Origin: Komagataeibacter swingsii
GTDB taxonomy: Bacteria; Pseudomonadota; Alphaproteobacteria; Acetobacterales; Acetobacteraceae
Length of the DNA: 64,000 nt
NCBI RefSeq assembly: GCF_003207895.1
Contig: NZ_NKUB01000002.1
Span: 124,001-188,000 of the forward strand
Reading direction: 5' to 3'
Below, in pieces: positions 1 through 64,000 of the stretch (its first letter is position 1; every line of letters starts with the position of its first letter). Made by a program: the position numbers and the translations under genes. Under the pieces are notes generated by a model. That model worked only from the letters and a program-made list of their open reading frames with translations. It did no database searches and was not told where the DNA came from.

Positions 1-311
1 TGCAGCAGAAGATCAATGGCGGCCCGTCCGTGCTGTATGACGCCGTGGCCCTGCTGCCCACGGTCGAGGGCGCCAATCTCCTGCGGCACGAGGCTACCAT
101 GCGCGACTTCATTTCCGACGCCTTCGCCCATGCCAAGTTCATCGCGCATAACGACGCCGCCGAGATCGTACTGGCGGCGGCGGGCCTGCACCCCAAGGCG
201 CGCGACAAAGGCGTGGTCGCCATCCATGGCGCGCAGGACGCGGCCGGTTTCATCCAGACCTGCGCGGCACTGCGCCTGTGGGAGCGTGAAGGCCACGTCC
301 ACGCTGTCTGA
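1..311 (+). CDS. katE: Large-subunit catalase (HPII/KatE type), 3' end only
   Basis: The frame is open from the window edge and ends in TGA at 309-311. About 102 C-terminal residues are visible. They resemble the DJ-1/PfpI-like C-terminal domain found only in large-subunit (HPII-type) catalases: a GGPSVLYDAVALL stretch, then a segment reading RDFISDAFAHAKFIAHN, then AAEIVL. In the family this domain follows the heme-binding catalase barrel, which lies outside the window. The enzyme disproportionates hydrogen peroxide in the cytoplasm. The assignment rests on recognising this domain. A free-standing PfpI-family protein is possible but less likely, because the frame is already open at the edge. 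Confidence 0.72.
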   Translation, partial: QQKINGGPSVLYDAVALLPTVEGANLLRHEATMRDFISDAFAHAKFIAHNDAAEIVLAAAGLHPKARDKGVVAIHGAQDAAGFIQTCAALRLWEREGHVHAV

Positions 312-401
312 CCCCCTTGCGCCCGACTGTCCCGCGCGCCCACAATAAGGGCGTTGCCGGACGGACCCAGCCCGGCGTTGCGACAGGCAGGAACCACGCC
401 C

Positions 402-731
402 ATGACCGATGCCCCGGCGGCCCCCCGGCCCCATGTCTCCATCACCTACTGCACGCAGTGCAACTGGCTGCTGCGGGCGGGATGGATGGCGCAGGAACTG
501 CTGTCCACCTTCGGGCAGGACCTGGGCAGCGTGACCCTGATCCCGGGCGGCGGCGGGCATTTTGAAATCACGGTTGATGGCCACAGCGTGTGGGAACGCA
601 AGCGCGACGGTGGTTTTCCGGGGCCTAAGGAACTCAAGCAGCGCGTGCGCGACATCATCGCCCCCGACCGCGACATGGGCCATATCGACCGTAAAAAAAC
701 CGGACCGGACGACCCGCCGGGCACATTGTAA
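402..731 (+). CDS. SelT/SelW/SelH-family (Rdx) thioredoxin-fold protein
   Basis: A 109-residue protein. Near the N-terminus it has CTQC (C17, C20) directly after a beta strand (HVSITY), then a GGGGHFEITVDG stretch and WERKRDGGFPGPKELKQRVRD. This is the layout of the Rdx family, whose animal members carry selenocysteine in CxxU. Here both positions are cysteine. Family members are thought to be thiol redox proteins of unknown substrate. I chose ATG 402 because an AGGA-type ribosome site lies about 10 bases upstream. The frame is also open back to 354, but the extra residues look unconserved. It is probably cytoplasmic, since no signal peptide is visible. Confidence 0.8.
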   Translation: MTDAPAAPRPHVSITYCTQCNWLLRAGWMAQELLSTFGQDLGSVTLIPGGGGHFEITVDGHSVWERKRDGGFPGPKELKQRVRDIIAPDRDMGHIDRKKTGPDDPPGTL

Positions 732-761
732 CGCCCCCCTGCCCACACCATAATAACGGGT

Positions 762-1160
762 ATGATCACATCATACGCCCCCTCCGCCACACATGGCGCC
801 AGCGCCCACGATATCCGTCAGGAAGTGGCGCGGCTGCGCAGGCTTGCAACATTGCTGGACGCCGCCTTCCGCATTCCCGGCACGAAGGCGCGCTGGGGGC
901 TGGATACGCTGATCGGGCTGCTGCCGGTGGGCGGGACCGCGATCATGCTCGTGCCCTCGCTCTACATCGTGTGGAAAAGCTGGCATCTGGGCGTGGGGCG
1001 GCCCGTCCTTGCCCGCATGCTGGCCAATGTCCTGGTGGAAGCGGCAGCGGACCTCGTCCCGGTGCTGGGGGACATATTTGACACCGCCTTCAAGGCCGAC
1101 CTGCGTAATGTCGCCCTGCTGGAACAGCATTTCGGCCTGTCCACGCCCCGCACGCCATGA
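762..1160 (+). CDS. DUF4112 domain membrane protein
   Basis: A 132-residue protein. The core runs from LRRLATLLDAAFRIPGT through RWGLDTLIGLLPVGGTAIMLVPSLYIVW to DLVPVLGDIFDTAFKADLRN. The order 'LD..FRIPGT', 'GLD..IGLLPVGGD/T' and 'D.VPVLGDIFD..FKA..RN' is the recognisable signature of DUF4112 proteins. There are two hydrophobic stretches (about residues 45-70 and 90-110), so it is probably an inner-membrane protein. No function is established for the family. It lies 30 bases after the Rdx gene and about 90 bases before the TPR-glycosyltransferase, all on the same strand, which suggests shared transcription but not a shared role. Confidence 0.8.
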   Translation: MITSYAPSATHGASAHDIRQEVARLRRLATLLDAAFRIPGTKARWGLDTLIGLLPVGGTAIMLVPSLYIVWKSWHLGVGRPVLARMLANVLVEAAADLVPVLGDIFDTAFKADLRNVALLEQHFGLSTPRTP

Positions 1161-1253
1161 CCATGGCGGGGGTGCGGCCCCTTGCATGCCGGGCCTGATA
1201 TAAGACACAACATGGCATGATCCGTTTTTCCCCGTTCCGGTGTCCCGCCTGCC

Positions 1254-2864
1254 ATGGCTGACCATACGCTGACGCTTGCACTCGACCTGCTGCGACGGGG
1301 GCAGTTCGCCCATGCCCGCGCCATTCTGGAGGACTGCCCCGCCTCCCCGCGCGCCGAAATCCTGCTGGCGCATGCCCTTGCGGGATGCAACCGCGTGCAG
1401 GAAGCCGCTCGCCTGCTGTGCCGTCAGGCCGTGGCCAATCCCGGCGCGCGCCACCCGGCCTACGACATGCTGGCCCTGCTGCTGCCCCACGACCGGGTGG
1501 ACGAAGCCGAAGCCGTATTGCGCGCTATCCGCCAGCGCGCGCGGCAGGACATCCGCACGCATGACATGCTGGGGGAACTGCTGTTGCAGCGCGGCCGCGC
1601 GGCGGAAGCACAGGCGGTGCTGGCCGAAGGTCTGGGCCTGTCCCCCGCCCAGTTGAGCACCGGCAACCTCATGGCCGTCACCCTGATGGAACAGGGGGAA
1701 TTCGCGGCCGCGCGCGACCTGTTGCATTACATCCTCAAACACCACCCCGACAGCGCCATGACGCAGGCCAACCTTGCCCACCTGCTGGGGGCGTGGAACA
1801 GGCTGGACGAAGCCCTGCAGGCGCATTCCCGCGCGCTGGCGCTGCGCCCCGATGATGCCCGGCTGCGCATGAACCATGCCCTGACGCTGCTGAAAAGCGG
1901 CAGCATGGCCGAAGGCTGGGCGGAATATGAATGGCGGCGCAGGATGCCCGGCCGCCAGCGCCTGCCCGAACAGACCATGCTGCCTGTCCTGCCGCCGGAT
2001 GCCGACCTGCGCGGGCGGTCCATCCTGATTACCCGCGAAGGGGGGCTGGGGGACATGCTGATGATGCTGCGCTTCGTGCCCGTGCTGGCGGGCATGGGCG
2101 CGCAGGTCAGCATCCAGGCGCCCGAGACGCTGCATGGGCTGATCCGGCGCATGGGGGGCGTACGGCGGGTGTTCAGTGAACAGGTGTCCCTGCCGCCCCA
2201 TGACTGGCACTGTCCCTTCCTCAGCCTGCCGCATGTGCTACGCGACACACCCGGCCATGCGGGGGCGGACGTGCCCTACCTGCGCCCCGACCCCGAATTG
2301 GTGCGGCAATGGGCACCGTTCCTGCCCACGGGCGCCGATCTGCGCATGGGGCTGGTCTGGGGTGGGGCCAGCCGGCCGGACGTTCCCGCAGCCCATGCCA
2401 TGGACCGCAGGCGCTCGATCCCGCTGCGCAAATTCGCACCGCTGGCCGGTATGCCGGGCATAAACCTGGTCAGCCTGCAAAAAGGCGTCTACGCCCGGCA
2501 GATGCACGACATGCCCGCGGGCATGCGCCTGTATGACCCGATGGAAAGCGTGCGCGACATGGACGACACGGCAGCCCTGATCGCGGGACTGGATGTGGTG
2601 GTCTCGGTTGATACATCGGTGGCCCACCTGGCGGGCGCCATGGGATGTCCCGTTATCCTGCTGGACCGGTTCGACAACTGCTGGCGCTGGCTTTCGGGCC
2701 GGACGGACAGCCCGTGGTATCCCACCCTGCGCATCATACGCCAGATCCATGCCGGAAAGTGGGATGACGTGGTGCACCGTTTATGCAGCATGCTGGCCAG
2801 GCGCGACTTACCGCCCGCGCGTGCGCGAACAGCCACCCGGTTGCCGGATGACGGCATTGGATAG
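1254..2864 (+). CDS. TPR-repeat protein with glycosyltransferase family 9-like C-terminal domain
   Basis: A 536-residue protein. Residues 1-230 are helical TPR-like repeats (for example AEAQAVLAEGLGLSPAQ and EALQAHSRALALRPDDARLR). The C-terminal half starts with ILITREGGLGDMLMMLRFVPVL and has a late VVSVDTSVAHLAGAMGCPVILL segment. These resemble the nucleotide-sugar binding core of ADP-heptose:LPS glycosyltransferases (GT9). Such fusions are common in acetic acid bacteria and are usually annotated as glycosyltransferase or TPR proteins, with targets unknown. No signal peptide or membrane segment is seen, so it is probably cytoplasmic. It could modify lipopolysaccharide or exopolysaccharide, or a protein, but the sequence does not decide this. 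Confidence 0.8.
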   Translation: MADHTLTLALDLLRRGQFAHARAILEDCPASPRAEILLAHALAGCNRVQEAARLLCRQAVANPGARHPAYDMLALLLPHDRVDEAEAVLRAIRQRARQDIRTHDMLGELLLQRGRAAEAQAVLAEGLGLSPAQLSTGNLMAVTLMEQGEFAAARDLLHYILKHHPDSAMTQANLAHLLGAWNRLDEALQAHSRALALRPDDARLRMNHALTLLKSGSMAEGWAEYEWRRRMPGRQRLPEQTMLPVLPPDADLRGRSILITREGGLGDMLMMLRFVPVLAGMGAQVSIQAPETLHGLIRRMGGVRRVFSEQVSLPPHDWHCPFLSLPHVLRDTPGHAGADVPYLRPDPELVRQWAPFLPTGADLRMGLVWGGASRPDVPAAHAMDRRRSIPLRKFAPLAGMPGINLVSLQKGVYARQMHDMPAGMRLYDPMESVRDMDDTAALIAGLDVVVSVDTSVAHLAGAMGCPVILLDRFDNCWRWLSGRTDSPWYPTLRIIRQIHAGKWDDVVHRLCSMLARRDLPPARARTATRLPDDGIG

Positions 2865-3253
2865 CCATGCCATCTGTCCCATGCCGCCGGTTCGGACTTC
2901 CCTGCCCGCAACAGCTTCAGGCCATCCATATCCTGTCCAGATGCGTTTCAGACGCACCGCCACCCCAAAGTGGTGTTTTCGACCGGAATGGGGTAATCAT
3001 CAATTGTAATCGCCATCTCAGGCACGACGCCCAGTCATCCGGCAATACGGCTGACAGCGATCTCTATTTACCAGTGGCAATGAACGATCTGACCGGGACG
3101 CCCATGGGCCAGTCAGGCAATGGCGACCTCACCTTTCCGACGAAAGCATCCGCCTACAGCCTGCGGGGGGCGCCTGCGCGCAGTCCGGAAAATGAAAAAC
3201 TCAGGAACCCGGGCTGCACCGGACTATGGCCAGCACAGCCAGTGCCCGTCCCT
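2865..3253. other. Intergenic region, no gene supported
   Basis: This stretch separates the glycosyltransferase (+ strand) from the nitroreductase (- strand), so it is a convergent region. The + strand frame running through it has no family signature, and most of its length lies antisense to the nitroreductase. I see no strong U-tailed hairpin, tRNA or repeat. It may be a decayed gene. Confidence 0.5.
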
Positions 3254-3856
3254 TCAGGATTCCGGTTCAGGAAAGCGCCCGGCAAAGGCGATTTCCGCCA
3301 GGGGCCTGCGGGTGGAAGGCGCTTCCCGCCCGCGCAGGGATTCAGGCAGGCTCGCCGCCTCCCCCTGCCGCCCGATGACGATGGCGGCATTCAGGGCGTA
3401 ATCATCAGGCAGTTCCAGGCCGGAACGCGCCTGCCTGTGGTCGAACCCGCTGATGGGATGGGCCGCCCACCCGGCCCTGCTCAACTGGAGCTGCACCAGC
3501 ACCGACGCCGCGCCCGCATCAAATGAATGGGTGGGCGCGGGCACGGGTTCGGCAGCCCCACCGCCTGTCACGGTATGGGACGCGACATAGACCAGCGCCG
3601 ACGCATTCTGCGCCCAGGCATGGTTGAACGGGATCAGCCACGACAGGAAACGCTCCCAGTCCGGGGTATCCCTGCGGGCGTAAATGAAACGCCATGGCTG
3701 CGCGTTATAGGCGGATGGCGCCCACCGGCCGGCATCAAGGAAGGACAGCAGCGTCGCCTCATCAATCGGGGCGGGCGTGAAGGCGCGCGGGGACCAGCGG
3801 TCAAGGATCAGGCGGTCCACGGGGGTATCGGATACACGGTCAGGGGCTTTGGTCAT
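3254..3856 (-). CDS. Nitroreductase-family FMN oxidoreductase
   Basis: A 200-residue protein with the classic N-terminal nitroreductase pattern: RWSPRAFTPAPID (RxSxRxF), then AGRWAPSAYNAQPWRFIYA, where the P-S-x-x-N-x-Q-P-W-R stretch binds FMN. Near the C-terminus it has 'NAAIVIGRQGEAASLPESL', matching the family's late strand. Members reduce nitro groups, quinones or other electrophiles using NAD(P)H. The gene is last in a minus-strand run, about 50 bases after the ABC transporter ATPase. It may therefore act on the imported compound. No substrate can be read from the sequence. Confidence 0.88.
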   Translation of the reverse strand: MTKAPDRVSDTPVDRLILDRWSPRAFTPAPIDEATLLSFLDAGRWAPSAYNAQPWRFIYARRDTPDWERFLSWLIPFNHAWAQNASALVYVASHTVTGGGAAEPVPAPTHSFDAGAASVLVQLQLSRAGWAAHPISGFDHRQARSGLELPDDYALNAAIVIGRQGEAASLPESLRGREAPSTRRPLAEIAFAGRFPEPES

Positions 3857-3906
3857 GTCAGGCCTGCAGGGTTGGAAAGGGAAAGGATGGAAACATGCGG
3901 GCGCGC

Positions 3907-4656
3907 CTAGTCATCATGCACGCCCAGCGCATCCAGCAGGGCGCCACGCAGATGGATGAAGCCCGGATCGGCATGATGGCGCGGCCGGTCAAGGGGAATG
4001 GCAAGGTCGGTGCGGATACGGCCATGGTCCAGCACAATGGCGCGGTCCGCCAGCATCAGCGCTTCATCCACATCATGCGTGACCAGCAGCACCGCGCAGC
4101 CATGGCGCGCCCATAACCGCGCCACCAGCCGCTGCATTTTCAGCCGCGCCAGCGCATCAAGGGCGGCAAACGGTTCATCCAGCATAAGGAAGGCGGGTTC
4201 ACGCACCAGCGCACGCGCCAGCGCGGCGCGCTGTGCCTCCCCGCCCGACAGGGTCAGCGGCCATGCATCGACGCGGTGGCCCAGCCCGACTTCCCCCAGC
4301 ACCGCAACAGCACGCTCGCGGCGGTCAGCCCCCGCCTGCCCCAGCACGACATTGTCCCACACCCGTTTCCACGGCAGCAGGCGGCTGTCCTGAAACACGA
4401 CCGAAACCGCGTCGGGGCGGGCAAGCGTACCTTCATGCACCGGGTCAAGTCCCGCCAGCGTACGCAGCAGGGTGGACTTGCCCGAACCGCTATGGCCCAG
4501 CAGGGCCACGAATTCCCCCGGCGCGATGGTCAGGTCCAGCCCGTCCAGCACCGCAGGCCCGTGCCCGAAGCGCCGCGTCAGGCCATGCACGGCCACGCCG
4601 CCATCCCGCGATGGCGTCACATCATGCATCCCATCCGCCATGGCCACCGCGTTCAT
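3907..4656 (-). CDS. ABC importer ATPase, nitrate/sulfonate/taurine (SsuB) type
   Basis: A 249-residue ATP-binding subunit: Walker A GHSGSGKST (about residues 54-62), signature LSGGEAQR, Walker B FLMLDEPFAALD, and a downstream VTHDVDEALMLADR. That ordering and the 'DEAL.LADR' ending are typical of the SsuB/TauB/NrtD group. The chosen ATG (4654-4656) overlaps the permease stop in an ATGA arrangement, implying translational coupling. A longer frame extends upstream, but it only shadows the permease gene. It hydrolyses ATP to drive the partner permease. No periplasmic binding-protein gene lies alongside. Confidence 0.9.
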   Translation of the reverse strand: MNAVAMADGMHDVTPSRDGGVAVHGLTRRFGHGPAVLDGLDLTIAPGEFVALLGHSGSGKSTLLRTLAGLDPVHEGTLARPDAVSVVFQDSRLLPWKRVWDNVVLGQAGADRRERAVAVLGEVGLGHRVDAWPLTLSGGEAQRAALARALVREPAFLMLDEPFAALDALARLKMQRLVARLWARHGCAVLLVTHDVDEALMLADRAIVLDHGRIRTDLAIPLDRPRHHADPGFIHLRGALLDALGVHDD

Positions 4657-5486
4657 GCCGCCTGCCCTCGCCCGTGAACCGGCCGCCATGACAGGAACGC
4701 CCGCTCCATCAGCCGCACGACCTGGTCCGATACAAGGCCCAGCAGGCCGTAGATCACCAATCCCACCATGATGATGTCCGTGCGCATGAAGTCCTGCGCC
4801 TCCATCATCATGTGGCCAATCCCGCTTTCGGCATTGACCTGTTCCGCCACCACCAGCATGAGCCACGACATGCCCACCGCGAAACGCAGCCCCACCAGCA
4901 GGTCGGGCAGCGCACCGGGCAGGATGACGTCGCGGATGGTCTGCATGCGCGAAAGCCCCAGCGTGCGGGTCATTTCCAGCAGGCGGGGATCAATCGAACG
5001 GATGCCCTTGTGCAGGTTGAGATAGACGGGAAAGGTCGCCCCCAGCGCGACAAGGGCGATCTTGGGCGTCTCCCCGATGCCAAACCACAGGATGAAGAGC
5101 GGCACCATGGCAAGGGCGGGCAGCGTGCGCAGGATCTGCAGCGGGGCATCGACAATATCCTCGCCCAGCCGCGACAGGCCCGACACCAGCGCAAGCCCCA
5201 CCCCCAGCACCACGGCAATGGCAAGGCCAGCGGCCGCGCGGGCAAGGGAGACGCCAAGGTTCGCACCCAGCGTACCATCGCGCAGCAGGCCCCACCCCGT
5301 CATGATGACCTGGACAGGGGACGCCACCAGACGGGTGGACACAATCCCCGCCGAACACGCCCCCTGCCACAGCAGCACCGCAATGACCGGCGCGGCATAA
5401 CGCAGCAGAGCGCGCGCATCCACGCATTGAAACACGGTGCGCCCATGCCACCTGACGGACGCGGAGGGAATGACATTGGCGGGCAT
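4653..5486 (-). CDS. ABC importer permease, SsuC/TauC/NrtB type
   Basis: A 277-residue integral membrane protein with about six hydrophobic segments. Its cytoplasmic loop is of the EAA type (EMTRTLGLSRMQTIRDVILPGALPDLLVGLRFAVGMSW is the region, read in parts), as in binding-protein-dependent permeases. The N-terminal half has ALAMVPLFILWFGIGETPKI, a stretch very characteristic of SsuC/TauC. The ATG at 5484-5486 has GAAGGA about 10 bases upstream. It is the first gene of the permease-ATPase-nitroreductase run. Substrates in this family are alkanesulfonates, taurine, nitrate or thiamine precursors, and the sequence alone does not choose among them. Confidence 0.9.
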   Translation of the reverse strand: MPANVIPSASVRWHGRTVFQCVDARALLRYAAPVIAVLLWQGACSAGIVSTRLVASPVQVIMTGWGLLRDGTLGANLGVSLARAAAGLAIAVVLGVGLALVSGLSRLGEDIVDAPLQILRTLPALAMVPLFILWFGIGETPKIALVALGATFPVYLNLHKGIRSIDPRLLEMTRTLGLSRMQTIRDVILPGALPDLLVGLRFAVGMSWLMLVVAEQVNAESGIGHMMMEAQDFMRTDIIMVGLVIYGLLGLVSDQVVRLMERAFLSWRPVHGRGQAA

Positions 5487-5675
5487 GCGCGCCGATCCTT
5501 CATGCAGGGGCGTGCGAAACGGCCTCGCCCAATCCCCGCACTATGAAGGAAAATAAGATTAATACAACTATTTTTGTGTTTATTTTAACATATGAGATCG
5601 TTGCGTGCTTTATAATTCCACATATGATATTGTTTAATTCCCATTGCCTCCCTCCTCGATGGGAGGCGTCCGGTC

Positions 5676-7097
5676 TCACCCCTGATACACACGCCCCGGT
5701 GGCAGCAGCTTGCCGGGATTGAGGATATGCCGGGGGTCCATGGTGTTCTTCAGCGCGCGCATGACGCTGAGCGTGCCATCACCATGTTCGGTTTCCAGGA
5801 ATTCCAGCTTGCCCATGCCCACGCCGTGTTCCCCGCTGCATGACCCACCCAGCGCCAGCGCGCGGAACACGATCCTGCGGTCTAGATCCAGTGCGCGGGC
5901 ATATCCCTGCGGCGTATGGTCGGTAATGATCAGGGCATGGAAATTACCATCCCCCACATGGCCCAGCAGCGGCACGCGCAGGCCGGACTGGGCAATATCT
6001 TCCCGCACGCCCGCGATCAGTTCCGCCAGGCGCGAAATGGGCACGATGCAGTCGGTGGAAATGACGCGCGCGGTCGGTTCGATCGCCTTTGCCGCCCAGA
6101 ACGCGTCATGCCGGGCTTTCCACAGCCGCGTGCGGTCCTCCGCCGTGTCAGCCCAGGCGAAGGACAGGCCGTTATTGGACAGGGCGATCGCCTCGGTCTG
6201 GGTCACCTGTTCGGCCACCGCCGCCGGGGCGCCTGCGAATTCAAAGAACAGCGTGGTCAGCGGTTCGTACCCGCTCAGGCCGGAATAGCGGATGGAGGCC
6301 GCCATCTGCACGTCATCCAGCAGTTCAACGCGGCTTATGGGAATGCCGCATTGGATGATTTCGATGGCCGTCCGCACGGCGTCGTCCAGGTCGGCAAACT
6401 GGCAGACGGCGGCCGAAAGGGTTTCGGGCCGTCCATGCAGGCGAAGCTGCACCTCGGTTACGATGCCCAGCGTGCCTTCCGACCCGATGAACAGGGATGT
6501 CAGGTCATACCCTGTGGAGGACTTGCGCACACGACCGCCCGTGCGGATCACCTCTCCCGTCGCCAGCACGACCGTCAGCCCAAGCACATTTTCCTTCATC
6601 GTGCCATAGCGCACCGCCGCCGTGCCCGACGCCCGGGTGGCGCACATGCCGCCCAGCGTGGCCTCGCCGCCCGGATCGACCGGAAAGAACAGGCCCGTAT
6701 CGCGGATCCGCGCATTCAGGGCCTGACGGGTCAGGCCGGCCTCCACGCGGCAGTCTAGGTCCTCGGCGTTCAGTTCCACGATGGCCGTCATGCCCGACAG
6801 GTCAAGGCTTATGGCATGTTCCGCCGGGGTTACGTGCCCCTCCACCGATGTCCCGGCGCCAAAGGCCACGACCGGCACCCGGTGGGCATGGCAGGCCCGC
6901 AATACGGTTGCGACATCATCCGTCGATTCCGCAAACACCACGGCGGCAGGCAGGCGCGCGGCGTCCATGGCCTCGCCATGGCTGTGGGCTTCCAGCACGG
7001 AGGCGGACGTACTGACCCGCGCCGCCATGCCATTTTCACGCAAGGCAGCCAGCACACCGTCAAGACGCTCGGCGGGGGGAGAAAGGCAATCAGTCAT
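5676..7097 (-). CDS. FAD-linked oxidase, D-lactate dehydrogenase/GlcD type
   Basis: A 473-residue flavoprotein. The N-terminal FAD_binding_4 (PCMH) domain contains VPVVAFGAGTSVEGHV, GGEATLGGMCATRASGTAAVRYG and SSTGYDLTSLFIGSEGTLGIV. The C-terminal FAD-oxidase domain has LLGHVGDGNFHALI and GGSCSGEHGVGMGKLEFL, which carry family metal/substrate-site histidines. It matches FAD-dependent D-lactate dehydrogenase (cytochrome) and glycolate oxidase GlcD proteins, which oxidise 2-hydroxy acids and pass electrons to quinone or cytochrome c. The chosen ATG gives a normal N-terminus. The open frame upstream adds about 39 residues that look unrelated. Acetic acid bacteria oxidise lactate, so D-lactate is the likeliest substrate. 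Confidence 0.85.
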   Translation of the reverse strand: MTDCLSPPAERLDGVLAALRENGMAARVSTSASVLEAHSHGEAMDAARLPAAVVFAESTDDVATVLRACHAHRVPVVAFGAGTSVEGHVTPAEHAISLDLSGMTAIVELNAEDLDCRVEAGLTRQALNARIRDTGLFFPVDPGGEATLGGMCATRASGTAAVRYGTMKENVLGLTVVLATGEVIRTGGRVRKSSTGYDLTSLFIGSEGTLGIVTEVQLRLHGRPETLSAAVCQFADLDDAVRTAIEIIQCGIPISRVELLDDVQMAASIRYSGLSGYEPLTTLFFEFAGAPAAVAEQVTQTEAIALSNNGLSFAWADTAEDRTRLWKARHDAFWAAKAIEPTARVISTDCIVPISRLAELIAGVREDIAQSGLRVPLLGHVGDGNFHALIITDHTPQGYARALDLDRRIVFRALALGGSCSGEHGVGMGKLEFLETEHGDGTLSVMRALKNTMDPRHILNPGKLLPPGRVYQG

Positions 7098-7303
7098 GCA
7101 GGGGAACCATCCGGTCAGAACACAGCAAAGCGCCATTGTAACAACACATGCGATAATGACCATGCCCCCTGCCGCCATCGCGGCACATGCCCCACATGAC
7201 ACAAGCGGGCGCAATGGCAGGGCTGTTTCCCTGCCGCGCCTGCATTATCCCGCTGCCATGATGCATGGGTGGAACCGGAAACTGCCTGAAAAGTCGGATC
7301 AGG

Positions 7304-7385
7304 AACGTTCTTGGGGACGCTTTTTTCACGAAGCCATAAAGAACGCCGCCTTTTAAAACAAAGGCGGCGCCCAAAAACTTTTATT
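7304..7385 (-). repeat. Dispersed two-hairpin 3'-end element, copy A
   Basis: One of seven copies in the window. The GCCGCCTTTT/AAAGGCGGC hairpin (7336-7358) and the right arm CCCAAAAACTTTT are intact. The second hairpin and the left arm are degenerate (GTTCTTGGGGACGC). It lies about 17 bases after the phoU stop in phoU sense, so it probably acts as its terminator. Confidence 0.8.
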
Positions 7386-7402
7386 GTTTTTTTATGATTT
7401 TT

Positions 7403-8098
7403 TCAGTCAAACGTTTTCCCACGCGGCCGTATGATCGGCAGGATATTGCCGGTTACGGCATAATACACGCGTTCTGAAATATTGGTGGCATGGTCGCCAA
7501 TACGCTCAAGGTTCTTGGCAATGAACAGCAGATGGGCACAGGGACCGATATTGCGCGGGTCTTCCATCATGTATGTCACCAGTTCACGGAACAGGGAGAC
7601 ATAGAGTTCATCCACCGCCGTATCCGAATGCCAGACAATACGCGCCAGTTCCGGGTCGCGCTGGTCCATTGCATCAAGGGTGCGCCGCAGGTTTTCCTGT
7701 ACCAGCCGCCCCATGCTGTGCAGTCCCGTCAGCGAAATGGGGCATGACAACAGTTCGTTGCGCATGGCGCGGCGCGCGATCGAGGCCGCGCAATCCCCGA
7801 TACGTTCAAGGTCGCCCGAGATTTTCAGCGCGACCACCACCTCGCGCAAATCGCCCGCCATGGGGGCGCGCAGCGCCAGCAGGCGAATGACCAGCGCCTC
7901 GGTCTCGCGTTCCAGTTCATCAACCTGCGGGTCCATTTCGGGCGCGTCCAGGGCGGCGTCCTCATCATGTTCGACCACGGCGGTAATGGCCTGCGCCACC
8001 TGCCGTTCCACCAGGCCGCCCATCTTGTTCACCAGCGAACGGAGCTGTTCAAGTTCCTGTTCATAGCTCTGGACCGTATGTACGGATTCATGTGGCAT
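7403..8098 (-). CDS. phoU: Phosphate transport system regulatory protein PhoU
   Basis: About 231 residues, starting MPHESVHTVQSYEQELEQLRSLVNKMGGLVERQV. It has two PhoU three-helix repeats with the acidic metal-binding motifs seen in the family: EMDPQVDELERETEALVIRLLALRAP, and later AVDELYVSLFRELVTYMMEDP followed by ARNLERIGDHATNI-like wording (KNLERIGDHATNISERV). PhoU signals through the Pst transporter to the PhoR kinase to silence the Pho regulon when phosphate is plentiful. Two adjacent ATGs (8101 and 8098) could be used. It is the last gene of pstC-pstA-pstB-phoU and starts 17 bases after pstB. Confidence 0.95.
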   Translation of the reverse strand: MPHESVHTVQSYEQELEQLRSLVNKMGGLVERQVAQAITAVVEHDEDAALDAPEMDPQVDELERETEALVIRLLALRAPMAGDLREVVVALKISGDLERIGDCAASIARRAMRNELLSCPISLTGLHSMGRLVQENLRRTLDAMDQRDPELARIVWHSDTAVDELYVSLFRELVTYMMEDPRNIGPCAHLLFIAKNLERIGDHATNISERVYYAVTGNILPIIRPRGKTFD

Positions 8099-8115
8099 CA
8101 TTACTGCTTTCGCTG

Positions 8116-8913
8116 TCAGCCGAAGCGGCCGGTAATATAATCCTGGGTGCGCTTGGCATGGGGCGCGGTGAACATCTTGTCCGCGGTGTCCACCTCCACC
8201 AGTTCGCCCATGTAGCAAAACGCGACACGGTCCGCGCATCGCGCCGCCTGCTGCAGGTTGTGCGTCACGATGGCGATGGAGAATTCCTGCTTCAGTTCAT
8301 CCAGCAGTTCCTCGATCCGGGCGGTGGAAATCGGGTCGAGCGCGCTGGTCGGTTCATCCAGCAGGATGACCTCGGGGCGTGTCGCGATGGTGCGGGCAAT
8401 GCACAGGCGCTGCTGCTGCCCGCCCGACAGGGCGGCGGCGGAGGCATTGAGCCGGTCCTTGACCTCGTTCCACAGCGCCACGCGCCGCAGCACGCCTTCC
8501 ACGCGCTGGTCCATGTCCGCGCGCGACAGGCGTTCATGCAGCCGCACGCCAAAGGCGATATTGTCGTATATGGACATGGGAAACGGCGTGGGTTTCTGGA
8601 ACACCATGCCAATGCGCGAACGCAGCACGTTCACATCCAGCCCGGGCGAGAGGATGTTGCGCCCGTCAAACAGCACCTCCCCCGTCGCGCGCTGGCCGGG
8701 ATAGAGGTCATACATGCGGTTGAGCACGCGCAGCAGCGTGGACTTGCCGCAGCCAGATGGCCCGATCATGCCCGTGACCTGGTGCACCGGGAAATCCAGC
8801 GAGATGTCCTTCAGCGCATGGTTGCCGCCGTACCAGAAATTCAGGTTGCGGATCGCCAGCGCCGGCAGGACCGTATCGCGGCCCATCGGGTCATCCATGA
8901 TGATTTTGTTCAT
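8116..8913 (-). CDS. pstB: Phosphate ABC transporter ATPase PstB
   Basis: A 265-residue ATPase: Walker [10 protein letters not shown] (51-59), signature LSGGQQQRL (162-170), Walker B VILLDEP (182-188). PstB-specific wording includes [36 protein letters not shown] and [20 protein letters not shown], ending QDYITGRFG. It energises high-affinity phosphate import through PstA and PstC. The start codon overlaps the pstA stop (ATGA), so the two are probably translationally coupled. Confidence 0.97.
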
Positions 8914-9809
8914 TGTTGTGCAGATCCATTACGCGTCAGCCACCAGCGGGCGAGGATGTTTGTCGCAAGCACCGCGACGGTAATCAGCAATGCCCCGGTC
9001 CATGCCATCTGCACCCAGTCATCATAGGCCGAACCGGCGTACTGGTAGATCGTGACCGGCAGGCTGGCCATCGGCGCGTTGAGGTTGGTGGACCAGTTCA
9101 GGTTGCCAAGGGAGGTAAAAAGCAGGGGCGCCGTCTCGCCCGATATCCGCGCCAGCGCCAGCAGGATGCCGGTCATGATGCCGCCACGCGCCGAACGCAG
9201 GCAGACATTCAGAATCACCCGCCAGCCCGGCGCGCCCAGCGCATAGGCCGCTTCCCGCATGGCGCGGGGGACAAGGCGCAGCATGTCCTCTGTCGTGCGG
9301 ACGACGATGGGGATGAACAGCACCGCCAGCGCCAGCGTGCCCGCCATGCCCGAAAAATGCCCCGCCGGCTCCACGATGATCAGGTAGATGAACAGCCCCA
9401 CCAGGATGGACGGCACCGACAGCAGCATGTCCGACACGAACCGGACCAGCGAGACAATCCGCCCGTCCTGGCTGAATTCCGACAGGTAGATCCCCGCCAT
9501 CATGCCGACCGGCGTGCCGATCAGGGCGGCAAGGCCGGTCTGTTCGCAACTGCCGATGATGGCGTTCGCCAGCCCACCGCCGGTACCGGGGGCGGCCGTA
9601 CTGTGCAGGAAGGTGGGAAGCGACAGCCCCCCTGCCCCACGTGTCACCAGTGTCCATAAAATCGAGAACAGCAGGAACAGCACGACAGCCGTCGCCATGG
9701 CGCACAGAAGGCTGACAGACCGTTCAACCAGCCTGCGCCGCACGGCCTGCGCGCCACCGCGCTGCCATCCACCGGCATCGGTGGGTTGCGATTGGGAAGC
9801 CGACATCAT
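8910..9809 (-). CDS. pstA: Phosphate ABC transporter permease PstA
   Basis: About 299 residues with six hydrophobic segments. It has a short cytoplasmic N-terminus, then [22 protein letters not shown], and the permease core [32 protein letters not shown] and [47 protein letters not shown] (read in parts). These match PstA. I chose the ATG at 9809 because TGAGGA lies just upstream at a usable distance. An in-frame ATG at 9815 is too close to that site. Overlaps pstB at its 3' end. The same reading frame stays open antisense-like through pstC, but that is not a fusion. Confidence 0.95.
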
Positions 9810-9817
9810 GGACATCC

Positions 9818-10795
9818 TCAACTTGACGTGCCGCGCTGCAGGAAGATGCGCGAACAGGCCAGGGTAATGAATGAAATGATCATAAGGATCGCCCCAAGGG
9901 CCAGCAGGGCGGACAGTTTCAGGCTGCCGGCCGAACTTTCGGGAAATTCCAGCGCGATCAGCGAGGCAATGGTGTTGCCCGGCGCGAACAGCGACCAGCC
10001 CATGCGGTTGCTGTTGCCGATGACGAAGGTCACGGCCATCGTCTCGCCCAATGCACGCCCGGTGCCCAGCATGATGCCGCCCATGACCGCCTGCCGCGAC
10101 CATGGCAGGACCACCTGGCGCATCACTTCCCACCGCGTGGCGCCAAGGCCGAAGGCGCTTTCCTTCAACACGGCGGGAATGGAGACGAATACATCCGTCA
10201 TGACCGAACAGATGAAGGGCGTGATCATGATGGCCAGGATCAGCCCGCCACTCAGCAGCCCGGTGCCGTAGGGCGCGCCACGGAACAGCTGGCCGATGCC
10301 GGGCACGTGGCCCAGGTAATGCGTGACCACGGGTTCGATGTAATGGGCCATGAACGGCACGACGATGAAAAAGCCCCACATGCCGAATATGATGGAAGGC
10401 ACGGCCGCCAGAAGCTGCACGGCGGTTTCGATAAACCGCGCCAGCGCGGGGGACGCCATTTCCACCAGCCAGAACGCCACGCCAAAGGCAAGGGGCACGG
10501 CAAAGACAAGGGCGATCAGGGTTGTGACCAGAGTGCCGAAAATCGAGGTCGCGGCGCCAAAATGGTTTGAAATCGGGTTCCATGCCGTGCTGGTGATGAA
10601 ACCGGGACCAAAGGCGGAAAATGCCTGCCAGCCCCCGCGGACCAGCACGATGACGATGCCGACCATGACCAGCAGGATGAACCACCCGGCCAGCCGGGCG
10701 AGCATGCCAAAGACCAGATCACCAAACCGCCCGCGCGCATTCGTATCCATTGCGACACCATCGCGGGCCGTAATGGTGGATGGAAGTTCCATCAT
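9818..10795 (-). CDS. pstC: Phosphate ABC transporter permease PstC
   Basis: A 325-residue permease with six membrane segments. The N-terminal segment is LAGWFILLVMVGIVIVLVRGGW. Family wording follows: WNPISNHFGAATSIFGTLVTTLIALVFAVPLAFGVAFWLVE in pieces, PSIIFGMWGFFIVVPFM, and the coupling loop KESAFGLGATRWEVMRQVVLPWSRQAVMGG. It pairs with PstA to form the phosphate channel. It is the first gene of the operon here: no pstS binding-protein gene precedes it, because the upstream gene is divergent. Either of two adjacent ATGs (10795, 10792) could start it. The control region carries Pho-box-like sites. Confidence 0.95.
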   Translation of the reverse strand: MMELPSTITARDGVAMDTNARGRFGDLVFGMLARLAGWFILLVMVGIVIVLVRGGWQAFSAFGPGFITSTAWNPISNHFGAATSIFGTLVTTLIALVFAVPLAFGVAFWLVEMASPALARFIETAVQLLAAVPSIIFGMWGFFIVVPFMAHYIEPVVTHYLGHVPGIGQLFRGAPYGTGLLSGGLILAIMITPFICSVMTDVFVSIPAVLKESAFGLGATRWEVMRQVVLPWSRQAVMGGIMLGTGRALGETMAVTFVIGNSNRMGWSLFAPGNTIASLIALEFPESSAGSLKLSALLALGAILMIISFITLACSRIFLQRGTSS

Positions 10796-10876
10796 GTAAT
10801 TCCAGATGTGTATGACACAACAGCAGCACTAGGCCGTCATGGCGCACTATTGCAATAATAACCTGATCTGTTTTGT

Positions 10877-10894
10877 ATGAAGTTTTTATGACAC
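10877..10894 (-). promoter_or_regulatory. Pho-box-like site upstream of pstC
   Basis: On the minus strand this reads GTGTCAT-AAAA-ACTTCAT: two heptamers separated by 4 bases, as in the PhoB box (CTGTCAT N4 CTGTCAT). The first heptamer matches 6 of 7 and the second 4 of 7. A TATTAT hexamer (10855-10860, minus strand) could serve as the -10. It lies 82 bases before the pstC start. Binding by a PhoB-type regulator is inferred. Confidence 0.6.
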
Positions 10895-10930
10895 CCGACA
10901 TTACATGCATTCCCGCATGTATATTTGCGC

Positions 10931-10948
10931 CTGTCATAGAAAGTTCAT
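10931..10948 (+). promoter_or_regulatory. Pho-box-like site facing the small gene at 11051
   Basis: CTGTCAT-AGAA-AGTTCAT: a perfect first heptamer, a 4-base spacer and a 5 of 7 second heptamer. It points rightward toward the 75-codon gene and pitA, opposite to the pstC-facing site 37 bases away. This suggests a divergent phosphate-controlled promoter region. Confidence 0.55.
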
Positions 10949-11050
10949 CTATTTCCGGTTGCCCGCGCAGGCGAACTATTGCATAGCACCCGCATCGGGA
11001 ATGGCGTTGATACACCATACCCTAAAGAAAAACAGGCAGGAAGCAGCCTT

Positions 11051-11278
11051 ATGTTTGAATCCAGCGTTATCGAGATAGACGGCATCTTCGTTGGCATCGT
11101 TTTTCACAACGGCCCCGATGAACCCTATGAATTCCGGGCCATGCATGAACGCGTAACGCAGATGGACGGAGACATCCTGCCCACGTTCGAGGCCGCCGTG
11201 GCGCAGGCCCGCACCCGGTTCCGGCTTGGTCGCGCCAAGGCCCCGCGCGCCATGGACGCCACGCGCCTGCGGGCCTGA
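11051..11278 (+). CDS. Small conserved-looking hypothetical protein
   Basis: A 75-residue protein starting MFESSVIEIDGIFVGIVFHN, with a basic, alanine/arginine-rich tail (AQARTRFRLGRAKAPRAMDATRLRA). ATG 11051 has AGGAAG about 8 bases upstream. An earlier in-frame codon at 10979 lacks such a site and would run through the control region. No signal peptide or membrane segment is visible. The N-terminal part alternates hydrophobic residues like a small beta sheet (VIEIDGIFVGIVFHNGPDEPYEFR). I do not recognise a family. It lies downstream of a Pho-box-like site and just before pitA, so a link to phosphate metabolism is plausible but only inferred. Confidence 0.6.
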   Translation: MFESSVIEIDGIFVGIVFHNGPDEPYEFRAMHERVTQMDGDILPTFEAAVAQARTRFRLGRAKAPRAMDATRLRA

Positions 11279-11426
11279 CCCCCCACCGCCCGGCCACGGG
11301 GCGCAGGCGGCATGCCTGAATTCAGGACCAGAATATGAATATTATATTAAAACACAACAGAACACCTTATATTTGAATTTATTTTACTTATGGTGCGCAT
11401 GACAATAACTACTGGTGTATTGTTTC

Positions 11427-12782
11427 ATGCTCCACTTCGCGCCATATTCAGCTTTTTCCATCATTGCACTGGTCATATGCTTCGCGCTTGTCTGCATCTT
11501 TGAATTCGTAAACGGATTCCATGATACGGCCAATGCCGTCGCGACCGTTATCTATACCAGATCACTCAAGCCCCGTACCGCCGTCATCTGGTCGGGGTGC
11601 ATGAATTTTGTCGGCGTGCTGCTGGGGGGCATCAGCGTGGCCTACGGGCTGGTTGAACTGCTGCCGGCGGATGTCCTTTCGCCGCCCAACGGCGACCCGG
11701 CCGTGCCGATGCTGATTTCGCTGTTTGGCACGGCGCTGGCGTGGAATCTGTTTACGTGGTGGTTCGGTATCCCGAATTCCAGTTCCCACTGCGTCATCGG
11801 CGCGCTGATCGGGATCGCCATCGGGGATGCGCTTTTGCATACGCGCGACCTGGGCAATAGCGTTGACTGGTCGCAGATATGGAAAATCCTGCGCGCCCTG
11901 GCCATTTCTCCCCTGCTGGGGCTGGTTGGCGCGGGTGGCCTGTATTTCATTATCAAGCACCTTGTCCACGATCCCGAACTGTACCAGCCACCGCAGGGTG
12001 ACAGGCCGACACGTGGCTGGGTCCGTGGCCTGCTGATCCTGACGTGCACCGGCGTCAGCTTTTCCCATGGCAGCAATGACGGGCAGAAGAGCATTGGCCT
12101 GATCATGCTGACCATTATCGGCATCCTGCCCGCGACCTTTGCCCTGGCCCCCGACAGCGCGCCGCGTATTCCCCATATCGCGGAATACGCCACCAGCGCG
12201 GCACCGCTGATCGAACAGTATGACCATGACGGCCTGCGCGACGAAGCCATGGCCGCCGTGGGCCGCCTGTCCCGGGCCGATGCGGAACATGTTGTCCCCT
12301 CCGTCCTGCGCGCGGACATGTATGAAGTTGTCGCGGGCCTGAAGGCCGTGTCAGCCAACCCCGCCGCATCGACCCACGAACGGGCGCTGGCGAAGGTGCT
12401 GGGCAACCAGATGCGCCCCGTGGTGGAATACGCGCCATGGTGGGTGCGCCTGCTCAGCGCGCTATGCCTGGGGATCGGCACCATGATCGGCTACAGGCGG
12501 ATCGTGCATACGCTGGGTGAAAAGATCGGTAATACGCACCTGACCCCGGCACAGGGGGCATCGGCCGAACTGGTGGGCGCGGGCCTGATCGCAACCGCGG
12601 GCTATACCGGCCTGCCGGTCAGCACGACGCATATCATCACCGCCGGTATCGCGGGCACCATGCTGGGGTCCGGTTCGGGCATCAACCGTGGCATGCTGGT
12701 CAAGATTGCGCTGGCGTGGGTCTGCACCCTGCCGGTGACCATCACGATCGCGGCCGGGCTGTTCTATATCCTCAATGCCTGA
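11427..12782 (+). CDS. pitA: Low-affinity inorganic phosphate transporter, Pit family
   Basis: About 451 residues. The two inverted PHO4 signatures are clear: FEFVNGFHDTANAVATVIYT near the N-terminus and TGLPVSTTHIITAGIAGTMLGSG near the C-terminus. A middle SFSHGSNDGQKSIGLIML repeats the GSNDGQK hallmark. About ten membrane segments flank a soluble loop (about residues 245-335). Pit proteins import metal-phosphate complexes using the proton gradient. I chose ATG 11427; a GTG at 11415 would add four residues, and neither has a strong ribosome site. Lying beside pstCAB-phoU and ppk2, it completes a phosphate-acquisition cluster. A terminator follows. Confidence 0.92.
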   Translation: MLHFAPYSAFSIIALVICFALVCIFEFVNGFHDTANAVATVIYTRSLKPRTAVIWSGCMNFVGVLLGGISVAYGLVELLPADVLSPPNGDPAVPMLISLFGTALAWNLFTWWFGIPNSSSHCVIGALIGIAIGDALLHTRDLGNSVDWSQIWKILRALAISPLLGLVGAGGLYFIIKHLVHDPELYQPPQGDRPTRGWVRGLLILTCTGVSFSHGSNDGQKSIGLIMLTIIGILPATFALAPDSAPRIPHIAEYATSAAPLIEQYDHDGLRDEAMAAVGRLSRADAEHVVPSVLRADMYEVVAGLKAVSANPAASTHERALAKVLGNQMRPVVEYAPWWVRLLSALCLGIGTMIGYRRIVHTLGEKIGNTHLTPAQGASAELVGAGLIATAGYTGLPVSTTHIITAGIAGTMLGSGSGINRGMLVKIALAWVCTLPVTITIAAGLFYILNA

Positions 12783-12807
12783 TCCTGTCTGACACAGATG
12801 AAAAAGG

Positions 12808-12843
12808 AACCGGGGCGCATGATATATTCGCCTCGGTTTTTAT
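12808..12843 (+). terminator. Rho-independent terminator after pitA
   Basis: AACCGGGGCG (12808-12817) pairs with CGCCTCGGTT (12829-12838) through one G-T wobble. The stem is followed at once by TTTTAT. It lies 26 bases past the pitA stop. Confidence 0.8.
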
Positions 12844-12908
12844 ATAAATAACAGTATAGAATTTCGGACAGTTTCATAAAAGATACCTGAAAAAAATCAT
12901 GCAAATTG

Positions 12909-12970
12909 TAAAAAGCTTCAAAAAAAGCCACCTTTTTGAAAAAAGGTGGCACACAAAAACTTTTATTATT
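12909..12970 (-). repeat. Dispersed two-hairpin 3'-end element, copy B (partial)
   Basis: Carries AAAAAGCTTC, the hairpin GCCACCTTTTTGAAAAAAGGTGGC (12928-12951, read as arms GCCACC/GGTGGC) and the right arm ACAAAAACTTTTATT. The GCC-to-GCCACC/GGTGGC change is compensatory, so pairing is kept. The left outer arm is lost. It lies 8 bases after the ppk2 stop in ppk2 sense. Confidence 0.75.
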
Positions 12971-12977
12971 TATTCTT

Positions 12978-13940
12978 TCAGTATTTTTGCGGCACGATCA
13001 TGGTATCGGGCACAGGTTGGCGAATGTAATCGGGGCTGTAAACACGTTCGGGCAACCGCACTTCGGGTTTGCTGACATCATGATAGGGCACCTGTGACAG
13101 AAGGTGGCTTATGCAGTTAAGCCTGGCTCTCTTCTTGTCATCAGCCGGAACGATCCACCATGGGGCTTCGTCAATATTTGAACGTTCCAGCATGATTTCC
13201 TTGGCCAGCGTATAGGATTCCCAACGCCGCCTGCTTTCCAGGTCCATGGGGCTGAGTTTCCACTGCTTCAGCGGGTCTTCCATGCGGGCACGGAAACGCA
13301 GTTCCTGCTCATCATCGGAAATGGAAAACCAGTATTTGACAATCTGTATCCCGCTACGCACCAGCATGCGTTCAAATTCGGGAACGGAGCGAAAGAATTC
13401 CTCATATTCATCATCAGTGCAGAAGTTCATGACCCGCTCGACGCCCGCGCGGTTATACCAGCTACGGTCAAACAGAACGATTTCGCCTGCTGCCGGCAGG
13501 TGACTGACGTAGCGCTGGAAATACCACTGCGTGCGCTCCCGGTCATTGGGGGCGGGCAATGCCGCGACACGGCATATGCGCGGGTTCAGGCGCTGGGTAA
13601 TGCGTTTTATGACGCCCCCCTTGCCTGCCGCGTCCCGCCCTTCACAGATCACCACCAGCCTGTGCCCGGTTTCCTTGACCCAGTCCTGCAACTTGACCAG
13701 TTCACCCTGCAGGGACAGCAGTTCACGGAAATACGCCCGCCTGAAATCAGGCGTGCCGTTGTCCTTGTCCGAACCAAGGCGGGCATCATCCAGTTCCAGT
13801 TCGATTTCTTCATCAATATCGTCCAGAACTTCCGCACGCAGGCGACTGCGTTCCCATGCTGCATTGTCACGGCCGGGATGTTCGGTCATGTCGGGGTCAT
13901 CTCCATCTGGTTTCCTGATCATGCAAGGAAGGCGGAACAT
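12978..13940 (-). CDS. ppk2: Polyphosphate kinase 2 family protein
   Basis: Up to 320 residues. PPK2 hallmarks are the Walker A EGRDAAGKGG (about 100-109), ALPAPNDRERTQWYFQRYV, the Walker B LFDRSWYNRAGVE (about 156-168), KYWFSISDDEQELRFRAR and the lid/C-terminal 'APWWIVPADDKKRARLNCI'. PPK2 enzymes move phosphate between polyphosphate and nucleotides; single-domain class I members usually make GTP or ATP from the diphosphate. The ATG at 13940 overlaps the stop of an upstream 54-codon gene (TGATG). An alternative ATG at 13889 (MTEHPG) has GGAG upstream and may be the main start. Nearby pst and pit genes fit a role in phosphate storage. Confidence 0.92.
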   Translation of the reverse strand: MFRLPCMIRKPDGDDPDMTEHPGRDNAAWERSRLRAEVLDDIDEEIELELDDARLGSDKDNGTPDFRRAYFRELLSLQGELVKLQDWVKETGHRLVVICEGRDAAGKGGVIKRITQRLNPRICRVAALPAPNDRERTQWYFQRYVSHLPAAGEIVLFDRSWYNRAGVERVMNFCTDDEYEEFFRSVPEFERMLVRSGIQIVKYWFSISDDEQELRFRARMEDPLKQWKLSPMDLESRRRWESYTLAKEIMLERSNIDEAPWWIVPADDKKRARLNCISHLLSQVPYHDVSKPEVRLPERVYSPDYIRQPVPDTMIVPQKY

Positions 13941-14104
13941 CAGAATTCATCATGAATATATTCTTCGTCTTCTTCCATCATGTCGGGTGGGGTGGCAGGT
14001 AATGCCCGCTTTGCCTGTCCCCTTGTGTCTTTCCACACCAGGACAAGGGCTGGCTGCCATTCCTCATGGATATGCGGCGACTTCGGTTCGGTATCCTGTT
14101 TCAT
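13940..14104 (-). CDS. Small 54-residue acidic protein coupled to ppk2
   Basis: Too short for most gene callers. ATG 14104 has AGGA about 10 bases upstream. The protein starts MKQDTEPKSPHIHEEWQPAL, continues VLVWKDTRGQ, and ends in a strongly acidic tail (MMEEDEEYIHDEF). Its TGA shares bases with the ATG at 13940 of ppk2 (TGATG), the normal layout for coupled translation. I do not recognise the family. It could be a leader that sets ppk2 translation, or a small partner protein. No membrane segment is present. Confidence 0.55.
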   Translation of the reverse strand: MKQDTEPKSPHIHEEWQPALVLVWKDTRGQAKRALPATPPDMMEEDEEYIHDEF

Positions 14105-14240
14105 GATGTCCATTCCTGTCCAGACGCCTATATCAGGTCATAGGCATGAAGAGGTATAGGACAGCACGCGACATAAAATATGAATATTTGGTGAAATCGT
14201 ATTTTACACAATCACGAATACGAAACATATAATCATTACA

Positions 14241-14429
14241 TTATTTACATTGCAACCCGAAATAAAAAATCATCCACGGTGCATACGGCAAGTCATGCTG
14301 GTTTCCCCGGTGAAACCTTACCTTTATTGCTTCAGGGATGAAGTGCGCATCGACCTGCGCTCCCAGCGTCGCAAGCAGGTCTGAAACAGGCGCGCCTGAC
14401 CACCCATCCTTACCAGATAACCTGCCCAT
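14241..14429 (-). CDS. Possible small hypothetical protein (62 residues)
   Basis: The frame starts MGRLSGKDGWSGAPVSDLLA and ends PYAPWMIFYFGLQCK. A good AGGAG lies 11 bases before the ATG (14441-14445), the main support. The 3' half lies in AT-rich DNA. No family is recognised. It lies between the AEC carrier gene upstream (same strand, stop at 14495) and the small gene before ppk2. It may be spurious or the remnant of a longer gene. Confidence 0.3.
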   Translation of the reverse strand: MGRLSGKDGWSGAPVSDLLATLGAQVDAHFIPEAIKVRFHRGNQHDLPYAPWMIFYFGLQCK

Positions 14430-14494
14430 GCCGCCTGCCCCTCCTGCAGGGGCATTGCATTCCAGAGACAGGCTGGACCCGGATAATTCGCGCC

Positions 14495-15430
14495 CTATCC
14501 CGTACAGGCAATGAACAGCGCCATCGTCAGGACCGACACCACGGCGCTGAGGAACAGGGTCGATGCCGCTTCCTGCTCATCCGTTCCGAAACGCACCGCA
14601 AGAATAACGACCACCGTCCCCACCGGAATGGACAGGGCGAGCACCGCGGTACGGATCACCTCATGCGGCATACCCAGCATGGCCAGCAGCAGCCACGACA
14701 GGGCGGGAATGACAATATTACGTACGGCGACAGTAACCACCACAGGCAGCGTTACCGAAACCCGTTGCAGGAACAGCACGATCCCCGATGCGAACAGGCC
14801 CACCCCGGCCGCCGCATTGCCCAGCAGTTCCCCTGACCTGAGCACAGACCGCGGCAGGTGGACACCCGATACGACCAGAAGCGTCGCGGCAATCGGCGCC
14901 CATACAATCGGTTCCCTGCATGACGCGATGATCTGCGGCACAAGCCGGGCCTGTTCGGGCGGTCCGGCATGGGTGCTTCTGGACAGCATGACCATGCACA
15001 CCGGCGTCTGGACCAGCACCATGGCGAATACGGCGGCCGAAATGGCTACCGACGTACTTGCATGCCCCACCAGTACCGGCAGCATGGCTGACCCGATGAA
15101 GGGCACCGATGGCGCCCCCATGGCCAGTCCCTGCAGGGCGGACGACGTCGCATCGCGCCGGAACACATAACGCGACAGGGCATAGGCCACGCCGAAACTG
15201 CCGCACATGATCCCGAAAACCGACGCCGCCAGCGGCAGTTGCCCTGCCAGGATGGTGCGCGGCATGCCCGCGATGCCCACGAACAGGTTGAGGGGAAAGG
15301 CGTACAGCATGACCATCCGGTTCAGGACGGAAACCTGCTCCCCATTGAAATCATGGTGCCATCCGGCACGGTAGCCCAGCACGAAAACCACGATGAGGGG
15401 CAACATGGCGGCAATGATGGTCGAGAGCAT
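14495..15430 (-). CDS. AEC (auxin efflux carrier) family transporter
   Basis: A 311-residue, almost wholly hydrophobic protein with about ten membrane segments in two halves. Recognisable pieces are MLSTIIAAMLPLIVVFVLGY, LNRMVMLYAFPLNLFVGIA (the 'N.....PA/PL.LF' element of the family), GAPSVPFIGSAMLPVLVG and the C-terminal HEVIRTAVLALSIPVGTVVVILAVRFGTDEQEAASTLFLS read in parts. AEC carriers in bacteria move malonate, malate or other organic anions. The exact substrate cannot be read. No gene is in an obvious operon with it. Confidence 0.85.
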   Translation of the reverse strand: MLSTIIAAMLPLIVVFVLGYRAGWHHDFNGEQVSVLNRMVMLYAFPLNLFVGIAGMPRTILAGQLPLAASVFGIMCGSFGVAYALSRYVFRRDATSSALQGLAMGAPSVPFIGSAMLPVLVGHASTSVAISAAVFAMVLVQTPVCMVMLSRSTHAGPPEQARLVPQIIASCREPIVWAPIAATLLVVSGVHLPRSVLRSGELLGNAAAGVGLFASGIVLFLQRVSVTLPVVVTVAVRNIVIPALSWLLLAMLGMPHEVIRTAVLALSIPVGTVVVILAVRFGTDEQEAASTLFLSAVVSVLTMALFIACTG

Positions 15431-15711
15431 ACAGCGTGGTTATCCCGTGGCTTACGGATGGGTACGGCAGGAAGGAACTGGCAGGAATGATGGGGATGCC
15501 CATGATGCGGCGCGCATGGCCCTGACCGTGGCGCAGGTCGCTGCCCCATGCGGGAAAGGCGCGGCGACAGGTGCGAAAAAATGCATATCTTATATTTTAC
15601 AACAAGAACTATCTCTATTAACGCCCTGATAAATAGTAATTTTTGATTTACAAATCCCTGTTGAACCCAATATGGTCGATCCTGCCACAATTTATCATAG
15701 CGAGTCACGTC

Positions 15712-16200
15712 ATGCCGATCAAAGATCCGAAGGTGATCGAACACCTGAACACGCAACTGACGAACGAACTGACGGCCATCAACCAGTATTACCTGCACGC
15801 CCGCACGCTGCGCCACTGGGGCGTGACGCTGCTGGGCAGGAAGGAATACGCGGAATCGATCGAGGAGATGAAACACGCCGACTGGCTGATCGAGCGCATC
15901 CTGTACCTGGGCGGCCTGCCCAACGTGCAGCGCTACAACCAGATCCTGGTGGGGCAGGACGTGGAGGAAATCCTCAGATGCGACCTGAAGCTTGAGGAAA
16001 AGGCCATTGGCGACCTGCGCGCGGGCATCGCCTATTGCGAAAGCGTGCGTGACTTCGTCTCCCGCGACCTGTTCCTGAAGATCCTGGTCAACGAGGAGGA
16101 GCACGAGGACTTCCTCGACCGCCAGTTCGACCTGATCCGCCAGGTGGGGATCGAGAAATACATCCAGCTCAATTCCGCCCCGGCCCCCGATCAGGAATAA
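15712..16200 (+). CDS. bfr: Bacterioferritin
   Basis: 162 residues, the normal family length, co-linear with E. coli Bfr. Ferroxidase residues are present: E19 (TNELTAINQYY), E52 and H55 in EEMKHAD, E95-region DLKLEEKAI, and the EEEH motif near residue 130 (VNEEEHEDFLD). M53 is the expected heme axial ligand. The protein forms a 24-subunit shell that oxidises and stores iron. I chose ATG 15712 because it aligns with family N-termini. The upstream open frame is AT-rich leader. The preceding 280 bases to the AEC gene hold the promoter; I could not define an iron-responsive site there. Confidence 0.95.
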   Translation: MPIKDPKVIEHLNTQLTNELTAINQYYLHARTLRHWGVTLLGRKEYAESIEEMKHADWLIERILYLGGLPNVQRYNQILVGQDVEEILRCDLKLEEKAIGDLRAGIAYCESVRDFVSRDLFLKILVNEEEHEDFLDRQFDLIRQVGIEKYIQLNSAPAPDQE

Positions 16201-16267
16201 GCGGGTATCGCGCCACGCTCCGCCCCCGCGGTTACGTGGGCCGGTGTTTTGCCCCGCTCACCGGCCC

Positions 16268-16930
16268 CTAATCTTGCCGGGGGCGCGCGCGCGTGCCGTT
16301 CAGGAACAGTTCCACCGCCTGATCGATATGGCGACGCATGGCGTCATCCAGCCTGACCGCGATCAGGCCCAGAACGGCCTGCTGGAACGGATACTGGATC
16401 ACGGCGGCCGTCAGGTAATCCGCCGCGAAGGCGATATCATCAATCTCGATTTCCCCACCCTTCACGCCTTCATTCAGGGCGTGGCCGATCAACTGCGCCG
16501 CCCTGCGGGCGCCATGGGAATGGATATTGCGGGCAAGTGCCGGAAACTGCCGGCTTTCCGCCGAAACCACGCGGTACATCCCCACGCTGCGATCCGTCAG
16601 CAGCCAGTCCAGCAGCAGCGTGCAGACCGAAACCAGCCGCGAGCGGATATCCCCATCCGCCGGCACCAGCAATGCCAGCGCATCCGGCCGGATATCGATG
16701 GTCGTGCTGACCACGGCTTCAAACAAAAGGGGCTTGCTGCGATAACGCGCATACAGGGTGCGTTTCGTAACGCCCGCCGCCTCCGCCACCATATCCATGC
16801 TCGTGCCCCGGAACCCAAGGTCGAAGAACAGCCGGACGGCTTCCTCCAGAATCCTTTCGGACAGCGTCGCGGCCTCCGCGATGGAGGGGCGGCCCATGCG
16901 GGCAGGCCGGGGGCGTTCCTTGTCTGGCAT
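16268..16930 (-). CDS. TetR/AcrR family repressor
   Basis: 220 residues. The N-terminal TetR helix-turn-helix reads ERILEEAVRLFFDLGFRGTSMDMVAEAAGVTKRTLYARYRSKPLLFEAVV, seen in parts. The C-terminal half is the ligand-binding helical domain (TetR_C AcrR-like). The ATG at 16930 has AAGGAA upstream; a longer frame starting at 17017 lacks support. It is divergent from the yhiI-rbbA-yhhJ-type exporter operon, the normal position for its repressor, so it probably senses a compound exported by that system. Confidence 0.88.
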   Translation of the reverse strand: MPDKERPRPARMGRPSIAEAATLSERILEEAVRLFFDLGFRGTSMDMVAEAAGVTKRTLYARYRSKPLLFEAVVSTTIDIRPDALALLVPADGDIRSRLVSVCTLLLDWLLTDRSVGMYRVVSAESRQFPALARNIHSHGARRAAQLIGHALNEGVKGGEIEIDDIAFAADYLTAAVIQYPFQQAVLGLIAVRLDDAMRRHIDQAVELFLNGTRARPRQD

Positions 16931-17331
16931 CCTGTTGCTGCTTTCCTTATGACCCTGCGGCCGGTCCCGCATGCGGGCAGCCCGTTTCCATGGACTGCCC
17001 GCACATAACGCACACATGACCTGTGCCGAAACATAAACCGCACCGAACGGGATATTTTACGGGTTGCTTTCTTTTTTAAAATTAAAATACACTTATGCGT
17101 ATACATATTATAAGGAACGTCCACGCCCGGCCTTCCCCGTCCGGTGGCCGGACGTGATTTTTTTATCGGGAAAGTTCGGGTATCCGCCTCTGGATCAATG
17201 CATGGCCTTGCATTTCCGTCGAGCATACACCCCAACGGCAGGACAGCCTGCGTCGACCTTGAGGAAAGTTTCATGATCGCGTCATTCCCTTTTCACACGA
17301 CCTGCGCGGGACAGCACGAAGGCCCGGAGGC
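16931..17331. promoter_or_regulatory. Divergent control region, TetR / ABC-2 exporter
   Basis: About 400 bases between the TetR gene and the exporter operon. The AT-rich part (17058-17114) should hold both promoters. It contains CTTAT (17092-17096) mirrored by ATAAG (17110-17114) around a GTATAC core, a possible but imperfect TetR operator. No gene is supported; short + strand frames here look random. Confidence 0.4.
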
Positions 17332-18318
17332 ATGAAGTGGCGTGACGCGGCGATTGGCGCGGGTGTTGCCGTGATCGTGGCGGCGGGCGGGGCCGGCTGG
17401 TATATGGTCCAGCACCGTGGCGACCTGCCTGCCGGGCTTGCGCGCGCCAACGGGCGTCTGGAACTGGCGCGCATTGACGTGGCGGTCAAGTATCCCGGCC
17501 GCATCACGGAACTGGATTTCCATGAAGGCGACGTGGTCGCCAGCGGCCAGGTCCTGGCCCGTGAGGATGACACCACCGCACGGGCGCAACTGGACGCGGC
17601 GCGCGCCCGTCTGCGCGCGGCACAGGCGGATGTCGCCCGCGCGGGCGCCGAGCGCGATGCCCGCCTGTCGGCCCTGCATCTTTCACAGCTTGACCTTGAC
17701 CATGCCCGCACCATGTTCCACCAGCACCTGGTGTCCGACATGGAACTGTCGCAGCACCAGACCAGCCTCGATACCGCGACATCCGCCGCCGATGCGGCGG
17801 GCCGGGCCGTGGACGCGGCGCAGGCGGTAGCCGATGCGGCGCAGGCGCAGGTCACGGAAGCGGCCGCCGCGGATGATGACATGACCATCCGCGCGCCCGT
17901 GGCGGGCCGGATCGAATATCGCATCGTGGAAAAGGGCGCCGTGCTGCCCGGCGGCGGGCGCGTGGCGTCCCTGCTCGACCCTACGGACATGTACCTGACC
18001 ATCTTCTTCCCCTCGCAGCAGGCCGGGCGGCTGCGCGTGGGTGATCAGGCGCGCATTGCGCTGGACGCCCTGCACCAGCAGGTGATCCCGGCCACGATTT
18101 CCTTCATTTCGCCCGAAGCGCAGTTCACCCCGAAATATGTCGAAACCACCACCGAGCGTGACAAGCTGGTCTATCGCGTGAAGCTGCGCGTCTCCCCCGA
18201 AACGGCCCGGCATTATGGCGACGTGCTGAAATCGGGCATGACGGGCGATGGCTACGTGCGCATCGACCCGTCCGCCCGCTGGCCCGCGACACTTGATGTA
18301 GCCGATGCCCCGCAATGA
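17332..18318 (+). CDS. HlyD-family membrane fusion protein, YhiI/YbhG type
   Basis: 328 residues. One N-terminal membrane anchor (AAIGAGVAVIVAAGGAGWYMV) is followed by a lipoyl-like half motif (RIDVAVKYPGRITELDFHEGDVVASGQVLA), a long alanine/aspartate-rich coiled coil (about 80-190), and the returning lipoyl/beta-barrel part (DDDMTIRAPVAGRIEYRIVEKGAVLPGGGRV). It would link the inner-membrane ABC exporter to the outer-membrane factor in the periplasm. Its stop overlaps the ATPase-permease start (ATGA at 18315). Order and lengths of the three genes match E. coli yhiI-rbbA-yhhJ. A short GGAGG-type site precedes the ATG closely. Confidence 0.88.
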   Translation: MKWRDAAIGAGVAVIVAAGGAGWYMVQHRGDLPAGLARANGRLELARIDVAVKYPGRITELDFHEGDVVASGQVLAREDDTTARAQLDAARARLRAAQADVARAGAERDARLSALHLSQLDLDHARTMFHQHLVSDMELSQHQTSLDTATSAADAAGRAVDAAQAVADAAQAQVTEAAAADDDMTIRAPVAGRIEYRIVEKGAVLPGGGRVASLLDPTDMYLTIFFPSQQAGRLRVGDQARIALDALHQQVIPATISFISPEAQFTPKYVETTTERDKLVYRVKLRVSPETARHYGDVLKSGMTGDGYVRIDPSARWPATLDVADAPQ

Positions 18319-21083
18319 GCGCCGGTACGCCGCATAGCCCGGCAGGCATAACCGTTACGGGGGTGACCCACCGCTATGGCGCGGTCACGGCGCTGGACAA
18401 CGTGACGCTGGACCTGCCCGCCGGGACCACAATCGGCCTTGTCGGGCCGGACGGGGTGGGCAAGTCCACCCTGCTGGGCCTGATTGCCGGCGTACGCAGG
18501 CTGCAATCGGGCACGGTGTCCGTGCTGGGATCGGACATGGGCGACCGCCGCGCGCGTGAGGCGTTCCTGCCGCGCGTCGCCTTCATGCCGCAGGGTCTGG
18601 GCCGCAACCTGTATCCCACGCTGTCGGTATGGGAAAACATCGATTTCTTCGCCCGCCTGTTCGGCATGGATGCGCGGGCGCGCGACGCGCGCATCCAGCG
18701 CCTGCTGGACGCCACGGGCCTGGCCCCCTTTCCCGACCGGGCGGCGGGCCACCTGTCTGGCGGCATGAAGCAGAAGGTCAGCCTGTGCTGCGCGCTGGTG
18801 CATGATCCCGACCTGCTGATCCTGGATGAACCCACCACGGGCGTCGATCCGCTATCGCGCCAGCAGTTCTGGACGCTGGTGGACCAGTTACGCCGGGAAC
18901 GGCCGTCCATGTCGGTTATCGTCTCCACCGCGTATATGGACGAAGCAGAACGGTTTGCGTGGCTGGTGGCCATGGATGGCGGCAAGGTCATGATCAGTGA
19001 CCGGACCCATAACGTGCTGGAACGCACCCATACCACGTCGCTGGAAGACGCCTACATATCGCTGCTGCCCGACGCCAGGCGCCAGCAGGCCAGCGGTTTC
19101 GTCATCCCGCCCTATGCCAATCCCGGTGGCCCCCCCGCCATCGAGGCCGAACACCTGACCCGCCGCTTTGGCAGTTTCACGGCGGTAAGCGATGTCAGTT
19201 TCACCATCAGCCGGGGCGAGATCTTCGGCTTTCTCGGCTCCAACGGCTGCGGCAAGTCCACCACCATGAAGATGCTGACCGGCCTGCTGGACGTAACCAG
19301 CGGCACGGCAAAGCTGTTTGGCGAACAGATCACGGCGGGCGACATGAAAACCCGCATGCGTATCGGGTACATGTCGCAGGCGTTCTCGCTGTACGAGGAA
19401 CTGACCGTGCGCCAGAACCTCATGCTGCAGGCGCGGCTGTACCGCATGTCCGCCGACAGGGCGACGCAGGCTGTCGAACAGTCGCTTGATTCGTTCGAGC
19501 TGCGTCCCTACGCCGATGTCAGCCCGGCCTCCCTGCCACTGGGCATCCGCCAGCGCCTGCAACTGGCGGCGGCCTGCATCAACAACCCCGAAATCCTGAT
19601 CCTTGACGAACCGACATCGGGCGTGGACCCGGCCGCGCGCGACATGTTCTGGCGGCACCTGATCCGCCTGTCGCGTAACGGGCATGTGACGATTTTCGTG
19701 TCCACCCATTTCATGAACGAAGCGGCGCGGTGCGACCGGATCTCGCTCATGCACCGGGGCCATGTGCTGGCGGTCGGCACGCCGGCCGAACTGGTTGAAA
19801 AACGCAGGGCGCCCAATCTGGAAGCCGCCTTCATCGCCTATCTGGAAGATGCCGAGGCGGCAACCGATGCGCAGGCCCCGCCCCCGAAACCCGCGACACC
19901 CGCGCGCGCATGGTGGCACGGGGTCAGCAAGGGGCTGGCCACCCGCTTTGGCGGGCTGGGCGGCAGCTGGCTGCCACGGGCATGGGCCTTCGCCCGGCGC
20001 GAGGCGGTCGAACTGCTGCGCGACCGGCTGCGCCTGACCTTCGCGCTGATCGGGCCGCTAATCCTGCTGGTGGTGGCGGCGTCGAGCATTTCGTTCGATG
20101 TGGAGGGGATCGGCTTTACCGTCAGCGACCATGACCGCACCACCATCAGCCGCAACCTGATCGACAGTTTCCGTGGCTCGGCCTATTTCCATGAACGCAG
20201 CCCCGTGGCCGACGCCGATACGCTGGACCGCGCCATCCGCAATGGCCATGTCCAGATGGCGCTGGATATTCCCGCGGGCTTCGCCCGTGACATGGAAGCG
20301 GGACGCAGGCCGGAAGTGGGGATCATCATTGATGGCGCGGTCCCGTTCCTTGCCGCCAATGTGCGTGCCTATGTCACCGGCGTGCTGGGGGGATATGCCG
20401 CGACCCTGGGCCGTGAACTGCCCCGTGGACCCGTAACCCCCATCACGATCGAACCGCGTTTTTCCTACAACCAGGAATTCCGCAGCATTTACGCCATGAC
20501 CCCCGGCGTCATCATGCTGGCGCTGATCCTGATCCCGACCATGCTGACCGCCCTGGGCGTGGTGCGGGAAAAGGAGGTGGGGTCGATCGTCAATCTCTAT
20601 GCCTCCCCCGCATCGGTGGGGCAGTACCTGATGGGCAAGCAGGCGCCCTATGTGGCGCTGGCGACGATCAGCTACTTCATGCTTGTGGCGGTGTCCGTGA
20701 TCGTCATGGGCGTGCCGCTGAAGGGATCGCTGCTGGCGCTGACGGTGGGCGGCGTCCTGTTCGTGCTGTCGGCCACGGGGCTGGGGCTGCTGATCTCGAC
20801 CTTTGTCAGTTCACAGGTCGCGGCCATTTTCGGCACGTCCATCATCTGCCTGATCCCGGCGGTCAATTTTTCCGGGCTGCTTTATCCCGCCTCCACCCTG
20901 ACGGGGATCAGCCGCATCGTGGGGCTGGGCTTTCCGGCCTCATGGTACCAGCTCATCAGCCTTGGCTGCTTTACCAAGGGGCTGGGGACCAGCAGCTTCT
21001 GGCCCATGTATATCGCACTGGCCGCCTTCGGGGCGGTGTACATGCTGGCGGCGCGCCTGCTGCTGAAAAAACAGGAAGCGTGA
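18315..21083 (+). CDS. rbbA: RbbA/YhiH-type fused ABC transporter: two ATPase domains plus ABC-2 permease
   Basis: 922 residues in one chain. ATPase domain 1: Walker A GPDGVGKST (44-52), signature LSGGM (147-151), Walker B LLILDEP (167-173). ATPase domain 2: Walker A GSNGCGKST (308-316), a degenerate signature LPLGIRQ (407-413) and Walker B EILILDEP (about 426-433). The C-terminal ABC-2 permease starts near residue 575 (LTFALIGPLILLVVAASSI), has a large periplasmic loop, then GVIMLALILIPTMLTALGVVREKEVGSI. E. coli RbbA has the same fused layout and similar size. RbbA has been reported as ribosome-associated, but the operon here argues for export. Coupled to yhiI- and yhhJ-like genes on both sides. 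Confidence 0.9.
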   Translation: MSAGTPHSPAGITVTGVTHRYGAVTALDNVTLDLPAGTTIGLVGPDGVGKSTLLGLIAGVRRLQSGTVSVLGSDMGDRRAREAFLPRVAFMPQGLGRNLYPTLSVWENIDFFARLFGMDARARDARIQRLLDATGLAPFPDRAAGHLSGGMKQKVSLCCALVHDPDLLILDEPTTGVDPLSRQQFWTLVDQLRRERPSMSVIVSTAYMDEAERFAWLVAMDGGKVMISDRTHNVLERTHTTSLEDAYISLLPDARRQQASGFVIPPYANPGGPPAIEAEHLTRRFGSFTAVSDVSFTISRGEIFGFLGSNGCGKSTTMKMLTGLLDVTSGTAKLFGEQITAGDMKTRMRIGYMSQAFSLYEELTVRQNLMLQARLYRMSADRATQAVEQSLDSFELRPYADVSPASLPLGIRQRLQLAAACINNPEILILDEPTSGVDPAARDMFWRHLIRLSRNGHVTIFVSTHFMNEAARCDRISLMHRGHVLAVGTPAELVEKRRAPNLEAAFIAYLEDAEAATDAQAPPPKPATPARAWWHGVSKGLATRFGGLGGSWLPRAWAFARREAVELLRDRLRLTFALIGPLILLVVAASSISFDVEGIGFTVSDHDRTTISRNLIDSFRGSAYFHERSPVADADTLDRAIRNGHVQMALDIPAGFARDMEAGRRPEVGIIIDGAVPFLAANVRAYVTGVLGGYAATLGRELPRGPVTPITIEPRFSYNQEFRSIYAMTPGVIMLALILIPTMLTALGVVREKEVGSIVNLYASPASVGQYLMGKQAPYVALATISYFMLVAVSVIVMGVPLKGSLLALTVGGVLFVLSATGLGLLISTFVSSQVAAIFGTSIICLIPAVNFSGLLYPASTLTGISRIVGLGFPASWYQLISLGCFTKGLGTSSFWPMYIALAAFGAVYMLAARLLLKKQEA

Positions 21084-21087
21084 CGGC

Positions 21088-22215
21088 ATGATGCGCTGGC
21101 TGGTCAATGTCGGTCTTCTGTGCGGCAAGGAACTGCGCAGCCTGGTGCACGACCGCGTGCTGCTGGGGCTGATCGTGTTCGCCTTTACCGCCGGTGTGCT
21201 GCTGGTGGCCAATGGGGTGAAGGTGGAAGTGTCCAACGCCACCATCGCCTTCATCGACGAGGACAATTCCGCCCTGTCGCGCCGGATGCGCGATGCGGTG
21301 CTGCCGCCCTATTTCAAGCCGCCGGTGCTGGTGGACCGCGCGCAGGCCCTGCAGGGCATGGATGAAGGCGACTACATTTTCATCGTCGACATCCCGCCCC
21401 GGTTCGAGGCGGACGTGAAGGCCGGGCGCACCCCCGCCGTGCAGTTGCGGGTGGACGCCACCGCCATGACGCAGGCGGGTCTGGGCACGGCCTACCTGAA
21501 TGAAATCATGCTGGGGGAAGTCAATGACATGCTGCATTTGCCGGCACTGGTGGACCAGATCCCCTTTACCGCGCCGAGCCGCATCCGCTTCAACCCCAAC
21601 AGTGAATCGAAGTGGTTCACCTCGGTCATGCAGATCGTGACCAACATCACCATCCTGTCCATCGTGCTGGTGGGGGCGGCGGTCATACGCGAACGCGAAC
21701 ATGGCACGCTGGAACACCTGCTGGTCATGCCCGTCACGGCCAGCGAGATCGCGGTGGCCAAGATCGTCACCAACGGGCTGGTCATCTTTGTCGCGGCCAT
21801 CGTGTCGCTGTGGCTGGTGGTACATGTCTGGCTGGGGGTGCCGCTGGCGGGATCGGTCACGCTGTTTGCCGCGTGTTCGCTGCTGTACCTGTTTTCAGCC
21901 ACGGCGCTGGGCATCATGCTGGCGACGGTCGCCCCCACCATGCCGCAGTTCGGGCTGCTGGTGGTGCCGGTCTATGCGGTGGCGTACCTGCTGTCGGGGG
22001 CCGCGACGCCGGTGGAAAGCATGCCCGCCGCCATGCAGGTGGTGGTGCGCTTCCTGCCCACCACGCAGTTCGTCAACCTGTCACAGGCCATCCTGTACCG
22101 TGGCGCGGGGCTGGGCGCGATCATCCAGCCTTTGCTGACCGTAACCGTGACGGGGATTGTATTTCTTGTATTTGCGCTCGCGCGCTTCAGGTCCATGTTG
22201 GCAAGGCAGGAATGA
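21088..22215 (+). CDS. yhhJ: ABC-2 permease, YhhJ type
   Basis: 375 residues, matching the length of E. coli YhhJ. It has one N-terminal membrane segment (LIVFAFTAGVLLVANGVKVEV), a periplasmic loop of about 150 residues, and five C-terminal segments beginning MQIVTNITILSIVLVGAAVIREREHGTLEHLLVMPVTASEI in parts; the 'REREHGT.E.LL.MP' loop is a hallmark of ABC-2 permeases. It starts 4 bases after rbbA and its stop overlaps the ATG of the outer-membrane factor (ATGA at 22212). It probably pairs with the RbbA permease domain. Confidence 0.9.
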   Translation: MMRWLVNVGLLCGKELRSLVHDRVLLGLIVFAFTAGVLLVANGVKVEVSNATIAFIDEDNSALSRRMRDAVLPPYFKPPVLVDRAQALQGMDEGDYIFIVDIPPRFEADVKAGRTPAVQLRVDATAMTQAGLGTAYLNEIMLGEVNDMLHLPALVDQIPFTAPSRIRFNPNSESKWFTSVMQIVTNITILSIVLVGAAVIREREHGTLEHLLVMPVTASEIAVAKIVTNGLVIFVAAIVSLWLVVHVWLGVPLAGSVTLFAACSLLYLFSATALGIMLATVAPTMPQFGLLVVPVYAVAYLLSGAATPVESMPAAMQVVVRFLPTTQFVNLSQAILYRGAGLGAIIQPLLTVTVTGIVFLVFALARFRSMLARQE

Positions 22216-23651
22216 TGAAGAACAGATTGGCACGGGTCGCCTGCATGGGGGGCGTTGCAATGGCCGTGGGGCTGGCGGGGTGCTCGCCATTCCGTACGCG
22301 CGTCCCGGCGTCGCATGTCACGGTGCCCGGACAGTTTTCGCAAATGCCCGCGAACACGGTACCCGCCACCGACCTGACGCGCTGGTGGGAAGCATGGCAT
22401 GACCCGGCCCTGGCGCGGGCGGTGGATACGGCCCTTGCCGCCAGTCCCGACATCCGCATCGCGCGTGACCGGGTGCTGGAGGCCCGCGCAATGCACACGG
22501 TCGCGAAATCCGCGCTGTACCCCACCGTGGGGGCAACAGGTGACATGATGGGTGGCGGCATGTACTGGCGCAACCCCGGCACCCTGCCAACCAGCAATGA
22601 CCCCGGCACTGACGGGCATCTGGCAGGCATTGGCGCATCATGGGAACCCGACCTGTTCGGCGGTCGCCATGCGGATGTGAAGGCCGCAAAGGCGGGCATG
22701 AAGGCGGAGGAAGAATATTTCCATGGCATACAGATGGTCATCGCCGCCGACGCCGCCAATGACTACCTGCAGGCGCAGGGACTGCAGCGCCAGATCGCGC
22801 TGACAGACCGCAGCATCGGCATTCTTGAACAGTTGCGCCGGTATGGCCAGGCCCGTTTCACCGCAGGACAGGCGACGGCGGCGGATGTGACGGGCGTTGA
22901 CCAGAAACTGTCTGACCTGAGGGCGCGCAGGCCGGTGCTGGTCGCACGCCTTGACCTTGTGCGCAGGCGTCTGGCCGTGCTGTCGGGACAGGCGCCCGAA
23001 GGGCTGCCGGCCCTTGCGCCGCCGCCCGCCTATTACGTGCCCGCGCCACCCGTGGGGCAGATGCCCGATACGGTGCTGGAGCGCCGCCCCGACATCCGCG
23101 CGCGGCGCGACCAGGTGGATGCGGCGCTGAACCGGCTGAAAAGCGCCAAGACCGACCTGCTGCCCCGCTTCGGGCTGGAATTCTTTGGTGGGGACGGACG
23201 GTTGCGCTTTGACGGCATTCCCGGCCTGTCGGGCACGGGCGGCCTGATCGCGCTGACCACCTATTTGCCGATCTTCACCGCCAATCGCATACAGGCGCGC
23301 ATACATGCGGCCAGTGCACGGCTTGATGCCGCGGTCGCGGGATATGACAGCAGCATCCTGCACGCACTGGCGGAAGTCGAGGATGGGTACGAAAACCGCC
23401 TGAGCCTTGACGGGCGCGATACCGACCTGACCCGCGCGCAGCATCAGGCCGAACAGGTCGCCGGTGACATGATGGGGCTTTACACAGGCGGGCAGCGTAC
23501 CTTCGGCGATGTGCTGAGCGCACGCATGGCGGCACTTGATGCACAGGCCAGCGTGCTGGACAATCAGGACGCCCGCACATCCGCCACCATACAGCTTGCC
23601 CGCGCGCTGGGCGGTGGCTGGCAGCCTGAAAGCGTTGCAGCGCATAAATGA
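22212..23651 (+). CDS. Outer-membrane efflux lipoprotein, NodT/OprM type
   Basis: 479 residues. A lipoprotein signal (MMKNRLARVACMGGVAMAVG, then lipobox LAGC, SPF) is followed by WWEAWHDPALARAVDTALAASPDIRIARDRVLEARA and later YYVPAPPVGQMPDTVLERRPDIRARRDQVDAALNR, the two halves of the OEP repeat that build the trimeric outer-membrane tunnel. The start overlaps the yhhJ stop. E. coli yhiI-rbbA-yhhJ lacks such a gene, so this operon encodes its own exit duct and probably a complete periplasm-spanning exporter. Confidence 0.92.
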   Translation: MMKNRLARVACMGGVAMAVGLAGCSPFRTRVPASHVTVPGQFSQMPANTVPATDLTRWWEAWHDPALARAVDTALAASPDIRIARDRVLEARAMHTVAKSALYPTVGATGDMMGGGMYWRNPGTLPTSNDPGTDGHLAGIGASWEPDLFGGRHADVKAAKAGMKAEEEYFHGIQMVIAADAANDYLQAQGLQRQIALTDRSIGILEQLRRYGQARFTAGQATAADVTGVDQKLSDLRARRPVLVARLDLVRRRLAVLSGQAPEGLPALAPPPAYYVPAPPVGQMPDTVLERRPDIRARRDQVDAALNRLKSAKTDLLPRFGLEFFGGDGRLRFDGIPGLSGTGGLIALTTYLPIFTANRIQARIHAASARLDAAVAGYDSSILHALAEVEDGYENRLSLDGRDTDLTRAQHQAEQVAGDMMGLYTGGQRTFGDVLSARMAALDAQASVLDNQDARTSATIQLARALGGGWQPESVAAHK

Positions 23652-24102
23652 CCGGGCGCGTTTCATGCCCCACAGGGTCATGGAACGCCGTTATGGATAC
23701 GCACCCGGCCCCACACCCATGGCGGTAACGGCGATCCCATGCATCAAACGCGGCCAGGGCGCGTATCGCGGGCAGGCTCGGCCCCGCATTCCAGACCCGC
23801 GCATGGACTGCGCCCGTGCAACGCCCCGTCCATACGGGCAAAAAACACGGATGCGCCCGTGACGCCCCGCCGTGGCACGGACGGGCATGGACAGGGGTGG
23901 AACCGCCGCCCATCAGCCAGTGGCCAGGCCGTTTCCGGCCCGTGGCTCGACATGGCCTGATACTCGTGGCAGAACGCATTACCTGTCAATGTTGCCGCTG
24001 TGCTGGCGACAAAGGCCCGCGCTGGCCATGATCCACCATTTTCTCGCGTCTTGAATGTTCACGATGCGCTGCTGCATGATGACCCGGACAAGAGGAGATT
24101 GA
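23652..24102. other. Intergenic region, no gene supported
   Basis: About 450 GC-rich bases between the efflux lipoprotein and the second TetR gene. Several frames are open on both strands, but none has a ribosome site or a recognisable domain. I see no U-tailed hairpin. A good AGGAG (24091-24095) at the right edge serves the TetR gene. Confidence 0.5.
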
Positions 24103-24750
24103 ATGAAGCCCGCTGCCCCGACCCTTTCCCCCAAGCCGGGTTTACGTGAGCGCAAGCAGGCACGTGCGCGCACCACCCTGATTGCCGAGGCAATGCGGCT
24201 GTTTTCCGCCCAGGGCTATGACCAGACCACGGTGGACGAAATTGCCGATGCGGCCGAAGTCTCGCGCCGGACCCTGTTCCGCATGTTCGAGACGAAGGGC
24301 GATATCGTACTGGCATGGACGCGGGGCATGACACAGACGCTGAATGACGCCCTGGCTACCTGCCCCGCCGACATGCACCCGGCGGATGCCATGATGCATG
24401 CCTTTACCTCGCTGGTGCCACGCATCGCGGCGAACCGGCAGGATACCTATGCTTTTGTCTATCTGATTGAAAAGACGCCCTCGCTTCAGACAGTCAGCTT
24501 GCAGAAATACGGCAAGTGGGAGGACTGCCTGGCGGAAGGGCTGGCAAAGCGGATAACCGAACGCAGGAACCGCCGGATGGCCGCGCGCCTCATGGCACGG
24601 GGCGGGATCGCCATTTTCCGTACGGCGCTGGATGAATGGATCCGGCTGAAGGGGCGGCCCGCGCTGGTACCGCTTTTGCAGAAAACCTACGAATTGCAGG
24701 CGTCACTGTGGCCCGGCCATGAAGGCGCCGGGCCAGAAGACGCTGCCTGA
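24103..24750 (+). CDS. TetR/AcrR family regulator
   Basis: 215 residues. HTH: RTTLIAEAMRLFSAQGYDQTTVDEIADAAEVSRRTLFRMFETKGDIVL, read in parts, close to the AcrR subgroup with 'RTLFR.F..K'. The C-terminal domain follows. A strong AGGAG lies 8 bases upstream of the ATG. It is convergent with ndh and downstream of the exporter operon on the same strand, though 450 bases away, so it could be a second regulator of that operon or unrelated. Confidence 0.88.
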   Translation: MKPAAPTLSPKPGLRERKQARARTTLIAEAMRLFSAQGYDQTTVDEIADAAEVSRRTLFRMFETKGDIVLAWTRGMTQTLNDALATCPADMHPADAMMHAFTSLVPRIAANRQDTYAFVYLIEKTPSLQTVSLQKYGKWEDCLAEGLAKRITERRNRRMAARLMARGGIAIFRTALDEWIRLKGRPALVPLLQKTYELQASLWPGHEGAGPEDAA

Positions 24751-24784
24751 GACAGCAGGCAGCGGTAAATAGGCCCGCGCCGCG

Positions 24785-26065
24785 TCAGTCCAGACGCACG
24801 GACGGGCGGACAAACACATCCAGCCAGTCCACAAGGCAGGACATCAGGCCACGGAACGTGCCATAGATTTCGAACTGGTGCTGGCGATACAGCATCAGGT
24901 GCACCATGCGCGCGCTGATCCCGCGCAGCCAGCCACCACCGAATACCTTGCCACCGGGGAACGTGCCCCAGCCATTGTAGTCACCAAGTGCGACGACCGC
25001 GCCCTTGTTATGGAATGCAAAGGCGGGCATCGGGCGGCCATTGATCCACGCGGGCATGTGGCGGGCCAGGTGATGGGCCTGCTGGCGGGCGGCCTGCGCG
25101 GTGGGGGCGACGGGCTTGTCCGCGATGAAGGCGCAGTCGCCCATGGCGAAGATGCTGTCATCTTCCACAAGCTGCAAAGTCGGGCGGACCTCAAGCTGGC
25201 CGGAGCGTGACAGTTTGAGGTCACCGAATTTGCGCGTGACATCGGGTGCCTTCACCCCTGCCGCCCAGACACGCAGCGTTGCGGGAATGCGCGTGCCGTC
25301 CTTGAGCATGAAGCCCTTTTCATCCGCGCCGCTGACCATGGCGGAGGTTTTCACGCTCACGCCGATCTTCTCAAGTTCCTTCTGTGCAGCAGTCGAGACC
25401 GCCTCGGGGAAAGCCGGCAGGATGCGGGGGCCTGCCTCAAGCAGGGTGATGTTCAGCTTGGGCGGCTTCTTGCCGAAGCTGTAGAGCGAGGCAAGGTCAA
25501 GCGCCTTGTGCAGTTCGGCCGCAAGCTGCGTGCCGGTGGCGCCGCCACCCACGATGGCGATGTCAAGCTGTTCGTTATTGCCGAACGCCTTGAGCAGTTC
25601 CATGCGGAAACGGTCATTGAAGCCGTTGGCATCCACAAGGTTGTCAATGAACAGGCAGTGCTGGGCCACGCCGGGGGTGCCGAAATCATTGGCGCGGCTG
25701 CCGATCGACAGCACCAGCGCGTCATATTCCAGCTTGCGCTCGTCCAGGATCACCTCGCCCGTCGGCTCGACAACCGGGGCTAGGGTAATGGTCTTGGCCT
25801 TGCGGTCCATGCCCGCGATTTCGCCGGGCCAGAATTCAAAATGATGGCGGCTGGCCTGCGACAGGAAGCTGATGCGGTCATTTTCGTTGGCGGCCGTGCC
25901 CGCTGCAAAACAGTGGAGCATCGGTTTCCACACATGGGCGAAGCTCTTGTCAACCAGCGTGATTTCCGCACGGCCCGACCTGCCGATCGAATCCCCCAGC
26001 CGGGTAGCCAGCGCCAGACCGGCCACACCACCGCCTACAATCACGACCCGAAACTTTTGTGCCAT
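24785..26065 (-). CDS. ndh: Type II NADH:quinone oxidoreductase (NDH-2), paralog 1
   Basis: 426 residues. Two Rossmann motifs: GGGVAG (11-16) for FAD and IVGGGATGTQLAAEL (about 171-185) for NADH. NDH-2 wording includes FAHVWKPMLHCFAAGT, SIGSRANDFGTPGV and FAMGDCAFI, and the C-terminus (LMLYRQHQFEIYGTFRGLMSCLVDWLDVF) would bind the membrane surface. It oxidises NADH and reduces ubiquinone without pumping protons, which lets acetic acid bacteria oxidise substrates quickly. A near-identical paralog lies at 34580-35866. It follows aldB on the same strand (about 200 bases apart), so NADH made by the aldehyde dehydrogenase could be consumed here. Confidence 0.93.
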   Translation of the reverse strand: MAQKFRVVIVGGGVAGLALATRLGDSIGRSGRAEITLVDKSFAHVWKPMLHCFAAGTAANENDRISFLSQASRHHFEFWPGEIAGMDRKAKTITLAPVVEPTGEVILDERKLEYDALVLSIGSRANDFGTPGVAQHCLFIDNLVDANGFNDRFRMELLKAFGNNEQLDIAIVGGGATGTQLAAELHKALDLASLYSFGKKPPKLNITLLEAGPRILPAFPEAVSTAAQKELEKIGVSVKTSAMVSGADEKGFMLKDGTRIPATLRVWAAGVKAPDVTRKFGDLKLSRSGQLEVRPTLQLVEDDSIFAMGDCAFIADKPVAPTAQAARQQAHHLARHMPAWINGRPMPAFAFHNKGAVVALGDYNGWGTFPGGKVFGGGWLRGISARMVHLMLYRQHQFEIYGTFRGLMSCLVDWLDVFVRPSVRLD

Positions 26066-26269
26066 CCTATGCCTCTTTTTTACTTCTGCCGCACAGTGTC
26101 CCGGTCCCGTGGGAAAAACCCTGTCGCATATCCTGAAATACCGAAAACTGCCTTGTGCCGGACCCTACGCGCATGGCCCCGGCAACATGGCGCGGCAGCC
26201 GGCCCGCCAAACCGGCCCGACCGCCGCGCCACACCTTGTGGGCTACGGGGCTTTCACCCCATCAGCGGA

Positions 26270-27781
26270 TCAGAAGAAGCCGCGCTTCTTGTCGCTGTAG
26301 CTGACCAGCATGTTCTTGGTCTGCTGGTAGTGCTCAAGCACCATCTTGTGGGTTTCACGACCGATGCCGGACTTCTTGTACCCGCCAAACGCCGCATGCG
26401 CGGGATAGACGTGATAGCAGTTGATCCACACGCGACCTGCTTCCAGCCCGCGACCCATGCGGTAGCAGGTGTTGGCGTCACGGCTCCACACACCCGAGCC
26501 GAGGCCGAAGGGGGTGTCGTTGGCGATGGCCAGCGCTTCTTCTTCCGTCTTGAAGGTCGTCACGGCCAGGACGGGGCCAAAGATCTCTTCCTGGAAGATG
26601 CGCATCTTGTTGTTGCCCTTGAACACGGTCGGCTGCACGTAGCACCCGTTGTTCAGGTCGCCAGCAAGGTCCGGACGGCCGCCACCGGTCAGCAGTTCGG
26701 CGCCTTCGCCCTTGCCAATGTCGATGTAGGACAGGATTTTTTCCTGATGCCCGTGCGAGTTCTGCGCGCCCATCATGGTGTTGGGGTCCAGCGGGTTGCC
26801 CTGGCGGATCGCCTTGATGCGCGGCAGGGCGCGTTCCATGAACTTCTCATAGATCGATTCATGCACCAGCGCACGGCTGGGGCAGGAGCAGATCTGGCCC
26901 TGGTTGAGCGCGAACATGGTGAAGCCTTCGATCGCCTTGTCCAGGTAATCGTCGTCCTTGTCCATGATGTCGGCGAAGAAGATGTTCGGCGACTTGCCAC
27001 CCAGTTCCAGCGTTGCCGGGATCAGGTGTTCGGCGGCGGCGTGCGCGATCATCTTGCCAGTGGGCGTGGAACCGGTGAAGGCGATCTTTGCAATGCGGTC
27101 GCTGTTGGACAGGGCCGCACCCACGTCCTTGCCCAGGCCGTTGACGATGTTCAGCGTGCCAGGCGGGAACAGGTCGCCGATCAGTTCCATCAGCACCAGC
27201 ATGGAAGCGGGCGTGCTTTCGGCGGGCTTCATGACCACGCAGTTACCGGCGACCAGCGCGGGGGCCAGCTTCCACGAACCCATGAGCAGCGGGAAGTTCC
27301 ACGGAATGATCTGGGCCACGACGCCCAGCGGCTCATGGAAATGGTAGGCGATGGTGGTGGCGTCGATCTCGCTCAGCGTGCCTTCCTGGGCGCGTATGCA
27401 GCCGGCGAAGTAACGGAAATGGTCGATTGCCAGCGGGATGTCGGCGGTCATGGTTTCACGGATGGGCTTGCCGTTGTCCCATGTCTCGGCCCGGGCGAGC
27501 AGGTCGAGGTTCTTTTCCATGACATCGGCTGCCTTGAGCAGGATCAGCGCGCGGTCGGCCGGCGCCATCTCGCCCCATGCGGCCCGGACCTTGTGCGCGG
27601 CATCAAGCGCCAGTTCCACATCGGCCGCGGTGGAAGCGGGCACTTCACACAGTACGCGGCCATCGACGGGGGATGTATTGGTCAGGTAATGACCATCGAC
27701 CGGGGCGACCCACTTGCCACCGATATAGTTGCCATAGCGGGCCTTGAACGGGGGGGCTGCTGATATGCTGTCTGACGGCAT
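26270..27781 (-). CDS. aldB: NAD(P)-dependent aldehyde dehydrogenase, AldB/ExaC type
   Basis: 503 residues, very similar throughout to E. coli Ald[61 protein letters not shown]. Catalytic residues are E259 (LELGGKSPN) and C298 in [11 protein letters not shown]; the C-S-C-P pattern is typical of this subgroup. It ends [20 protein letters not shown]. It oxidises acetaldehyde or other short aldehydes to acids in the cytoplasm, alongside the periplasmic membrane-bound enzymes of these bacteria. The AT-rich stretch upstream (27790-28130) should contain its promoter. Confidence 0.93.
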
Positions 27782-28365
27782 GAAATACTACTCCAGAAAT
27801 TATTTTGAAATCAGGAAACGCTAAAGGGGATGCGTATGGTTATTTATTAAATCCCTGCGGATATTCCTGATTTTTACACTAAACCCAAAACACAGGCATG
27901 GATCTGGTCTGGATGACTGTCCAGTTCGCACGGCAATCATTTTGTGTGAACATGATCCCCTTTCAAACCGGACTGCCTTCTGGCCACACCCCGGTCGTTT
28001 CCGGGGCGCCATCTATATTCATAGGTATATAGACAAAGCCCTGACTGCAAGCTGAAACTAGGTAACGTAAACGTGAGTTATGCATCTAGTGCCATAAGGC
28101 CCACAGTGTAAGTTATTATATATCAATATGTTATGTTAATTTATGGTTGGAAAATATTTAATTTCCGCGCCCGATACCTGAATCGAAACAGGTGGTGCCT
28201 GCCCCGATCAAGGCACCGGGTGACACGGACCCACCATCACGCCCGCACGGTCGGGGAAAGCATTCCCCCTGCCCGGCCGGTTCGATATCCGCCGCGATTA
28301 CTGCGACAGGGGTAATACATCCGCAAGGTAACGGCGTGCCCATGCACTCAATTACTGGATGGCTT
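27782..28365. other. AT-rich intergenic region upstream of aldB
   Basis: About 580 bases, with AT-rich patches at 27838-27880 and 28100-28160, well below the GC level of flanking genes. It probably carries the aldB promoter. A 63-codon minus-strand frame (27821-28012) shows no family or good ribosome site. No tRNA or strong terminator is seen. Confidence 0.5.
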
Positions 28366-28677
28366 TTATTCAGGGTACGCCCAGAGACTACCCGGAAATA
28401 CATGTTTCCGGATATCGGCATTCAGCATTTCGAAAAAAGCCCCGCCAAAGGCAGCTTCGCACATGGGGTCGGGAATGTGGCCCTGCATCAATACCGGAAC
28501 AGGCTGGCCGTTGCGGCTGACAGGTCCCCCATTGTCATCCATCCATGCAAAACCGCGTAGGACACATAGAAAACCGTGCATGCCGGCATGCCCATCATAA
28601 TAATGCGCGACAGGCTGTACTGCATGAATATCCTGCGGTCCATCATCATACCTCCATTCTACATCATTGGGGAGCAT
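28366..28677 (-). CDS. Possible hypothetical protein (103 residues)
   Basis: The frame reads MLPNDVEWRYDDGPQDIHAV, then QPVAHYYDGHAGMHGFLCVL and GFAWMDDNGGPVSRNGQPVP, ending WAYPE. It looks protein-like, with a mix of aromatic, acidic and glycine residues, but its codons are less GC-rich at third positions than the neighbours and I recognise no family. There is no clear ribosome site. It may be a fragment of a larger or acquired gene. It lies between the porin and aldB, same strand as both. Confidence 0.3.
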   Translation of the reverse strand: MLPNDVEWRYDDGPQDIHAVQPVAHYYDGHAGMHGFLCVLRGFAWMDDNGGPVSRNGQPVPVLMQGHIPDPMCEAAFGGAFFEMLNADIRKHVFPGSLWAYPE

Positions 28678-28761
28678 GCATCCCGCATGTTCATTTTATC
28701 GCAGCAATAGGCAGGCTGCCCCTGGGGCTGCCATTCCGTTCCTGTATTTCACCGGATGCCG

Positions 28762-30558
28762 TCAGAACCGGAATACAAAATTCGACTGGTAATACGTACC
28801 ACTGCTCCCCCCCGCCGCATCAAGGGCATGCGAGGTCATGAAACGGGATGCGTATTGCGTCCATGACACATGCGTATTGATCTGCCAGGCAACCGATACC
28901 TGTGGCGCCATGCCGATGAACCTGCCACGAAAATTACCCGCGAATTTGTAATTCCCCGATGATTTGTAAATGGGGTCATTCACACTGTCGCGCCAGAACA
29001 ATGGATACTTGAACTGGATGCTGACCGACTTGAATGGCGTAATCCGGACCAGCGGCGCGAAACTGATCAGGTTGGACGCCGTCATGTAGGTTGTCGTGTC
29101 GAGGTAGTTGGTCTGCGGGCTGAAGGGGGTAATATAGGTGCCAATCGTGCCGGTCCGGTCCGATGAATTGCCGCCCGAATACACATCCGTCTGGATACCG
29201 GCGAATGTATTCAACGCCTTTTCCGAAAAACGGTACCCTACTGATGAATTGATGGCATAGGCACTGACATTGCGCGCCAGCGTGGTCCCGGATGGACGGA
29301 ACACCCCGCCCTGCCAGATCCCGCCCATCGAAAATTCAATCGGCCCCGCCACGCCATGCCAGCGCATGCCGAAATTGTTGCGCGTATTGGATCCCTTGAC
29401 CGAACTGCCGCCCGGTCCCGCAATCGCGCCGGCCGCGCCATTCAGCTTGTAGCCAATATAAAAGGCGTCAACAAAGGAATACCCCTTCTGCCCCATGAAG
29501 GTGAAGTCGGGCGGCGCCCATGTCGTGTTGAAACCATACAGGCGCGAGGCATAGTTTTCCGTATCGTGAAACATCTTGTTTTCGCTGTCATATGTCTGCA
29601 CGAAATCCCAGCCATCGATACGCACGCGCTTCCACACCATGTAACCCCGGAACCCGTCCCATGACAGCGGCACGTTCGGCGTCTCACGGGCGTACAGCAT
29701 GTAGGACGGCGCATCGAGGAACTGCTGCCGCCCGAACATGAAGCCGCTTTTGGCGCCAAGCATGTTCCACCGCACTTCCACAAAGGCCTGCTGCGCGTCC
29801 AGACGCTTGCGATAGGTCGACCCATAACCGTAACCACCCCAGCCGGCGGCATCCGCATTCACCAACTGACCGAAAAAGCGCAGGTGCGAACCGATATGCA
29901 GGTCCGCGCCATACAGGTTGCGCACGGCGAAACGCCCGGAATCATTGGGCTTTTGCGTACCCAGCATGGGGCGGGTTTCAAACCAGTTACGCAGGCGGGT
30001 TTCACCTGAAAAACTGATCCATACATTGCCGCTGCGGGTCAACGGGATGTATTTCAGCACGTCAAAGGGGTCATTATGGTTTTTCCCGCCGCGCAGGTTG
30101 CTCCAGTCCTCGGCCCACGGTACCACGCCATATGTCCCGACCGGGCCGAAGCCTGCTGATTCCCCGTTTCCCCGGTTGAACACGCCCCAGTCATACTGGT
30201 GGCCATTCCTGCGGTTTTCCGCGCCACTCATGCGCAGGGGCTGCCCCACCGGGTTGGCGTGCGGGTAAACCTGTATCGGGGGGCGTCGCCCGATACGCAC
30301 AACCACGTTTTCAGGCTGTGATTGTGATACCTGCCCTGCCGGTAGGTCCGCCGCTGGCGCACCGGCGGAAACGGGGCCAGCGGCATGCGCGCCCTGCCCC
30401 ATGGCGATGAAGCCCGCAGGTAGGCTGAGCAGCATGGCCAGGACATGGAAATCGGTGGATTTCCTGCCCCCCGGCATGGCATACGCGCCTGCGCCGCCCC
30501 TGCGGATGCAATGGGTACGAACGGTCGTGGCGGAATTCGGGAATGGCAACATTGTCAC
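28762..30558 (-). CDS. Alginate-export-domain outer-membrane porin
   Basis: Up to 598 residues. A signal-peptide-like segment (HVLAMLLSLPAGFIAMGQGAHA, cleaving after AHA) follows an N-terminal extension; ATG 30477 (MPGGRKSTDF) may be the true start. The mature protein has the AlgE-type opening WISFSGETRLRNWFETRPML, then FGRQQFLDAPSYMLYARETPNVPLSWDGFRG, alternating aromatic beta strands throughout, and ends in an aromatic residue (YYQSNFVFRF), as outer-membrane barrels do. Homologs in acetic acid bacteria are annotated as alginate export family proteins, but transported solutes are unknown. No polysaccharide genes lie alongside. Confidence 0.8.
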   Translation of the reverse strand: MTMLPFPNSATTVRTHCIRRGGAGAYAMPGGRKSTDFHVLAMLLSLPAGFIAMGQGAHAAGPVSAGAPAADLPAGQVSQSQPENVVVRIGRRPPIQVYPHANPVGQPLRMSGAENRRNGHQYDWGVFNRGNGESAGFGPVGTYGVVPWAEDWSNLRGGKNHNDPFDVLKYIPLTRSGNVWISFSGETRLRNWFETRPMLGTQKPNDSGRFAVRNLYGADLHIGSHLRFFGQLVNADAAGWGGYGYGSTYRKRLDAQQAFVEVRWNMLGAKSGFMFGRQQFLDAPSYMLYARETPNVPLSWDGFRGYMVWKRVRIDGWDFVQTYDSENKMFHDTENYASRLYGFNTTWAPPDFTFMGQKGYSFVDAFYIGYKLNGAAGAIAGPGGSSVKGSNTRNNFGMRWHGVAGPIEFSMGGIWQGGVFRPSGTTLARNVSAYAINSSVGYRFSEKALNTFAGIQTDVYSGGNSSDRTGTIGTYITPFSPQTNYLDTTTYMTASNLISFAPLVRITPFKSVSIQFKYPLFWRDSVNDPIYKSSGNYKFAGNFRGRFIGMAPQVSVAWQINTHVSWTQYASRFMTSHALDAAGGSSGTYYQSNFVFRF

Positions 30559-31525
30559 ATACCACTTCGCTATATGCAGGGCATCACGGTTTATTAAGCA
30601 CTGTATGTTTACGTATTATGTCATTAAAAACACGTCAATATCGTATTTTAATATTTTCCGTCCACGCGCATTGCAAATGCATGAAACGCCGCCTGAATAT
30701 CAATTAACATACTGTTATTTAACATTATATTCTGTTTGTAAAATAAATCGTAAAAATGACGGGAGACAGTTCCGCTGCATATATAAAACGATAGAGATCG
30801 TACTATATATCATTCTACGAAGTGGCAGGAAATCATATGTCCCCGCTGTCCCAAAAAGCATGGAACGCCCATAAACGCGACCGTCATGCAGGTTGCGCCA
30901 TCATCTCCGAATTTCCTATATTTCCTTAAAATAACAGGAGTAATTTTGATATATGACATGCAGGACATAACCAGACCCGGCCTGCCCCACGTTTCAGTCA
31001 CGGCGGGAACAACCAGACTGTTCCCCTATGCTCCGGAAAGATGGCAATGCCGCCACAGGCTTATCATACAGTCATAGGCGTGAATTATTCCACGATATCA
31101 GACGCGGCTTCCTTTCCCGCAGGCATGAACCCATATCCTGCCATCCGGGACGCCCGGCTATAGCGAACCGGACATGGCCTGCATGGCGTTTTCATACCCG
31201 CCACAGATTATTCACTATTTTACAGTGTTTTCCTTACATTCGGCCATGCCATGATGATATTTTTTTATTTTCAATGGGCAAGCCATGATTGTCACGACCG
31301 CTGCGACCCCATCCGGGTACCCATGGGTAGTCGACAGGCGATTTCTTCCCGATAAATTAACTTATAATTTCGTGTTTAATGTTGACTTACGTATGTTGTT
31401 GTATTTTTATGCGCCCATCAATCTGCCGCCAGCCGGATCACGCCATGACCGTATCCCTGCGCCACCATATGCAACGCAATGCCGGTTTTTATGTCGCAAA
31501 AACAGTCGTCCGGGTCAGGAATAAA
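30559..31525. other. Long AT-rich intergenic region
   Basis: Almost 1 kb between the divergent porin and metQ genes. The porin-side half (30583-30830) is very AT-rich. No frame has a recognisable domain or a good ribosome site. It should contain the porin promoter and the met operon promoter. No SAM-type riboswitch was recognised before metQ. The low GC suggests either a large regulatory region or acquired DNA that has decayed. Confidence 0.5.
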
Positions 31526-32347
31526 ATGAAACCGAACCGCCCCATCACACGAAGACGCGCCCTTTCCCTGCTGGGGGCCGCTGCCTGCCTGCCTGCGATC
31601 CATACCGCCCGGGCGGCGGATGCCAGGCGGCTGCGTATCGGGATCATGGCGGGCGAGGACGAGGATCTGTGGCGCGTGATCGCCGCCAATGCCGCGAAAG
31701 AGGGGCTGGCCCTCTCCATCGTGCCATTTTCCGACTACAACACACCCGACGAAGCCTTGGCCGAGCATGAAATTGATGCCAATGCCTTCCAGCACGGCCC
31801 CTTCCTGCAGGCGCAGGTCGCGGCGCGCGGTTACAATATCGTCGCGGTCGGGAATACCTGGTTCTCCCCCATCGGGCTGTATTCGGCGCGGTGGAAGTCG
31901 GTGGCCGACCTGCCACAGAACGCCGTGATCGGGGTACCGAACGATCCCAGCAATGAAGGCCGCGCGCTGCACCTGCTCGAAGCGCTGGGGCTGATCAGGC
32001 TGCCCCCTTCCGCAGGGCTGCTGCCGACGCCGCTGGATATCACCGACAATCCGCGCAGCCTGACATTCCGTGAACTGGATGCCGGGATTGTCGGGCGTTC
32101 CCTGCCCGACCTGGATGCCGCCATCGTCAATACCAACTGGGCGCTGAAGGCGGGAATTGACCTGGTGAAACAGAAAATCGGGCAGGAATCCCTTCACGAC
32201 AACCCTTACGTCAACTTCATTGCCGTCAACGCCGCCGATGCGCAGGCCCCGTGGGTGACGCCACTGGTCAATGCGGTTCACCAGCCATCCACCAGCGCCG
32301 CGATCGAGACGATCTTCCACGGTTCGGTGCTGCCAGCATGGACGTAA
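31526..32347 (+). CDS. metQ: Methionine ABC transporter substrate-binding protein, MetQ/NlpA family
   Basis: 273 residues. The N-terminus MKPNRPITRRRALSLLGAAA continues CLPAIHTARA, a twin-arginine-like signal without a clear lipobox. The mature part has the NlpA pattern: IGIMAGEDEDLWRVI, DYNTPDEALAEHEIDANAFQHGPFL, AVGNTWFSPIGLYS, VIGVPNDPSNEGRALHLLEALGLIRL and the late NYVNFIAV-like 'DNPYVNFIAVNAAD'. It binds methionine in the periplasm for the MetNI importer. AGGA lies 7 bases upstream of ATG 31526. The 3' end overlaps metN by 10 bases. Confidence 0.9.
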   Translation: MKPNRPITRRRALSLLGAAACLPAIHTARAADARRLRIGIMAGEDEDLWRVIAANAAKEGLALSIVPFSDYNTPDEALAEHEIDANAFQHGPFLQAQVAARGYNIVAVGNTWFSPIGLYSARWKSVADLPQNAVIGVPNDPSNEGRALHLLEALGLIRLPPSAGLLPTPLDITDNPRSLTFRELDAGIVGRSLPDLDAAIVNTNWALKAGIDLVKQKIGQESLHDNPYVNFIAVNAADAQAPWVTPLVNAVHQPSTSAAIETIFHGSVLPAWT

Positions 32348-33372
32348 GCCTGGTCCAGGTCCGCAATGTCAGCCGCGGCTTTGGCGGGCAGCTTGCGCTG
32401 GATGACATAAGCTTTACCGTGGCACGGGGCGAGATACTGGGCGTTATTGGCCGATCGGGGGCTGGCAAGAGTTCCCTGCTGCGCTGCCTTGGCGCGCTGG
32501 ACCGGCCTGATACCGGCCATATCGTGATCGAGGGGCATGACCTGACCACCCTGCCCCAGTCGCGGCTGGTCGGCCTGCGACGCCGGATCGGGTTTGTTTT
32601 CCAGCATTTCAACCTGCTGGGTTCCCGCACGGTGGCGGGCAATATCAGCCTGCCGCTTGAAATAGCGGGCATGCCACGGGCGCAGCGCAGGGAGCGGATT
32701 GCGGAACTGCTCTCCCTTGTCGGGTTATCGGACCACGGCCACAAATGGCCGGCGCAACTGTCGGGCGGGCAGAAACAGCGCGTGGGCATCGCCCGGGCGC
32801 TGGCCAACGCACCCGCCCTGCTGCTGTGCGACGAGGCCACATCCGCCCTTGATCCCGAAACGACGACATCCATCCTTGACCTTCTGGCCCGCATCAACCG
32901 CGAACTGGGCCTGACCATCATCATGATCACCCATGAAATGGATGTCATCCGCCGCATTGCCACCCATCTGGTCATTCTGGACCACGGGCGCATGATCGAA
33001 AACGGCCGGACGCTGGATATTCTGGGCGCGGATACACACTCCCCCGTAACGCAGGCGCTGCTGTCGGAAACACAGCCGCGACTTCCCCCCGCCATCCGTG
33101 CGAAACTGGTGGAAACACCCGTCCCCGGCGCGCATGCCGTCATCCGCCTGCGCATGGGCGGCATGGCGGCGGACCAGCCGGTACTGTCCACGCTGGGGCG
33201 GCGTTTCGGGGTAGACGCCATCATGCTTGCGGGCGGCACAAGCGAAATCGCGGGCCAGCCCTTTGCCGACATGATTGTATGCCTGAGCGATTATTCAGCA
33301 GAAATTCAGGATTTCCTCCACGGTCTCGCCCCATCACTGAAGGTTCTTGGCTATGTCCCGGCTGATCTTTGA
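32338..33372 (+). CDS. metN: Methionine ABC transporter ATPase MetN
   Basis: 344 residues. Walker A GRSGAGKSS (38-46), signature LSGGQKQRVGIARALA, Walker B LLLCDEATSALDPETT and ITHEMDVIRRI are the MetN pattern. The C-terminal 80 residues (HAVIRLRMGGMAADQPVLST onward) form the NIL regulatory domain that senses methionine and shuts down transport. ATG 32338 lies inside the metQ 3' end. The gene overlaps metI by 20 bases. Confidence 0.93.
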   Translation: MDVSLVQVRNVSRGFGGQLALDDISFTVARGEILGVIGRSGAGKSSLLRCLGALDRPDTGHIVIEGHDLTTLPQSRLVGLRRRIGFVFQHFNLLGSRTVAGNISLPLEIAGMPRAQRRERIAELLSLVGLSDHGHKWPAQLSGGQKQRVGIARALANAPALLLCDEATSALDPETTTSILDLLARINRELGLTIIMITHEMDVIRRIATHLVILDHGRMIENGRTLDILGADTHSPVTQALLSETQPRLPPAIRAKLVETPVPGAHAVIRLRMGGMAADQPVLSTLGRRFGVDAIMLAGGTSEIAGQPFADMIVCLSDYSAEIQDFLHGLAPSLKVLGYVPADL

Positions 33373-34006
33373 CCTGATCCTGCGCGCAACATGGGAAACG
33401 GCGCAGATGGTGCTGGCATCGGGCCTTGTGGCCGTGATCGGCGGCCTGCCGCTGGCGCTGGTCGTGGTGGCCACCCGCCGGGACGGCCTGCTGCCCTGCC
33501 CGCCGGTCGCGCGCCTGCTGGGGCTGGTCATTGACATGCTGCGCGCCATTCCCTTCATCATCCTGCTGGTGATCCTTATTCCCGTCACCCGCATGATCGT
33601 GGGCACGTCGCTGGGAACCACGGCGGCCATCGTCCCGCTATCGCTTGCGGCCATCCCGTATTTCGCCCGCATTGCCGAAGTCTCGCTACGCGAGGTGGAC
33701 CCCGCACTGGTTGATGCCGTGCGGACCATGGGCGGCACGCGGTGGATGATCGTGCGCCATGTCCTGATCCCCGAAGCCCTGCCCGGACTTGTCGCGGGCC
33801 TGACCGTCACCCTGATTACCCTGACCGGGGCATCGGCCATGGCCGGGGCTGTGGGCGCGGGCGGGCTGGGCGATGTCGCCATCCGTTACGGCTACCAGCG
33901 TTTCAATACGGAAATCATGACGCTGGTGGTACTGGTCCTGATTGTTTTCGTCGCGTTGATCCAGAGCATCGGGAACGCGATTTCCCACCACCTGCGCCAT
34001 ACCTGA
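33353..34006 (+). CDS. metI: Methionine ABC transporter permease MetI
   Basis: 217 residues with five hydrophobic segments: MVLASGLVAVIGGLPLALVVV, then LGLVIDMLRAIPFIILLVILIP, and the MetI coupling loop ALVDAVRTMGGTRWMIVRHVLIPEALPGLV. It ends VALIQSIGNAISHHLRH. The ATG at 33353 has GAAGGT upstream; a TTG at 33347 is an alternative. It is the third gene of a tightly overlapping metQNI operon. Confidence 0.93.
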   Translation: MSRLIFDLILRATWETAQMVLASGLVAVIGGLPLALVVVATRRDGLLPCPPVARLLGLVIDMLRAIPFIILLVILIPVTRMIVGTSLGTTAAIVPLSLAAIPYFARIAEVSLREVDPALVDAVRTMGGTRWMIVRHVLIPEALPGLVAGLTVTLITLTGASAMAGAVGAGGLGDVAIRYGYQRFNTEIMTLVVLVLIVFVALIQSIGNAISHHLRHT

Positions 34007-34015
34007 CAGGGGGCC

Positions 34016-34468
34016 ATGCCCATGCACAGCATACGTGACCGGACCGCCACTGCCCTGATCATCATGCTGGACGTGGCGTTTCACAGCATTGCCGGCCGGC
34101 CGGTCAGCACGATTGATATCGCGGACCGCTCCGGCCTGGCCCGGCGCGGGATCGAACCCATCGTGCAGTCCCTTGCCCGGTCCGGCCTGTTGCAGGGCGT
34201 GCGCGGCCCGCATGGGGGCTACCGGCTGGGCCATCCGGCAGGCGAGATCCTGCTTGCGGATATCTACAGGGCCACGATGCATGATGACGCCCCTGCGGAA
34301 TGGCGCAGGGGCACGCTGTTCAATACGGTGGTCCGACCCTTTCTGGATCAGGTGGAAAGCATCCTGACCCACGAATACAGCAAGGTCACACTGCATGACT
34401 TCGTGCGGCAGGCCGAAACACGCGGCCTGCAACGCCCACCCGCCAGTCCGGTCAGCTTTTCGATATAA
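34016..34468 (+). CDS. Rrf2-family transcriptional regulator
   Basis: 150 residues. The winged helix reads ATALIIMLDVAFHSIAGRPVSTIDIADRSGLARRGIEPIVQSLARSGLLQGVRGPHGGYRLGHP in parts, where 'L.....RSGLL...RG..GGY.L' is the Rrf2 signature. It has no cysteine at all, so unlike IscR or RirA it cannot hold an iron-sulfur cluster and resembles CymR-type members. It lies 9 bases after metI, so it is part of the operon and probably autoregulates methionine or sulfur-amino-acid uptake. Two start codons (34016, 34022) are possible. Confidence 0.85.
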   Translation: MPMHSIRDRTATALIIMLDVAFHSIAGRPVSTIDIADRSGLARRGIEPIVQSLARSGLLQGVRGPHGGYRLGHPAGEILLADIYRATMHDDAPAEWRRGTLFNTVVRPFLDQVESILTHEYSKVTLHDFVRQAETRGLQRPPASPVSFSI

Positions 34469-34487
34469 ACTGCCATCTTTAAAGGAC

Positions 34488-34566
34488 AAAAGTTTTCGGG
34501 CGCCGCCTTTTTCCAGGAAGCCGGCGTCTTCCGAAGCTTTCTGAAAAAAGCTTCACCAAAGACTTC
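34488..34566 (+). repeat. Dispersed two-hairpin 3'-end element, copy C
   Basis: In the opposite orientation to copies A, B, D, F and G. It has arm AAAGTTTTCGGGCGCCGCC, a variant first hairpin, then GAAGCTTTCTGAAAAAAGCTTC (34532-34553, read as arms GAAGCTTT/AAAGCTTC) and arm ACCAAAGACTTCT. It lies 20 bases after the Rrf2-gene stop in the sense of that gene. Confidence 0.8.
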
Positions 34567-34579
34567 TCATGATTTTCAA

Positions 34580-35866
34580 TCAGTCCAGCCGGACGGAAGG
34601 GCGCACGAATACATCCAGCCAGTCCACAAGGCACGAAATCGTGCCGCGCACCGGCCCATACAGTTCAAACTGGTGCTGGCGATACAGCATGAGATGCACC
34701 ATGCGCGCCGACAGCCCGTGCAGCCAGCCACCGCCGAACACCGTGCCACCGGGGAACGTGCCCCAGCCGTTATAGTCACCCAGCGCCACCACGGCCCCCT
34801 TGTTATGGAAGGTGAAGGCAGGCAGCTTCTGGCCGCTCATCATCCACGCAGGCAATGCCCGGGCCAGATGGTGCGCCTGCTGGCGGGCGGCCTGTGCGGT
34901 AGGGGCGACGGGTTTTTCGGCAATGAAGGCACAGTCCCCCATGGCGAAGATGTTGTCATCCTCCATGACCTGCAGCGTCGGCCTGACCTCAAGCTGGCCG
35001 GAACGCGACAGCTTCAGCCCGCCAAACTGCTTCGTCACATCCGGCGCCTTCACGCCTGCGGCCCATACCCGCAGGGTTGCCGGAACACGGCTGCCGTCCT
35101 TGAGGATAAAGCCGTTTTCATCCGCGCCACTGACCATGGCGCCCGCGCGCACCTCGACGCCAATGGCCTCAAGCTGCGTGACCGCGGCATCCGAGACGGA
35201 TTCAGGGAAAGCCGGCAGGATGCGCGGCCCGGCTTCCAGCAGGGTGATGCGCAGCTTGGGCGGCTTTTCGCCAAAGCTGTAGAGCGAGGCAAGATCCAGT
35301 GCCTTGTGCAGTTCAGCCGCAAGCTGCGTGCCGGTGGCGCCGCCGCCGACAATGGCGATATCCAGTTCCTGATGATTGGCGAAAGCCCGCAGCAGTTCCA
35401 TGCGGAAACGGTCATTGAAGCCGTTCGCATCCACCAGGTTGTCGATGAACATGCAATGTTCGGCCACACCCGGCGTGCCAAAGTCATTCGCCCGGCTGCC
35501 GATCGACAGGACCACCGCGTCGTACCCCAGCGTACGGGCATCCACCACCAGTTCGCCCGTCTGCGGGTCCTTGATGGGGGCCAGCGAAATGGTCTTGGCC
35601 TTGCGGTCAAGGGCCGTGATCTCACCGGGCCAGAATTCGAAATGGTGGCGGCTGGCCTGCGACATGAAGCTTATGCGGTCATTTTCATTCGCGGCCGTGC
35701 CGGCGGCAAAGCAGTGCAGCATCGGCTTCCACACATGGGCGAAGCTCTTGTCCACCAGTGTGATCTCGGCCCGCCCCGATCGTCCGACCGAATTGCCCAG
35801 CCGTGTCGCCAGCGCAAGCCCGGCCACGCCACCGCCTACAATAACGATCCGAAACTTCTGTGCCAT
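34580..35866 (-). CDS. ndh: Type II NADH:quinone oxidoreductase (NDH-2), paralog 2
   Basis: 428 residues, co-linear with the paralog at 24785-26065 from MAQKFRIVIVGGGVAGLALA to DWLDVFVRPSVRLD. Both FAD and NADH motifs, the FAHVWKPMLHCFAAGTAANENDRISF block and the amphipathic C-terminus are kept. By eye most residues agree, with changes spread evenly. I chose ATG 35866 by alignment with paralog 1. The frame extends 51 residues upstream without similarity. It stands alone between the repeat and the SDR gene. Like paralog 1 it should feed electrons from NADH to ubiquinone. Confidence 0.93.
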   Translation of the reverse strand: MAQKFRIVIVGGGVAGLALATRLGNSVGRSGRAEITLVDKSFAHVWKPMLHCFAAGTAANENDRISFMSQASRHHFEFWPGEITALDRKAKTISLAPIKDPQTGELVVDARTLGYDAVVLSIGSRANDFGTPGVAEHCMFIDNLVDANGFNDRFRMELLRAFANHQELDIAIVGGGATGTQLAAELHKALDLASLYSFGEKPPKLRITLLEAGPRILPAFPESVSDAAVTQLEAIGVEVRAGAMVSGADENGFILKDGSRVPATLRVWAAGVKAPDVTKQFGGLKLSRSGQLEVRPTLQVMEDDNIFAMGDCAFIAEKPVAPTAQAARQQAHHLARALPAWMMSGQKLPAFTFHNKGAVVALGDYNGWGTFPGGTVFGGGWLHGLSARMVHLMLYRQHQFELYGPVRGTISCLVDWLDVFVRPSVRLD

Positions 35867-36269
35867 CTCGATAATGCTCCAAACCCGCTCGCACGGCGCT
35901 GCGGCCCCCACATGGAAAACCCCGATACGCCACATCCATACAAACCATGTTGGCGGGATTATAGGCAATCCACCCCATACCCGAAACATGCGCGGGAGCG
36001 AATTCGGGCATGAAAGCACAACAACATGTGCCCCGCACCGTCCATTTGCCGCAGCGGGACGCGAAAAACCGGGATATCGACATGGCCGATCAAAAGAACC
36101 CGATCCGTCGCAGCCAGGCGCATATCCCCCTGAATCCGCCCCGCGCGGCAGGCCCGGGCGGCAGGCATGCCGGGCAACATCTATCCAATCCCGGCGTTAG
36201 CCCGCATAACGGCAGGCGGAACAGGTGTGCCAACATACTGAAATGAATGACAGGACAGCAGGAGCAACC
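35867..36269. other. Divergent intergenic region, ndh paralog 2 / SDR
   Basis: About 400 bases holding promoters for both genes. CCCGAA (35980-35985) is mirrored by TTCGGG (36003-36008) with a 17-base gap, a weak candidate regulatory dyad. No gene is supported. Confidence 0.4.
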
Positions 36270-37031
36270 ATGACCGTCACCCCAAACGGACGCATTCAGG
36301 ACAAGGTCGCCCTTATTACCGGTGCGGCCAGCGGGATCGGCCGGGCGACGGCCGAACGCTTCGCGGCCGAGGGCGCGCGGCTGGCGCTGACCGATCTCAA
36401 TACCGACGCGCTGGACGAACTGGTCAGCCAGTTTGAAAAAAGCGGGGTGCCCGTGATCTCGGTCCCGGCCGATATCACGAGCGAGGCGGATATCCAGCGC
36501 GTCGTCCATGAAACCATGAAGCATTTCGGCCGGATCGACATCCTCGTGGCTAATGCGGGCGTAATCCCGGAAGCCAACCTTGCCACCGCCACGGCGGACC
36601 TGTGGGACCACACCATGGCGGTGGACGCGCGCGGCATGTTCCTGAGCTGCAAATACGCCGCGGCCGAAATGGTACATGCCGGACAGGGGGCGATTGTCTG
36701 CCTGTCCTCCATTTCCGCCTTCGCGGGGCAGAAGGGGCAGGCGGTCTATGGGCCGGCCAAGTTCGTGGCGTCGGGCATCACCAAGCACCTTGCCATCGAC
36801 CTTGCGGACAAGGGCGTGCGCATCAATGCCGTCGCACCCGGCACGATCGACACCCCGGCGGTCGCGAAAATGGATGCGGACGCCATCCGCAAGGTCGTCG
36901 CGATGCACCCGATGGGCCGCATGGGCAAGCCCGCGGAAATCGCCAGCGCCATCCTGTTCCTTGCATCCGATGACGCCTCCTTCATCACCGGCGCGGTGCT
37001 GCCGGTTGATGGCGGGTATCTGGCGCAGTAG
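36270..37031 (+). CDS. Short-chain dehydrogenase/reductase (SDR)
   Basis: 253 residues of classical SDR type. Cofactor motif TGAASGIG (17-24), NAGV (95-98), and the catalytic S147, Y160 and K164 (YGPAKF) are present. The C-terminus is typical: NAVAPGTIDTPAV, ending VLPVDGGYLAQ. D42 after the second strand (ALTDLN) suggests NAD rather than NADP. ATG 36270 has AGGAG about 7 bases upstream; the frame is open back to 36225. Acetic acid bacteria have many SDRs acting on polyols and sugars, so the substrate remains unknown. It is convergent with glpR. Confidence 0.88.
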   Translation: MTVTPNGRIQDKVALITGAASGIGRATAERFAAEGARLALTDLNTDALDELVSQFEKSGVPVISVPADITSEADIQRVVHETMKHFGRIDILVANAGVIPEANLATATADLWDHTMAVDARGMFLSCKYAAAEMVHAGQGAIVCLSSISAFAGQKGQAVYGPAKFVASGITKHLAIDLADKGVRINAVAPGTIDTPAVAKMDADAIRKVVAMHPMGRMGKPAEIASAILFLASDDASFITGAVLPVDGGYLAQ

Positions 37032-37040
37032 GACCGCAGG

Positions 37041-37068
37041 CATGGCCGGTGTGGCGCGCCCGGCCATG
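37041..37068. terminator. Symmetric hairpin between convergent SDR and glpR
   Basis: CATGGCCGG (37041-37049) and CCGGCCATG (37060-37068) pair perfectly over 9 bases with a 10-base loop. It sits between two stop codons (37031 and 37073). No U tract follows on either strand, so any terminator role would be Rho-aided or weak. Confidence 0.5.
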
Positions 37069-37072
37069 CCCA

Positions 37073-37831
37073 TCAGGCGATGTACAGCTCCACGTCATGC
37101 TCGCGCAGCAGCGCGCATATGCGTTCGGATGGCTGGCGGTCGGTAAAGAACCCGTGGACATGTGACAGGTGCCCCAGCCGCCCCATGGGCCTGCGGCCGA
37201 ACTTGGTCTGGTCCGCCAGCAGGTAGACGCGCCGGGCATTGCGCATCATGGCCTGCGCCACGCTGATCTCATCCGCATCGAAATCCAGCAGCGTGCCGTC
37301 TTCCTCGATCCCGCTTATGCCGATCACGGCGAAGTCGGTACGGTACTGCTCGATAAAGGTGCTGGCGGTGGAACCGGTAATCCCACCGTCATAAAACCGC
37401 ACCAGCCCGCCGGTCACGATCACCTGGAAATCCGTCTGCGCGGATAGCGGGGTCGCGACATGCAGGTTGTTGGTGATGACACGCAGCGCCTTGTGCCGCC
37501 GCAATGCCTTGGCGAAGGCTTCCGTCGTGGTGCCGATACTGACAAACAGGGATGAATTGTCAGGTATCTGGCGTGCGGCAAGATGGCCAATGGCCTCCTT
37601 GGCGCGGCGGTTGAGCACCTGGCGTTCGGAATAGGCGATATTCTCGACCGACGAGGCCAGCCCCGCCCCGCCATGATGCCGCGCCACCAGCCCGCGCCGG
37701 GCCAGCAGGTTGACATCACGGCGGATGGTCTGGACCGCAACATTCAGCCTCTGGGCCAGTTCCTCGTTCGAGACGTACCCCTGGGTGCGCACCAGTGTGA
37801 TAATTTCATGGTGGCGTTCTTCAGCTGACAC
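37073..37831 (-). CDS. glpR: DeoR/GlpR-family repressor of glycerol genes
   Basis: 252 residues. The N-terminal DeoR helix-turn-helix reads RHHEIITLVRTQGYVSNEELAQRLNVAVQTIRRDVNLLARRGLVARHHGGA in parts; the DeoR_C sensor has SIGTTTEAFAKAL, TGGLVRFYDGGITG, GISGIEEDGTLLDFDADE and YLLADQTKFGRR. GlpR proteins bind glycerol-3-phosphate and release DNA. It is the last gene of glpD-glpK-glpX-fba-glpR, so it is likely autoregulated. Three palindromes matching the E. coli GlpR operator lie between glpD and glpF. Confidence 0.93.
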   Translation of the reverse strand: MSAEERHHEIITLVRTQGYVSNEELAQRLNVAVQTIRRDVNLLARRGLVARHHGGAGLASSVENIAYSERQVLNRRAKEAIGHLAARQIPDNSSLFVSIGTTTEAFAKALRRHKALRVITNNLHVATPLSAQTDFQVIVTGGLVRFYDGGITGSTASTFIEQYRTDFAVIGISGIEEDGTLLDFDADEISVAQAMMRNARRVYLLADQTKFGRRPMGRLGHLSHVHGFFTDRQPSERICALLREHDVELYIA

Positions 37832-37863
37832 GTTGCCTGTTACTCCACAGCGTCATCCAGACC

Positions 37864-38970
37864 CTAGACCGCGCGCGCAACCGTGCGCCCGGTGGCCCCC
37901 AGGTCGGCAAAGGACTGTTCCAGGCGGGCCACGATCCCCTGTTCGCCAACCCGCAGCCACTTGCGTGGGTCATACAGCTGCTTGGTGGGCTTTCCCGTGC
38001 CGGGCGCGATCTGGTGGCTGAAGGCCTCGGCATGTTCATGCACGTAGCGGCCGACGCTGCTGGCGAATGCAAACTGGATATCGGTGTCGATATTCATCTT
38101 GAACACGCCATAGGACACGGCTTCGGTAATCCTGGCCTGTTCGGACCCCGACCCGCCATGGAACACCAGCGCCAGCGGCTTTTCCCCCCGGCCCGTGGCC
38201 TTTGCCACCGCCGCCTGCGAATTGCGCAGGATTTCAGGCCGCAGCTTGACATTGCCCGGCGCGTAGACGCCATGGACGTTGCCAAAGGATGCCGCGATGG
38301 TCACGAAGCCAAGCGGGGACAGCGCCTCATACGCCTTCAGCACGTCCTCGGGCTGGGTATAGAGATGGGCATTGTCCGCGCCGTCATCAACGTCATGGCC
38401 CACGCCGTCTTCCTCGCCGCCTGTCACGCCAAGCTCGATTTCAAGGCCGATGCCCAGCGGGGCCATGCGGCGCAGGAAGGCGGCGCATTCGGCGATATTG
38501 TCCTCCAGCGGTTCCGCCGAAAGGTCGATCATGTGCGACGAGAACAGCGGGCGGCCGGTTTCCTTCACCGCCTCCTCACTCGCGTCGATCAGGCCGGAAA
38601 TCCATGGCAGCAGCTTGCGGTCGGCATGATCGGTATGCAGGATCACGCACACGCCATAGGCGGCGGCCACCGTATGCACATGGCGGGCGGCGGCCACGGC
38701 GCCCAGCACGCGGGCCTGCTCCGCGTCCTTCATGCCTTCACCCGCGTAAAAGCGGGCGCCACCGTTCGATAGCTGGATGATGACATCCGCGCGATTGCGG
38801 GCGGCGGCTTCCAGCACGGCGTTGATGCTGTCCGTACCCACCACGTTCACGGCTGGCAGGGCGTAGCCTTCGTCCCGGCAGGTTTCAACCAGGCGGCGGT
38901 AATCCGCACCTGTCACCACACCGGGTTTCAGCCCCAGACGGTGGGAAACCGCGTTCGCTGTATCGGTCAT
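37864..38970 (-). CDS. fba: Class II fructose-bisphosphate aldolase
   Basis: 368 residues of the class IIA (E. coli FbaA) type. Zinc and catalytic blocks are ILHTDHADRKLLPWI, GIGLEIELGVTGGEEDGVG, IAASFGNVHGVYAPGNV, LVFHGGSGS and VFKMNIDTDIQFAF. It interconverts fructose-1,6-bisphosphate with DHAP and glyceraldehyde-3-phosphate. Placed in the glycerol operon, it would run in the synthetic direction, condensing the DHAP made by GlpD. It starts 48 bases after glpX and ends 32 bases before glpR. Confidence 0.95.
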   Translation of the reverse strand: MTDTANAVSHRLGLKPGVVTGADYRRLVETCRDEGYALPAVNVVGTDSINAVLEAAARNRADVIIQLSNGGARFYAGEGMKDAEQARVLGAVAAARHVHTVAAAYGVCVILHTDHADRKLLPWISGLIDASEEAVKETGRPLFSSHMIDLSAEPLEDNIAECAAFLRRMAPLGIGLEIELGVTGGEEDGVGHDVDDGADNAHLYTQPEDVLKAYEALSPLGFVTIAASFGNVHGVYAPGNVKLRPEILRNSQAAVAKATGRGEKPLALVFHGGSGSEQARITEAVSYGVFKMNIDTDIQFAFASSVGRYVHEHAEAFSHQIAPGTGKPTKQLYDPRKWLRVGEQGIVARLEQSFADLGATGRTVARAV

Positions 38971-39018
38971 GTCGTTCCTCTATTGCCTGTTATTGTTGTT
39001 ATGCAATGGATGAAAAGT

Positions 39019-40005
39019 TCACCAGGTCTTGGTCTGGTAGTCGTGATGGCCTTCCACGAAACGGATGGTGCCGGACTTGGAACGCATGACCAGCGAATGC
39101 GTGACCGTGCGGATGCCGCTGCGGCGGATACCGCGCAGCAGCGCCCCACCCGTAACACCAGTGGCCGAGAACAGTACGTCGCCCCGCGCCATGTCTTCCA
39201 GCGCCAGCTTGCGCGACGGGTCGGCGCCGGGGTTCATCTTGCGCGCGCGCGCGATCTGCCCGTCATCCTCGAACAGAAGGCGCCCCTGCATCTGCCCATG
39301 CACGCAGCGCACGGCGGCGGCGGCCAGCACGCCTTCGGGCGCGCCCCCCGACCCCACGTAAATGTCGATTTCGCTGTCATCAAGGCATGCGGCGATGGCA
39401 GCCGCCACGTCACCGTCACTGAGCAGCGTCACGCGCGCGCCAATGGCGCGGGCGCGCGCGATCAGTTCCTCATGGCGTTCACGGTCCAGCGTGCACAGCA
39501 TGAGTTCGGACACATCGCGCTTCTTGGCGGCGGCCAGCGACTTCAGGTTGGCCTCGATGCTGTTGTCGAGGTCCACCACGCCTTCGGGCAGGTTGGGGCC
39601 GACCACGATCTTGTCCATGTAGATGTCAGGCGCGTGCAGGAAATTGCCGCTTTCCGCCAGGGCCACGACCGTCAGCGCGTTGGGCAGGTTCTTGGCGCAC
39701 AGGTTGGTGCCTTCCAGCGGGTCCACGGCAATGTCCATGCCGGGGCCGCCCGCGCCCACGTTTTCCCCGATGAACAGCATCGGGGCCTCATCCATCTCGC
39801 CTTCGCCAATCACCACGGTGCCGTTGATGGCAACCGTGTCGAACGCGCGGCGCATGGCCTCCACCGCCGCGCCGTCGGCTTCGTTCTTCAGGCCACGGCC
39901 GGTCCATGCCGACGCGGCCACGGCGGCCGCTTCCGTCACGCGGACGAGTTCGAGGGCAAGGTTGCGGTCCGTAACCTGATAGGGATTATGCCGGGTGGAG
40001 GTCAT
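39019..40005 (-). CDS. glpX: Class II fructose-1,6-bisphosphatase GlpX
   Basis: 328 residues with the GlpX metal and phosphate blocks: VVIGEGEMDEAPMLFIGENVG, DIAVDPLEGTNLCAKN, YVGSGGAPEGVLAAAAVRCV and FSATGVTGGALLRGIRR. It removes the 1-phosphate from fructose-1,6-bisphosphate to give fructose-6-phosphate for gluconeogenesis, polysaccharide and cellulose precursors. It lies between glpK and fba with short gaps (39 and 48 bases), a combination that turns glycerol straight into hexose phosphate. Confidence 0.95.
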   Translation of the reverse strand: MTSTRHNPYQVTDRNLALELVRVTEAAAVAASAWTGRGLKNEADGAAVEAMRRAFDTVAINGTVVIGEGEMDEAPMLFIGENVGAGGPGMDIAVDPLEGTNLCAKNLPNALTVVALAESGNFLHAPDIYMDKIVVGPNLPEGVVDLDNSIEANLKSLAAAKKRDVSELMLCTLDRERHEELIARARAIGARVTLLSDGDVAAAIAACLDDSEIDIYVGSGGAPEGVLAAAAVRCVHGQMQGRLLFEDDGQIARARKMNPGADPSRKLALEDMARGDVLFSATGVTGGALLRGIRRSGIRTVTHSLVMRSKSGTIRFVEGHHDYQTKTW

Positions 40006-40044
40006 GAAACACTCTTTTCCTGTCTTCTTGCTATAATTCGTCGG

Positions 40045-41544
40045 TTACGCGGCAACGGTGGAACTGAGCGTACGGCGCACCGCCACATGCCACCCCGCCA
40101 CCATCCTGTCGCGCTGGGCCTTGTCCATTGTGGGGCGGAACAGCTGCCCACGGCTCCAGGTGCCTTCGACTTCCGCAATGCTGCTCCATACCCCTGTCGC
40201 CAGCCCGGCCAGGAAGGCGGCGCCAAGGGCGGTCGTCTCGACCTGCTTGGGCCGTTCCACGGGCGTGCGCAGCATATCGGCAAGGAACTGGCAGAACCAG
40301 TCATTGACCGACATCCCGCCATCAACACGCAGTGCGCTCAGTTCCTCGCCGCCGTCCTCATGCATGGCGTCCATGAGGTCGAGCGTCTGGTACGCCACCG
40401 ATTCCAGCGCCGCGCGGGCGATATGGGCCGCCGTGGCATCCAGCGTCAGCCCGCAGATCAGGCCACGGGCGTCGGGGTCCCAGTGCGGCGCGCCAAGGCC
40501 GACAAAACCGGGCACCATATAGACGCCATGGCTGTGCGGCACGCGGGTCGCCATGTCATCGGTCTGGGAGGCATGGGTAATCAGGTTCAGCCCGTCGCGC
40601 AGCCAGCGGATGGCGGCGCCAGCCACGAAAATCGAGCCTTCCAGCGCATATGTCGTCTCGGCCCCGATGCGGTAGGCAATGGTGGTCAGCATGCGGTTTT
40701 CGGACTGGACGGGCGTGGTCCCGGTATTGAGCAGCGCAAAGCAGCCCGTGCCATAGGTCGCCTTGGCCGTGCCGGGTTTAAAACAGGCCTGTCCCACCAT
40801 GGCCGCGTTCTGGTCGCCCGCCATGCCCGCGACCTTCAGGGGTTCGCCAAACAGGCGGGCTTCCGTCTCGCCAAAGATTTCGCTGTTGGTGCGCACTTCG
40901 GGCAGGATGGCGCGCGGCACGTTAAACAGCGCCAGCAGGTCATCATCCCACGCACAGGTATGGATATTGAACAGAAGCGTGCGTGATGCATTGGTCGTGT
41001 CGGTGGCATGCACGCGCCCGCCCGTCAGCCGCCACAGCAGGAAGCTGTCGATCGTGCCACAGGCCAGCTTGCCCTGCTCGGCCCGCGCGCGCGCGCCTTC
41101 GACGTTATCAAGGATCCACGCGATTTTCGTGGCCGAGAAATAGGGGTCCAGCAGCAGGCCGGTGCGTTCGCGCACAAGCGGCTCATGCCCCTGTTCATGC
41201 ATGCGCGCGCAGACGGGCGTCGTGCGCCGGTCCTGCCAGACGATGGCGCGGTGAACGGGCTTTCCCGTTTCCCGGTCCCACACGACAATGGTTTCGCGCT
41301 GGTTGGTAATGCCGATCCCCGCGATCGTGTCCGGGCCGCCGGCCTTTTCAATGGCTTCACGCGCGGTGGACAGGACGTTGGCCCAGATTTCCTCCGGGTC
41401 ATGCTCGACCCAGCCCGGATTGGGGTAATGCTGGGCGAATTCGGTACGGGCGACCGAAAGCGCGTTGATGTCACGATCGAAGACGATGCTGCGGGTCGAG
41501 GTCGTTCCCTGATCGATGGCGAGAATTCTGTTCTTCTTGTTCAT
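40045..41544 (-). CDS. glpK: Glycerol kinase
   Basis: 499 residues of the FGGY kinase family. The N-terminal phosphate loop is [16 protein letters not shown]; glycerol-contact blocks follow ([29 protein letters not shown]). The FGGY signatures are [35 protein letters not shown], read in parts, and [18 protein letters not shown]. It phosphorylates glycerol that enters through GlpF to glycerol-3-phosphate, the GlpR inducer. Second gene of the operon, 69 bases after glpD. Confidence 0.96.
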
Positions 41545-41613
41545 TATATTCTCCTGCCCTGACGGGCGGATGCGGTTCTGGCCGTGGACGATGTCACGTC
41601 CACGGCCCGTCTG

Positions 41614-43176
41614 TCACGAAGCTGACTTTGCGGCGACCGGCTGGCGGCCACGCAGGTAGGTGTCAAGGCGGCCTGCGTCCTCATCGGTCACGTGCAGGCC
41701 CATGCGGGACCGACGCCACAGGATGTCCTCGGTCGTCTGCGCCCATTCATGCGCGATCAGGTATTCCACCTCACGCGCACTCAGGCCGCCGCCAAACTGC
41801 TCGCCCATGTCGGCCATGCTGCGTGCATCGCCCACGATTTCACCCGCGCGCGAACCGTAATTGCGCACCAGGCGCCAGCATAGCTGCGCATCCAGGAACG
41901 GGGCCTTTGCCGCAAGCCGGCTGACCGCGCCATCGAACCCGCCCGCGCCCAGGTCGCCACCGGGCAGCACCTGATCGGCGGTCCAGCCCGGCGCGGACAG
42001 CACCGGCAGGAAGGGCTGCAGCTTTTCAAGCGCATGTTCGGCCAGCTTGCGGTACGTGGTGATCTTGCCACCGAAGATGGACAGCATCGGCGCCTGGTTG
42101 CCCTGCGTATCCACATCCAGCACGTAATCGCGCGTCACGGCGGACGCGTTCTTGGCCGCGTCGTCATATAGCGGGCGCACGCCGGCATAGCTCCACACCA
42201 CGTCATCCGGTGTTACCGGCTTGGTGAAATAGCGGCTGACGCTTTCGCACAGGTAGCTGATTTCCTCGGGCGATATCTCGACCCGGCCAGGGGCCTGCGC
42301 CCACGGCACGTCGGTGGTGCCGATCAGGGTGAATTTCTGCTCGTAGGGGATCGCGAAAACGATACGCTTGTCCGGGTTCTGCAGGATATAGGCCTGCGGC
42401 CCGTCAAACAGGCGCGGCACCACGATATGGCTGCCCTTGACCAGACGCACGTTCTTGTCGCTATCGACCTGCGCGCGCTCGCGCAGCACTTCGCTCACCC
42501 ACGGGCCACCGGCGTTGACCAGCACCTTCGCCTGCACGGTCGCCTGGCTGCCATCGCGGGTGTTCTCGATCACCGCTTCCCACAGGCCGTTCACGCGCCG
42601 GGCCTGCACAAGGCGGGTGCGGGTGCGGATGTCGGCGCCATGCGCCTTGGCGTCCATGGCGTTGAGCACGACAAGGCGGCTGTCCTGCACCCACCCGTCG
42701 GAATAGGCGAAGCCGCGCGCCAGCGTGCCGTTGAGCGGCTTGCCCGCCGAATTCGTGCGGAAGTCAAGCGACTTGCACTTGGGCAGCGTCATGTTGGGCG
42801 CAAGGTGGTCATACAGGAACAGGCCAAGGCGCAGCATCCACGCGGGCCGTGCCTGCGGGGTGTAGGGCAGCACGAAGCGCATCGGCCAGATGATGTGGGG
42901 CGCTATGCGCAGCAGGCGCTCGCGTTCCATCAGCGCCTCGCGCACCAGGCGGAATTCATAATATTCAAGGTAGCGCAGGCCACCATGGATCAGCTTGGTG
43001 CTGGCTGATGAAGTGTAGCTGGCAAGGTCGTCCTGCTCGACCAGCAGGACGGACGCGCCCCGCCCCGCGGCGTCGCGCGCGATGCCCGTGCCGTTGATCC
43101 CACCGCCCACGACCAGCAGGTCGAGCGGGCCGCCCTGTGCCGCGGGGGTGCGGAATGTTTCGTCCTTGGACGCCAT
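41614..43176 (-). CDS. glpD: Aerobic glycerol-3-phosphate dehydrogenase
   Basis: 520 residues. FAD motif GGGINGTG (24-31) is followed by ARDAAGRGASVLLVEQDDLA, then the GlpD blocks SSASTKLIHGGLRYLE, VVNAMDAKAHGADIRTRT-like wording, PYEQKFTLIGTTD, VVWSYAGVRPLYDD and SIFGGKITTYRKLAEHAL. It oxidises glycerol-3-phosphate to DHAP at the inner membrane, passing electrons to ubiquinone. First gene of the operon. A perfect GlpR-type palindrome starts 23 bases before its ATG. Confidence 0.96.
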   Translation of the reverse strand: MASKDETFRTPAAQGGPLDLLVVGGGINGTGIARDAAGRGASVLLVEQDDLASYTSSASTKLIHGGLRYLEYYEFRLVREALMERERLLRIAPHIIWPMRFVLPYTPQARPAWMLRLGLFLYDHLAPNMTLPKCKSLDFRTNSAGKPLNGTLARGFAYSDGWVQDSRLVVLNAMDAKAHGADIRTRTRLVQARRVNGLWEAVIENTRDGSQATVQAKVLVNAGGPWVSEVLRERAQVDSDKNVRLVKGSHIVVPRLFDGPQAYILQNPDKRIVFAIPYEQKFTLIGTTDVPWAQAPGRVEISPEEISYLCESVSRYFTKPVTPDDVVWSYAGVRPLYDDAAKNASAVTRDYVLDVDTQGNQAPMLSIFGGKITTYRKLAEHALEKLQPFLPVLSAPGWTADQVLPGGDLGAGGFDGAVSRLAAKAPFLDAQLCWRLVRNYGSRAGEIVGDARSMADMGEQFGGGLSAREVEYLIAHEWAQTTEDILWRRSRMGLHVTDEDAGRLDTYLRGRQPVAAKSAS

Positions 43177-43199
43177 GGTAGATGTTCCTCCTGATACAA

Positions 43200-43217
43200 A
43201 TGTTCGTAAACGAACAT
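43200..43217. promoter_or_regulatory. GlpR operator 1 (glpD side)
   Basis: ATGTTCG-TAAA-CGAACAT: perfect 7-base arms around 4 bases. It matches the E. coli GlpR consensus WATGTTCGWTAWCGAACATW almost base for base. It is placed to block glpD transcription. Confidence 0.88.
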
Positions 43218-43349
43218 CGTGAGCGTTTCAATAGGGAAAGCGCACATCAGCCATCGCATTCCATGAAATATTTCATGCATAAATATTGCCGGTTTTAGAC
43301 ATAAATTCGCCATCTGCAGGTATTTATCTGTGCAGGCGGTTTTTTGTGC

Positions 43350-43367
43350 ATGTGCGAAAACGCACAG
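43350..43367. promoter_or_regulatory. GlpR operator-like site 2 (middle)
   Basis: ATGTGCG-AAAA-CGCACAG: the same architecture (7-4-7). The inner six bases of each arm pair perfectly, and one arm differs from the consensus at the fourth base in a symmetric way (T to G / A to C). It could be a weaker GlpR site. Confidence 0.55.
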
Positions 43368-43527
43368 CATGTGCTGCCATCCCGCCCCTGCTGCTGTCTG
43401 ACACACGCCAGCACGGCATGCCCCCGAATCTGCCAGGCTGGAGAGGTTTCATGAAATATAACGAAACAATCGGGAAAAGAAGAAACTTTCCCCCCGGCAA
43501 CCACGTGTCCCTCTTCCCGGCACGGGT

Positions 43528-43545
43528 ATGTTCGTTTAAGAACAT
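43528..43545. promoter_or_regulatory. GlpR operator 3 (glpF side)
   Basis: ATGTTCG-TTTA-AGAACAT: a full left arm and a right arm with one mismatch to the GlpR consensus. It lies 77 bases before the chosen glpF ATG and should control glpF. Confidence 0.82.
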
Positions 43546-43621
43546 GTCAGGGCAGGAAACCCGCCACAAGGCGGACGGCCCATTCCCATCGAATGATAAT
43601 AAAAGAATAAAGTGGGTTAAA

Positions 43622-44434
43622 ATGCTAAAGAACCGACAGTTTCTGGGCGAACTGATATCAGAATGCATTGCGGTCATGATCATCGTCCTGATCGGCGATT
43701 CGGTGGCCGCCATGTACACGCTGTATGATCCCAGCCCGTACAAGCTCTCCTACTGGGGGGTGTCCATTGTATGGGGGCTGGGCGTGACCATTGCGATTTA
43801 CGTGACCGGCAGCGTATCGGGCACCCATGCCAACCCCGCCGTATCAGTGGCGCTGGCGCTATACCGTGGGTTTTCGTGGCGCAAGGTGCCCGCTTACTGT
43901 GCGGCGCAGGTACTGGGGGGCGTGCTGGGCGCGGCCCTTGTCTACACGCTGTACCAGCCAGTGATAGACCACTACAACCAGTTGCATGGCATAAGCCGCG
44001 CCGATGGCGGGGCGGCGGGGGTCTTCTTTACCCATCCGGGCGAATTCATCACGCCGCTCCATGCCTTCATGGATGAAACCATCCTGACGGCGCTGCTTGT
44101 GGGCGGCATCTTCGCGATTACCTGCGAGTACAATACCGTGGCGCCACAGGCCAATTCCAGCGCGCTGATCATCGGCCTGCTGGTGGCCAGCATTGGCGCG
44201 TGCTCGGGCTACCTGGAGGCATGGGCCATCAATCCCGCCCGTGACTTCGGGCCGCGCCTGTTCTGTTTCCTGGCCGGATGGGGCAGTTCCGCCCTGCCTT
44301 CGGCGGACAATTTCTGGTGGGTGCCGATTGCGGGACCCCTGCTGGGTGGCGTGATCGGCGCGGGCTGTTACCAGTTCCTGATTCGTCCGTTCATTCCGCG
44401 CCATGCCAGCGCGGTGCTGCCGCCGGTCCCGTAA
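43622..44434 (+). CDS. glpF: Glycerol uptake facilitator GlpF (aquaglyceroporin)
   Basis: 270 residues with six membrane segments and the two MIP half-helices: SGTHANPAVSVALAL and AWAINPARDFGPRLFCFLAGWG. The aspartate after the second NPAR (NPARDFGP) is the residue that marks glycerol rather than water channels. ATG 43622 is chosen because MLKNRQFLGELISECIAV aligns with family N-termini. The frame is open to 43286 but runs through the operator region. It is divergent from glpD and shares the GlpR operators. Confidence 0.93.
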   Translation: MLKNRQFLGELISECIAVMIIVLIGDSVAAMYTLYDPSPYKLSYWGVSIVWGLGVTIAIYVTGSVSGTHANPAVSVALALYRGFSWRKVPAYCAAQVLGGVLGAALVYTLYQPVIDHYNQLHGISRADGGAAGVFFTHPGEFITPLHAFMDETILTALLVGGIFAITCEYNTVAPQANSSALIIGLLVASIGACSGYLEAWAINPARDFGPRLFCFLAGWGSSALPSADNFWWVPIAGPLLGGVIGAGCYQFLIRPFIPRHASAVLPPVP

Positions 44435-44446
44435 CCGCCCTTTTTG

Positions 44447-44470
44447 CACCGCCGGATCATCCCGGCGGTG
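44447..44470. terminator. Hairpin downstream of glpF
   Basis: CACCGCCGG (44447-44455) pairs perfectly with CCGGCGGTG (44462-44470). It lies 13 bases after the glpF stop. No clear U run follows, so termination strength is uncertain. A dispersed repeat follows further on. Confidence 0.55.
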
Positions 44471-44531
44471 TCACGCCTTATCACAGGGCAAGTCCTGGCT
44501 GGACTGAATCCAATATAATTTTTTAAAAATA

Positions 44532-44611
44532 AAAAGTTTTTGGTAAAGATTTTTTCAAAAATCTTTAAAGAACGCCGCCTTTTAAAAAAAGGCGGCACCC
44601 CAAAACTTTTA
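44532..44611 (-). repeat. Dispersed two-hairpin 3'-end element, copy D
   Basis: Left arm AAAAGTTTTTGGTAAAGATT; hairpin AAAGATTTTTTCAAAAATCTTT (44545-44566, read as arms), a paired change from the usual GAAGCTT; second hairpin GCCGCCTTTT/AAAAGGCGGC; right arm CCAAAACTTTTA. It ends 5 bases after the Lrp-gene stop, in the sense of that gene. Confidence 0.85.
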
Positions 44612-44615
44612 GTAC

Positions 44616-45059
44616 CTAACGCTGTACCACGGTGCGGATGGCAAAGTTGCTCTGTATCCGGGCGACACCGGGCATACGCGACAGTTCTTCCTTGTGGATG
44701 CGTTCATAATCGGCGGCATCCCGCGCCTCGACGCGGACCAGATAATCGGCGTCCCCCGTCATCAGGTAACATTCGCGCACATCGGCGCAGTCGCGCACGC
44801 GGGCCTCGAAGCGGCGCAGGCATTCCTCCGTCTGGCGTTCCAGCGTGATCTGCACGATCACGGTGGTCATGCCATGGACCGAACGTTCATCCACCAGCGC
44901 GCGATAACCCCGGATCACCCCGTCCTTTTCCAGCATCCGCACCCGCCGCAGGCAGGCGGACGGGGACAGGCCGACCTTCTGCGCCAGTTCGGCATTGCTC
45001 ATGCGTCCGTCATGGCGGAGGTTGCGCAATATGGCGTCTGTCAGGCGATCGAATGCCAT
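44616..45059 (-). CDS. Lrp/AsnC-family regulator of D-alanine catabolism (DadR type)
   Basis: 147 residues. N-terminal HTH: FDRLTDAILRNLRHDGRMSNAELAQKVGLSPSACLRRVRMLEKDGVIRGYRA, read in parts. The C-terminal RAM/AsnC domain follows (TTVIVQITLERQTEECLRRF, YLMTGDADYLVRVEARD). It is divergent from dadX-dadA, as in Pseudomonas, where the Lrp-like DadR activates dadAX in response to L-alanine. The ATG at 45059 has GGAAAA upstream; a 19-residue longer frame is possible. Paired GTACGATCG elements in the shared promoter region may be its sites. Confidence 0.88.
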   Translation of the reverse strand: MAFDRLTDAILRNLRHDGRMSNAELAQKVGLSPSACLRRVRMLEKDGVIRGYRALVDERSVHGMTTVIVQITLERQTEECLRRFEARVRDCADVRECYLMTGDADYLVRVEARDAADYERIHKEELSRMPGVARIQSNFAIRTVVQR

Positions 45060-45093
45060 GGTGAATTTTCCGCTTATTTTCGTATATAATTGC

Positions 45094-45165
45094 GTACGAT
45101 CGCTCCTTAATGGCATGAAATTGCATCAAACGACAGGACATTTTGTTTCCATCAGGGTACGATCG
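45094..45165. promoter_or_regulatory. Paired GTACGATCG elements between dadR-type and dadX genes
   Basis: The 9-mer GTACGATCG occurs at 45094-45102 and 45157-45165, in the same direction. The starts are 63 bases apart, close to six DNA turns, so both lie on one face of the helix. That suits an oligomeric Lrp-type regulator. They flank the divergent promoter region. Confidence 0.55.
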
Positions 45166-45199
45166 TCCTGTCCCGCCAGCCCGATGGAGTACATGCCCC

Positions 45200-46345
45200 A
45201 TGCCTGACCTGCCTTCCTTCCCGCACGCTACCGGCTGGGCCGCGCCGGGTGCGGGTGCGATGCTGGAAATCGACCTGGGCGCGATCGCCGCGAATTACCG
45301 CCTGCTCAATGCCCGCACGGGCAATGCCACCTGCGCGGCGGTGGTCAAGGCCGACGCCTACGGGCTGGGCGCCCACCGGGTTGCCCCCATGCTGGAACAG
45401 GCCGGGGCGAACACCTTTTTCGTCGCCCATCTGGAAGAAGGCATCCGCCTGCGGCCGCATGTCGCCCCCACCGTACGCATTTTCGTCCTGCATGGCCCGA
45501 TGCCGGGAACACAGGCCGAATTCACGCGCCATGACCTGCTGCCTGTGCTGAACAGCATGGAACAGGTGGCCCGGTGGCGCGCGCATGCGGGCCAGATGGG
45601 CAATCCCCTGCCCGCCGCCCTGCAGGTTGATACCGGCATGTCCCGCTTTGGCCTGTCCGATGCGGATGTCGCCATGCTGGCGGACAGCCCGGACCTACTG
45701 GATGGAATCGATACGCAACTGGTGATGAGCCACCTCGCCTGTGCCGATACCCCGGCCAACCCGGCCAACGCCATGCAGCGCGACCGCCTGCGCGCCATGG
45801 CCGCCCGCCTGCCCGCGGCCCCGCTGGCGCTTTCGGCCTCATCGGGGATCTTCCTCGGGCCGGATTACCATTTCGACCTTGTCCGCCCCGGTGCGGCCCT
45901 GTACGGGCTGGCCCCCAATAACGATGCGCCCAACCCCCTGCATCCCACCGTGCGGCTGGCCGCGCGCATTGTCCAGCGCCGCGCCATCAGCGCGGGCGAC
46001 GGCGTGGGCTATGGCCTGACATGGCGCGCGACCGGGCCACGGCGGATCGCGACCCTGGGCATTGGCTATGCCGACGGGTTCCTGCGCCACGGCGCGGATG
46101 GCGGCGGATGTGCGTGGCTGGGGGAGTACCGGCTGCCGATCCTTGGCCGCATTTCCATGGATTCCACCACCATCGACGTAAGCGACGTGCCCGAAAGCGT
46201 GCTGGCGCAGGCCACGCATGTGGACATGATCGGCCCGCGGCGCAGCGTGGATGATGTCGCCCGGTCCGCCGGCACCATCGGCTATGAAGTGCTGACGGCG
46301 CTGGGTTCCCGTTTCCATCGCGCGTACCTGACACAGGCGGCGTGA
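45200..46345 (+). CDS. dadX: Alanine racemase (catabolic, DadX type)
   Basis: 381 residues. The PLP lysine is K50 in [16 protein letters not shown]. Family blocks follow: [47 protein letters not shown] and the second catalytic tyrosine in [12 protein letters not shown], then [13 protein letters not shown]. It interconverts L- and D-alanine in the cytoplasm. Pairing with dadA and an Lrp-type gene points to the catabolic rather than the cell-wall enzyme, though it may do both if it is the only racemase. ATG 45200 has GGAG upstream. Confidence 0.93.
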
Positions 46346-46379
46346 TGCGTTTCCACCCGCCAGAGAAGGCATCTGTGTA

Positions 46380-47636
46380 ATGAAAATCATCGTTCTGGGT
46401 AGCGGTGTCGTCGGCGTGACATCGGCATGGTACCTTGCGCAGGCAGGGCATGAGGTCACCGTGGTGGACCGCCAGCCCGAAGCCGGCCTTGAAACCAGCT
46501 TCGCCAATGCGGGCCAGGTCTCGCCGGGATATTCATCGCCCTGGGCCGGGCCGGGCGTGCCGCTGAAATCGGTCAAGTGGCTGCTGATGAAGTACCGCCC
46601 CTTCGTGTTCTGGCCCATGCCGGACCCGCATCTGTGGAAGTGGCTGGTGCAGATGCTGGAAAACTGCACCACCGCCGCCTATGACCGCAACAAGGGCCGC
46701 ATGGTGCGCATCGCAGAATACAGCCGTGACGTGATGCGCGACCTGCGCGCCAGCACCGGCATCACCTATGATGACCGCCAGCAGGGCACGTTGCAGGTTT
46801 TCCGCACGCAAAAGCAGATGGACGCCATCGCGGGTGATATCCGCGTGCTGGAACAGTACAATGTCCCGTACGAAGTCCTGACGCGTGAAGGCTGCGTGAA
46901 GGCCGAGCCGGGACTGGCGTCATCGGCGGACAAGATCGTGGGGGGCCTGCGCCTGCCGGGGGACGAGACGGGGGATGCGTTCATGTTCACCCAGCGCCTT
47001 GCGGCCATGGCGGCAAAGGCTGGCGTTACCTTCCACTACGACACCCGCATCCGCGCCATGACGAATGAAGGCGGCCATATTACCGGGATCGAGACCAGCC
47101 GGGGCCGGATGGTGGCGGATTCCTATGTCCTGTCACTGGGCAGCTATTCGCCCGCCATGGTGCGCCGCCTCGGGCTGGACCTGCCGATCTATCCGGTCAA
47201 GGGGTATTCGCTGACCGCTGACATCGTGAATGAAAAGCAGGCCCCGGTCTCCACCATCATGGACGAGACATTCAAGATCGGGATCACCCGCCTTGGCGAA
47301 CGCATCCGCGTGGGGGGCACGGCGGAACTGGCGGGCTTCAGCACGAAGCTGCGCGCGCCGCGGCGCGAGACGCTGGAACATTCGGTGACCGACCTGTTCC
47401 CCGGTGGCGGCAATATCGCAGCAGCCAAATTCTGGACCGGCCTGCGCCCGATGACCCCCGATGGTACCCCCATCATCGGCCGCACGAAGTACGACAACCT
47501 GTTCCTCAACACAGGGCATGGCACGCTGGGCTGGACCATGGCGTGTGGTTCGGGCCGGGTGCTGGCTGATATCATGTCGAACCGCATGCCCGACATCCCG
47601 TACGAGGATCTGGGCGTGGTACGCTACGGGCAGTAA
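46380..47636 (+). CDS. dadA: D-amino-acid dehydrogenase small subunit
   Basis: 418 residues. FAD motif GSGVVG (8-13) in [28 protein letters not shown], read in parts; then [48 protein letters not shown] and a closing [22 protein letters not shown]. This is the classic DadA pattern. It oxidises D-alanine to pyruvate and ammonia at the inner membrane, feeding electrons to the respiratory chain. It lies 35 bases after dadX. Confidence 0.95.
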
Positions 47637-47649
47637 AAACTGTTTGAAA

Positions 47650-47732
47650 AACAAAAGTTTTTGGGTGCCGCCTTTTTTCAGAAAGGTGGCGTTCCCTGAA
47701 GCTTTTTGAAAAAAGCTTCACCAAAAACTTCT
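47650..47732 (+). repeat. Dispersed two-hairpin 3'-end element, copy E
   Basis: One of the best-formed copies. It has arm ACAAAAGTTTTTGGGTGCC, hairpin GCCGCCTTTTTTCAGAAAGGTGGC (47668-47691, read as arms), hairpin GAAGCTTTTTGAAAAAAGCTTC (47698-47719) and arm ACCAAAAACTTCTTT. It begins about 14 bases after the dadA stop, in dadA sense. Confidence 0.88.
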
Positions 47733-47751
47733 TTATCTTCTGCCTTGTGTC

Positions 47752-48726
47752 TCAAGGACGGTCTTTAATACCGTGCTCCGCCGCCGTGGCGGGGGAAAAC
47801 CCGTCAGGCGGCCCATCCCCGCGCTGGCGCACGACCTGATAGACGGTGTTGCGCAGCCAGCGATGCACCGGGTCGCTATCGCGCCTTGGATGCCATGCCT
47901 GGAATGAATGCACCACGGGCAGTTCGAAGGGGAATTCGAACGCCTCAAGATGCATGGACCGAATGGGCAGGTAATCGATGGCGATACCCGGCAATGGCAG
48001 GATCATGTCGGTCATGCGCAGGGTCTCGACCATGGCGTAATAGGTCGGCACGACCATCACCACCCGCCGCTTCAGCCCGAACCGTTCCTTCAGCACCGTA
48101 TCGATCGGCCCATGCGGCCGCCCCCGGCGCGACACGCTTATATGTTCATACCGCGCGACCGAGACGGGCGTGATCCCTTCGGTCAGGATGGGATGGCCCG
48201 CGCGCACCAGCGCACGGAAGGACGTGGGAAAGATGCTCTGGCGGCGTATTTCCGAACGCATGTCGTCGGATGCGCCAAGATAGAGGTCGATCCGTCCTTC
48301 CCGCAGGTCGTTGCTCGGTTCCTCATCCGTTTCCGGGGCGAAGGTTAGGGTGCAGCCGGGGCATTCGGCCCGCAGCGCCGCAAGGATAGCGGCACCAAAA
48401 GCCCCCACGATCAGGTCGTTCGCCCGCAGGGTAAAATGCGGGGACAGGCCGGCGAGGTCGGGGGCGTCCTGCTCCTCCAGCAGGGCATCAGCGCCTTCAA
48501 CCAGCGCCTGCACTCGTTCACGGATGCCCAGCGCAAAGGTGGTGGCGACCAGCCTGCGCCCCGACGCCACCAGGATGGGATCGCCAAAGACCACACGCAG
48601 CTTGGCGAGGGTACGGCTCATGGCGGCTTCGCTCATCTGCAGCCTGCGCGCGGCGTGGGAGACGCCTTCTTCCTCGATCAGGGCCTGGAGGCTGCGCAGC
48701 AGGTCGAGATCGTAGCGTTTCCTCAT
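47752..48726 (-). CDS. LysR-family transcriptional regulator
   Basis: 324 residues. The N-terminal HTH reads DLDLLRSLQALIEEEGVSHAARRLQMSEAAMSRTLAKLRVVFGDPILVASGRRLVAT in parts. The inducer-binding domain follows, with FTLRANDLIVGAFGAAILAALRAECPGCTL and REGRIDLYLGAS, like the NodD/LeuO-type subgroup. It is divergent from the MFS-HlyD-OMF exporter and so is its likely regulator. ATG 48726 starts the conserved part. A perfect 7-5-7 inverted repeat (48788-48806) lies in the shared control region. Confidence 0.88.
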   Translation of the reverse strand: MRKRYDLDLLRSLQALIEEEGVSHAARRLQMSEAAMSRTLAKLRVVFGDPILVASGRRLVATTFALGIRERVQALVEGADALLEEQDAPDLAGLSPHFTLRANDLIVGAFGAAILAALRAECPGCTLTFAPETDEEPSNDLREGRIDLYLGASDDMRSEIRRQSIFPTSFRALVRAGHPILTEGITPVSVARYEHISVSRRGRPHGPIDTVLKERFGLKRRVVMVVPTYYAMVETLRMTDMILPLPGIAIDYLPIRSMHLEAFEFPFELPVVHSFQAWHPRRDSDPVHRWLRNTVYQVVRQRGDGPPDGFSPATAAEHGIKDRP

Positions 48727-48787
48727 GGCTCTGCGTTGCGTCCCCACCGTGAAACCGGAATGAAACCGTCCCGATTATCCTGAAAAA

Positions 48788-48806
48788 ACGGATTTGACCA
48801 ATCCGT
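48788..48806. promoter_or_regulatory. Candidate LysR-type operator
   Basis: ACGGATT-TGACC-AATCCGT: perfect 7-base arms with a 5-base spacer, ending in the ATT...AAT symmetry often seen in LysR sites. It lies between the LysR gene and the divergent exporter operon, 62 bases from the LysR start. Confidence 0.6.
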
Positions 48807-48867
48807 AAAATGAAAGTGTCACCTTACGCGAACATGGGTATTCGCGCACGCCCCCCGCGCCGATCAT

Positions 48868-50484
48868 GTGCCCGTTTTCCCATCGGGACAGATAAATGTG
48901 AACGCCGCCCCTTCCTACATCCCGCCCTTTGGCATCCGCACGGTCGTGGGGTGCCTTGGGGTGCTGCTGGCCGTGCATGTCGCCGGTTTCAATGAACACG
49001 TCACGGAAATCGGCCTGCCTGATATCCGTGGGGCGATGCATATCGGCCATGACGAGGGTACGTGGTTCATCTCCATCTATGAATGTTTCAACATCGCGGC
49101 GATGGCGTTCACGCCATGGTTCTACGTCACGTTTTCCATCTACCGCTTTACCCTGTTCATGACGGCGCTGCTGGGGCTGCTGGCCATTCCCGCGCCCTAC
49201 ATGCCCGACATGACCACGCTGTGCATCCTGCGCGCGGCGCAGGGTCTTTCGGCGGGGTGTCTGCCGCCCATCCTCATGACCGTCATGCTCAAATACCTGC
49301 CTGCCCCGCTGCGGGTATTCGGCATTGGCGGGTATGCCATGAGTGCGACCTTCGGCCCCAACCTTGGCGGCCCGCTGGAGGCGATGTGGTTCGAACATGT
49401 CGGCTGGCGGTGGCTGTACTGGGAAACGCTGCCGCTTTGCGCGGTGGCGGCGCTGATGATCGGCTGGGGGCTGCCACGCGACCCGTCGCACTGGGAACGG
49501 TTCCGCAACTTCAACTGGCGCGGGTTCGCGCTAGGGGTCCCGGCCATCATGTGCGTGGTGACGGTGCTGTACCAGGGCGACCGGCTGGACTGGTTCCGAT
49601 CCCCCGTCATCACGCACCTGACGTTCTGGGGCGGCGCGCTGTTCATCGCCTTCCTGGCGCACGAATGGTTCCACCACAGCCCGTTCTTCCGCATCCAGTT
49701 CTGGGGTAACCGCAATATCGCCGCATCGCTGCTGACGCTGGTGGCGTCGCTCATGATCTGTGGCCTCATGACGGAAATCCCGTTCACCTACCTTGCCGAC
49801 ATACGCGGCTACCGGCCCGTTCAGGCCGCACCCGTGGCGCTGGTGGTCGCGCTGCCGCAACTGGTCCTGCTGCCGCTGACGGCGGCGCTGTGCAATATCC
49901 GCGCGGTGGACTGCCGGTACGTGCTGGCCATCGGCCTCATCTGCCTTGGGGTTGCGGCGTGGCTGGGCACGTGGCTGACGCCGGACTGGGTGCGCGACAA
50001 CTTCATGGTCATCCAGATCCTGCAGGTCTTCGGGCAACCGATGGTGGTCATCCCCACCCTCATGCTGGCCGCCCTTGGGCTGGGACCCGCGGACGGGCCG
50101 ATGATCTCGGGCATGGTGAACATGCTCAAGGGCATGGCCAACGCGATTGCCACCGCCCTGTTCGAAGTCATGCTGCGCCGGCGCGAGCAGTACCACTCCA
50201 CCATGCTGCTGGACCTGCACGGCACGCATGGCACGGCGCTGGCGGGCATGGGCGACCCCATTGCCGGGCAGATCGCGGGCACGTCGCCCGATGCCGGGCA
50301 TGTGGCGCGCAACGCGCTGCAGATCTTCCATACCTACGTGCATGAACAGGCCACCGTGCTGGCGCTGGCGGACATCTACCTGCTGGTCATGTGGATCTGC
50401 GCCTTTTTCCTTGTCCTGACGGCAATCCTGCCCGGACGTATCTACCCCCCGCGTGCGCCGGTCCCCGCACCCGCCGCGCACTGA
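48868..50484 (+). CDS. Major facilitator drug exporter, EmrB/QacA (DHA2) type
   Basis: About 538 residues and roughly 14 hydrophobic segments. Family features are the early acid in the first loop (EHVTEIGLPDIRGAMHI), the segment-5 motif FGIGGYAMSATFGPNLGGPLEA and WRWLYWETLPLC. It would pump a hydrophobic or aromatic compound from the inner membrane using protons. Two starts are possible: GTG 48868 or GTG 48898 (VNAAPSYIPPFG). It is the first gene of MFS-HlyD-outer-membrane factor. Confidence 0.88.
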   Translation: MPVFPSGQINVNAAPSYIPPFGIRTVVGCLGVLLAVHVAGFNEHVTEIGLPDIRGAMHIGHDEGTWFISIYECFNIAAMAFTPWFYVTFSIYRFTLFMTALLGLLAIPAPYMPDMTTLCILRAAQGLSAGCLPPILMTVMLKYLPAPLRVFGIGGYAMSATFGPNLGGPLEAMWFEHVGWRWLYWETLPLCAVAALMIGWGLPRDPSHWERFRNFNWRGFALGVPAIMCVVTVLYQGDRLDWFRSPVITHLTFWGGALFIAFLAHEWFHHSPFFRIQFWGNRNIAASLLTLVASLMICGLMTEIPFTYLADIRGYRPVQAAPVALVVALPQLVLLPLTAALCNIRAVDCRYVLAIGLICLGVAAWLGTWLTPDWVRDNFMVIQILQVFGQPMVVIPTLMLAALGLGPADGPMISGMVNMLKGMANAIATALFEVMLRRREQYHSTMLLDLHGTHGTALAGMGDPIAGQIAGTSPDAGHVARNALQIFHTYVHEQATVLALADIYLLVMWICAFFLVLTAILPGRIYPPRAPVPAPAAH

Positions 50485-51579
50485 ATGATCGGGTCCGAAG
50501 CAATGCCCCACAAGAAACCCATCATCCTGGCTGGCGCCACGGTCATTGCCCTGGTTGCGGCCGCATGGACCGCCGACCGGCTGGTATCGGGCGATGGCGC
50601 CAGCGAATATACCAACGACGCCTATGTCACGGCGGATTTCACCACCGTGGCGCCCAAGGTGCCCGGCCGCATCGACCGCGTGATCGCGCAGGATAACGAA
50701 GCCGTCCACCCCGGCGAGGAACTGGCCCATATCGAGGACGAGGATTACCGCGCGGCGCTGGAGACGGCACAGGGCGAACGCGAAGCCGCACAGGGTGACG
50801 TGGCGAACCTTGAGGCCGAACTGGTGCGCCAGTCGGCCCTGATCGCGCAGGCGCGCGCCAGTGTCAGCGCGGATCAGGCGCAGCTTGCCTTTGCCCGGCA
50901 GAATGCACGGCGGTACCACAACCTGTCGGCGGACGGTTCCGGCACGCAGGAGCAGAACCAGGACAGCGCCGCCCGCCTGCTGGAAGCACAGGCCCGCCTT
51001 GACCATGACAATGCGGCGGTTGACGCCGAAACCGATCAGGTCGCGGTCCTGCGCGCGCGCCTGCTGCATGCGCAGGGCGCGCTGGAACAGGCGCGCGGGC
51101 GCGAACATACGGCCGCACTCAACCTGTCCTACTGCACCATCCCCGCCCCGGTCGAAGGCGTGGTGGGGGCACGTGGGGTACGCGTGGGGGCCTATGTCCA
51201 TGCGGGCACGGCCCTGCTGGCGGTGGTGCCGACGCAGGCGGCCTACGTGCTGGCCAATTTTCAGGAAACGCAGTTGACCCACGTACGCACCGGGCAGCGC
51301 GCGACCATCTGGGTCGATACCTTCCCCGGCCACCCGCTGCATGCCCATGTGGACAGCCTTGCCCCCGCCACCGGCGTCGCCTTCGCCCCGATCCAGCCCG
51401 ACAACGCCACCGGCAACTTCACCAAGGTGGTGCAGCGCATTCCCGTCAAGCTGGTATTCGACCCCGGGCAGACGCTGGCGGGACTGGTGCGCGTCGGCAT
51501 GTCGGTCGAAGCCCGTATCGACACCGTCACCGCGCCCGACGGCCCCCACGCGACGGAGGCCCGCTATGCTTGGCAGTAA
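50485..51579 (+). CDS. HlyD/EmrA-type membrane fusion protein
   Basis: 364 residues. Its ATG follows the MFS stop directly (TGA-ATG). One membrane anchor (ILAGATVIALVAAAWTADRLV), then the EmrA-type opening YTNDAYVTADFTTVAPKVPGRID, a long coiled coil (about 80-200) and the second lipoyl half (LNLSYCTIPAPVEGVVGARGVRVGAYV). The beta-barrel part is FQETQLTHVRTGQRATIWVDTFPG. It links the MFS pump to the outer-membrane factor. Confidence 0.9.
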   Translation: MIGSEAMPHKKPIILAGATVIALVAAAWTADRLVSGDGASEYTNDAYVTADFTTVAPKVPGRIDRVIAQDNEAVHPGEELAHIEDEDYRAALETAQGEREAAQGDVANLEAELVRQSALIAQARASVSADQAQLAFARQNARRYHNLSADGSGTQEQNQDSAARLLEAQARLDHDNAAVDAETDQVAVLRARLLHAQGALEQARGREHTAALNLSYCTIPAPVEGVVGARGVRVGAYVHAGTALLAVVPTQAAYVLANFQETQLTHVRTGQRATIWVDTFPGHPLHAHVDSLAPATGVAFAPIQPDNATGNFTKVVQRIPVKLVFDPGQTLAGLVRVGMSVEARIDTVTAPDGPHATEARYAWQ

Positions 51580-53125
51580 CGTCATGCAGGCCATACGCCA
51601 CCCCCGCGCCGTGCTGGCCCTGGGCGTGATCGCGCTGGTCGCCACCGGCTGCACGGTTGGCCCCGACTACCACCGCAAGGCACAGCCCGCGCCTGCGACA
51701 TGGCATGACAGCCTGCCGCCCGCCGAAAGCCATGTGACCGACGCAAAGGCGGACGCGCAGTGGTGGACCATTTTCAATGACGCCACCCTGACCGCGCTGG
51801 AAGCGCAGGTGGCGCAGGACAACCTTGACCTGAAAGCCGCGTCATGGCGCTTTGCCCAGAGCATGGCCGAACGCCGTATCGCAAGTGCGGCCCAGTTTCC
51901 CCATGCCGAAGCCAATGCGTCCTATGCCCGCGAACGCGCCAGCACCAATGGCATACTGGGGCTGCTGGGCACCATGGAACAGCAGGGCGCTGGCACGATC
52001 GCCAGCGGCACGCAGGGCTTTGGCCCCACGGCCATGCCCGGATCGATCGGCAACCCGTCCTTCAACCTGCCGCAGTACGGCATGAACGCGGCGTGGGAGG
52101 TAGATTTGTGGGGCCATGTGCGCCGCCAGGTCGAAGCCGCCACCGCCGCCATGCACGCAACCGAGGACATGCGGCGCGGGCTTATGGTCTCGCTCATGGC
52201 GGAAACGGCGCAGGACTACCTTGATCTGCGCGGCGTGCAGGCGCGCATGGCCATTGTCCGGCAGGATATCGACCTGGCCAGCCATACGCTGCGCCTGACC
52301 ACGCGCCGCCTGGACGAAGGGGCCGCGACCCGCATGGACGTGGCCGATGCATCGGGCCAGTACGAGGAATTCCGCTCGCGCCTGCCGGTGTTGCAGGACC
52401 AGGAAGCGCACCTGCTCAACGCCCTGAGCTTTCTGGTCGCCCGCGAACCCGGCGCGCTGACCCGCAACCTTGGACCCGGCGGCGGCGTGCCGCCGGTGCC
52501 GCGTGAAATTCCCGTGGGGCTGCCATCGCAACTGGCGGAACGCAGGCCCGACATCCGCATGGCGGAAGAACGGCTGCATGCCGCCACCGCCAGCATCGGC
52601 GTCGCCATTGCCGATTTCTTCCCGCGCGTGACCCTGTCGGGCAGCCTTGATGTGCAGGCGTTGCAGTTCAGCGGGCTGGGAAGCTGGGCATCGCGCCAGT
52701 ACGGTTTTGGCCCGACCGCGACCTTTCCCATATTCGAGGGCGGGCGGCTGACGGGACAGTTGCGCCTGCGCAAGGCGCAGCAGAAGGAAGCCGCCATCAT
52801 GCTGCAACGCACGATGCTCAAGGCATGGCAGGAAATCGACGATGCGATGGCTGACCTGTCATCGGCCCAGAACCAGCGCGACCGGCTGGCCGCCGCCGTG
52901 GCGCAGAACCAGATTGCCGTGCGCACCGCGCAGCGCCAGTATGCCGAAGGGTCGGCCGCGTTCCTGAACGTGCTGGACATGCAGGACCGGCTGCTGGATA
53001 CCCAGTCGCGCCTGATCGAGGCGGATGTGGCGGTCTCGACCGCTGTCACCCATCTGTACCGCGCGCTGGGCGGTGGGTGGGAAAGCCGTTATCCCCTGCC
53101 CCGGCCACACCGGAAAAAAGGCTGA
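51566..53125 (+). CDS. Outer-membrane efflux lipoprotein, NodT type
   Basis: 519 residues. ATG 51566 lies inside the 3' end of the HlyD gene and has GGAGG 7 bases upstream. Lipobox: IALVATGC-TVGPDYHRK, a typical NodT N-terminus. Two OEP repeats follow, with WWTIFNDATLTALEAQV, MNAAWEVDLWGHVRRQVEAATAA and LAERRPDIRMAEERLHAATASIGVAIADFFPR. It forms the outer-membrane tunnel of this tripartite pump. Confidence 0.93.
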   Translation: MLGSNVMQAIRHPRAVLALGVIALVATGCTVGPDYHRKAQPAPATWHDSLPPAESHVTDAKADAQWWTIFNDATLTALEAQVAQDNLDLKAASWRFAQSMAERRIASAAQFPHAEANASYARERASTNGILGLLGTMEQQGAGTIASGTQGFGPTAMPGSIGNPSFNLPQYGMNAAWEVDLWGHVRRQVEAATAAMHATEDMRRGLMVSLMAETAQDYLDLRGVQARMAIVRQDIDLASHTLRLTTRRLDEGAATRMDVADASGQYEEFRSRLPVLQDQEAHLLNALSFLVAREPGALTRNLGPGGGVPPVPREIPVGLPSQLAERRPDIRMAEERLHAATASIGVAIADFFPRVTLSGSLDVQALQFSGLGSWASRQYGFGPTATFPIFEGGRLTGQLRLRKAQQKEAAIMLQRTMLKAWQEIDDAMADLSSAQNQRDRLAAAVAQNQIAVRTAQRQYAEGSAAFLNVLDMQDRLLDTQSRLIEADVAVSTAVTHLYRALGGGWESRYPLPRPHRKKG

Positions 53126-53131
53126 AAAACA

Positions 53132-53160
53132 AAAGAAGTCTTTGGTGAAGCTTTTATTAT
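53132..53160 (-). repeat. Dispersed two-hairpin 3'-end element, copy F (deleted)
   Basis: Only AAGTCTTTGGTGAAGCTTTT joined to ATTATT remains. The outer left arm and half of one hairpin are kept; the GCCGCC hairpin is missing, as if removed by an internal deletion. It lies 20 bases after the FUSC stop, in FUSC sense. Confidence 0.55.
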
Positions 53161-53179
53161 TCCCCGGATATGACAGGGA

Positions 53180-55249
53180 TCATTCCACCCCCGCCGCCAT
53201 GGCGGTGAGGCAGGCCGCAGCCGTGCGGCTGATCCCGTCAAGGCAGGCCAGCACCTCCAGCAGCCTGCCATTGCCGGGATCAGCCTTTTCCATACGGGCC
53301 AGCCGCCTGCGCGTGGCCCGGACCATGGCGATGCCACGCGGGCTGACGGGGCGATAGCGCACCAGCACGCGCAACAGTTCGGTAATGACATCCGACACCG
53401 TATCGCGCCGCTGCCGCTTGAGCTGGCGCAGCAGCAGGATATTCAGCCCGACGGAAGAAAACATGAGCATGAGCCGGATACCGGCGGCGGCCGTGCGATC
53501 CCCTTCTTGCGTTGCATGGCGCACCATGCGCCCGATCCGATCCACGCTGGTGCCAATCCACCACTGGGGCGATGGCGGCAGGGGCACAAGGCACAGCCGC
53601 CGCAGTTCACCGCGTATATGCATGCCAAAGCGCAGCCGTTCATCGCGCGCGCGGAATGGCAGCACCAGCCGGAACACCAGCACGCTCAGCCCCACCGCCA
53701 GCACCGTATGGAAGGCGCCGTTGAGGAACGTGATTTCATCCACCCGGCTCTGGTTGCCGGGCATGAGCAGGTTGGGCATGAGCAGCCCGTAGGCCGCAGC
53801 CGCCCCCGCCGTGCCCCGGTTGCATTTGGCAAGCCCGCCCACGAACAGGAACATACCCAGCACGAAGGCAAATTCCTCATAATCCGTAAGATAGGGCAGA
53901 AGCCACAGGTCAAGTGTGCCTGCGGCAATGGCCGACCACACCGCCCCCGACAGGAACCGCGTCGTGCCCACGACCGGGTTTTCGCGCGTGGCGAACAGCC
54001 CGCAGACCAGCGTGGTAATGGCAATGAACCCCATGCCACCGGGCCATGCGGTGCATTCGTAGACGAAAGCCGCCAGCATGATGGCCACGGCCCCGCGCAA
54101 CCCGTTATGGAATGCCAGCCGGATATCGCGGTGGCCGCCCAGATGGAAGCGGAAGTGGTCATGCGGTGGCGGGCTGAAAATGGCATGGCAGTGATCCAGC
54201 GCCGTTTCCAGGTCATCCATCGTGGCCGCCAGCACGCCATGGGTAATGCGGGCCGTTTCCTGCACGCCATGCGCCGCGCGCCGTTCAAACAGGGTGCGCA
54301 GGTGCGCCACCTGCGCCTGCACGTCGTCCAGCGCACCGGACTTCAACCGGCAGGTCGCCAGCCGGTCACACAGGTGCAGCAGTTGTCCCCGCGTATCCGC
54401 CAGCACCCCGTCATCGGCCAGCATCGCGCGTTCCGCCCCGCCGGACAGGCCGACAAGGCGGGTGACAAGGATCGAGACCGCCGCCAGCACGGCGCGGGCA
54501 TGATCGCCCGCATGCACCTGTCGCCCCATTTCGATGGCCGGGAATTCCAGCCCCTGATGGACCGATACCACCATGTCCGAAAACTCACCGGCATGGACCA
54601 GCGTGTCACGGTCATGCAGCACGATTTCGCGCAGCAGCGCGCCAAGGCGATGCAGCACGTCTTCCACCTGCGCCACCATGGTCGCCTGCGCGCGCGTGGA
54701 CAGGCTGACGGTGAACAGCATGGCCATCCCCGCCTCGCACACCACGCCAAGGATGATGTAGGTGGCGCGCGAGATGCCTATGAAAAACACGTTATCCGGC
54801 GCGGATGCCGCCGCAACCGCAATGATCGAACAGGTATAGCCCGACAGCACGAAGGCATAGGAACGGAAGTTCAGGCAGAACGTGGCAAGGAAACTGCACA
54901 GCCCGATCCATGCCGCCACGGCGGGAAAGAACAGCCACGACTGCTGCGGAAAGGCGGCAATGAACACCACCGCCGCGACAGCGCCAACCAGCGTGCCCAC
55001 GATACGCCACCGCGCCTTGGACATGCTTTCGCCCCGGCGCACCTGCGCCACCGACCATACGGTGGCGACCGCCCATTGCGGGCTGTCCAGTTCCATCCAC
55101 AGCGCAATGGCCAGCGCCACGACCGAGGCAACGGTATTGCGCAGCGCGAACGCCACCGCCTGTGGCGTGGGACAGAACAGCCAGCGCAGCATGTCCACAC
55201 CCACAGGCCAGCGCACGGCCGGCCCGGGCATGAAGCGGGAAATATTCAT
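53180..55249 (-). CDS. FUSC-family aromatic-acid exporter-like membrane protein
   Basis: 689 residues. An N-terminal cluster of membrane segments begins AFALRNTVASVVALAIALWMELDSPQWAVATVWSVAQVRRGESMSKARWRIVGT, read in parts, the standard FUSC opening (YccS/AaeB family). A soluble helical middle follows, then a second cluster near 370-520 (AMLAAFVYECTAWPGGMGFI and on), and a cytoplasmic tail. FUSC proteins such as AaeB export aromatic acids. It is convergent with the EmrAB-type pump operon, so the two may share substrates, but they are not co-transcribed. Confidence 0.88.
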   Translation of the reverse strand: MNISRFMPGPAVRWPVGVDMLRWLFCPTPQAVAFALRNTVASVVALAIALWMELDSPQWAVATVWSVAQVRRGESMSKARWRIVGTLVGAVAAVVFIAAFPQQSWLFFPAVAAWIGLCSFLATFCLNFRSYAFVLSGYTCSIIAVAAASAPDNVFFIGISRATYIILGVVCEAGMAMLFTVSLSTRAQATMVAQVEDVLHRLGALLREIVLHDRDTLVHAGEFSDMVVSVHQGLEFPAIEMGRQVHAGDHARAVLAAVSILVTRLVGLSGGAERAMLADDGVLADTRGQLLHLCDRLATCRLKSGALDDVQAQVAHLRTLFERRAAHGVQETARITHGVLAATMDDLETALDHCHAIFSPPPHDHFRFHLGGHRDIRLAFHNGLRGAVAIMLAAFVYECTAWPGGMGFIAITTLVCGLFATRENPVVGTTRFLSGAVWSAIAAGTLDLWLLPYLTDYEEFAFVLGMFLFVGGLAKCNRGTAGAAAAYGLLMPNLLMPGNQSRVDEITFLNGAFHTVLAVGLSVLVFRLVLPFRARDERLRFGMHIRGELRRLCLVPLPPSPQWWIGTSVDRIGRMVRHATQEGDRTAAAGIRLMLMFSSVGLNILLLRQLKRQRRDTVSDVITELLRVLVRYRPVSPRGIAMVRATRRRLARMEKADPGNGRLLEVLACLDGISRTAAACLTAMAAGVE

Positions 55250-55334
55250 CTGATCCTGCCCGTCATGGCATGGCGGACACGTCCTGCTTCCCCTTACGGG
55301 AGCTGTTTGCCCATGAAAATCGTCTCAGGCAGCC

Positions 55335-57056
55335 CTAGCGGCCGGGGGCTGCCTTCTCGTACGGGCGGTACCGCGCGGTCCATACCGCGGCCTTCAGCGC
55401 GACCTCGACCGCCTCGGGCGATGCCTGCGGGGCGACACCTTCCGCCTGTCCCTGGCGGATTACGGCCCGCGCCACCGCCATGGCCACGGTGCGCAGTTCG
55501 GACACAGGGGGCAGCAGGGGCGCGGTTGCGCGGTCATCCGTCCCGCCCGCGGGCGAAAGCCCGGCCAGCGCATGGGCGGCGGCAAGGAACATGCCATCGG
55601 TCATGCGCGTGATGCCACCCGCCACAACCGCAAGGCCCACGCCGGGGAAGACATAGGAATTGTTGATCTGGTCCACCGGGCGCACGCACCCGTCACAGGT
55701 CACGGGCGCGAACGGGCCACCCGTGCCGATGATCGCGCGCCCGCCCGTCCATTCCAGCAGGTCCGCAGGTGTTGCCTCGATATTGGCTGTAGGGTTGGAC
55801 AGGGCGAAAATGACCGGGCGGACGGACTGCCGCGCCATGGGAGCCACGATATCACGGGTAAAGGCGCCGCCCTGCCCCGATGTGCCGACCAGCATGGTGG
55901 GGCGCACATTGTCCATCACCTCGGCCAGCGTGACATGGGCGGCATTGGCCACGTTCCACGTCGCCGCGATATCGGCGGGCTGCGCGAAAGGGCGCTGGCC
56001 TTCGGTCACGCCATCCATGCCCGCGCGCACAAGGCCGTTGATATCGACCATGAAGAAACGGCGATTGGCCTCAGCGGGCGTCATGCCTTCCGCCACCATC
56101 ATCTGCGCCAGCAGGTCGGCAATGCCGCAACCCGCGCCACCCGCGCCAAAAATGACGATCCGCTGCCGCGCCAGCGGGGCCGCACCGGCACGGATCGCGG
56201 CCAGCAGCGCGCCCGCCGTCACCCCGGCCGTGCCCTGTATATCATCGTTATACGTGCACATCCCGTCGCGATAACGACGCAGGATACGCAGCGCATCAGC
56301 ACCCGACAGGTCTTCCCAATGCAGGGCGATATTGGGCCAGCGCGCGTTAACGGCGTCCACGAATTCCGCAATGAAAGCGTCATAATCCGCCCCGCGCACG
56401 CGTTCGTGCCGCCAGCCGATATATTCCGGGTCCGCCAGCAGCGCCGCATTGTCGGTGCCGACATCCAGCAGGACGGGCAGCGCGCGGGCGGGGTCCAGCC
56501 CACCGCAGGCGGTATAGAGCGACAGCTTGCCAATGGGGATGCCCATGCCGTTGGCCCCCTGGTCGCCAATGCCAAGGATGCTGCCGCCGTCACTGGCCAC
56601 GATCACGCGCACCCCGTCCCATTGCGGGTCGGACAGGATTTCGGCAATGCGGCCCCGGTCCGTGTAATTCAGGAACAGGCCACGCGGGCGGGTCCAGATA
56701 TGGCTGAACTCCCGGCAGGCCCGACCGATCGCGGGCGTGTAAATGATGGGCAGCCATGCTTCCAGCGCCTGATCGATAATGGCGTAGAAAAGCGTTTCAT
56801 TCCTGTCCTGGATTTCGCGCAGCGCAATATGTCGCGAAAAGTTGTCCGGCAGCGCCGCCAGCCGCGCGCGGGCAAGGTCGGCCTGTTCTTCCAGTGTCGC
56901 AATGCGCGTGGGCAGGAGGCCATGCAGTCCGAACAGGTCACGTTCACGGCGGTCGAATGCATTTCCCTTGTTCAGCACTGGACAGTCCAGAAGTTCCCTG
57001 CCGGACAGCGCGGTTTTGAGGGAAGTATGGCAGTTGGACTGGACTGTATCCGACAT
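55335..57056 (-). CDS. maeA: NAD-type malic enzyme
   Basis: 573 residues, the large (about 565-residue) malic enzyme class. Blocks: GLLPTRIATLEEQ, YAIIDQALEAWLPIIYTPAIGRACREFS (with the catalytic tyrosine), VIVASDGGSILGIGDQGANGMGIPIGK, TYNDDIQGTAGVTAGAL and the cofactor motif VIFGAGGAGCGIADLL. It decarboxylates malate to pyruvate with NAD. Start ATG 57056 was chosen by family length; the frame runs to 57173. Divergent from a LysR gene. Malate-to-pyruvate flow supports growth on organic acids such as acetate. Confidence 0.93.
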   Translation of the reverse strand: MSDTVQSNCHTSLKTALSGRELLDCPVLNKGNAFDRRERDLFGLHGLLPTRIATLEEQADLARARLAALPDNFSRHIALREIQDRNETLFYAIIDQALEAWLPIIYTPAIGRACREFSHIWTRPRGLFLNYTDRGRIAEILSDPQWDGVRVIVASDGGSILGIGDQGANGMGIPIGKLSLYTACGGLDPARALPVLLDVGTDNAALLADPEYIGWRHERVRGADYDAFIAEFVDAVNARWPNIALHWEDLSGADALRILRRYRDGMCTYNDDIQGTAGVTAGALLAAIRAGAAPLARQRIVIFGAGGAGCGIADLLAQMMVAEGMTPAEANRRFFMVDINGLVRAGMDGVTEGQRPFAQPADIAATWNVANAAHVTLAEVMDNVRPTMLVGTSGQGGAFTRDIVAPMARQSVRPVIFALSNPTANIEATPADLLEWTGGRAIIGTGGPFAPVTCDGCVRPVDQINNSYVFPGVGLAVVAGGITRMTDGMFLAAAHALAGLSPAGGTDDRATAPLLPPVSELRTVAMAVARAVIRQGQAEGVAPQASPEAVEVALKAAVWTARYRPYEKAAPGR

Positions 57057-57173
57057 AAGAACCCGATATTGCGATAACAGTGGAAGGATGCGCAGGATAC
57101 GGATCTGCACATCTTCGTGTAGGCCATGCGACTGCACGCCAACCGTACGCCAGACGCAATCATGGGATGACAC

Positions 57174-58079
57174 ATGCCGGATGAAATCAGTGACCTGAAG
57201 TTTTTCTGCATCCTGACCGCATCGGGCAGCATTGCCGGCTGTGCACGCGCCATGGGCATGTCGCCCGCCGCCATGAGCCGCCGCCTCAGCGCCATGGAAA
57301 CCCGCCTTGGCACGCGTCTGGTCACGCGCACGTCACGCCATTTCGCCCTGACGGCGGAAGGCCAGCGCCTGCATGAACACGCGGTCAGGATCATGCAGGA
57401 GGTGGAGGAAGCCGAGGCCGAACTGACCGCGCGCGCCGGTATCCCGCACGGGCTGCTGCGCGTGGGCGTGCCGTCGGAAATCGGGCGCAAGCTGCTGGCC
57501 GGTGTCGTGGCGGCCTTTGTCGGGCAGTATCCCGATGTCACCGTGCACCTGACGCTGTCGGATGCGGGGCTGGACGTGATTGATGACGGGCTGGACATTG
57601 CCATCCGCCCCGGCATGCCGTCGGATCAGGAGGTCATGACCACCAGCCTGATCAACAGCCGCCGCGTGGTGTGCGCATCCCCCGATTACGTCGCGCGCAG
57701 GGGGTTGCCCGCCACGCCGCATGACCTGCTGAAGCATGACTGCATCTGCCTGATCCGCCGCCACCGCATATTCAATGAATGGGCCTATCTGGACGGTAAG
57801 GCGCGCAAGGAAATCCATGTCACCCCCCGCCTTGCCACATCCAGCAGCGAGGTCGTGCATGACTGGGCGGTAAACGGGCGGGGCATTGCGCTGAAGGTGC
57901 TGTGGGATATTGCCGATGACCTGAAATGCGGTCGGCTGATCGAATGTCTCAGCACCTATGCGTGGGAGGATGTGACGCTGTATGCTGTCTATCCCTCCCG
58001 CGCGCACCTGCCCTCGCGCACACGGTTTTTCCTTGATTTTGTAAGGCGTGAACTGCGCCAGAACTATTTCGGGGCTTAA
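57174..58079 (+). CDS. LysR-family transcriptional regulator
   Basis: 301 residues. HTH: LKFFCILTASGSIAGCARAMGMSPAAMSRRLSAMETRLGTRLVTRTSRHFALTAEGQRL in parts. The effector domain has GLLRVGVPSEIGRKLLAGVVAAFVGQYPDVTVHL, typical of the large LysR subgroup near DmlR/CrgA. E. coli DmlR controls D-malate use, so the divergent malic enzyme gene suggests regulation by malate or a related acid. This link is inferred. Confidence 0.88.
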   Translation: MPDEISDLKFFCILTASGSIAGCARAMGMSPAAMSRRLSAMETRLGTRLVTRTSRHFALTAEGQRLHEHAVRIMQEVEEAEAELTARAGIPHGLLRVGVPSEIGRKLLAGVVAAFVGQYPDVTVHLTLSDAGLDVIDDGLDIAIRPGMPSDQEVMTTSLINSRRVVCASPDYVARRGLPATPHDLLKHDCICLIRRHRIFNEWAYLDGKARKEIHVTPRLATSSSEVVHDWAVNGRGIALKVLWDIADDLKCGRLIECLSTYAWEDVTLYAVYPSRAHLPSRTRFFLDFVRRELRQNYFGA

Positions 58080-58125
58080 CGGCCGTGTGAAAAAACGGCC
58101 CAGGAAATATCCTGTAATCATATGA

Positions 58126-58204
58126 ACGTTTTTGGTGAAGCTTTTTTCAAAAAGCTTCAAGGAACGCCGCCTTTTTAAAAAGGGGGCGCCCAAAAACTTT
58201 TATT
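58126..58204 (-). repeat. Dispersed two-hairpin 3'-end element, copy G
   Basis: Left arm AACGTTTTTGGTGAAGC; hairpin GAAGCTTTTTTCAAAAAGCTTC (58138-58159); hairpin GCCGCCTTTTTAAAAAGGGGGC (58167-58188), with one mismatch; right arm GCCCAAAAACTTTTA. It lies 39 bases past the original oxygenase pseudogene stop and in its sense. The shifted frame of the pseudogene now reads into the element edge. Confidence 0.85.
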
Positions 58205-58242
58205 TTTTATCAATGAGTTGTTTCAGACAACCTTTAGGATAT

Positions 58243-58694
58243 TCATATCCGCCCACCGTAATTCGCCCGGATGCGTTCATCCAGGTAATCCCGGGCGGTA
58301 ATGGGCGCGTATTTCTTCCGTGGCCCCTGAATGACCGCATCACGATTGGCCTGACAGAAAAACGGCAGGGACAGACCTGCAGGCCACCCTGCCCCGGTCG
58401 CTGGTGCAGCAGGGTCAGGCAGTCAAAATCGGAATGAGCGCCCGCGCGCCAGAATTCGAAATCCGCGTCACGGGCATTTTCCATGCTCATGTAATGGATC
58501 AGGCGCAGGGTACTCTGGTACTGCATGGATGCAGGGTCGTGATTCCGGGTGAAAAAATCCGCGTCAAACCCCATACGGATCGCGAAACACGACAGGATTT
58601 TCATCCCCAGTTCCCAGTTCTGGTGTTCGAAACGCCGCATCCGGGCCTGAAATCCGGGCAATGTGCTTTCGGCAGGCCATATGCCCTTCCCCAT
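58243..58694 (-). pseudogene. Decayed 2-oxoglutarate/Fe(II) oxygenase (isopenicillin N synthase-like)
   Basis: The frame from 58694 carries family sequence: PGFQARMRRFEHQNWELGMK, YQSTLRLIHYMSMENARD and the iron-binding H-x-D in GAHSDFDCLTLLHQRPGQGGLQV. It then breaks off: the region with the second histidine and RxS is missing. A typical C-terminus, KYAPITARDYLDERIRANYGG, appears in a different frame and ends at TGA 58243-58245. The N-terminal half is also absent, cut near the kinase gene. So the gene has an N-terminal truncation, an internal deletion and a frameshift, and cannot make an active enzyme. Confidence 0.85.
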
Positions 58695-58733
58695 CTGCGG
58701 CAGGGTGATCTGGGCAGGCCGCGTGGGCGGGCA

Positions 58734-59924
58734 TTATCCCTGCGGCAGCCAGACGCTACAGCATGTGCCCAGCCCCGGCGTGCTGGTTATGTCCAGGCGG
58801 CCACCGTGACGGTCCACGATGTGCCGGACAATGGCAAGCCCCAGCCCCGTGCCCTGGTCCCCCCCGTTACGCCCGGCCGGTGGGGACACACGGTAGAACC
58901 GCTCGGTCAGGCGCGGCAGGTGCTGGGCGGCGATGCCCGGCCCGTTATCACGCACCGAAATCACCAGCCCGCCGGTTTCCAGCCGTTGCGCCGTCACATC
59001 AATCCGCGCCACCGCCGGTGGCGCGGGGCGGCCATAACGCAGCGCGTTTTCGCACAGGTTGACCAGCACCTGCAAAATCTGGTCCGCATCCCCCCGCACG
59101 GCGCCGGCAGGCGGGGCGTGGATGATGACGGCGGCGCGGTCTTCCGCCGGTTTGCCCTGCAATTCATCATTCAGGCGCGCGAACAGGTCGGGCAGCACGA
59201 CCTGCCCCTGCGGGCGCTGGTGTTCCAGCATCTGCACGCGCGACAGGTAGAGCAGCCGGTCAATCAGGCGCTGCATGCGGGCGGCCTGCCGGGCCATGAT
59301 GGCAAGGAATTTCTGCCTTGCCACGGCATCGTTCGCGGCAGGCCCCTGCAATGTCTCGATAAAGCCGACCAAGGCGGCAAGCGGGGTGCGCAGTTCATGG
59401 CTGGCATGGGCGACAAAGTCACTGCGCGCGCGATCCAGCGCATCATGCGCCGTGGCATCCAGCAGCACCGCCACGCAGGCCGGGTGGCCATGCCACGACC
59501 CTGCCTTCACGAACGCCTGCACCACCCGGCGAACGGGCACATCGGCCTCGATCCGGACCTCGCTCACCCCGCCGGGCTGCAGGTCGGCCACGGCGCGCTG
59601 CAGAGCGGGATGGCGGATCAGGGTGCCCAGCCCTTCGGCAAATTCGGCCTGCGCGCGGGTCGCGGCATGCAGAAGCCGCCCCCCGCGCGACAGCACGACA
59701 AGTGCAACGGGCAGTTCATCAACCATAATCGTGTCAGCATCCCCGGTCGCGACCGGGTCCGCCAGCGCGCGGGCGGGGTAATAGGGCAACCGGCGCAGCC
59801 CACCCGTGGAGGACGCAGCCAGATGCACGCCATACCCCCCCACGACCGCACCGATCACCAGCCCCACGACCATCAGAACAAGCGCTGTCACCCCATTCTC
59901 CCATTCCCGGCCTGCGCAGGGCAC
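58734..59924 (-). CDS. PhoR-like sensor histidine kinase (orphan)
   Basis: 396 residues. One N-terminal membrane segment (ALVLMVVGLVIGAVVGGYGV), then a PAS-like part, HisKA with SHELRTPLAALVGFIETLQ (phosphorylated H176), and HATPase_c with NLCENALRYG (N box), DNGPGIAAQHLPRLTERFYRV (G1/F) and GTGLGLAIVRHIVDRHGG (G2). Layout and wording resemble PhoR. No response-regulator gene adjoins it; the next + strand gene is a porin. It might act with PstBCA-PhoU in phosphate sensing, but many kinases share this layout. Confidence 0.85.
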   Translation of the reverse strand: MPCAGREWENGVTALVLMVVGLVIGAVVGGYGVHLAASSTGGLRRLPYYPARALADPVATGDADTIMVDELPVALVVLSRGGRLLHAATRAQAEFAEGLGTLIRHPALQRAVADLQPGGVSEVRIEADVPVRRVVQAFVKAGSWHGHPACVAVLLDATAHDALDRARSDFVAHASHELRTPLAALVGFIETLQGPAANDAVARQKFLAIMARQAARMQRLIDRLLYLSRVQMLEHQRPQGQVVLPDLFARLNDELQGKPAEDRAAVIIHAPPAGAVRGDADQILQVLVNLCENALRYGRPAPPAVARIDVTAQRLETGGLVISVRDNGPGIAAQHLPRLTERFYRVSPPAGRNGGDQGTGLGLAIVRHIVDRHGGRLDITSTPGLGTCCSVWLPQG

Positions 59925-60246
59925 GACATGGGCGATACCATGATGCCGGGATAGCGGAAAGCAGAATGATTTTTGTAATAAAATTACGATTTGTGCGGTG
60001 CAAAATTAATATAATTCCACACCTCTTGACATTTTGATAATTTTAAAATATGGATCGATCATCATAAAAATAAAAACAATGGTTGCAAAAATCATGATCA
60101 ACCCGGTCCTGCGCCCTCCCGCATCTGTCTGCTTTTCCGAATACGTCGCGTACGTGCCCACGCCCTGATACGGCGGCACGCACCCCAGGCCCCCTTGCCG
60201 CGTTTTCACGCCTCGCCATCCGGCCCGGCCACGAGAAAATCGACAG
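59925..60246. other. Intergenic region, kinase / porin
   Basis: About 320 bases between two divergent genes. An AT-rich stretch (59970-60090) should hold promoters. Short frames on the minus strand lack ribosome sites. Nothing else is recognised. Confidence 0.45.
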
Positions 60247-61974
60247 ATGACAAGACACATACACCATGCCCGTGACCAGCATGGCCACCATCCGTTCCCC
60301 CATGCATGCCGGTGGCTGCTGGCGGTGGGCACCATGGCGGTGCCCGCCCATCGCGCCCTTGCCCAGGCCGCGCCGCCTGTCGAACACACCGTTCCCTCCC
60401 TCGTCACGTCCGGCTCGGTTTCCGCCATGCCTTCAACGGGCATGACACCGGAACAGCAGATCAGCCTCAATCTGGATGCCGAACGCCTCGGCCCGACGCC
60501 CGACGCGATCCGCAGGCCCCCCAACACCCCCATTCCGCCCAGTGGCGTGCCGACCTATCCCTCCGCCGGGCTGGCAACCATGAGTGTCGCCCCCGTCAGC
60601 AGCCCCGGTGACAGCAAGGCGTTCCACAAGATCGAACTGGACGCCATCCTGACCCACCATGAAGGGCCGTCCGGCCTGCTGCCCGAATGGATCGACGCGC
60701 AGCATGACACCGACCTGGAGGACCCGTACTACGTCCCTACCGCAGGCAGCGGCCATCTGGTCCCGCAGCTCAACCCGCTGCGCAGGAAGCTGCTGGACCA
60801 TGGCGTCAGCTTCGCCTTCACCTACAAGGGCGAGGCGATGGGCGTGATCAATGGCGGCGTGGAGCGTGGCATGAGCTACGTGCATGAACTGACCGCGCAG
60901 GTAAACTTCGACCTGGAAAAGATGGCCGGGATCACCGGCTGGTCGGTCCACACGCTGGTGATGGAGCGCGCGGGCCATGCCGTAAGCCATGACCGCGTGG
61001 GGGAATATTACGTCAACCTGCAGGAAGTCTACGGCCTGTCGGGCAACGTGGTGGCCCACCTGGTGGATTTCTATGCGGAAAAGAAGCTGCTGGACAACCA
61101 TCTGGACATCACGTTCGGTCGCATGGCGCTGACCCATGTGTTCGCCACGTCGCCGCTGCTGTGTTCGTTCATGGTCACCTGTTCCGCGCCCGTGGCGCTG
61201 AAGCTGGACCCCGGTTTCAGCGTGTACCCGAAGGCGACATGGGGATCGCGCATCCGCATGCGGCCCACGCGTGACACCGCCATCCAGCTTGGCGCGTATT
61301 CGGTCAGCGCCCTGGCCGACAACCCCAGCGGCTGGTCATGGGGCAGCGAGACGGCAACGGGCCTGATGCTGCCGGTCGAGTTCACGTGGCAGCCCTTCCT
61401 GACCCGCAACCGCCTGCCGGGGCATTACGTGCTGGGCTACGCGCATGACACCACGCGCTATCCCGACCAGATCGGCATTGGCCTGCCCCCTGCGCTGCGC
61501 ACGGCGGCGGGGCACCAGCGTTCGGCGCCGATGGACATGTTCTGGTTCGAAGGCGACCAGATGGTCTATCGCCGGGGCGGGCGTAACCAGATGGCGGGCG
61601 GCTACCTGATGGCGGGGTATATCCACAACACCCCGCATGTGACCTCGATTTCGGATGAAGCCTATGGCGGCCTGTCCTTTGCCGGTGTCATCCCGTCGCG
61701 GGTCACGGACCGGCTGGGCATCATGTATTCGTGGTACCACGTCAGCCACCGCAAGGAGGAAGGGCAGATCCTGCGCTATGAAGCCGGTTATTCGCTGGGT
61801 ACCGCCGTGCGCGCGCCCCAGACGGATTCCCATATCATAGAAGCCTATTACGCTATTGACGCGATGCCGGGCATACTGGTCCAGCCTGAATTCGAGTACA
61901 TGATCCGCCCGGGCGAGACTAGGCACATTCCCAATGCCGCCCTGGTCGGGCTGAAAGTCATCGCCAACCTGTAA
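60247..61974 (+). CDS. Carbohydrate porin, OprB family
   Basis: 575 residues. A long N-terminus with signal peptide (WLLAVGTMAVPAHRALA, probably cleaved before QAAPP) is followed by a proline/serine-rich linker, then the OprB barrel: LRRKLLDHGVSFAFTYKGEAMGVINGG, VLGYAHDTTRYPD, GRNQMAGGYLMAGYIHNT and RLGIMYSWYHVSHRKEEGQ. OprB porins pass glucose and other sugars through the outer membrane. Acetic acid bacteria commonly have several. A perfect 17-base tandem repeat spans its stop codon, and a strong terminator follows. Confidence 0.88.
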   Translation: MTRHIHHARDQHGHHPFPHACRWLLAVGTMAVPAHRALAQAAPPVEHTVPSLVTSGSVSAMPSTGMTPEQQISLNLDAERLGPTPDAIRRPPNTPIPPSGVPTYPSAGLATMSVAPVSSPGDSKAFHKIELDAILTHHEGPSGLLPEWIDAQHDTDLEDPYYVPTAGSGHLVPQLNPLRRKLLDHGVSFAFTYKGEAMGVINGGVERGMSYVHELTAQVNFDLEKMAGITGWSVHTLVMERAGHAVSHDRVGEYYVNLQEVYGLSGNVVAHLVDFYAEKKLLDNHLDITFGRMALTHVFATSPLLCSFMVTCSAPVALKLDPGFSVYPKATWGSRIRMRPTRDTAIQLGAYSVSALADNPSGWSWGSETATGLMLPVEFTWQPFLTRNRLPGHYVLGYAHDTTRYPDQIGIGLPPALRTAAGHQRSAPMDMFWFEGDQMVYRRGGRNQMAGGYLMAGYIHNTPHVTSISDEAYGGLSFAGVIPSRVTDRLGIMYSWYHVSHRKEEGQILRYEAGYSLGTAVRAPQTDSHIIEAYYAIDAMPGILVQPEFEYMIRPGETRHIPNAALVGLKVIANL

Positions 61975-61999
61975 CATCCCTGAACCTGTAACATCCCTG
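61966..61999 (+). repeat. 17-bp perfect tandem repeat at a stop codon
   Basis: AACCTGTAACATCCCTG occurs twice in a row (61966-61982 and 61983-61999). The first copy contains the last codons and TAA stop of the OprB gene, so the second copy is a duplicated stop region, probably from replication slippage. Confidence 0.85.
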
Positions 62000-62011
62000 C
62001 CGCGTATTGAT

Positions 62012-62053
62012 GCGAAAAAGCCCCGTATCCCCTGTGGTGCGGGGCTTTTTCGC
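62012..62053 (+). terminator. Strong intrinsic terminator after the OprB gene
   Basis: GCGAAAAAGCCCCG (62012-62025) and CGGGGCTTTTTCGC (62040-62053) form a perfect 14-base stem with a 14-base loop. The A and T runs lie inside the stem, so it can act in both directions. Confidence 0.92.
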
Positions 62054-62068
62054 GTCGGGGCCTTAATT

Positions 62069-62146
62069 GATAATGAGAATTTGTTGCATTTAAGTGACAG
62101 CGCGGCAACGAACTGTTTCGGCGTTATTGCGAATAATTATCATAAT
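62069..62146. promoter_or_regulatory. Fur-box-like sites before the siderophore receptor
   Basis: GATAATGAGAAT (62069-62080) and GAATAATTATCATAAT (62131-62146) resemble parts of the Fur consensus, which is built from GATAAT hexamers. They lie between the terminator and the receptor gene, the second 40 bases before the ATG. Iron control by Fur is inferred from sequence and gene type. Confidence 0.6.
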
Positions 62147-62185
62147 AGATATGCAGCCATTATGCAATTAAGAGGCTGTTGCAAT

Positions 62186-64000
62186 ATGACAAACCAGACC
62201 ATTCGCCAGAAACTCAGGCCTTTCTCCCTGTTCACCGCCTCCGTGGCGCTGGCCTGCGCGGCCACCGGCGCGCAGGCCGCGACACAGGATGCGCCCTCCC
62301 CGTCCCCCGCCGACAGCACCAGGCAGGCCCGGACGACCACGAAACCGGATACCGATGCGACGGACCTGTACACCCATTCGTCCGATACATCCCATGACCT
62401 AACCCATGTCACCGCATCGCCCATGAATGTGCTGCATGAATCCATCGGGCTGAGCCGGATGCCGCAGGACGCCATGCACACGCCGCAGAACGTGAACGTG
62501 GTGCCGCAGGTGCTGATGCAGCAGCAAAATGTCAAATCCCTTGATGAAGCACTGAAGAACGTGCCCGGCATCACCGCATCGGTGGGCGAAGGCGAAGGCG
62601 GCATGGCGGGGGACCAGTTCCTGATCCGCGGCTTTGCCGCACAGAACGACATTTATGAAAACGGCCTGCGTGACTTTGGCGTCTATACGCGCGACAGCTT
62701 CTATTATGACCATGTTTCGGTCATCAAAGGCCCTTCATCCGAGGTGTTTGGCAATGGCACCACGGGTGGCGCCATCAATATCGTGACCAAGACGCCGCAT
62801 CTGGGCAACAGCTACCAGGCCAGTTTTTCGGGCGGCAGCGGGTCCTATTACCGGGGCACGCTGGATGTGAACTACCAGTTGAACGGCACCACCGCCTTCC
62901 GCCTGACCGGCATGGGCAACGAGAACAATGTCGTTGGCCGTGATGATATCTATTCCCACCGCTGGGGCATCGCGCCGTCCATCGCGTTCGGGCTGGGCAG
63001 GAAGGTCTCGTTCGTGCTGGAATATTTCCACCAGAACGATAACCGCATCCCTGATTACGGCGTGCCGGTCGTCTATTCCTCAGCCAGCGCCATTGGCCGC
63101 CCGGTGACCGAATACGGCGTCAGGCGCACCAACTGGTATGGCACCACCTATGACCAGGATGATTCCAGCACGGACATGATCACCGGCCGGCTTACGGCCA
63201 GGGTCAACCCGATCCTGACCTTATATAACGACATGCGCGGCGGCATCTTCCACCGCTATTTTTCCGCATCGCAGGAAGCGTGCTCGAATTTCAGCAGCGG
63301 CGCCGTGCTGGCGAACAACACGTTCAACGGTGTCTCGCCGTCGTCCACCTGCCAGTCCGATTTCTTTTCCTCCAGCCCGGCGGCGGCACAGGTGGCGCGT
63401 AATGGCGGGGTAGGCGGCCCCGAACCCTACCGGCAGAGCGACTGGTCCATACAGGATGTGTTTTCCGGTATCGCGCACCTCAAGACCGGGCGTATCCGGC
63501 ACGAGATCATTGGCGGCTTCGACATTGAATACGTGACCGACCACCGCCAGAACTACGCCTATGGCGCCAACCGCCCCGGCACCAGCCTGCTTGACCCCTC
63601 GCCCTACGTGCCCGGCCTGACATTGGGGGACTGCAACCAGTATCCGAACCGGCTGGTCAATATCGGCAATGGCGTGGGCCGCAAGTGCTACAAGGATAGT
63701 GACGCGCTGGATGTGGGCTTCTTCCTGTCGGACCAGATCTGGCTGACGGACTACCTGTCGGTCAAGGCGGGTTTCCGCTGGGATAACTGGAACAGCCACT
63801 ACAGCGCCACTGGCGGCAGCACCGCGACGCCGGATGTGCATTACGGGCAGAACGAAACCACCATAAACCCCTCGGTCAGCATCATGTACACCCCGCGCGG
63901 CAACCTCATGGTGTATTTCAACTGGTCGGAATCCACCACGCCGCTGAGCATGTACGTCACCAACAGTTCCGAACCCATGAACGCCAGGAACGCAACCGCC
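62186..64000 (+). CDS. TonB-dependent siderophore receptor, 5' part
   Basis: 605 codons run to the window edge with no stop. The signal peptide is FSLFTASVALACAATGAQA. The plug domain has MPQDAMHTPQNVNVVPQVLM, KSLDEALKNVPGITA, DQFLIRGF and SFYYDHVSVIKGPSSEVFGNGTTGGAINIVTK, read in parts. The beta barrel follows from about residue 210. This matches ferrichrome/ferric-coprogen type receptors (FhuA/FhuE/FcuA). It imports an iron-siderophore complex through the outer membrane using TonB energy. The C-terminal third is outside the window. Fur-like sites precede it. Confidence 0.92.
   Translation, partial: MTNQTIRQKLRPFSLFTASVALACAATGAQAATQDAPSPSPADSTRQARTTTKPDTDATDLYTHSSDTSHDLTHVTASPMNVLHESIGLSRMPQDAMHTPQNVNVVPQVLMQQQNVKSLDEALKNVPGITASVGEGEGGMAGDQFLIRGFAAQNDIYENGLRDFGVYTRDSFYYDHVSVIKGPSSEVFGNGTTGGAINIVTKTPHLGNSYQASFSGGSGSYYRGTLDVNYQLNGTTAFRLTGMGNENNVVGRDDIYSHRWGIAPSIAFGLGRKVSFVLEYFHQNDNRIPDYGVPVVYSSASAIGRPVTEYGVRRTNWYGTTYDQDDSSTDMITGRLTARVNPILTLYNDMRGGIFHRYFSASQEACSNFSSGAVLANNTFNGVSPSSTCQSDFFSSSPAAAQVARNGGVGGPEPYRQSDWSIQDVFSGIAHLKTGRIRHEIIGGFDIEYVTDHRQNYAYGANRPGTSLLDPSPYVPGLTLGDCNQYPNRLVNIGNGVGRKCYKDSDALDVGFFLSDQIWLTDYLSVKAGFRWDNWNSHYSATGGSTATPDVHYGQNETTINPSVSIMYTPRGNLMVYFNWSESTTPLSMYVTNSSEPMNARNATA

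Follow-up and report, generated by a model that had tools for sequence, protein, structure and literature searches.

Seven similar repeats lie between positions 7304 and 58204 of a 64,000-nucleotide stretch of the Komagataeibacter swingsii genome (hereafter, the window), and their recurrence past gene ends raises the question of whether they are RNA elements that serve their neighbors or mobile DNA. Here, we argue that for the most part they are ordinary mobile DNA. More specifically, each repeat is very probably the surviving center of a non-autonomous transposable element (MITE) that was moved in trans and is decaying near-neutrally in intergenic DNA; together, the seven resemble eroded relics of a short mobile element lacking genes, which has spread in cellulose-making acetic acid bacteria. 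The portions of the literature on repeat or mobile elements of this group covered by our search contain no description of this repeat.

Based on a check of the window sequence, all seven places listed in an earlier note carry the sequence described there. The full structure ascribed to them, i.e., two hairpins within two complementary arms, is present in the copies at 7304, 34488, 44532, 47650, and 58126 but not in those at 12909 and 53132, so that the ~80-base two-hairpin core is full in five of the seven copies, half in one, and a fragment in one. With neighbors assigned from open reading frames and Pfam, and with arms and terminal inverted repeats (TIRs) compared with 300 shuffles by local alignment, the features are as follows.

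7304..7385, minus strand: copy A, core with damaged hairpin 2, between the tandem phoU and FAD-oxidase genes (R1, 74.9 bits)
7386..7412, minus strand: copy A, decayed MITE left arm/TIR (alignment score 22.5; 0/300 shuffles as good)
7278..7304, minus strand: copy A, decayed MITE right arm/TIR (score 17.0; 0/300 shuffles)
12909..12970, minus strand: copy B, retaining hairpin 1 with the left arm, between convergent PHO4-family and PPK2 genes (R1, 43.4 bits)
34488..34566, plus strand: copy C, full core, between convergent Rrf2 and pyridine-nucleotide oxidoreductase genes (R1, 85.0 bits)
34567..34585, plus strand: copy C, decayed right arm/TIR (score 12.5; 0/300 shuffles)
44532..44611, minus strand: copy D, full core, between convergent MIP and Lrp genes (R1, 94.3 bits)
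47650..47732, plus strand: copy E, full core, between convergent dadA and LysR genes (R1, 102.9 bits)
47639..47655, plus strand: copy E, relic left TIR overlapping the first core bases (score 14.0; 0/300 shuffles)
53132..53160, minus strand: copy F, closing-arm fragment, between convergent OEP and FUSC genes
58126..58204, minus strand: copy G, full core, flanked by a LysR gene and a convergent ORF without a Pfam match (R1, 95.9 bits)
58197..58229, minus strand: copy G, decayed left arm overlapping the first core bases (score 24.0; 0/300 shuffles)

Recognizable MITE arms thus accompany four of the seven copies, each beating all 300 shuffles. The left arm of copy A includes the phoU stop codon at 7403-7405 (phoU ends ...KTFD*), and the relic TIR of copy E starts two bases past the dadA stop codon (47634-47636). 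The left arm of copy C and the right arm of copy G were not significant (45/300 and 70/300 shuffles as good, respectively), and local alignment against shuffles gave no significant MITE arm for copies B, D, and F, of which copy B has lost most of hairpin 2 and the right arm. Among relatives, orthologs of copy D were found; the gap holding copy E is without a core in K. intermedius, K. oboediens, and K. melaceti; and the site of copy F has longer cores in K. sp. FXV3, K. diospyri, and K. oboediens. A terminator scan of 43500-59500 was at the shuffle level (11 found vs. 11.7 expected).

In most pairs of intact ends in this genome, the core sits centrally in a MITE of 162-163 bp that has 15-bp TIRs (GAGACTGTTTGAAAA) and short AT-rich arms. 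Searching sampled stretches for GAGACTGTTTGAAAA with at most 4 mismatches per end and ends 157-166 bp apart, we kept 34 of 49 TIR pairs (14 were dropped for spacing and one as overlapping). Most of these elements are flanked by 3-bp TNA target duplications: the left triplet is TNA in 31/34 and the right in 29/34, and the two triplets are identical in 24/34, differ by one mismatch in 7, and by more in 3, i.e., an exact duplication is absent in 10/34 pairs; in a second, partly overlapping list, 17/21 duplications are exact. No genome-wide count given here rests on R1, which scored 150 of 2114 candidates. Allowing at most 3 mismatches, the motif AAGTTTTTGGTGAAGCTTTTT occurs 244 times in the genome, a number well beyond chance, and its reversed control not once. 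The unit is thus short, multi-copy, and dispersed, as is typical of a MITE, its gene-less character being judged from its length. We found 57 exact TNA-TIR sites in the K. swingsii genome compared with 1, 1, and 4 in three relatives (slightly looser pattern), and the many intact-ended copies suggest recent movement in this lineage, with the young-copy set drawn in part from copies that had been selected because their ends are intact. On a plasmid of Novacetimonas hansenii, there is an element of 92% identity flanked by a TAA duplication. A phage collection had no match to one young MITE.

TNA targets and GAG ends are features of the IS1031 group. The TNA duplications agree with the target rule of this group, and we file the element as a putative new MITE family, IS5/IS1031-like by its target rule. 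Like MITEs of the IS5 family (IS1031 group), it is short, gene-less, AT-rich, and intergenic, with TIRs, 3-bp TNA duplications, and a predicted structured transcript; it differs from them in that its core consists of two hairpins within complementary arms and in that an autonomous partner was not found. Specifically, no partner with the same ends was found in the genome stretches examined or, by TIR and inverted-repeat scans, in 40 IS5-type transposase loci, some of which represent the same place. The only partial candidates were ends that agree over their first 10 bases and lie on contigs broken close by; transposase L051 has other ends. Published reports describe a three-nucleotide insertion site as common in the IS1031 group (PMC2516522), IS1031 and its derivatives as mobile elements of Komagataeibacter (PMC6528568, PMC9818992), and MITEs in general as short, gene-less, AT-rich, and intergenic, with TIRs and a structured transcript (PMC10969869).

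Comparison with a relative, G200, provides sites with and without the element. Among 12 resolved TIR-bearing sites, eight correspond to G200 gaps that also contain a core and two are unoccupied there, i.e., C47:124059 (gap of 170 vs. 7 bases) and C47:143730 (221 vs. 2 bases), the latter holding two cores in this genome, both absent in G200; neither site has an exact triplet duplication. At old sites, the core is still present in G200 in 22/25 cases, which is perhaps high for neutral relics. The eight shared sites led us to consider gene conversion, in which a young copy would overwrite an old one in place. Alignments revealed, however, that L192, L204, and C25:161847 are recent insertions within or next to an older core and that L195 lies beside one; therefore, conversion is not needed to explain these four sites, while it may have occurred at C25:373455 and C25:280689. 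More generally, 9/34 young elements lie at most 40 bp from another core compared with 224/2000 random intergenic TNA points (p=0.012).

The earlier note held that every copy lies just 3' of a gene and reads in the same sense as that gene. Because six of the seven are located between convergent genes, where either orientation is sense for one neighbor, this regularity is mostly geometry, and only the copy at 7304, downstream from phoU in a tandem gap, is informative. We therefore turned to a 1.2-Mb sample, about a third of the genome, in which copies were located by their core (91 places, derived from the 150 best-scoring of 164 matches) and genes were called by our own hexamer script rather than a standard gene caller. 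Here, 19/30 copies in tandem gaps are in the sense orientation (p=0.20), and in convergent gaps, 30/56 cores lie on the same strand as the nearer stop codon; orientation is indistinguishable from random, one of the refuting outcomes named in the earlier note, and the sense rule was rejected. All 91 copies are intergenic, and copies inside genes, which the earlier note had also named as refuting, were thus not encountered among the called genes of the sample. Of these copies, 56 lie in convergent gaps (15-17 expected) and five in divergent gaps (26.4 expected by bases), and 54/120 convergent gaps of at least 25 bp contain a core. Copies with both ends intact are already biased, with 15/30 in convergent gaps; three of these 30 lie in divergent gaps, which the stop-codon control leaves out. 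Since the bias is already present in intact-ended copies, it is a better fit for targeting, for rapid removal of deleterious insertions, or for both, than for long service.

The alternatives to a decaying MITE give the core a function of its own or a different way of moving. The core RNA could fold as a three-way junction, and a small structured RNA or a module of the 3' UTR, maintained by selection for this junction and oriented like the upstream gene, would account for the good folding of six copies (z of -2.6 to -5.6 relative to the shuffle mean; 4/200 shuffles fold as well as the copy at 34488) and for the paired base changes in hairpin 2 of copy D. Such changes had been proposed to keep the stems intact; they are present in copy D, but over 49 copies, covariation is weak rather than absent: double-change cells number 17 vs. 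9.4 in shuffles (3/500), paired cells are also above shuffles (3/500), the covariation score is equaled in 8/500 shuffles, stem pairing is 88.7% vs. 88.0%, and the outer stem is 83.6% paired. Moreover, decay has been faster in the left arm than in the right, and core divergence is near neutral (79.1% vs. 82.3% at four-fold sites, the latter figure from C25 genes only), on which grounds a strongly conserved RNA element was rejected. Together with an orientation indistinguishable from random and the lack of Rfam matches (none at the gathering score, and none with E ≤ 1 within 43500-59000), these findings make an RNA module very improbable. A terminator or insulator role for the core is possible, and the location fits the earlier suggestion of a compound terminator, a place between convergent genes being shared with bidirectional intrinsic terminators. 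Cores of MITE origin might have been retained to serve in both directions as terminators or insulators, their structured RNA stopping or stabilizing transcripts from both sides; the convergent gaps occupied, the 22/25 old sites retained in G200, and the excess of paired and double-change cells speak for this reading. However, most cores lack a G+C-rich stem directly followed by a T run (this rule holds for 16/56 on the core's strand and 2/56 on the other), and other terminators are as frequent in gaps with a core as in those without (20/54 vs. 22/66, p=0.70), arguing against replacement of canonical terminators by cores. The near-neutral divergence, the loss or truncation of cores at window sites in several relatives, and the early convergent bias also count against it, and we consider it unlikely. 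A variant that we regard as more doubtful still is that the family supplied close to half of the sampled convergent junctions (54/120 gaps) with a two-direction insulator RNA and that new copies homing on old ones renew these junctions; if true, junction renewal by transposition, and not base-by-base selection, would explain a near-neutral sequence with conserved occupancy.

The earlier note also considered a MITE/REP-like mobile element. The MITE part is borne out by the TIRs, the TNA duplications, the many intact copies in the lineage, and the two sites unoccupied in G200; the REP part is not. REP-, BIME-, and REPIN-type repeats (REPINs: PMC3116915) are likewise dispersed extragenic palindromes, here with >200 matches, and REPs are reported as targets of some IS elements (PMC1525189). 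Nevertheless, the genome (a draft of 113 contigs) has no match to Y1_Tnp (PF01797), the domain of RAYT transposases, while 5/14 control genomes are positive; no RAYT gene flanked by copies was found in it; and a 162-bp unit with TIRs and 3-bp duplications fits DDE transposition. We rejected a REP/RAYT origin, which is the least credible of these alternatives. ERIC, Correia/NEMIS, RUP, and SPRITE differ by description from the Komagataeibacter element in size, ends, and target. They are likewise palindromic, intergenic, MITE-like repeats, and SPRITE is rho-independent-terminator-like (PMC10969869).

Altogether, these observations argue for decaying MITEs. Because of the TNA rule and the GAG... 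ends, we suggest that an IS5-family, IS1031-like transposase moves the element in trans. New copies would go preferentially to intergenic DNA past gene ends, partly into or beside older copies, and would persist there because harm is least; after insertion, they would decay at close to the neutral rate, the apparent durability of the core being in part a matter of ascertainment because copies were found by their core. This explanation would account for a conspicuous repeat of an industrial group (Komagataeibacter and Novacetimonas, producers of cellulose and vinegar), and the intact-ended copies could serve strain typing. Moreover, the density of copies at convergent gene ends provides a natural setting in which to ask what determines the location of a bacterial MITE: where it prefers to insert, selection against the harm it does, or a useful function.

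All seven repeats reported by the earlier note are present in the window, which spans 124001-188000 of contig C36. Five of the seven are full cores, i.e., the ~80-base, two-hairpin centre of a MITE with terminal inverted repeats (TIRs), and four of the seven retain MITE arms that score above all of 300 shuffles.

Copy A, 7304: hairpin 2 damaged; MITE arms on both sides
Copy B, 12909: hairpin 2 and closing arm largely lost; no arm above all shuffles
Copy C, 34488: right MITE arm
Copy D, 44532: no arm above all shuffles
Copy E, 47650: left MITE arm
Copy F, 53132: fragment; no arm above all shuffles
Copy G, 58126: left MITE arm

Six window copies fold with z-scores of -2.6 to -5.6 relative to shuffles; for the copy at 34488, 4 of 200 shuffles equal its fold. 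The relic left end of copy A (7386-7412) contains the phoU stop codon, and this element may supply the last codons of phoU; in copy E, two bases separate the dadA stop codon from the start of a relic end. The motif AAGTTTTTGGTGAAGCTTTTT has 244 matches (up to three mismatches) in the 3.73-Mb draft genome of 113 contigs, and its reversed control has none. Rfam gave nothing reaching the gathering score in the whole window and no match at E ≤1 in 43500-59000. Based on one window gene, the closest named relatives are K. diospyri, K. intermedius, and K. sp. FXV3 (96% protein identity). The window also contains gene-length direct repeats of 79-86% identity (24785-26066 and 34580-35867), which are apparent paralogues, the second one encoding a pyridine-nucleotide oxidoreductase.

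Beyond the core, many genomic copies align well and end in the inverted repeats GAGACTGTTTGAAAA/TTTCAAACAGTCTC. A scan of sampled DNA from this genome gave 49 pairs of such ends, of which 34 with a length of 157-166 bp were retained (14 were removed for spacing and one pair overlapped); the unit is mostly 162-163 bp. Target-site duplications, which the earlier note had proposed to look for, are present: the flanking triplets are identical at 24 of the 34 pairs, differ by one base at 7 and by more at 3, and have the form TNA on the left in 31/34 and on the right in 29/34. In a second, partly overlapping list, 17/21 duplications are exact. Genome-wide, TNA followed by a TIR has 100 occurrences when one mismatch is allowed, 57 of which are exact, versus 1, 1, and 4 exact places in three relatives (slightly looser pattern); therefore, the intact MITE looks recently multiplied in this lineage.

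In a comparison with 1.18 Mb of a relative's genome (G200), a corresponding position was identified for 37 of 109 sites. A core was also present in G200 at 22 of 25 old sites, i.e., those lacking near-intact TIRs (nhmmer, >8 bits). Among the 12 placed sites at which our copy has at least one near-intact TIR, G200 has a core in the gap at eight, no core at two, and is unoccupied at two. At one unoccupied site (C47:124059), the gap is 170 versus 7 bases, and a 19-bit core listed in G200 was read as a neighbouring core within the added flank; at the other (C47:143730), it is 221 versus 2 bases and both of our cores are absent from G200. Neither site has an exact triplet duplication. Altogether, TIRs, TNA duplications, unoccupied sites, and multiplication support the repeat being a MITE, one of the options of the earlier note. 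A REP/RAYT origin is not supported, as no Y1 transposase was detected in the 113-contig draft.

Sites D, E, F, and G have full, truncated, or missing cores in relatives. The core at site E is missing in K. intermedius, K. oboediens, and K. melaceti, and that at site F is full length in FXV3, K. oboediens, and K. diospyri and a fragment in the window and K. intermedius. Opposite orientations relative to G200 were called at two shared old sites, C25:176180 and C25:218273, the latter a near-symmetric fragment; at C25:176180 (L039:16180-16259), the core seems flipped in place relative to its orthologue.

In alignments, several young elements (near-intact TIRs) sit in or next to older cores. For nine of 34, another core is at most 40 bp away, compared with 224 of 2000 intergenic TNA points drawn at random (p=0.012); four are placed inside a core, compared with 72 of these 2000 points (p=0.036). 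REPs are known to serve as IS targets (PMC1525189). Near 127396 of contig C58 (L067), an IS5-type element with GGGCCTGTTGGG ends is inserted within hairpin 2 of a core. The duplication falls exactly at a stop codon in 6/30 young elements versus 8.4% of TNA points (non-divergent gaps); insertion at TAA or TGA would recreate the stop codon.

An IS1031-like transposase of the IS5 family probably moves the MITE in trans. A TNA target and GAG ends are features of the IS1031 group. IS1031 and its derivatives are among the mobile elements reported from these bacteria (PMC6528568 and PMC9818992), and a 3-nt insertion site is described as common in the group (PMC2516522). No IS sharing the MITE ends was found in the sampled stretches of this genome or in 40 transposase loci (20 of 29 PF13586 and 20 of 28 PF01609 matches, some at the same place). 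Ends of the form GAGACTGTTTCGTAA, with the ten first bases as in the MITE ends, occur at four places (L254-L257) on contigs C16, C48, C60, and C61, at most 900 bases from contig ends. Because these ends lie near contig breaks, a multi-copy IS collapsed in the draft assembly is a candidate for the missing partner.

The proposal that the repeat always lies in the sense of the adjacent gene was not borne out. Convergent gene pairs flank six of the seven window copies (ORFs and Pfam), and because either orientation in a convergent gap is sense for one neighbour, the 7/7 count carries little weight. A covariance model of the core had 164 matches in 1,204,826 bases of this genome, many being the two strands of a single palindrome; the best 150 comprise 91 distinct places. 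Based on genes called by a purpose-written hexamer script, all 91 are intergenic, so that copies inside genes, which would have spoken against the earlier reading, are absent from this sample. They occupy 56 convergent, 30 tandem, and 5 divergent gaps, versus expectations of 16.7, 47.9, and 26.4 from intergenic bases (convergent excess, p ~1e-19) and of 14.6, 57.8, and 18.6 from gap number. Thus, the location bias is real. The sampled cores do not demonstrate an orientation rule: in tandem gaps, 19/30 are in sense (p=0.20) and the upstream stop is the nearer end for 22/30, and in convergent gaps, core and nearer stop are on the same strand in 30/56.

Cores occur in 54 of 120 convergent gaps; this density, together with the site occupancy in G200, would fit a terminator or insulator, as in the compound-terminator option of the earlier note. 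However, only 16/56 cores on one strand and 2/56 on the other fit the intrinsic-terminator rule, and an additional terminator is about as frequent in convergent gaps with a core (20/54) as in those without (22/66; p=0.70); therefore, this role is not supported by sequence. Covariation, also raised in that note, is weak. In 49 of the 91 copies (chosen among the 72 best, each 76-84 bases long, without the young subfamily), double-change cells exceed shuffles (17 versus 9.4; 3/500 shuffles), as they do in a 22-copy set (8 versus 4.0; 11/500 shuffles), but the effect is small, with stem pairing of 88.7% versus 88.0%. Conservation is 0.855 in the left outer arm, 0.914 in the right, and 0.93-0.96 in hairpin 2; the lower value of the left arm is not expected for a stem under selection. 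In the core alignment, columns 9-13 and 79-83 should pair, yet they change unequally (left-arm T-to-C 38/245, right-arm A-to-G 15/245). In 14 orthologous pairs from the 22 occupied old sites (at least 45 bits, same orientation), core identity is 79.1%, a value inflated by picking better cores, versus 70.3% in the rest of the same gaps; four-fold sites of C25 genes have 82.3%. Core divergence is, thus, close to neutral, though identity is above that in the rest of the gap.

Young elements lie in 15 convergent, 12 tandem, and 3 divergent gaps, four at a sequence edge, and none in a called gene; in the sample, the convergent share is 7/11, 13/19, and 36/61 for copies with both, one, and no TIR. 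As young elements are already biased, the convergent bias arises early, from targeting or from quick loss of harmful insertions, which are indistinguishable here.

That MITEs can be intergenic and structured is well known (PMC10969869). In open-licence papers searched for this repeat and for mobile elements of these bacteria, we met no description of the repeat. With up to two mismatches, the motif occurs in 11 of 200 family genomes and 4 of 102 genera: 217 times in this genome, 21-131 times in three congeners, 185-226 times in three representatives of a second genus, 1-27 times in three of a third, and once in one further genome. Among 80 named loci around one gene (E ≤0.01), the covariance model matched 12/13 from Komagataeibacter (exception, K. 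melaceti), 4/4 from Novacetimonas and Gluconacetobacter entanii, and 2/63 others, both Acetobacter and one weak. One young MITE matched no phage record and six plasmid records, five from Komagataeibacter and one from Novacetimonas. The K. nataicola plasmid copy is flanked by convergent genes. N. hansenii plasmid p1 (L231, ~3000-3170) carries an intact, 92% identical MITE with a TAA duplication, which directly follows an IS630 transposase gene. Based on this copy, plasmid-borne transfer of the MITE between genera is possible.
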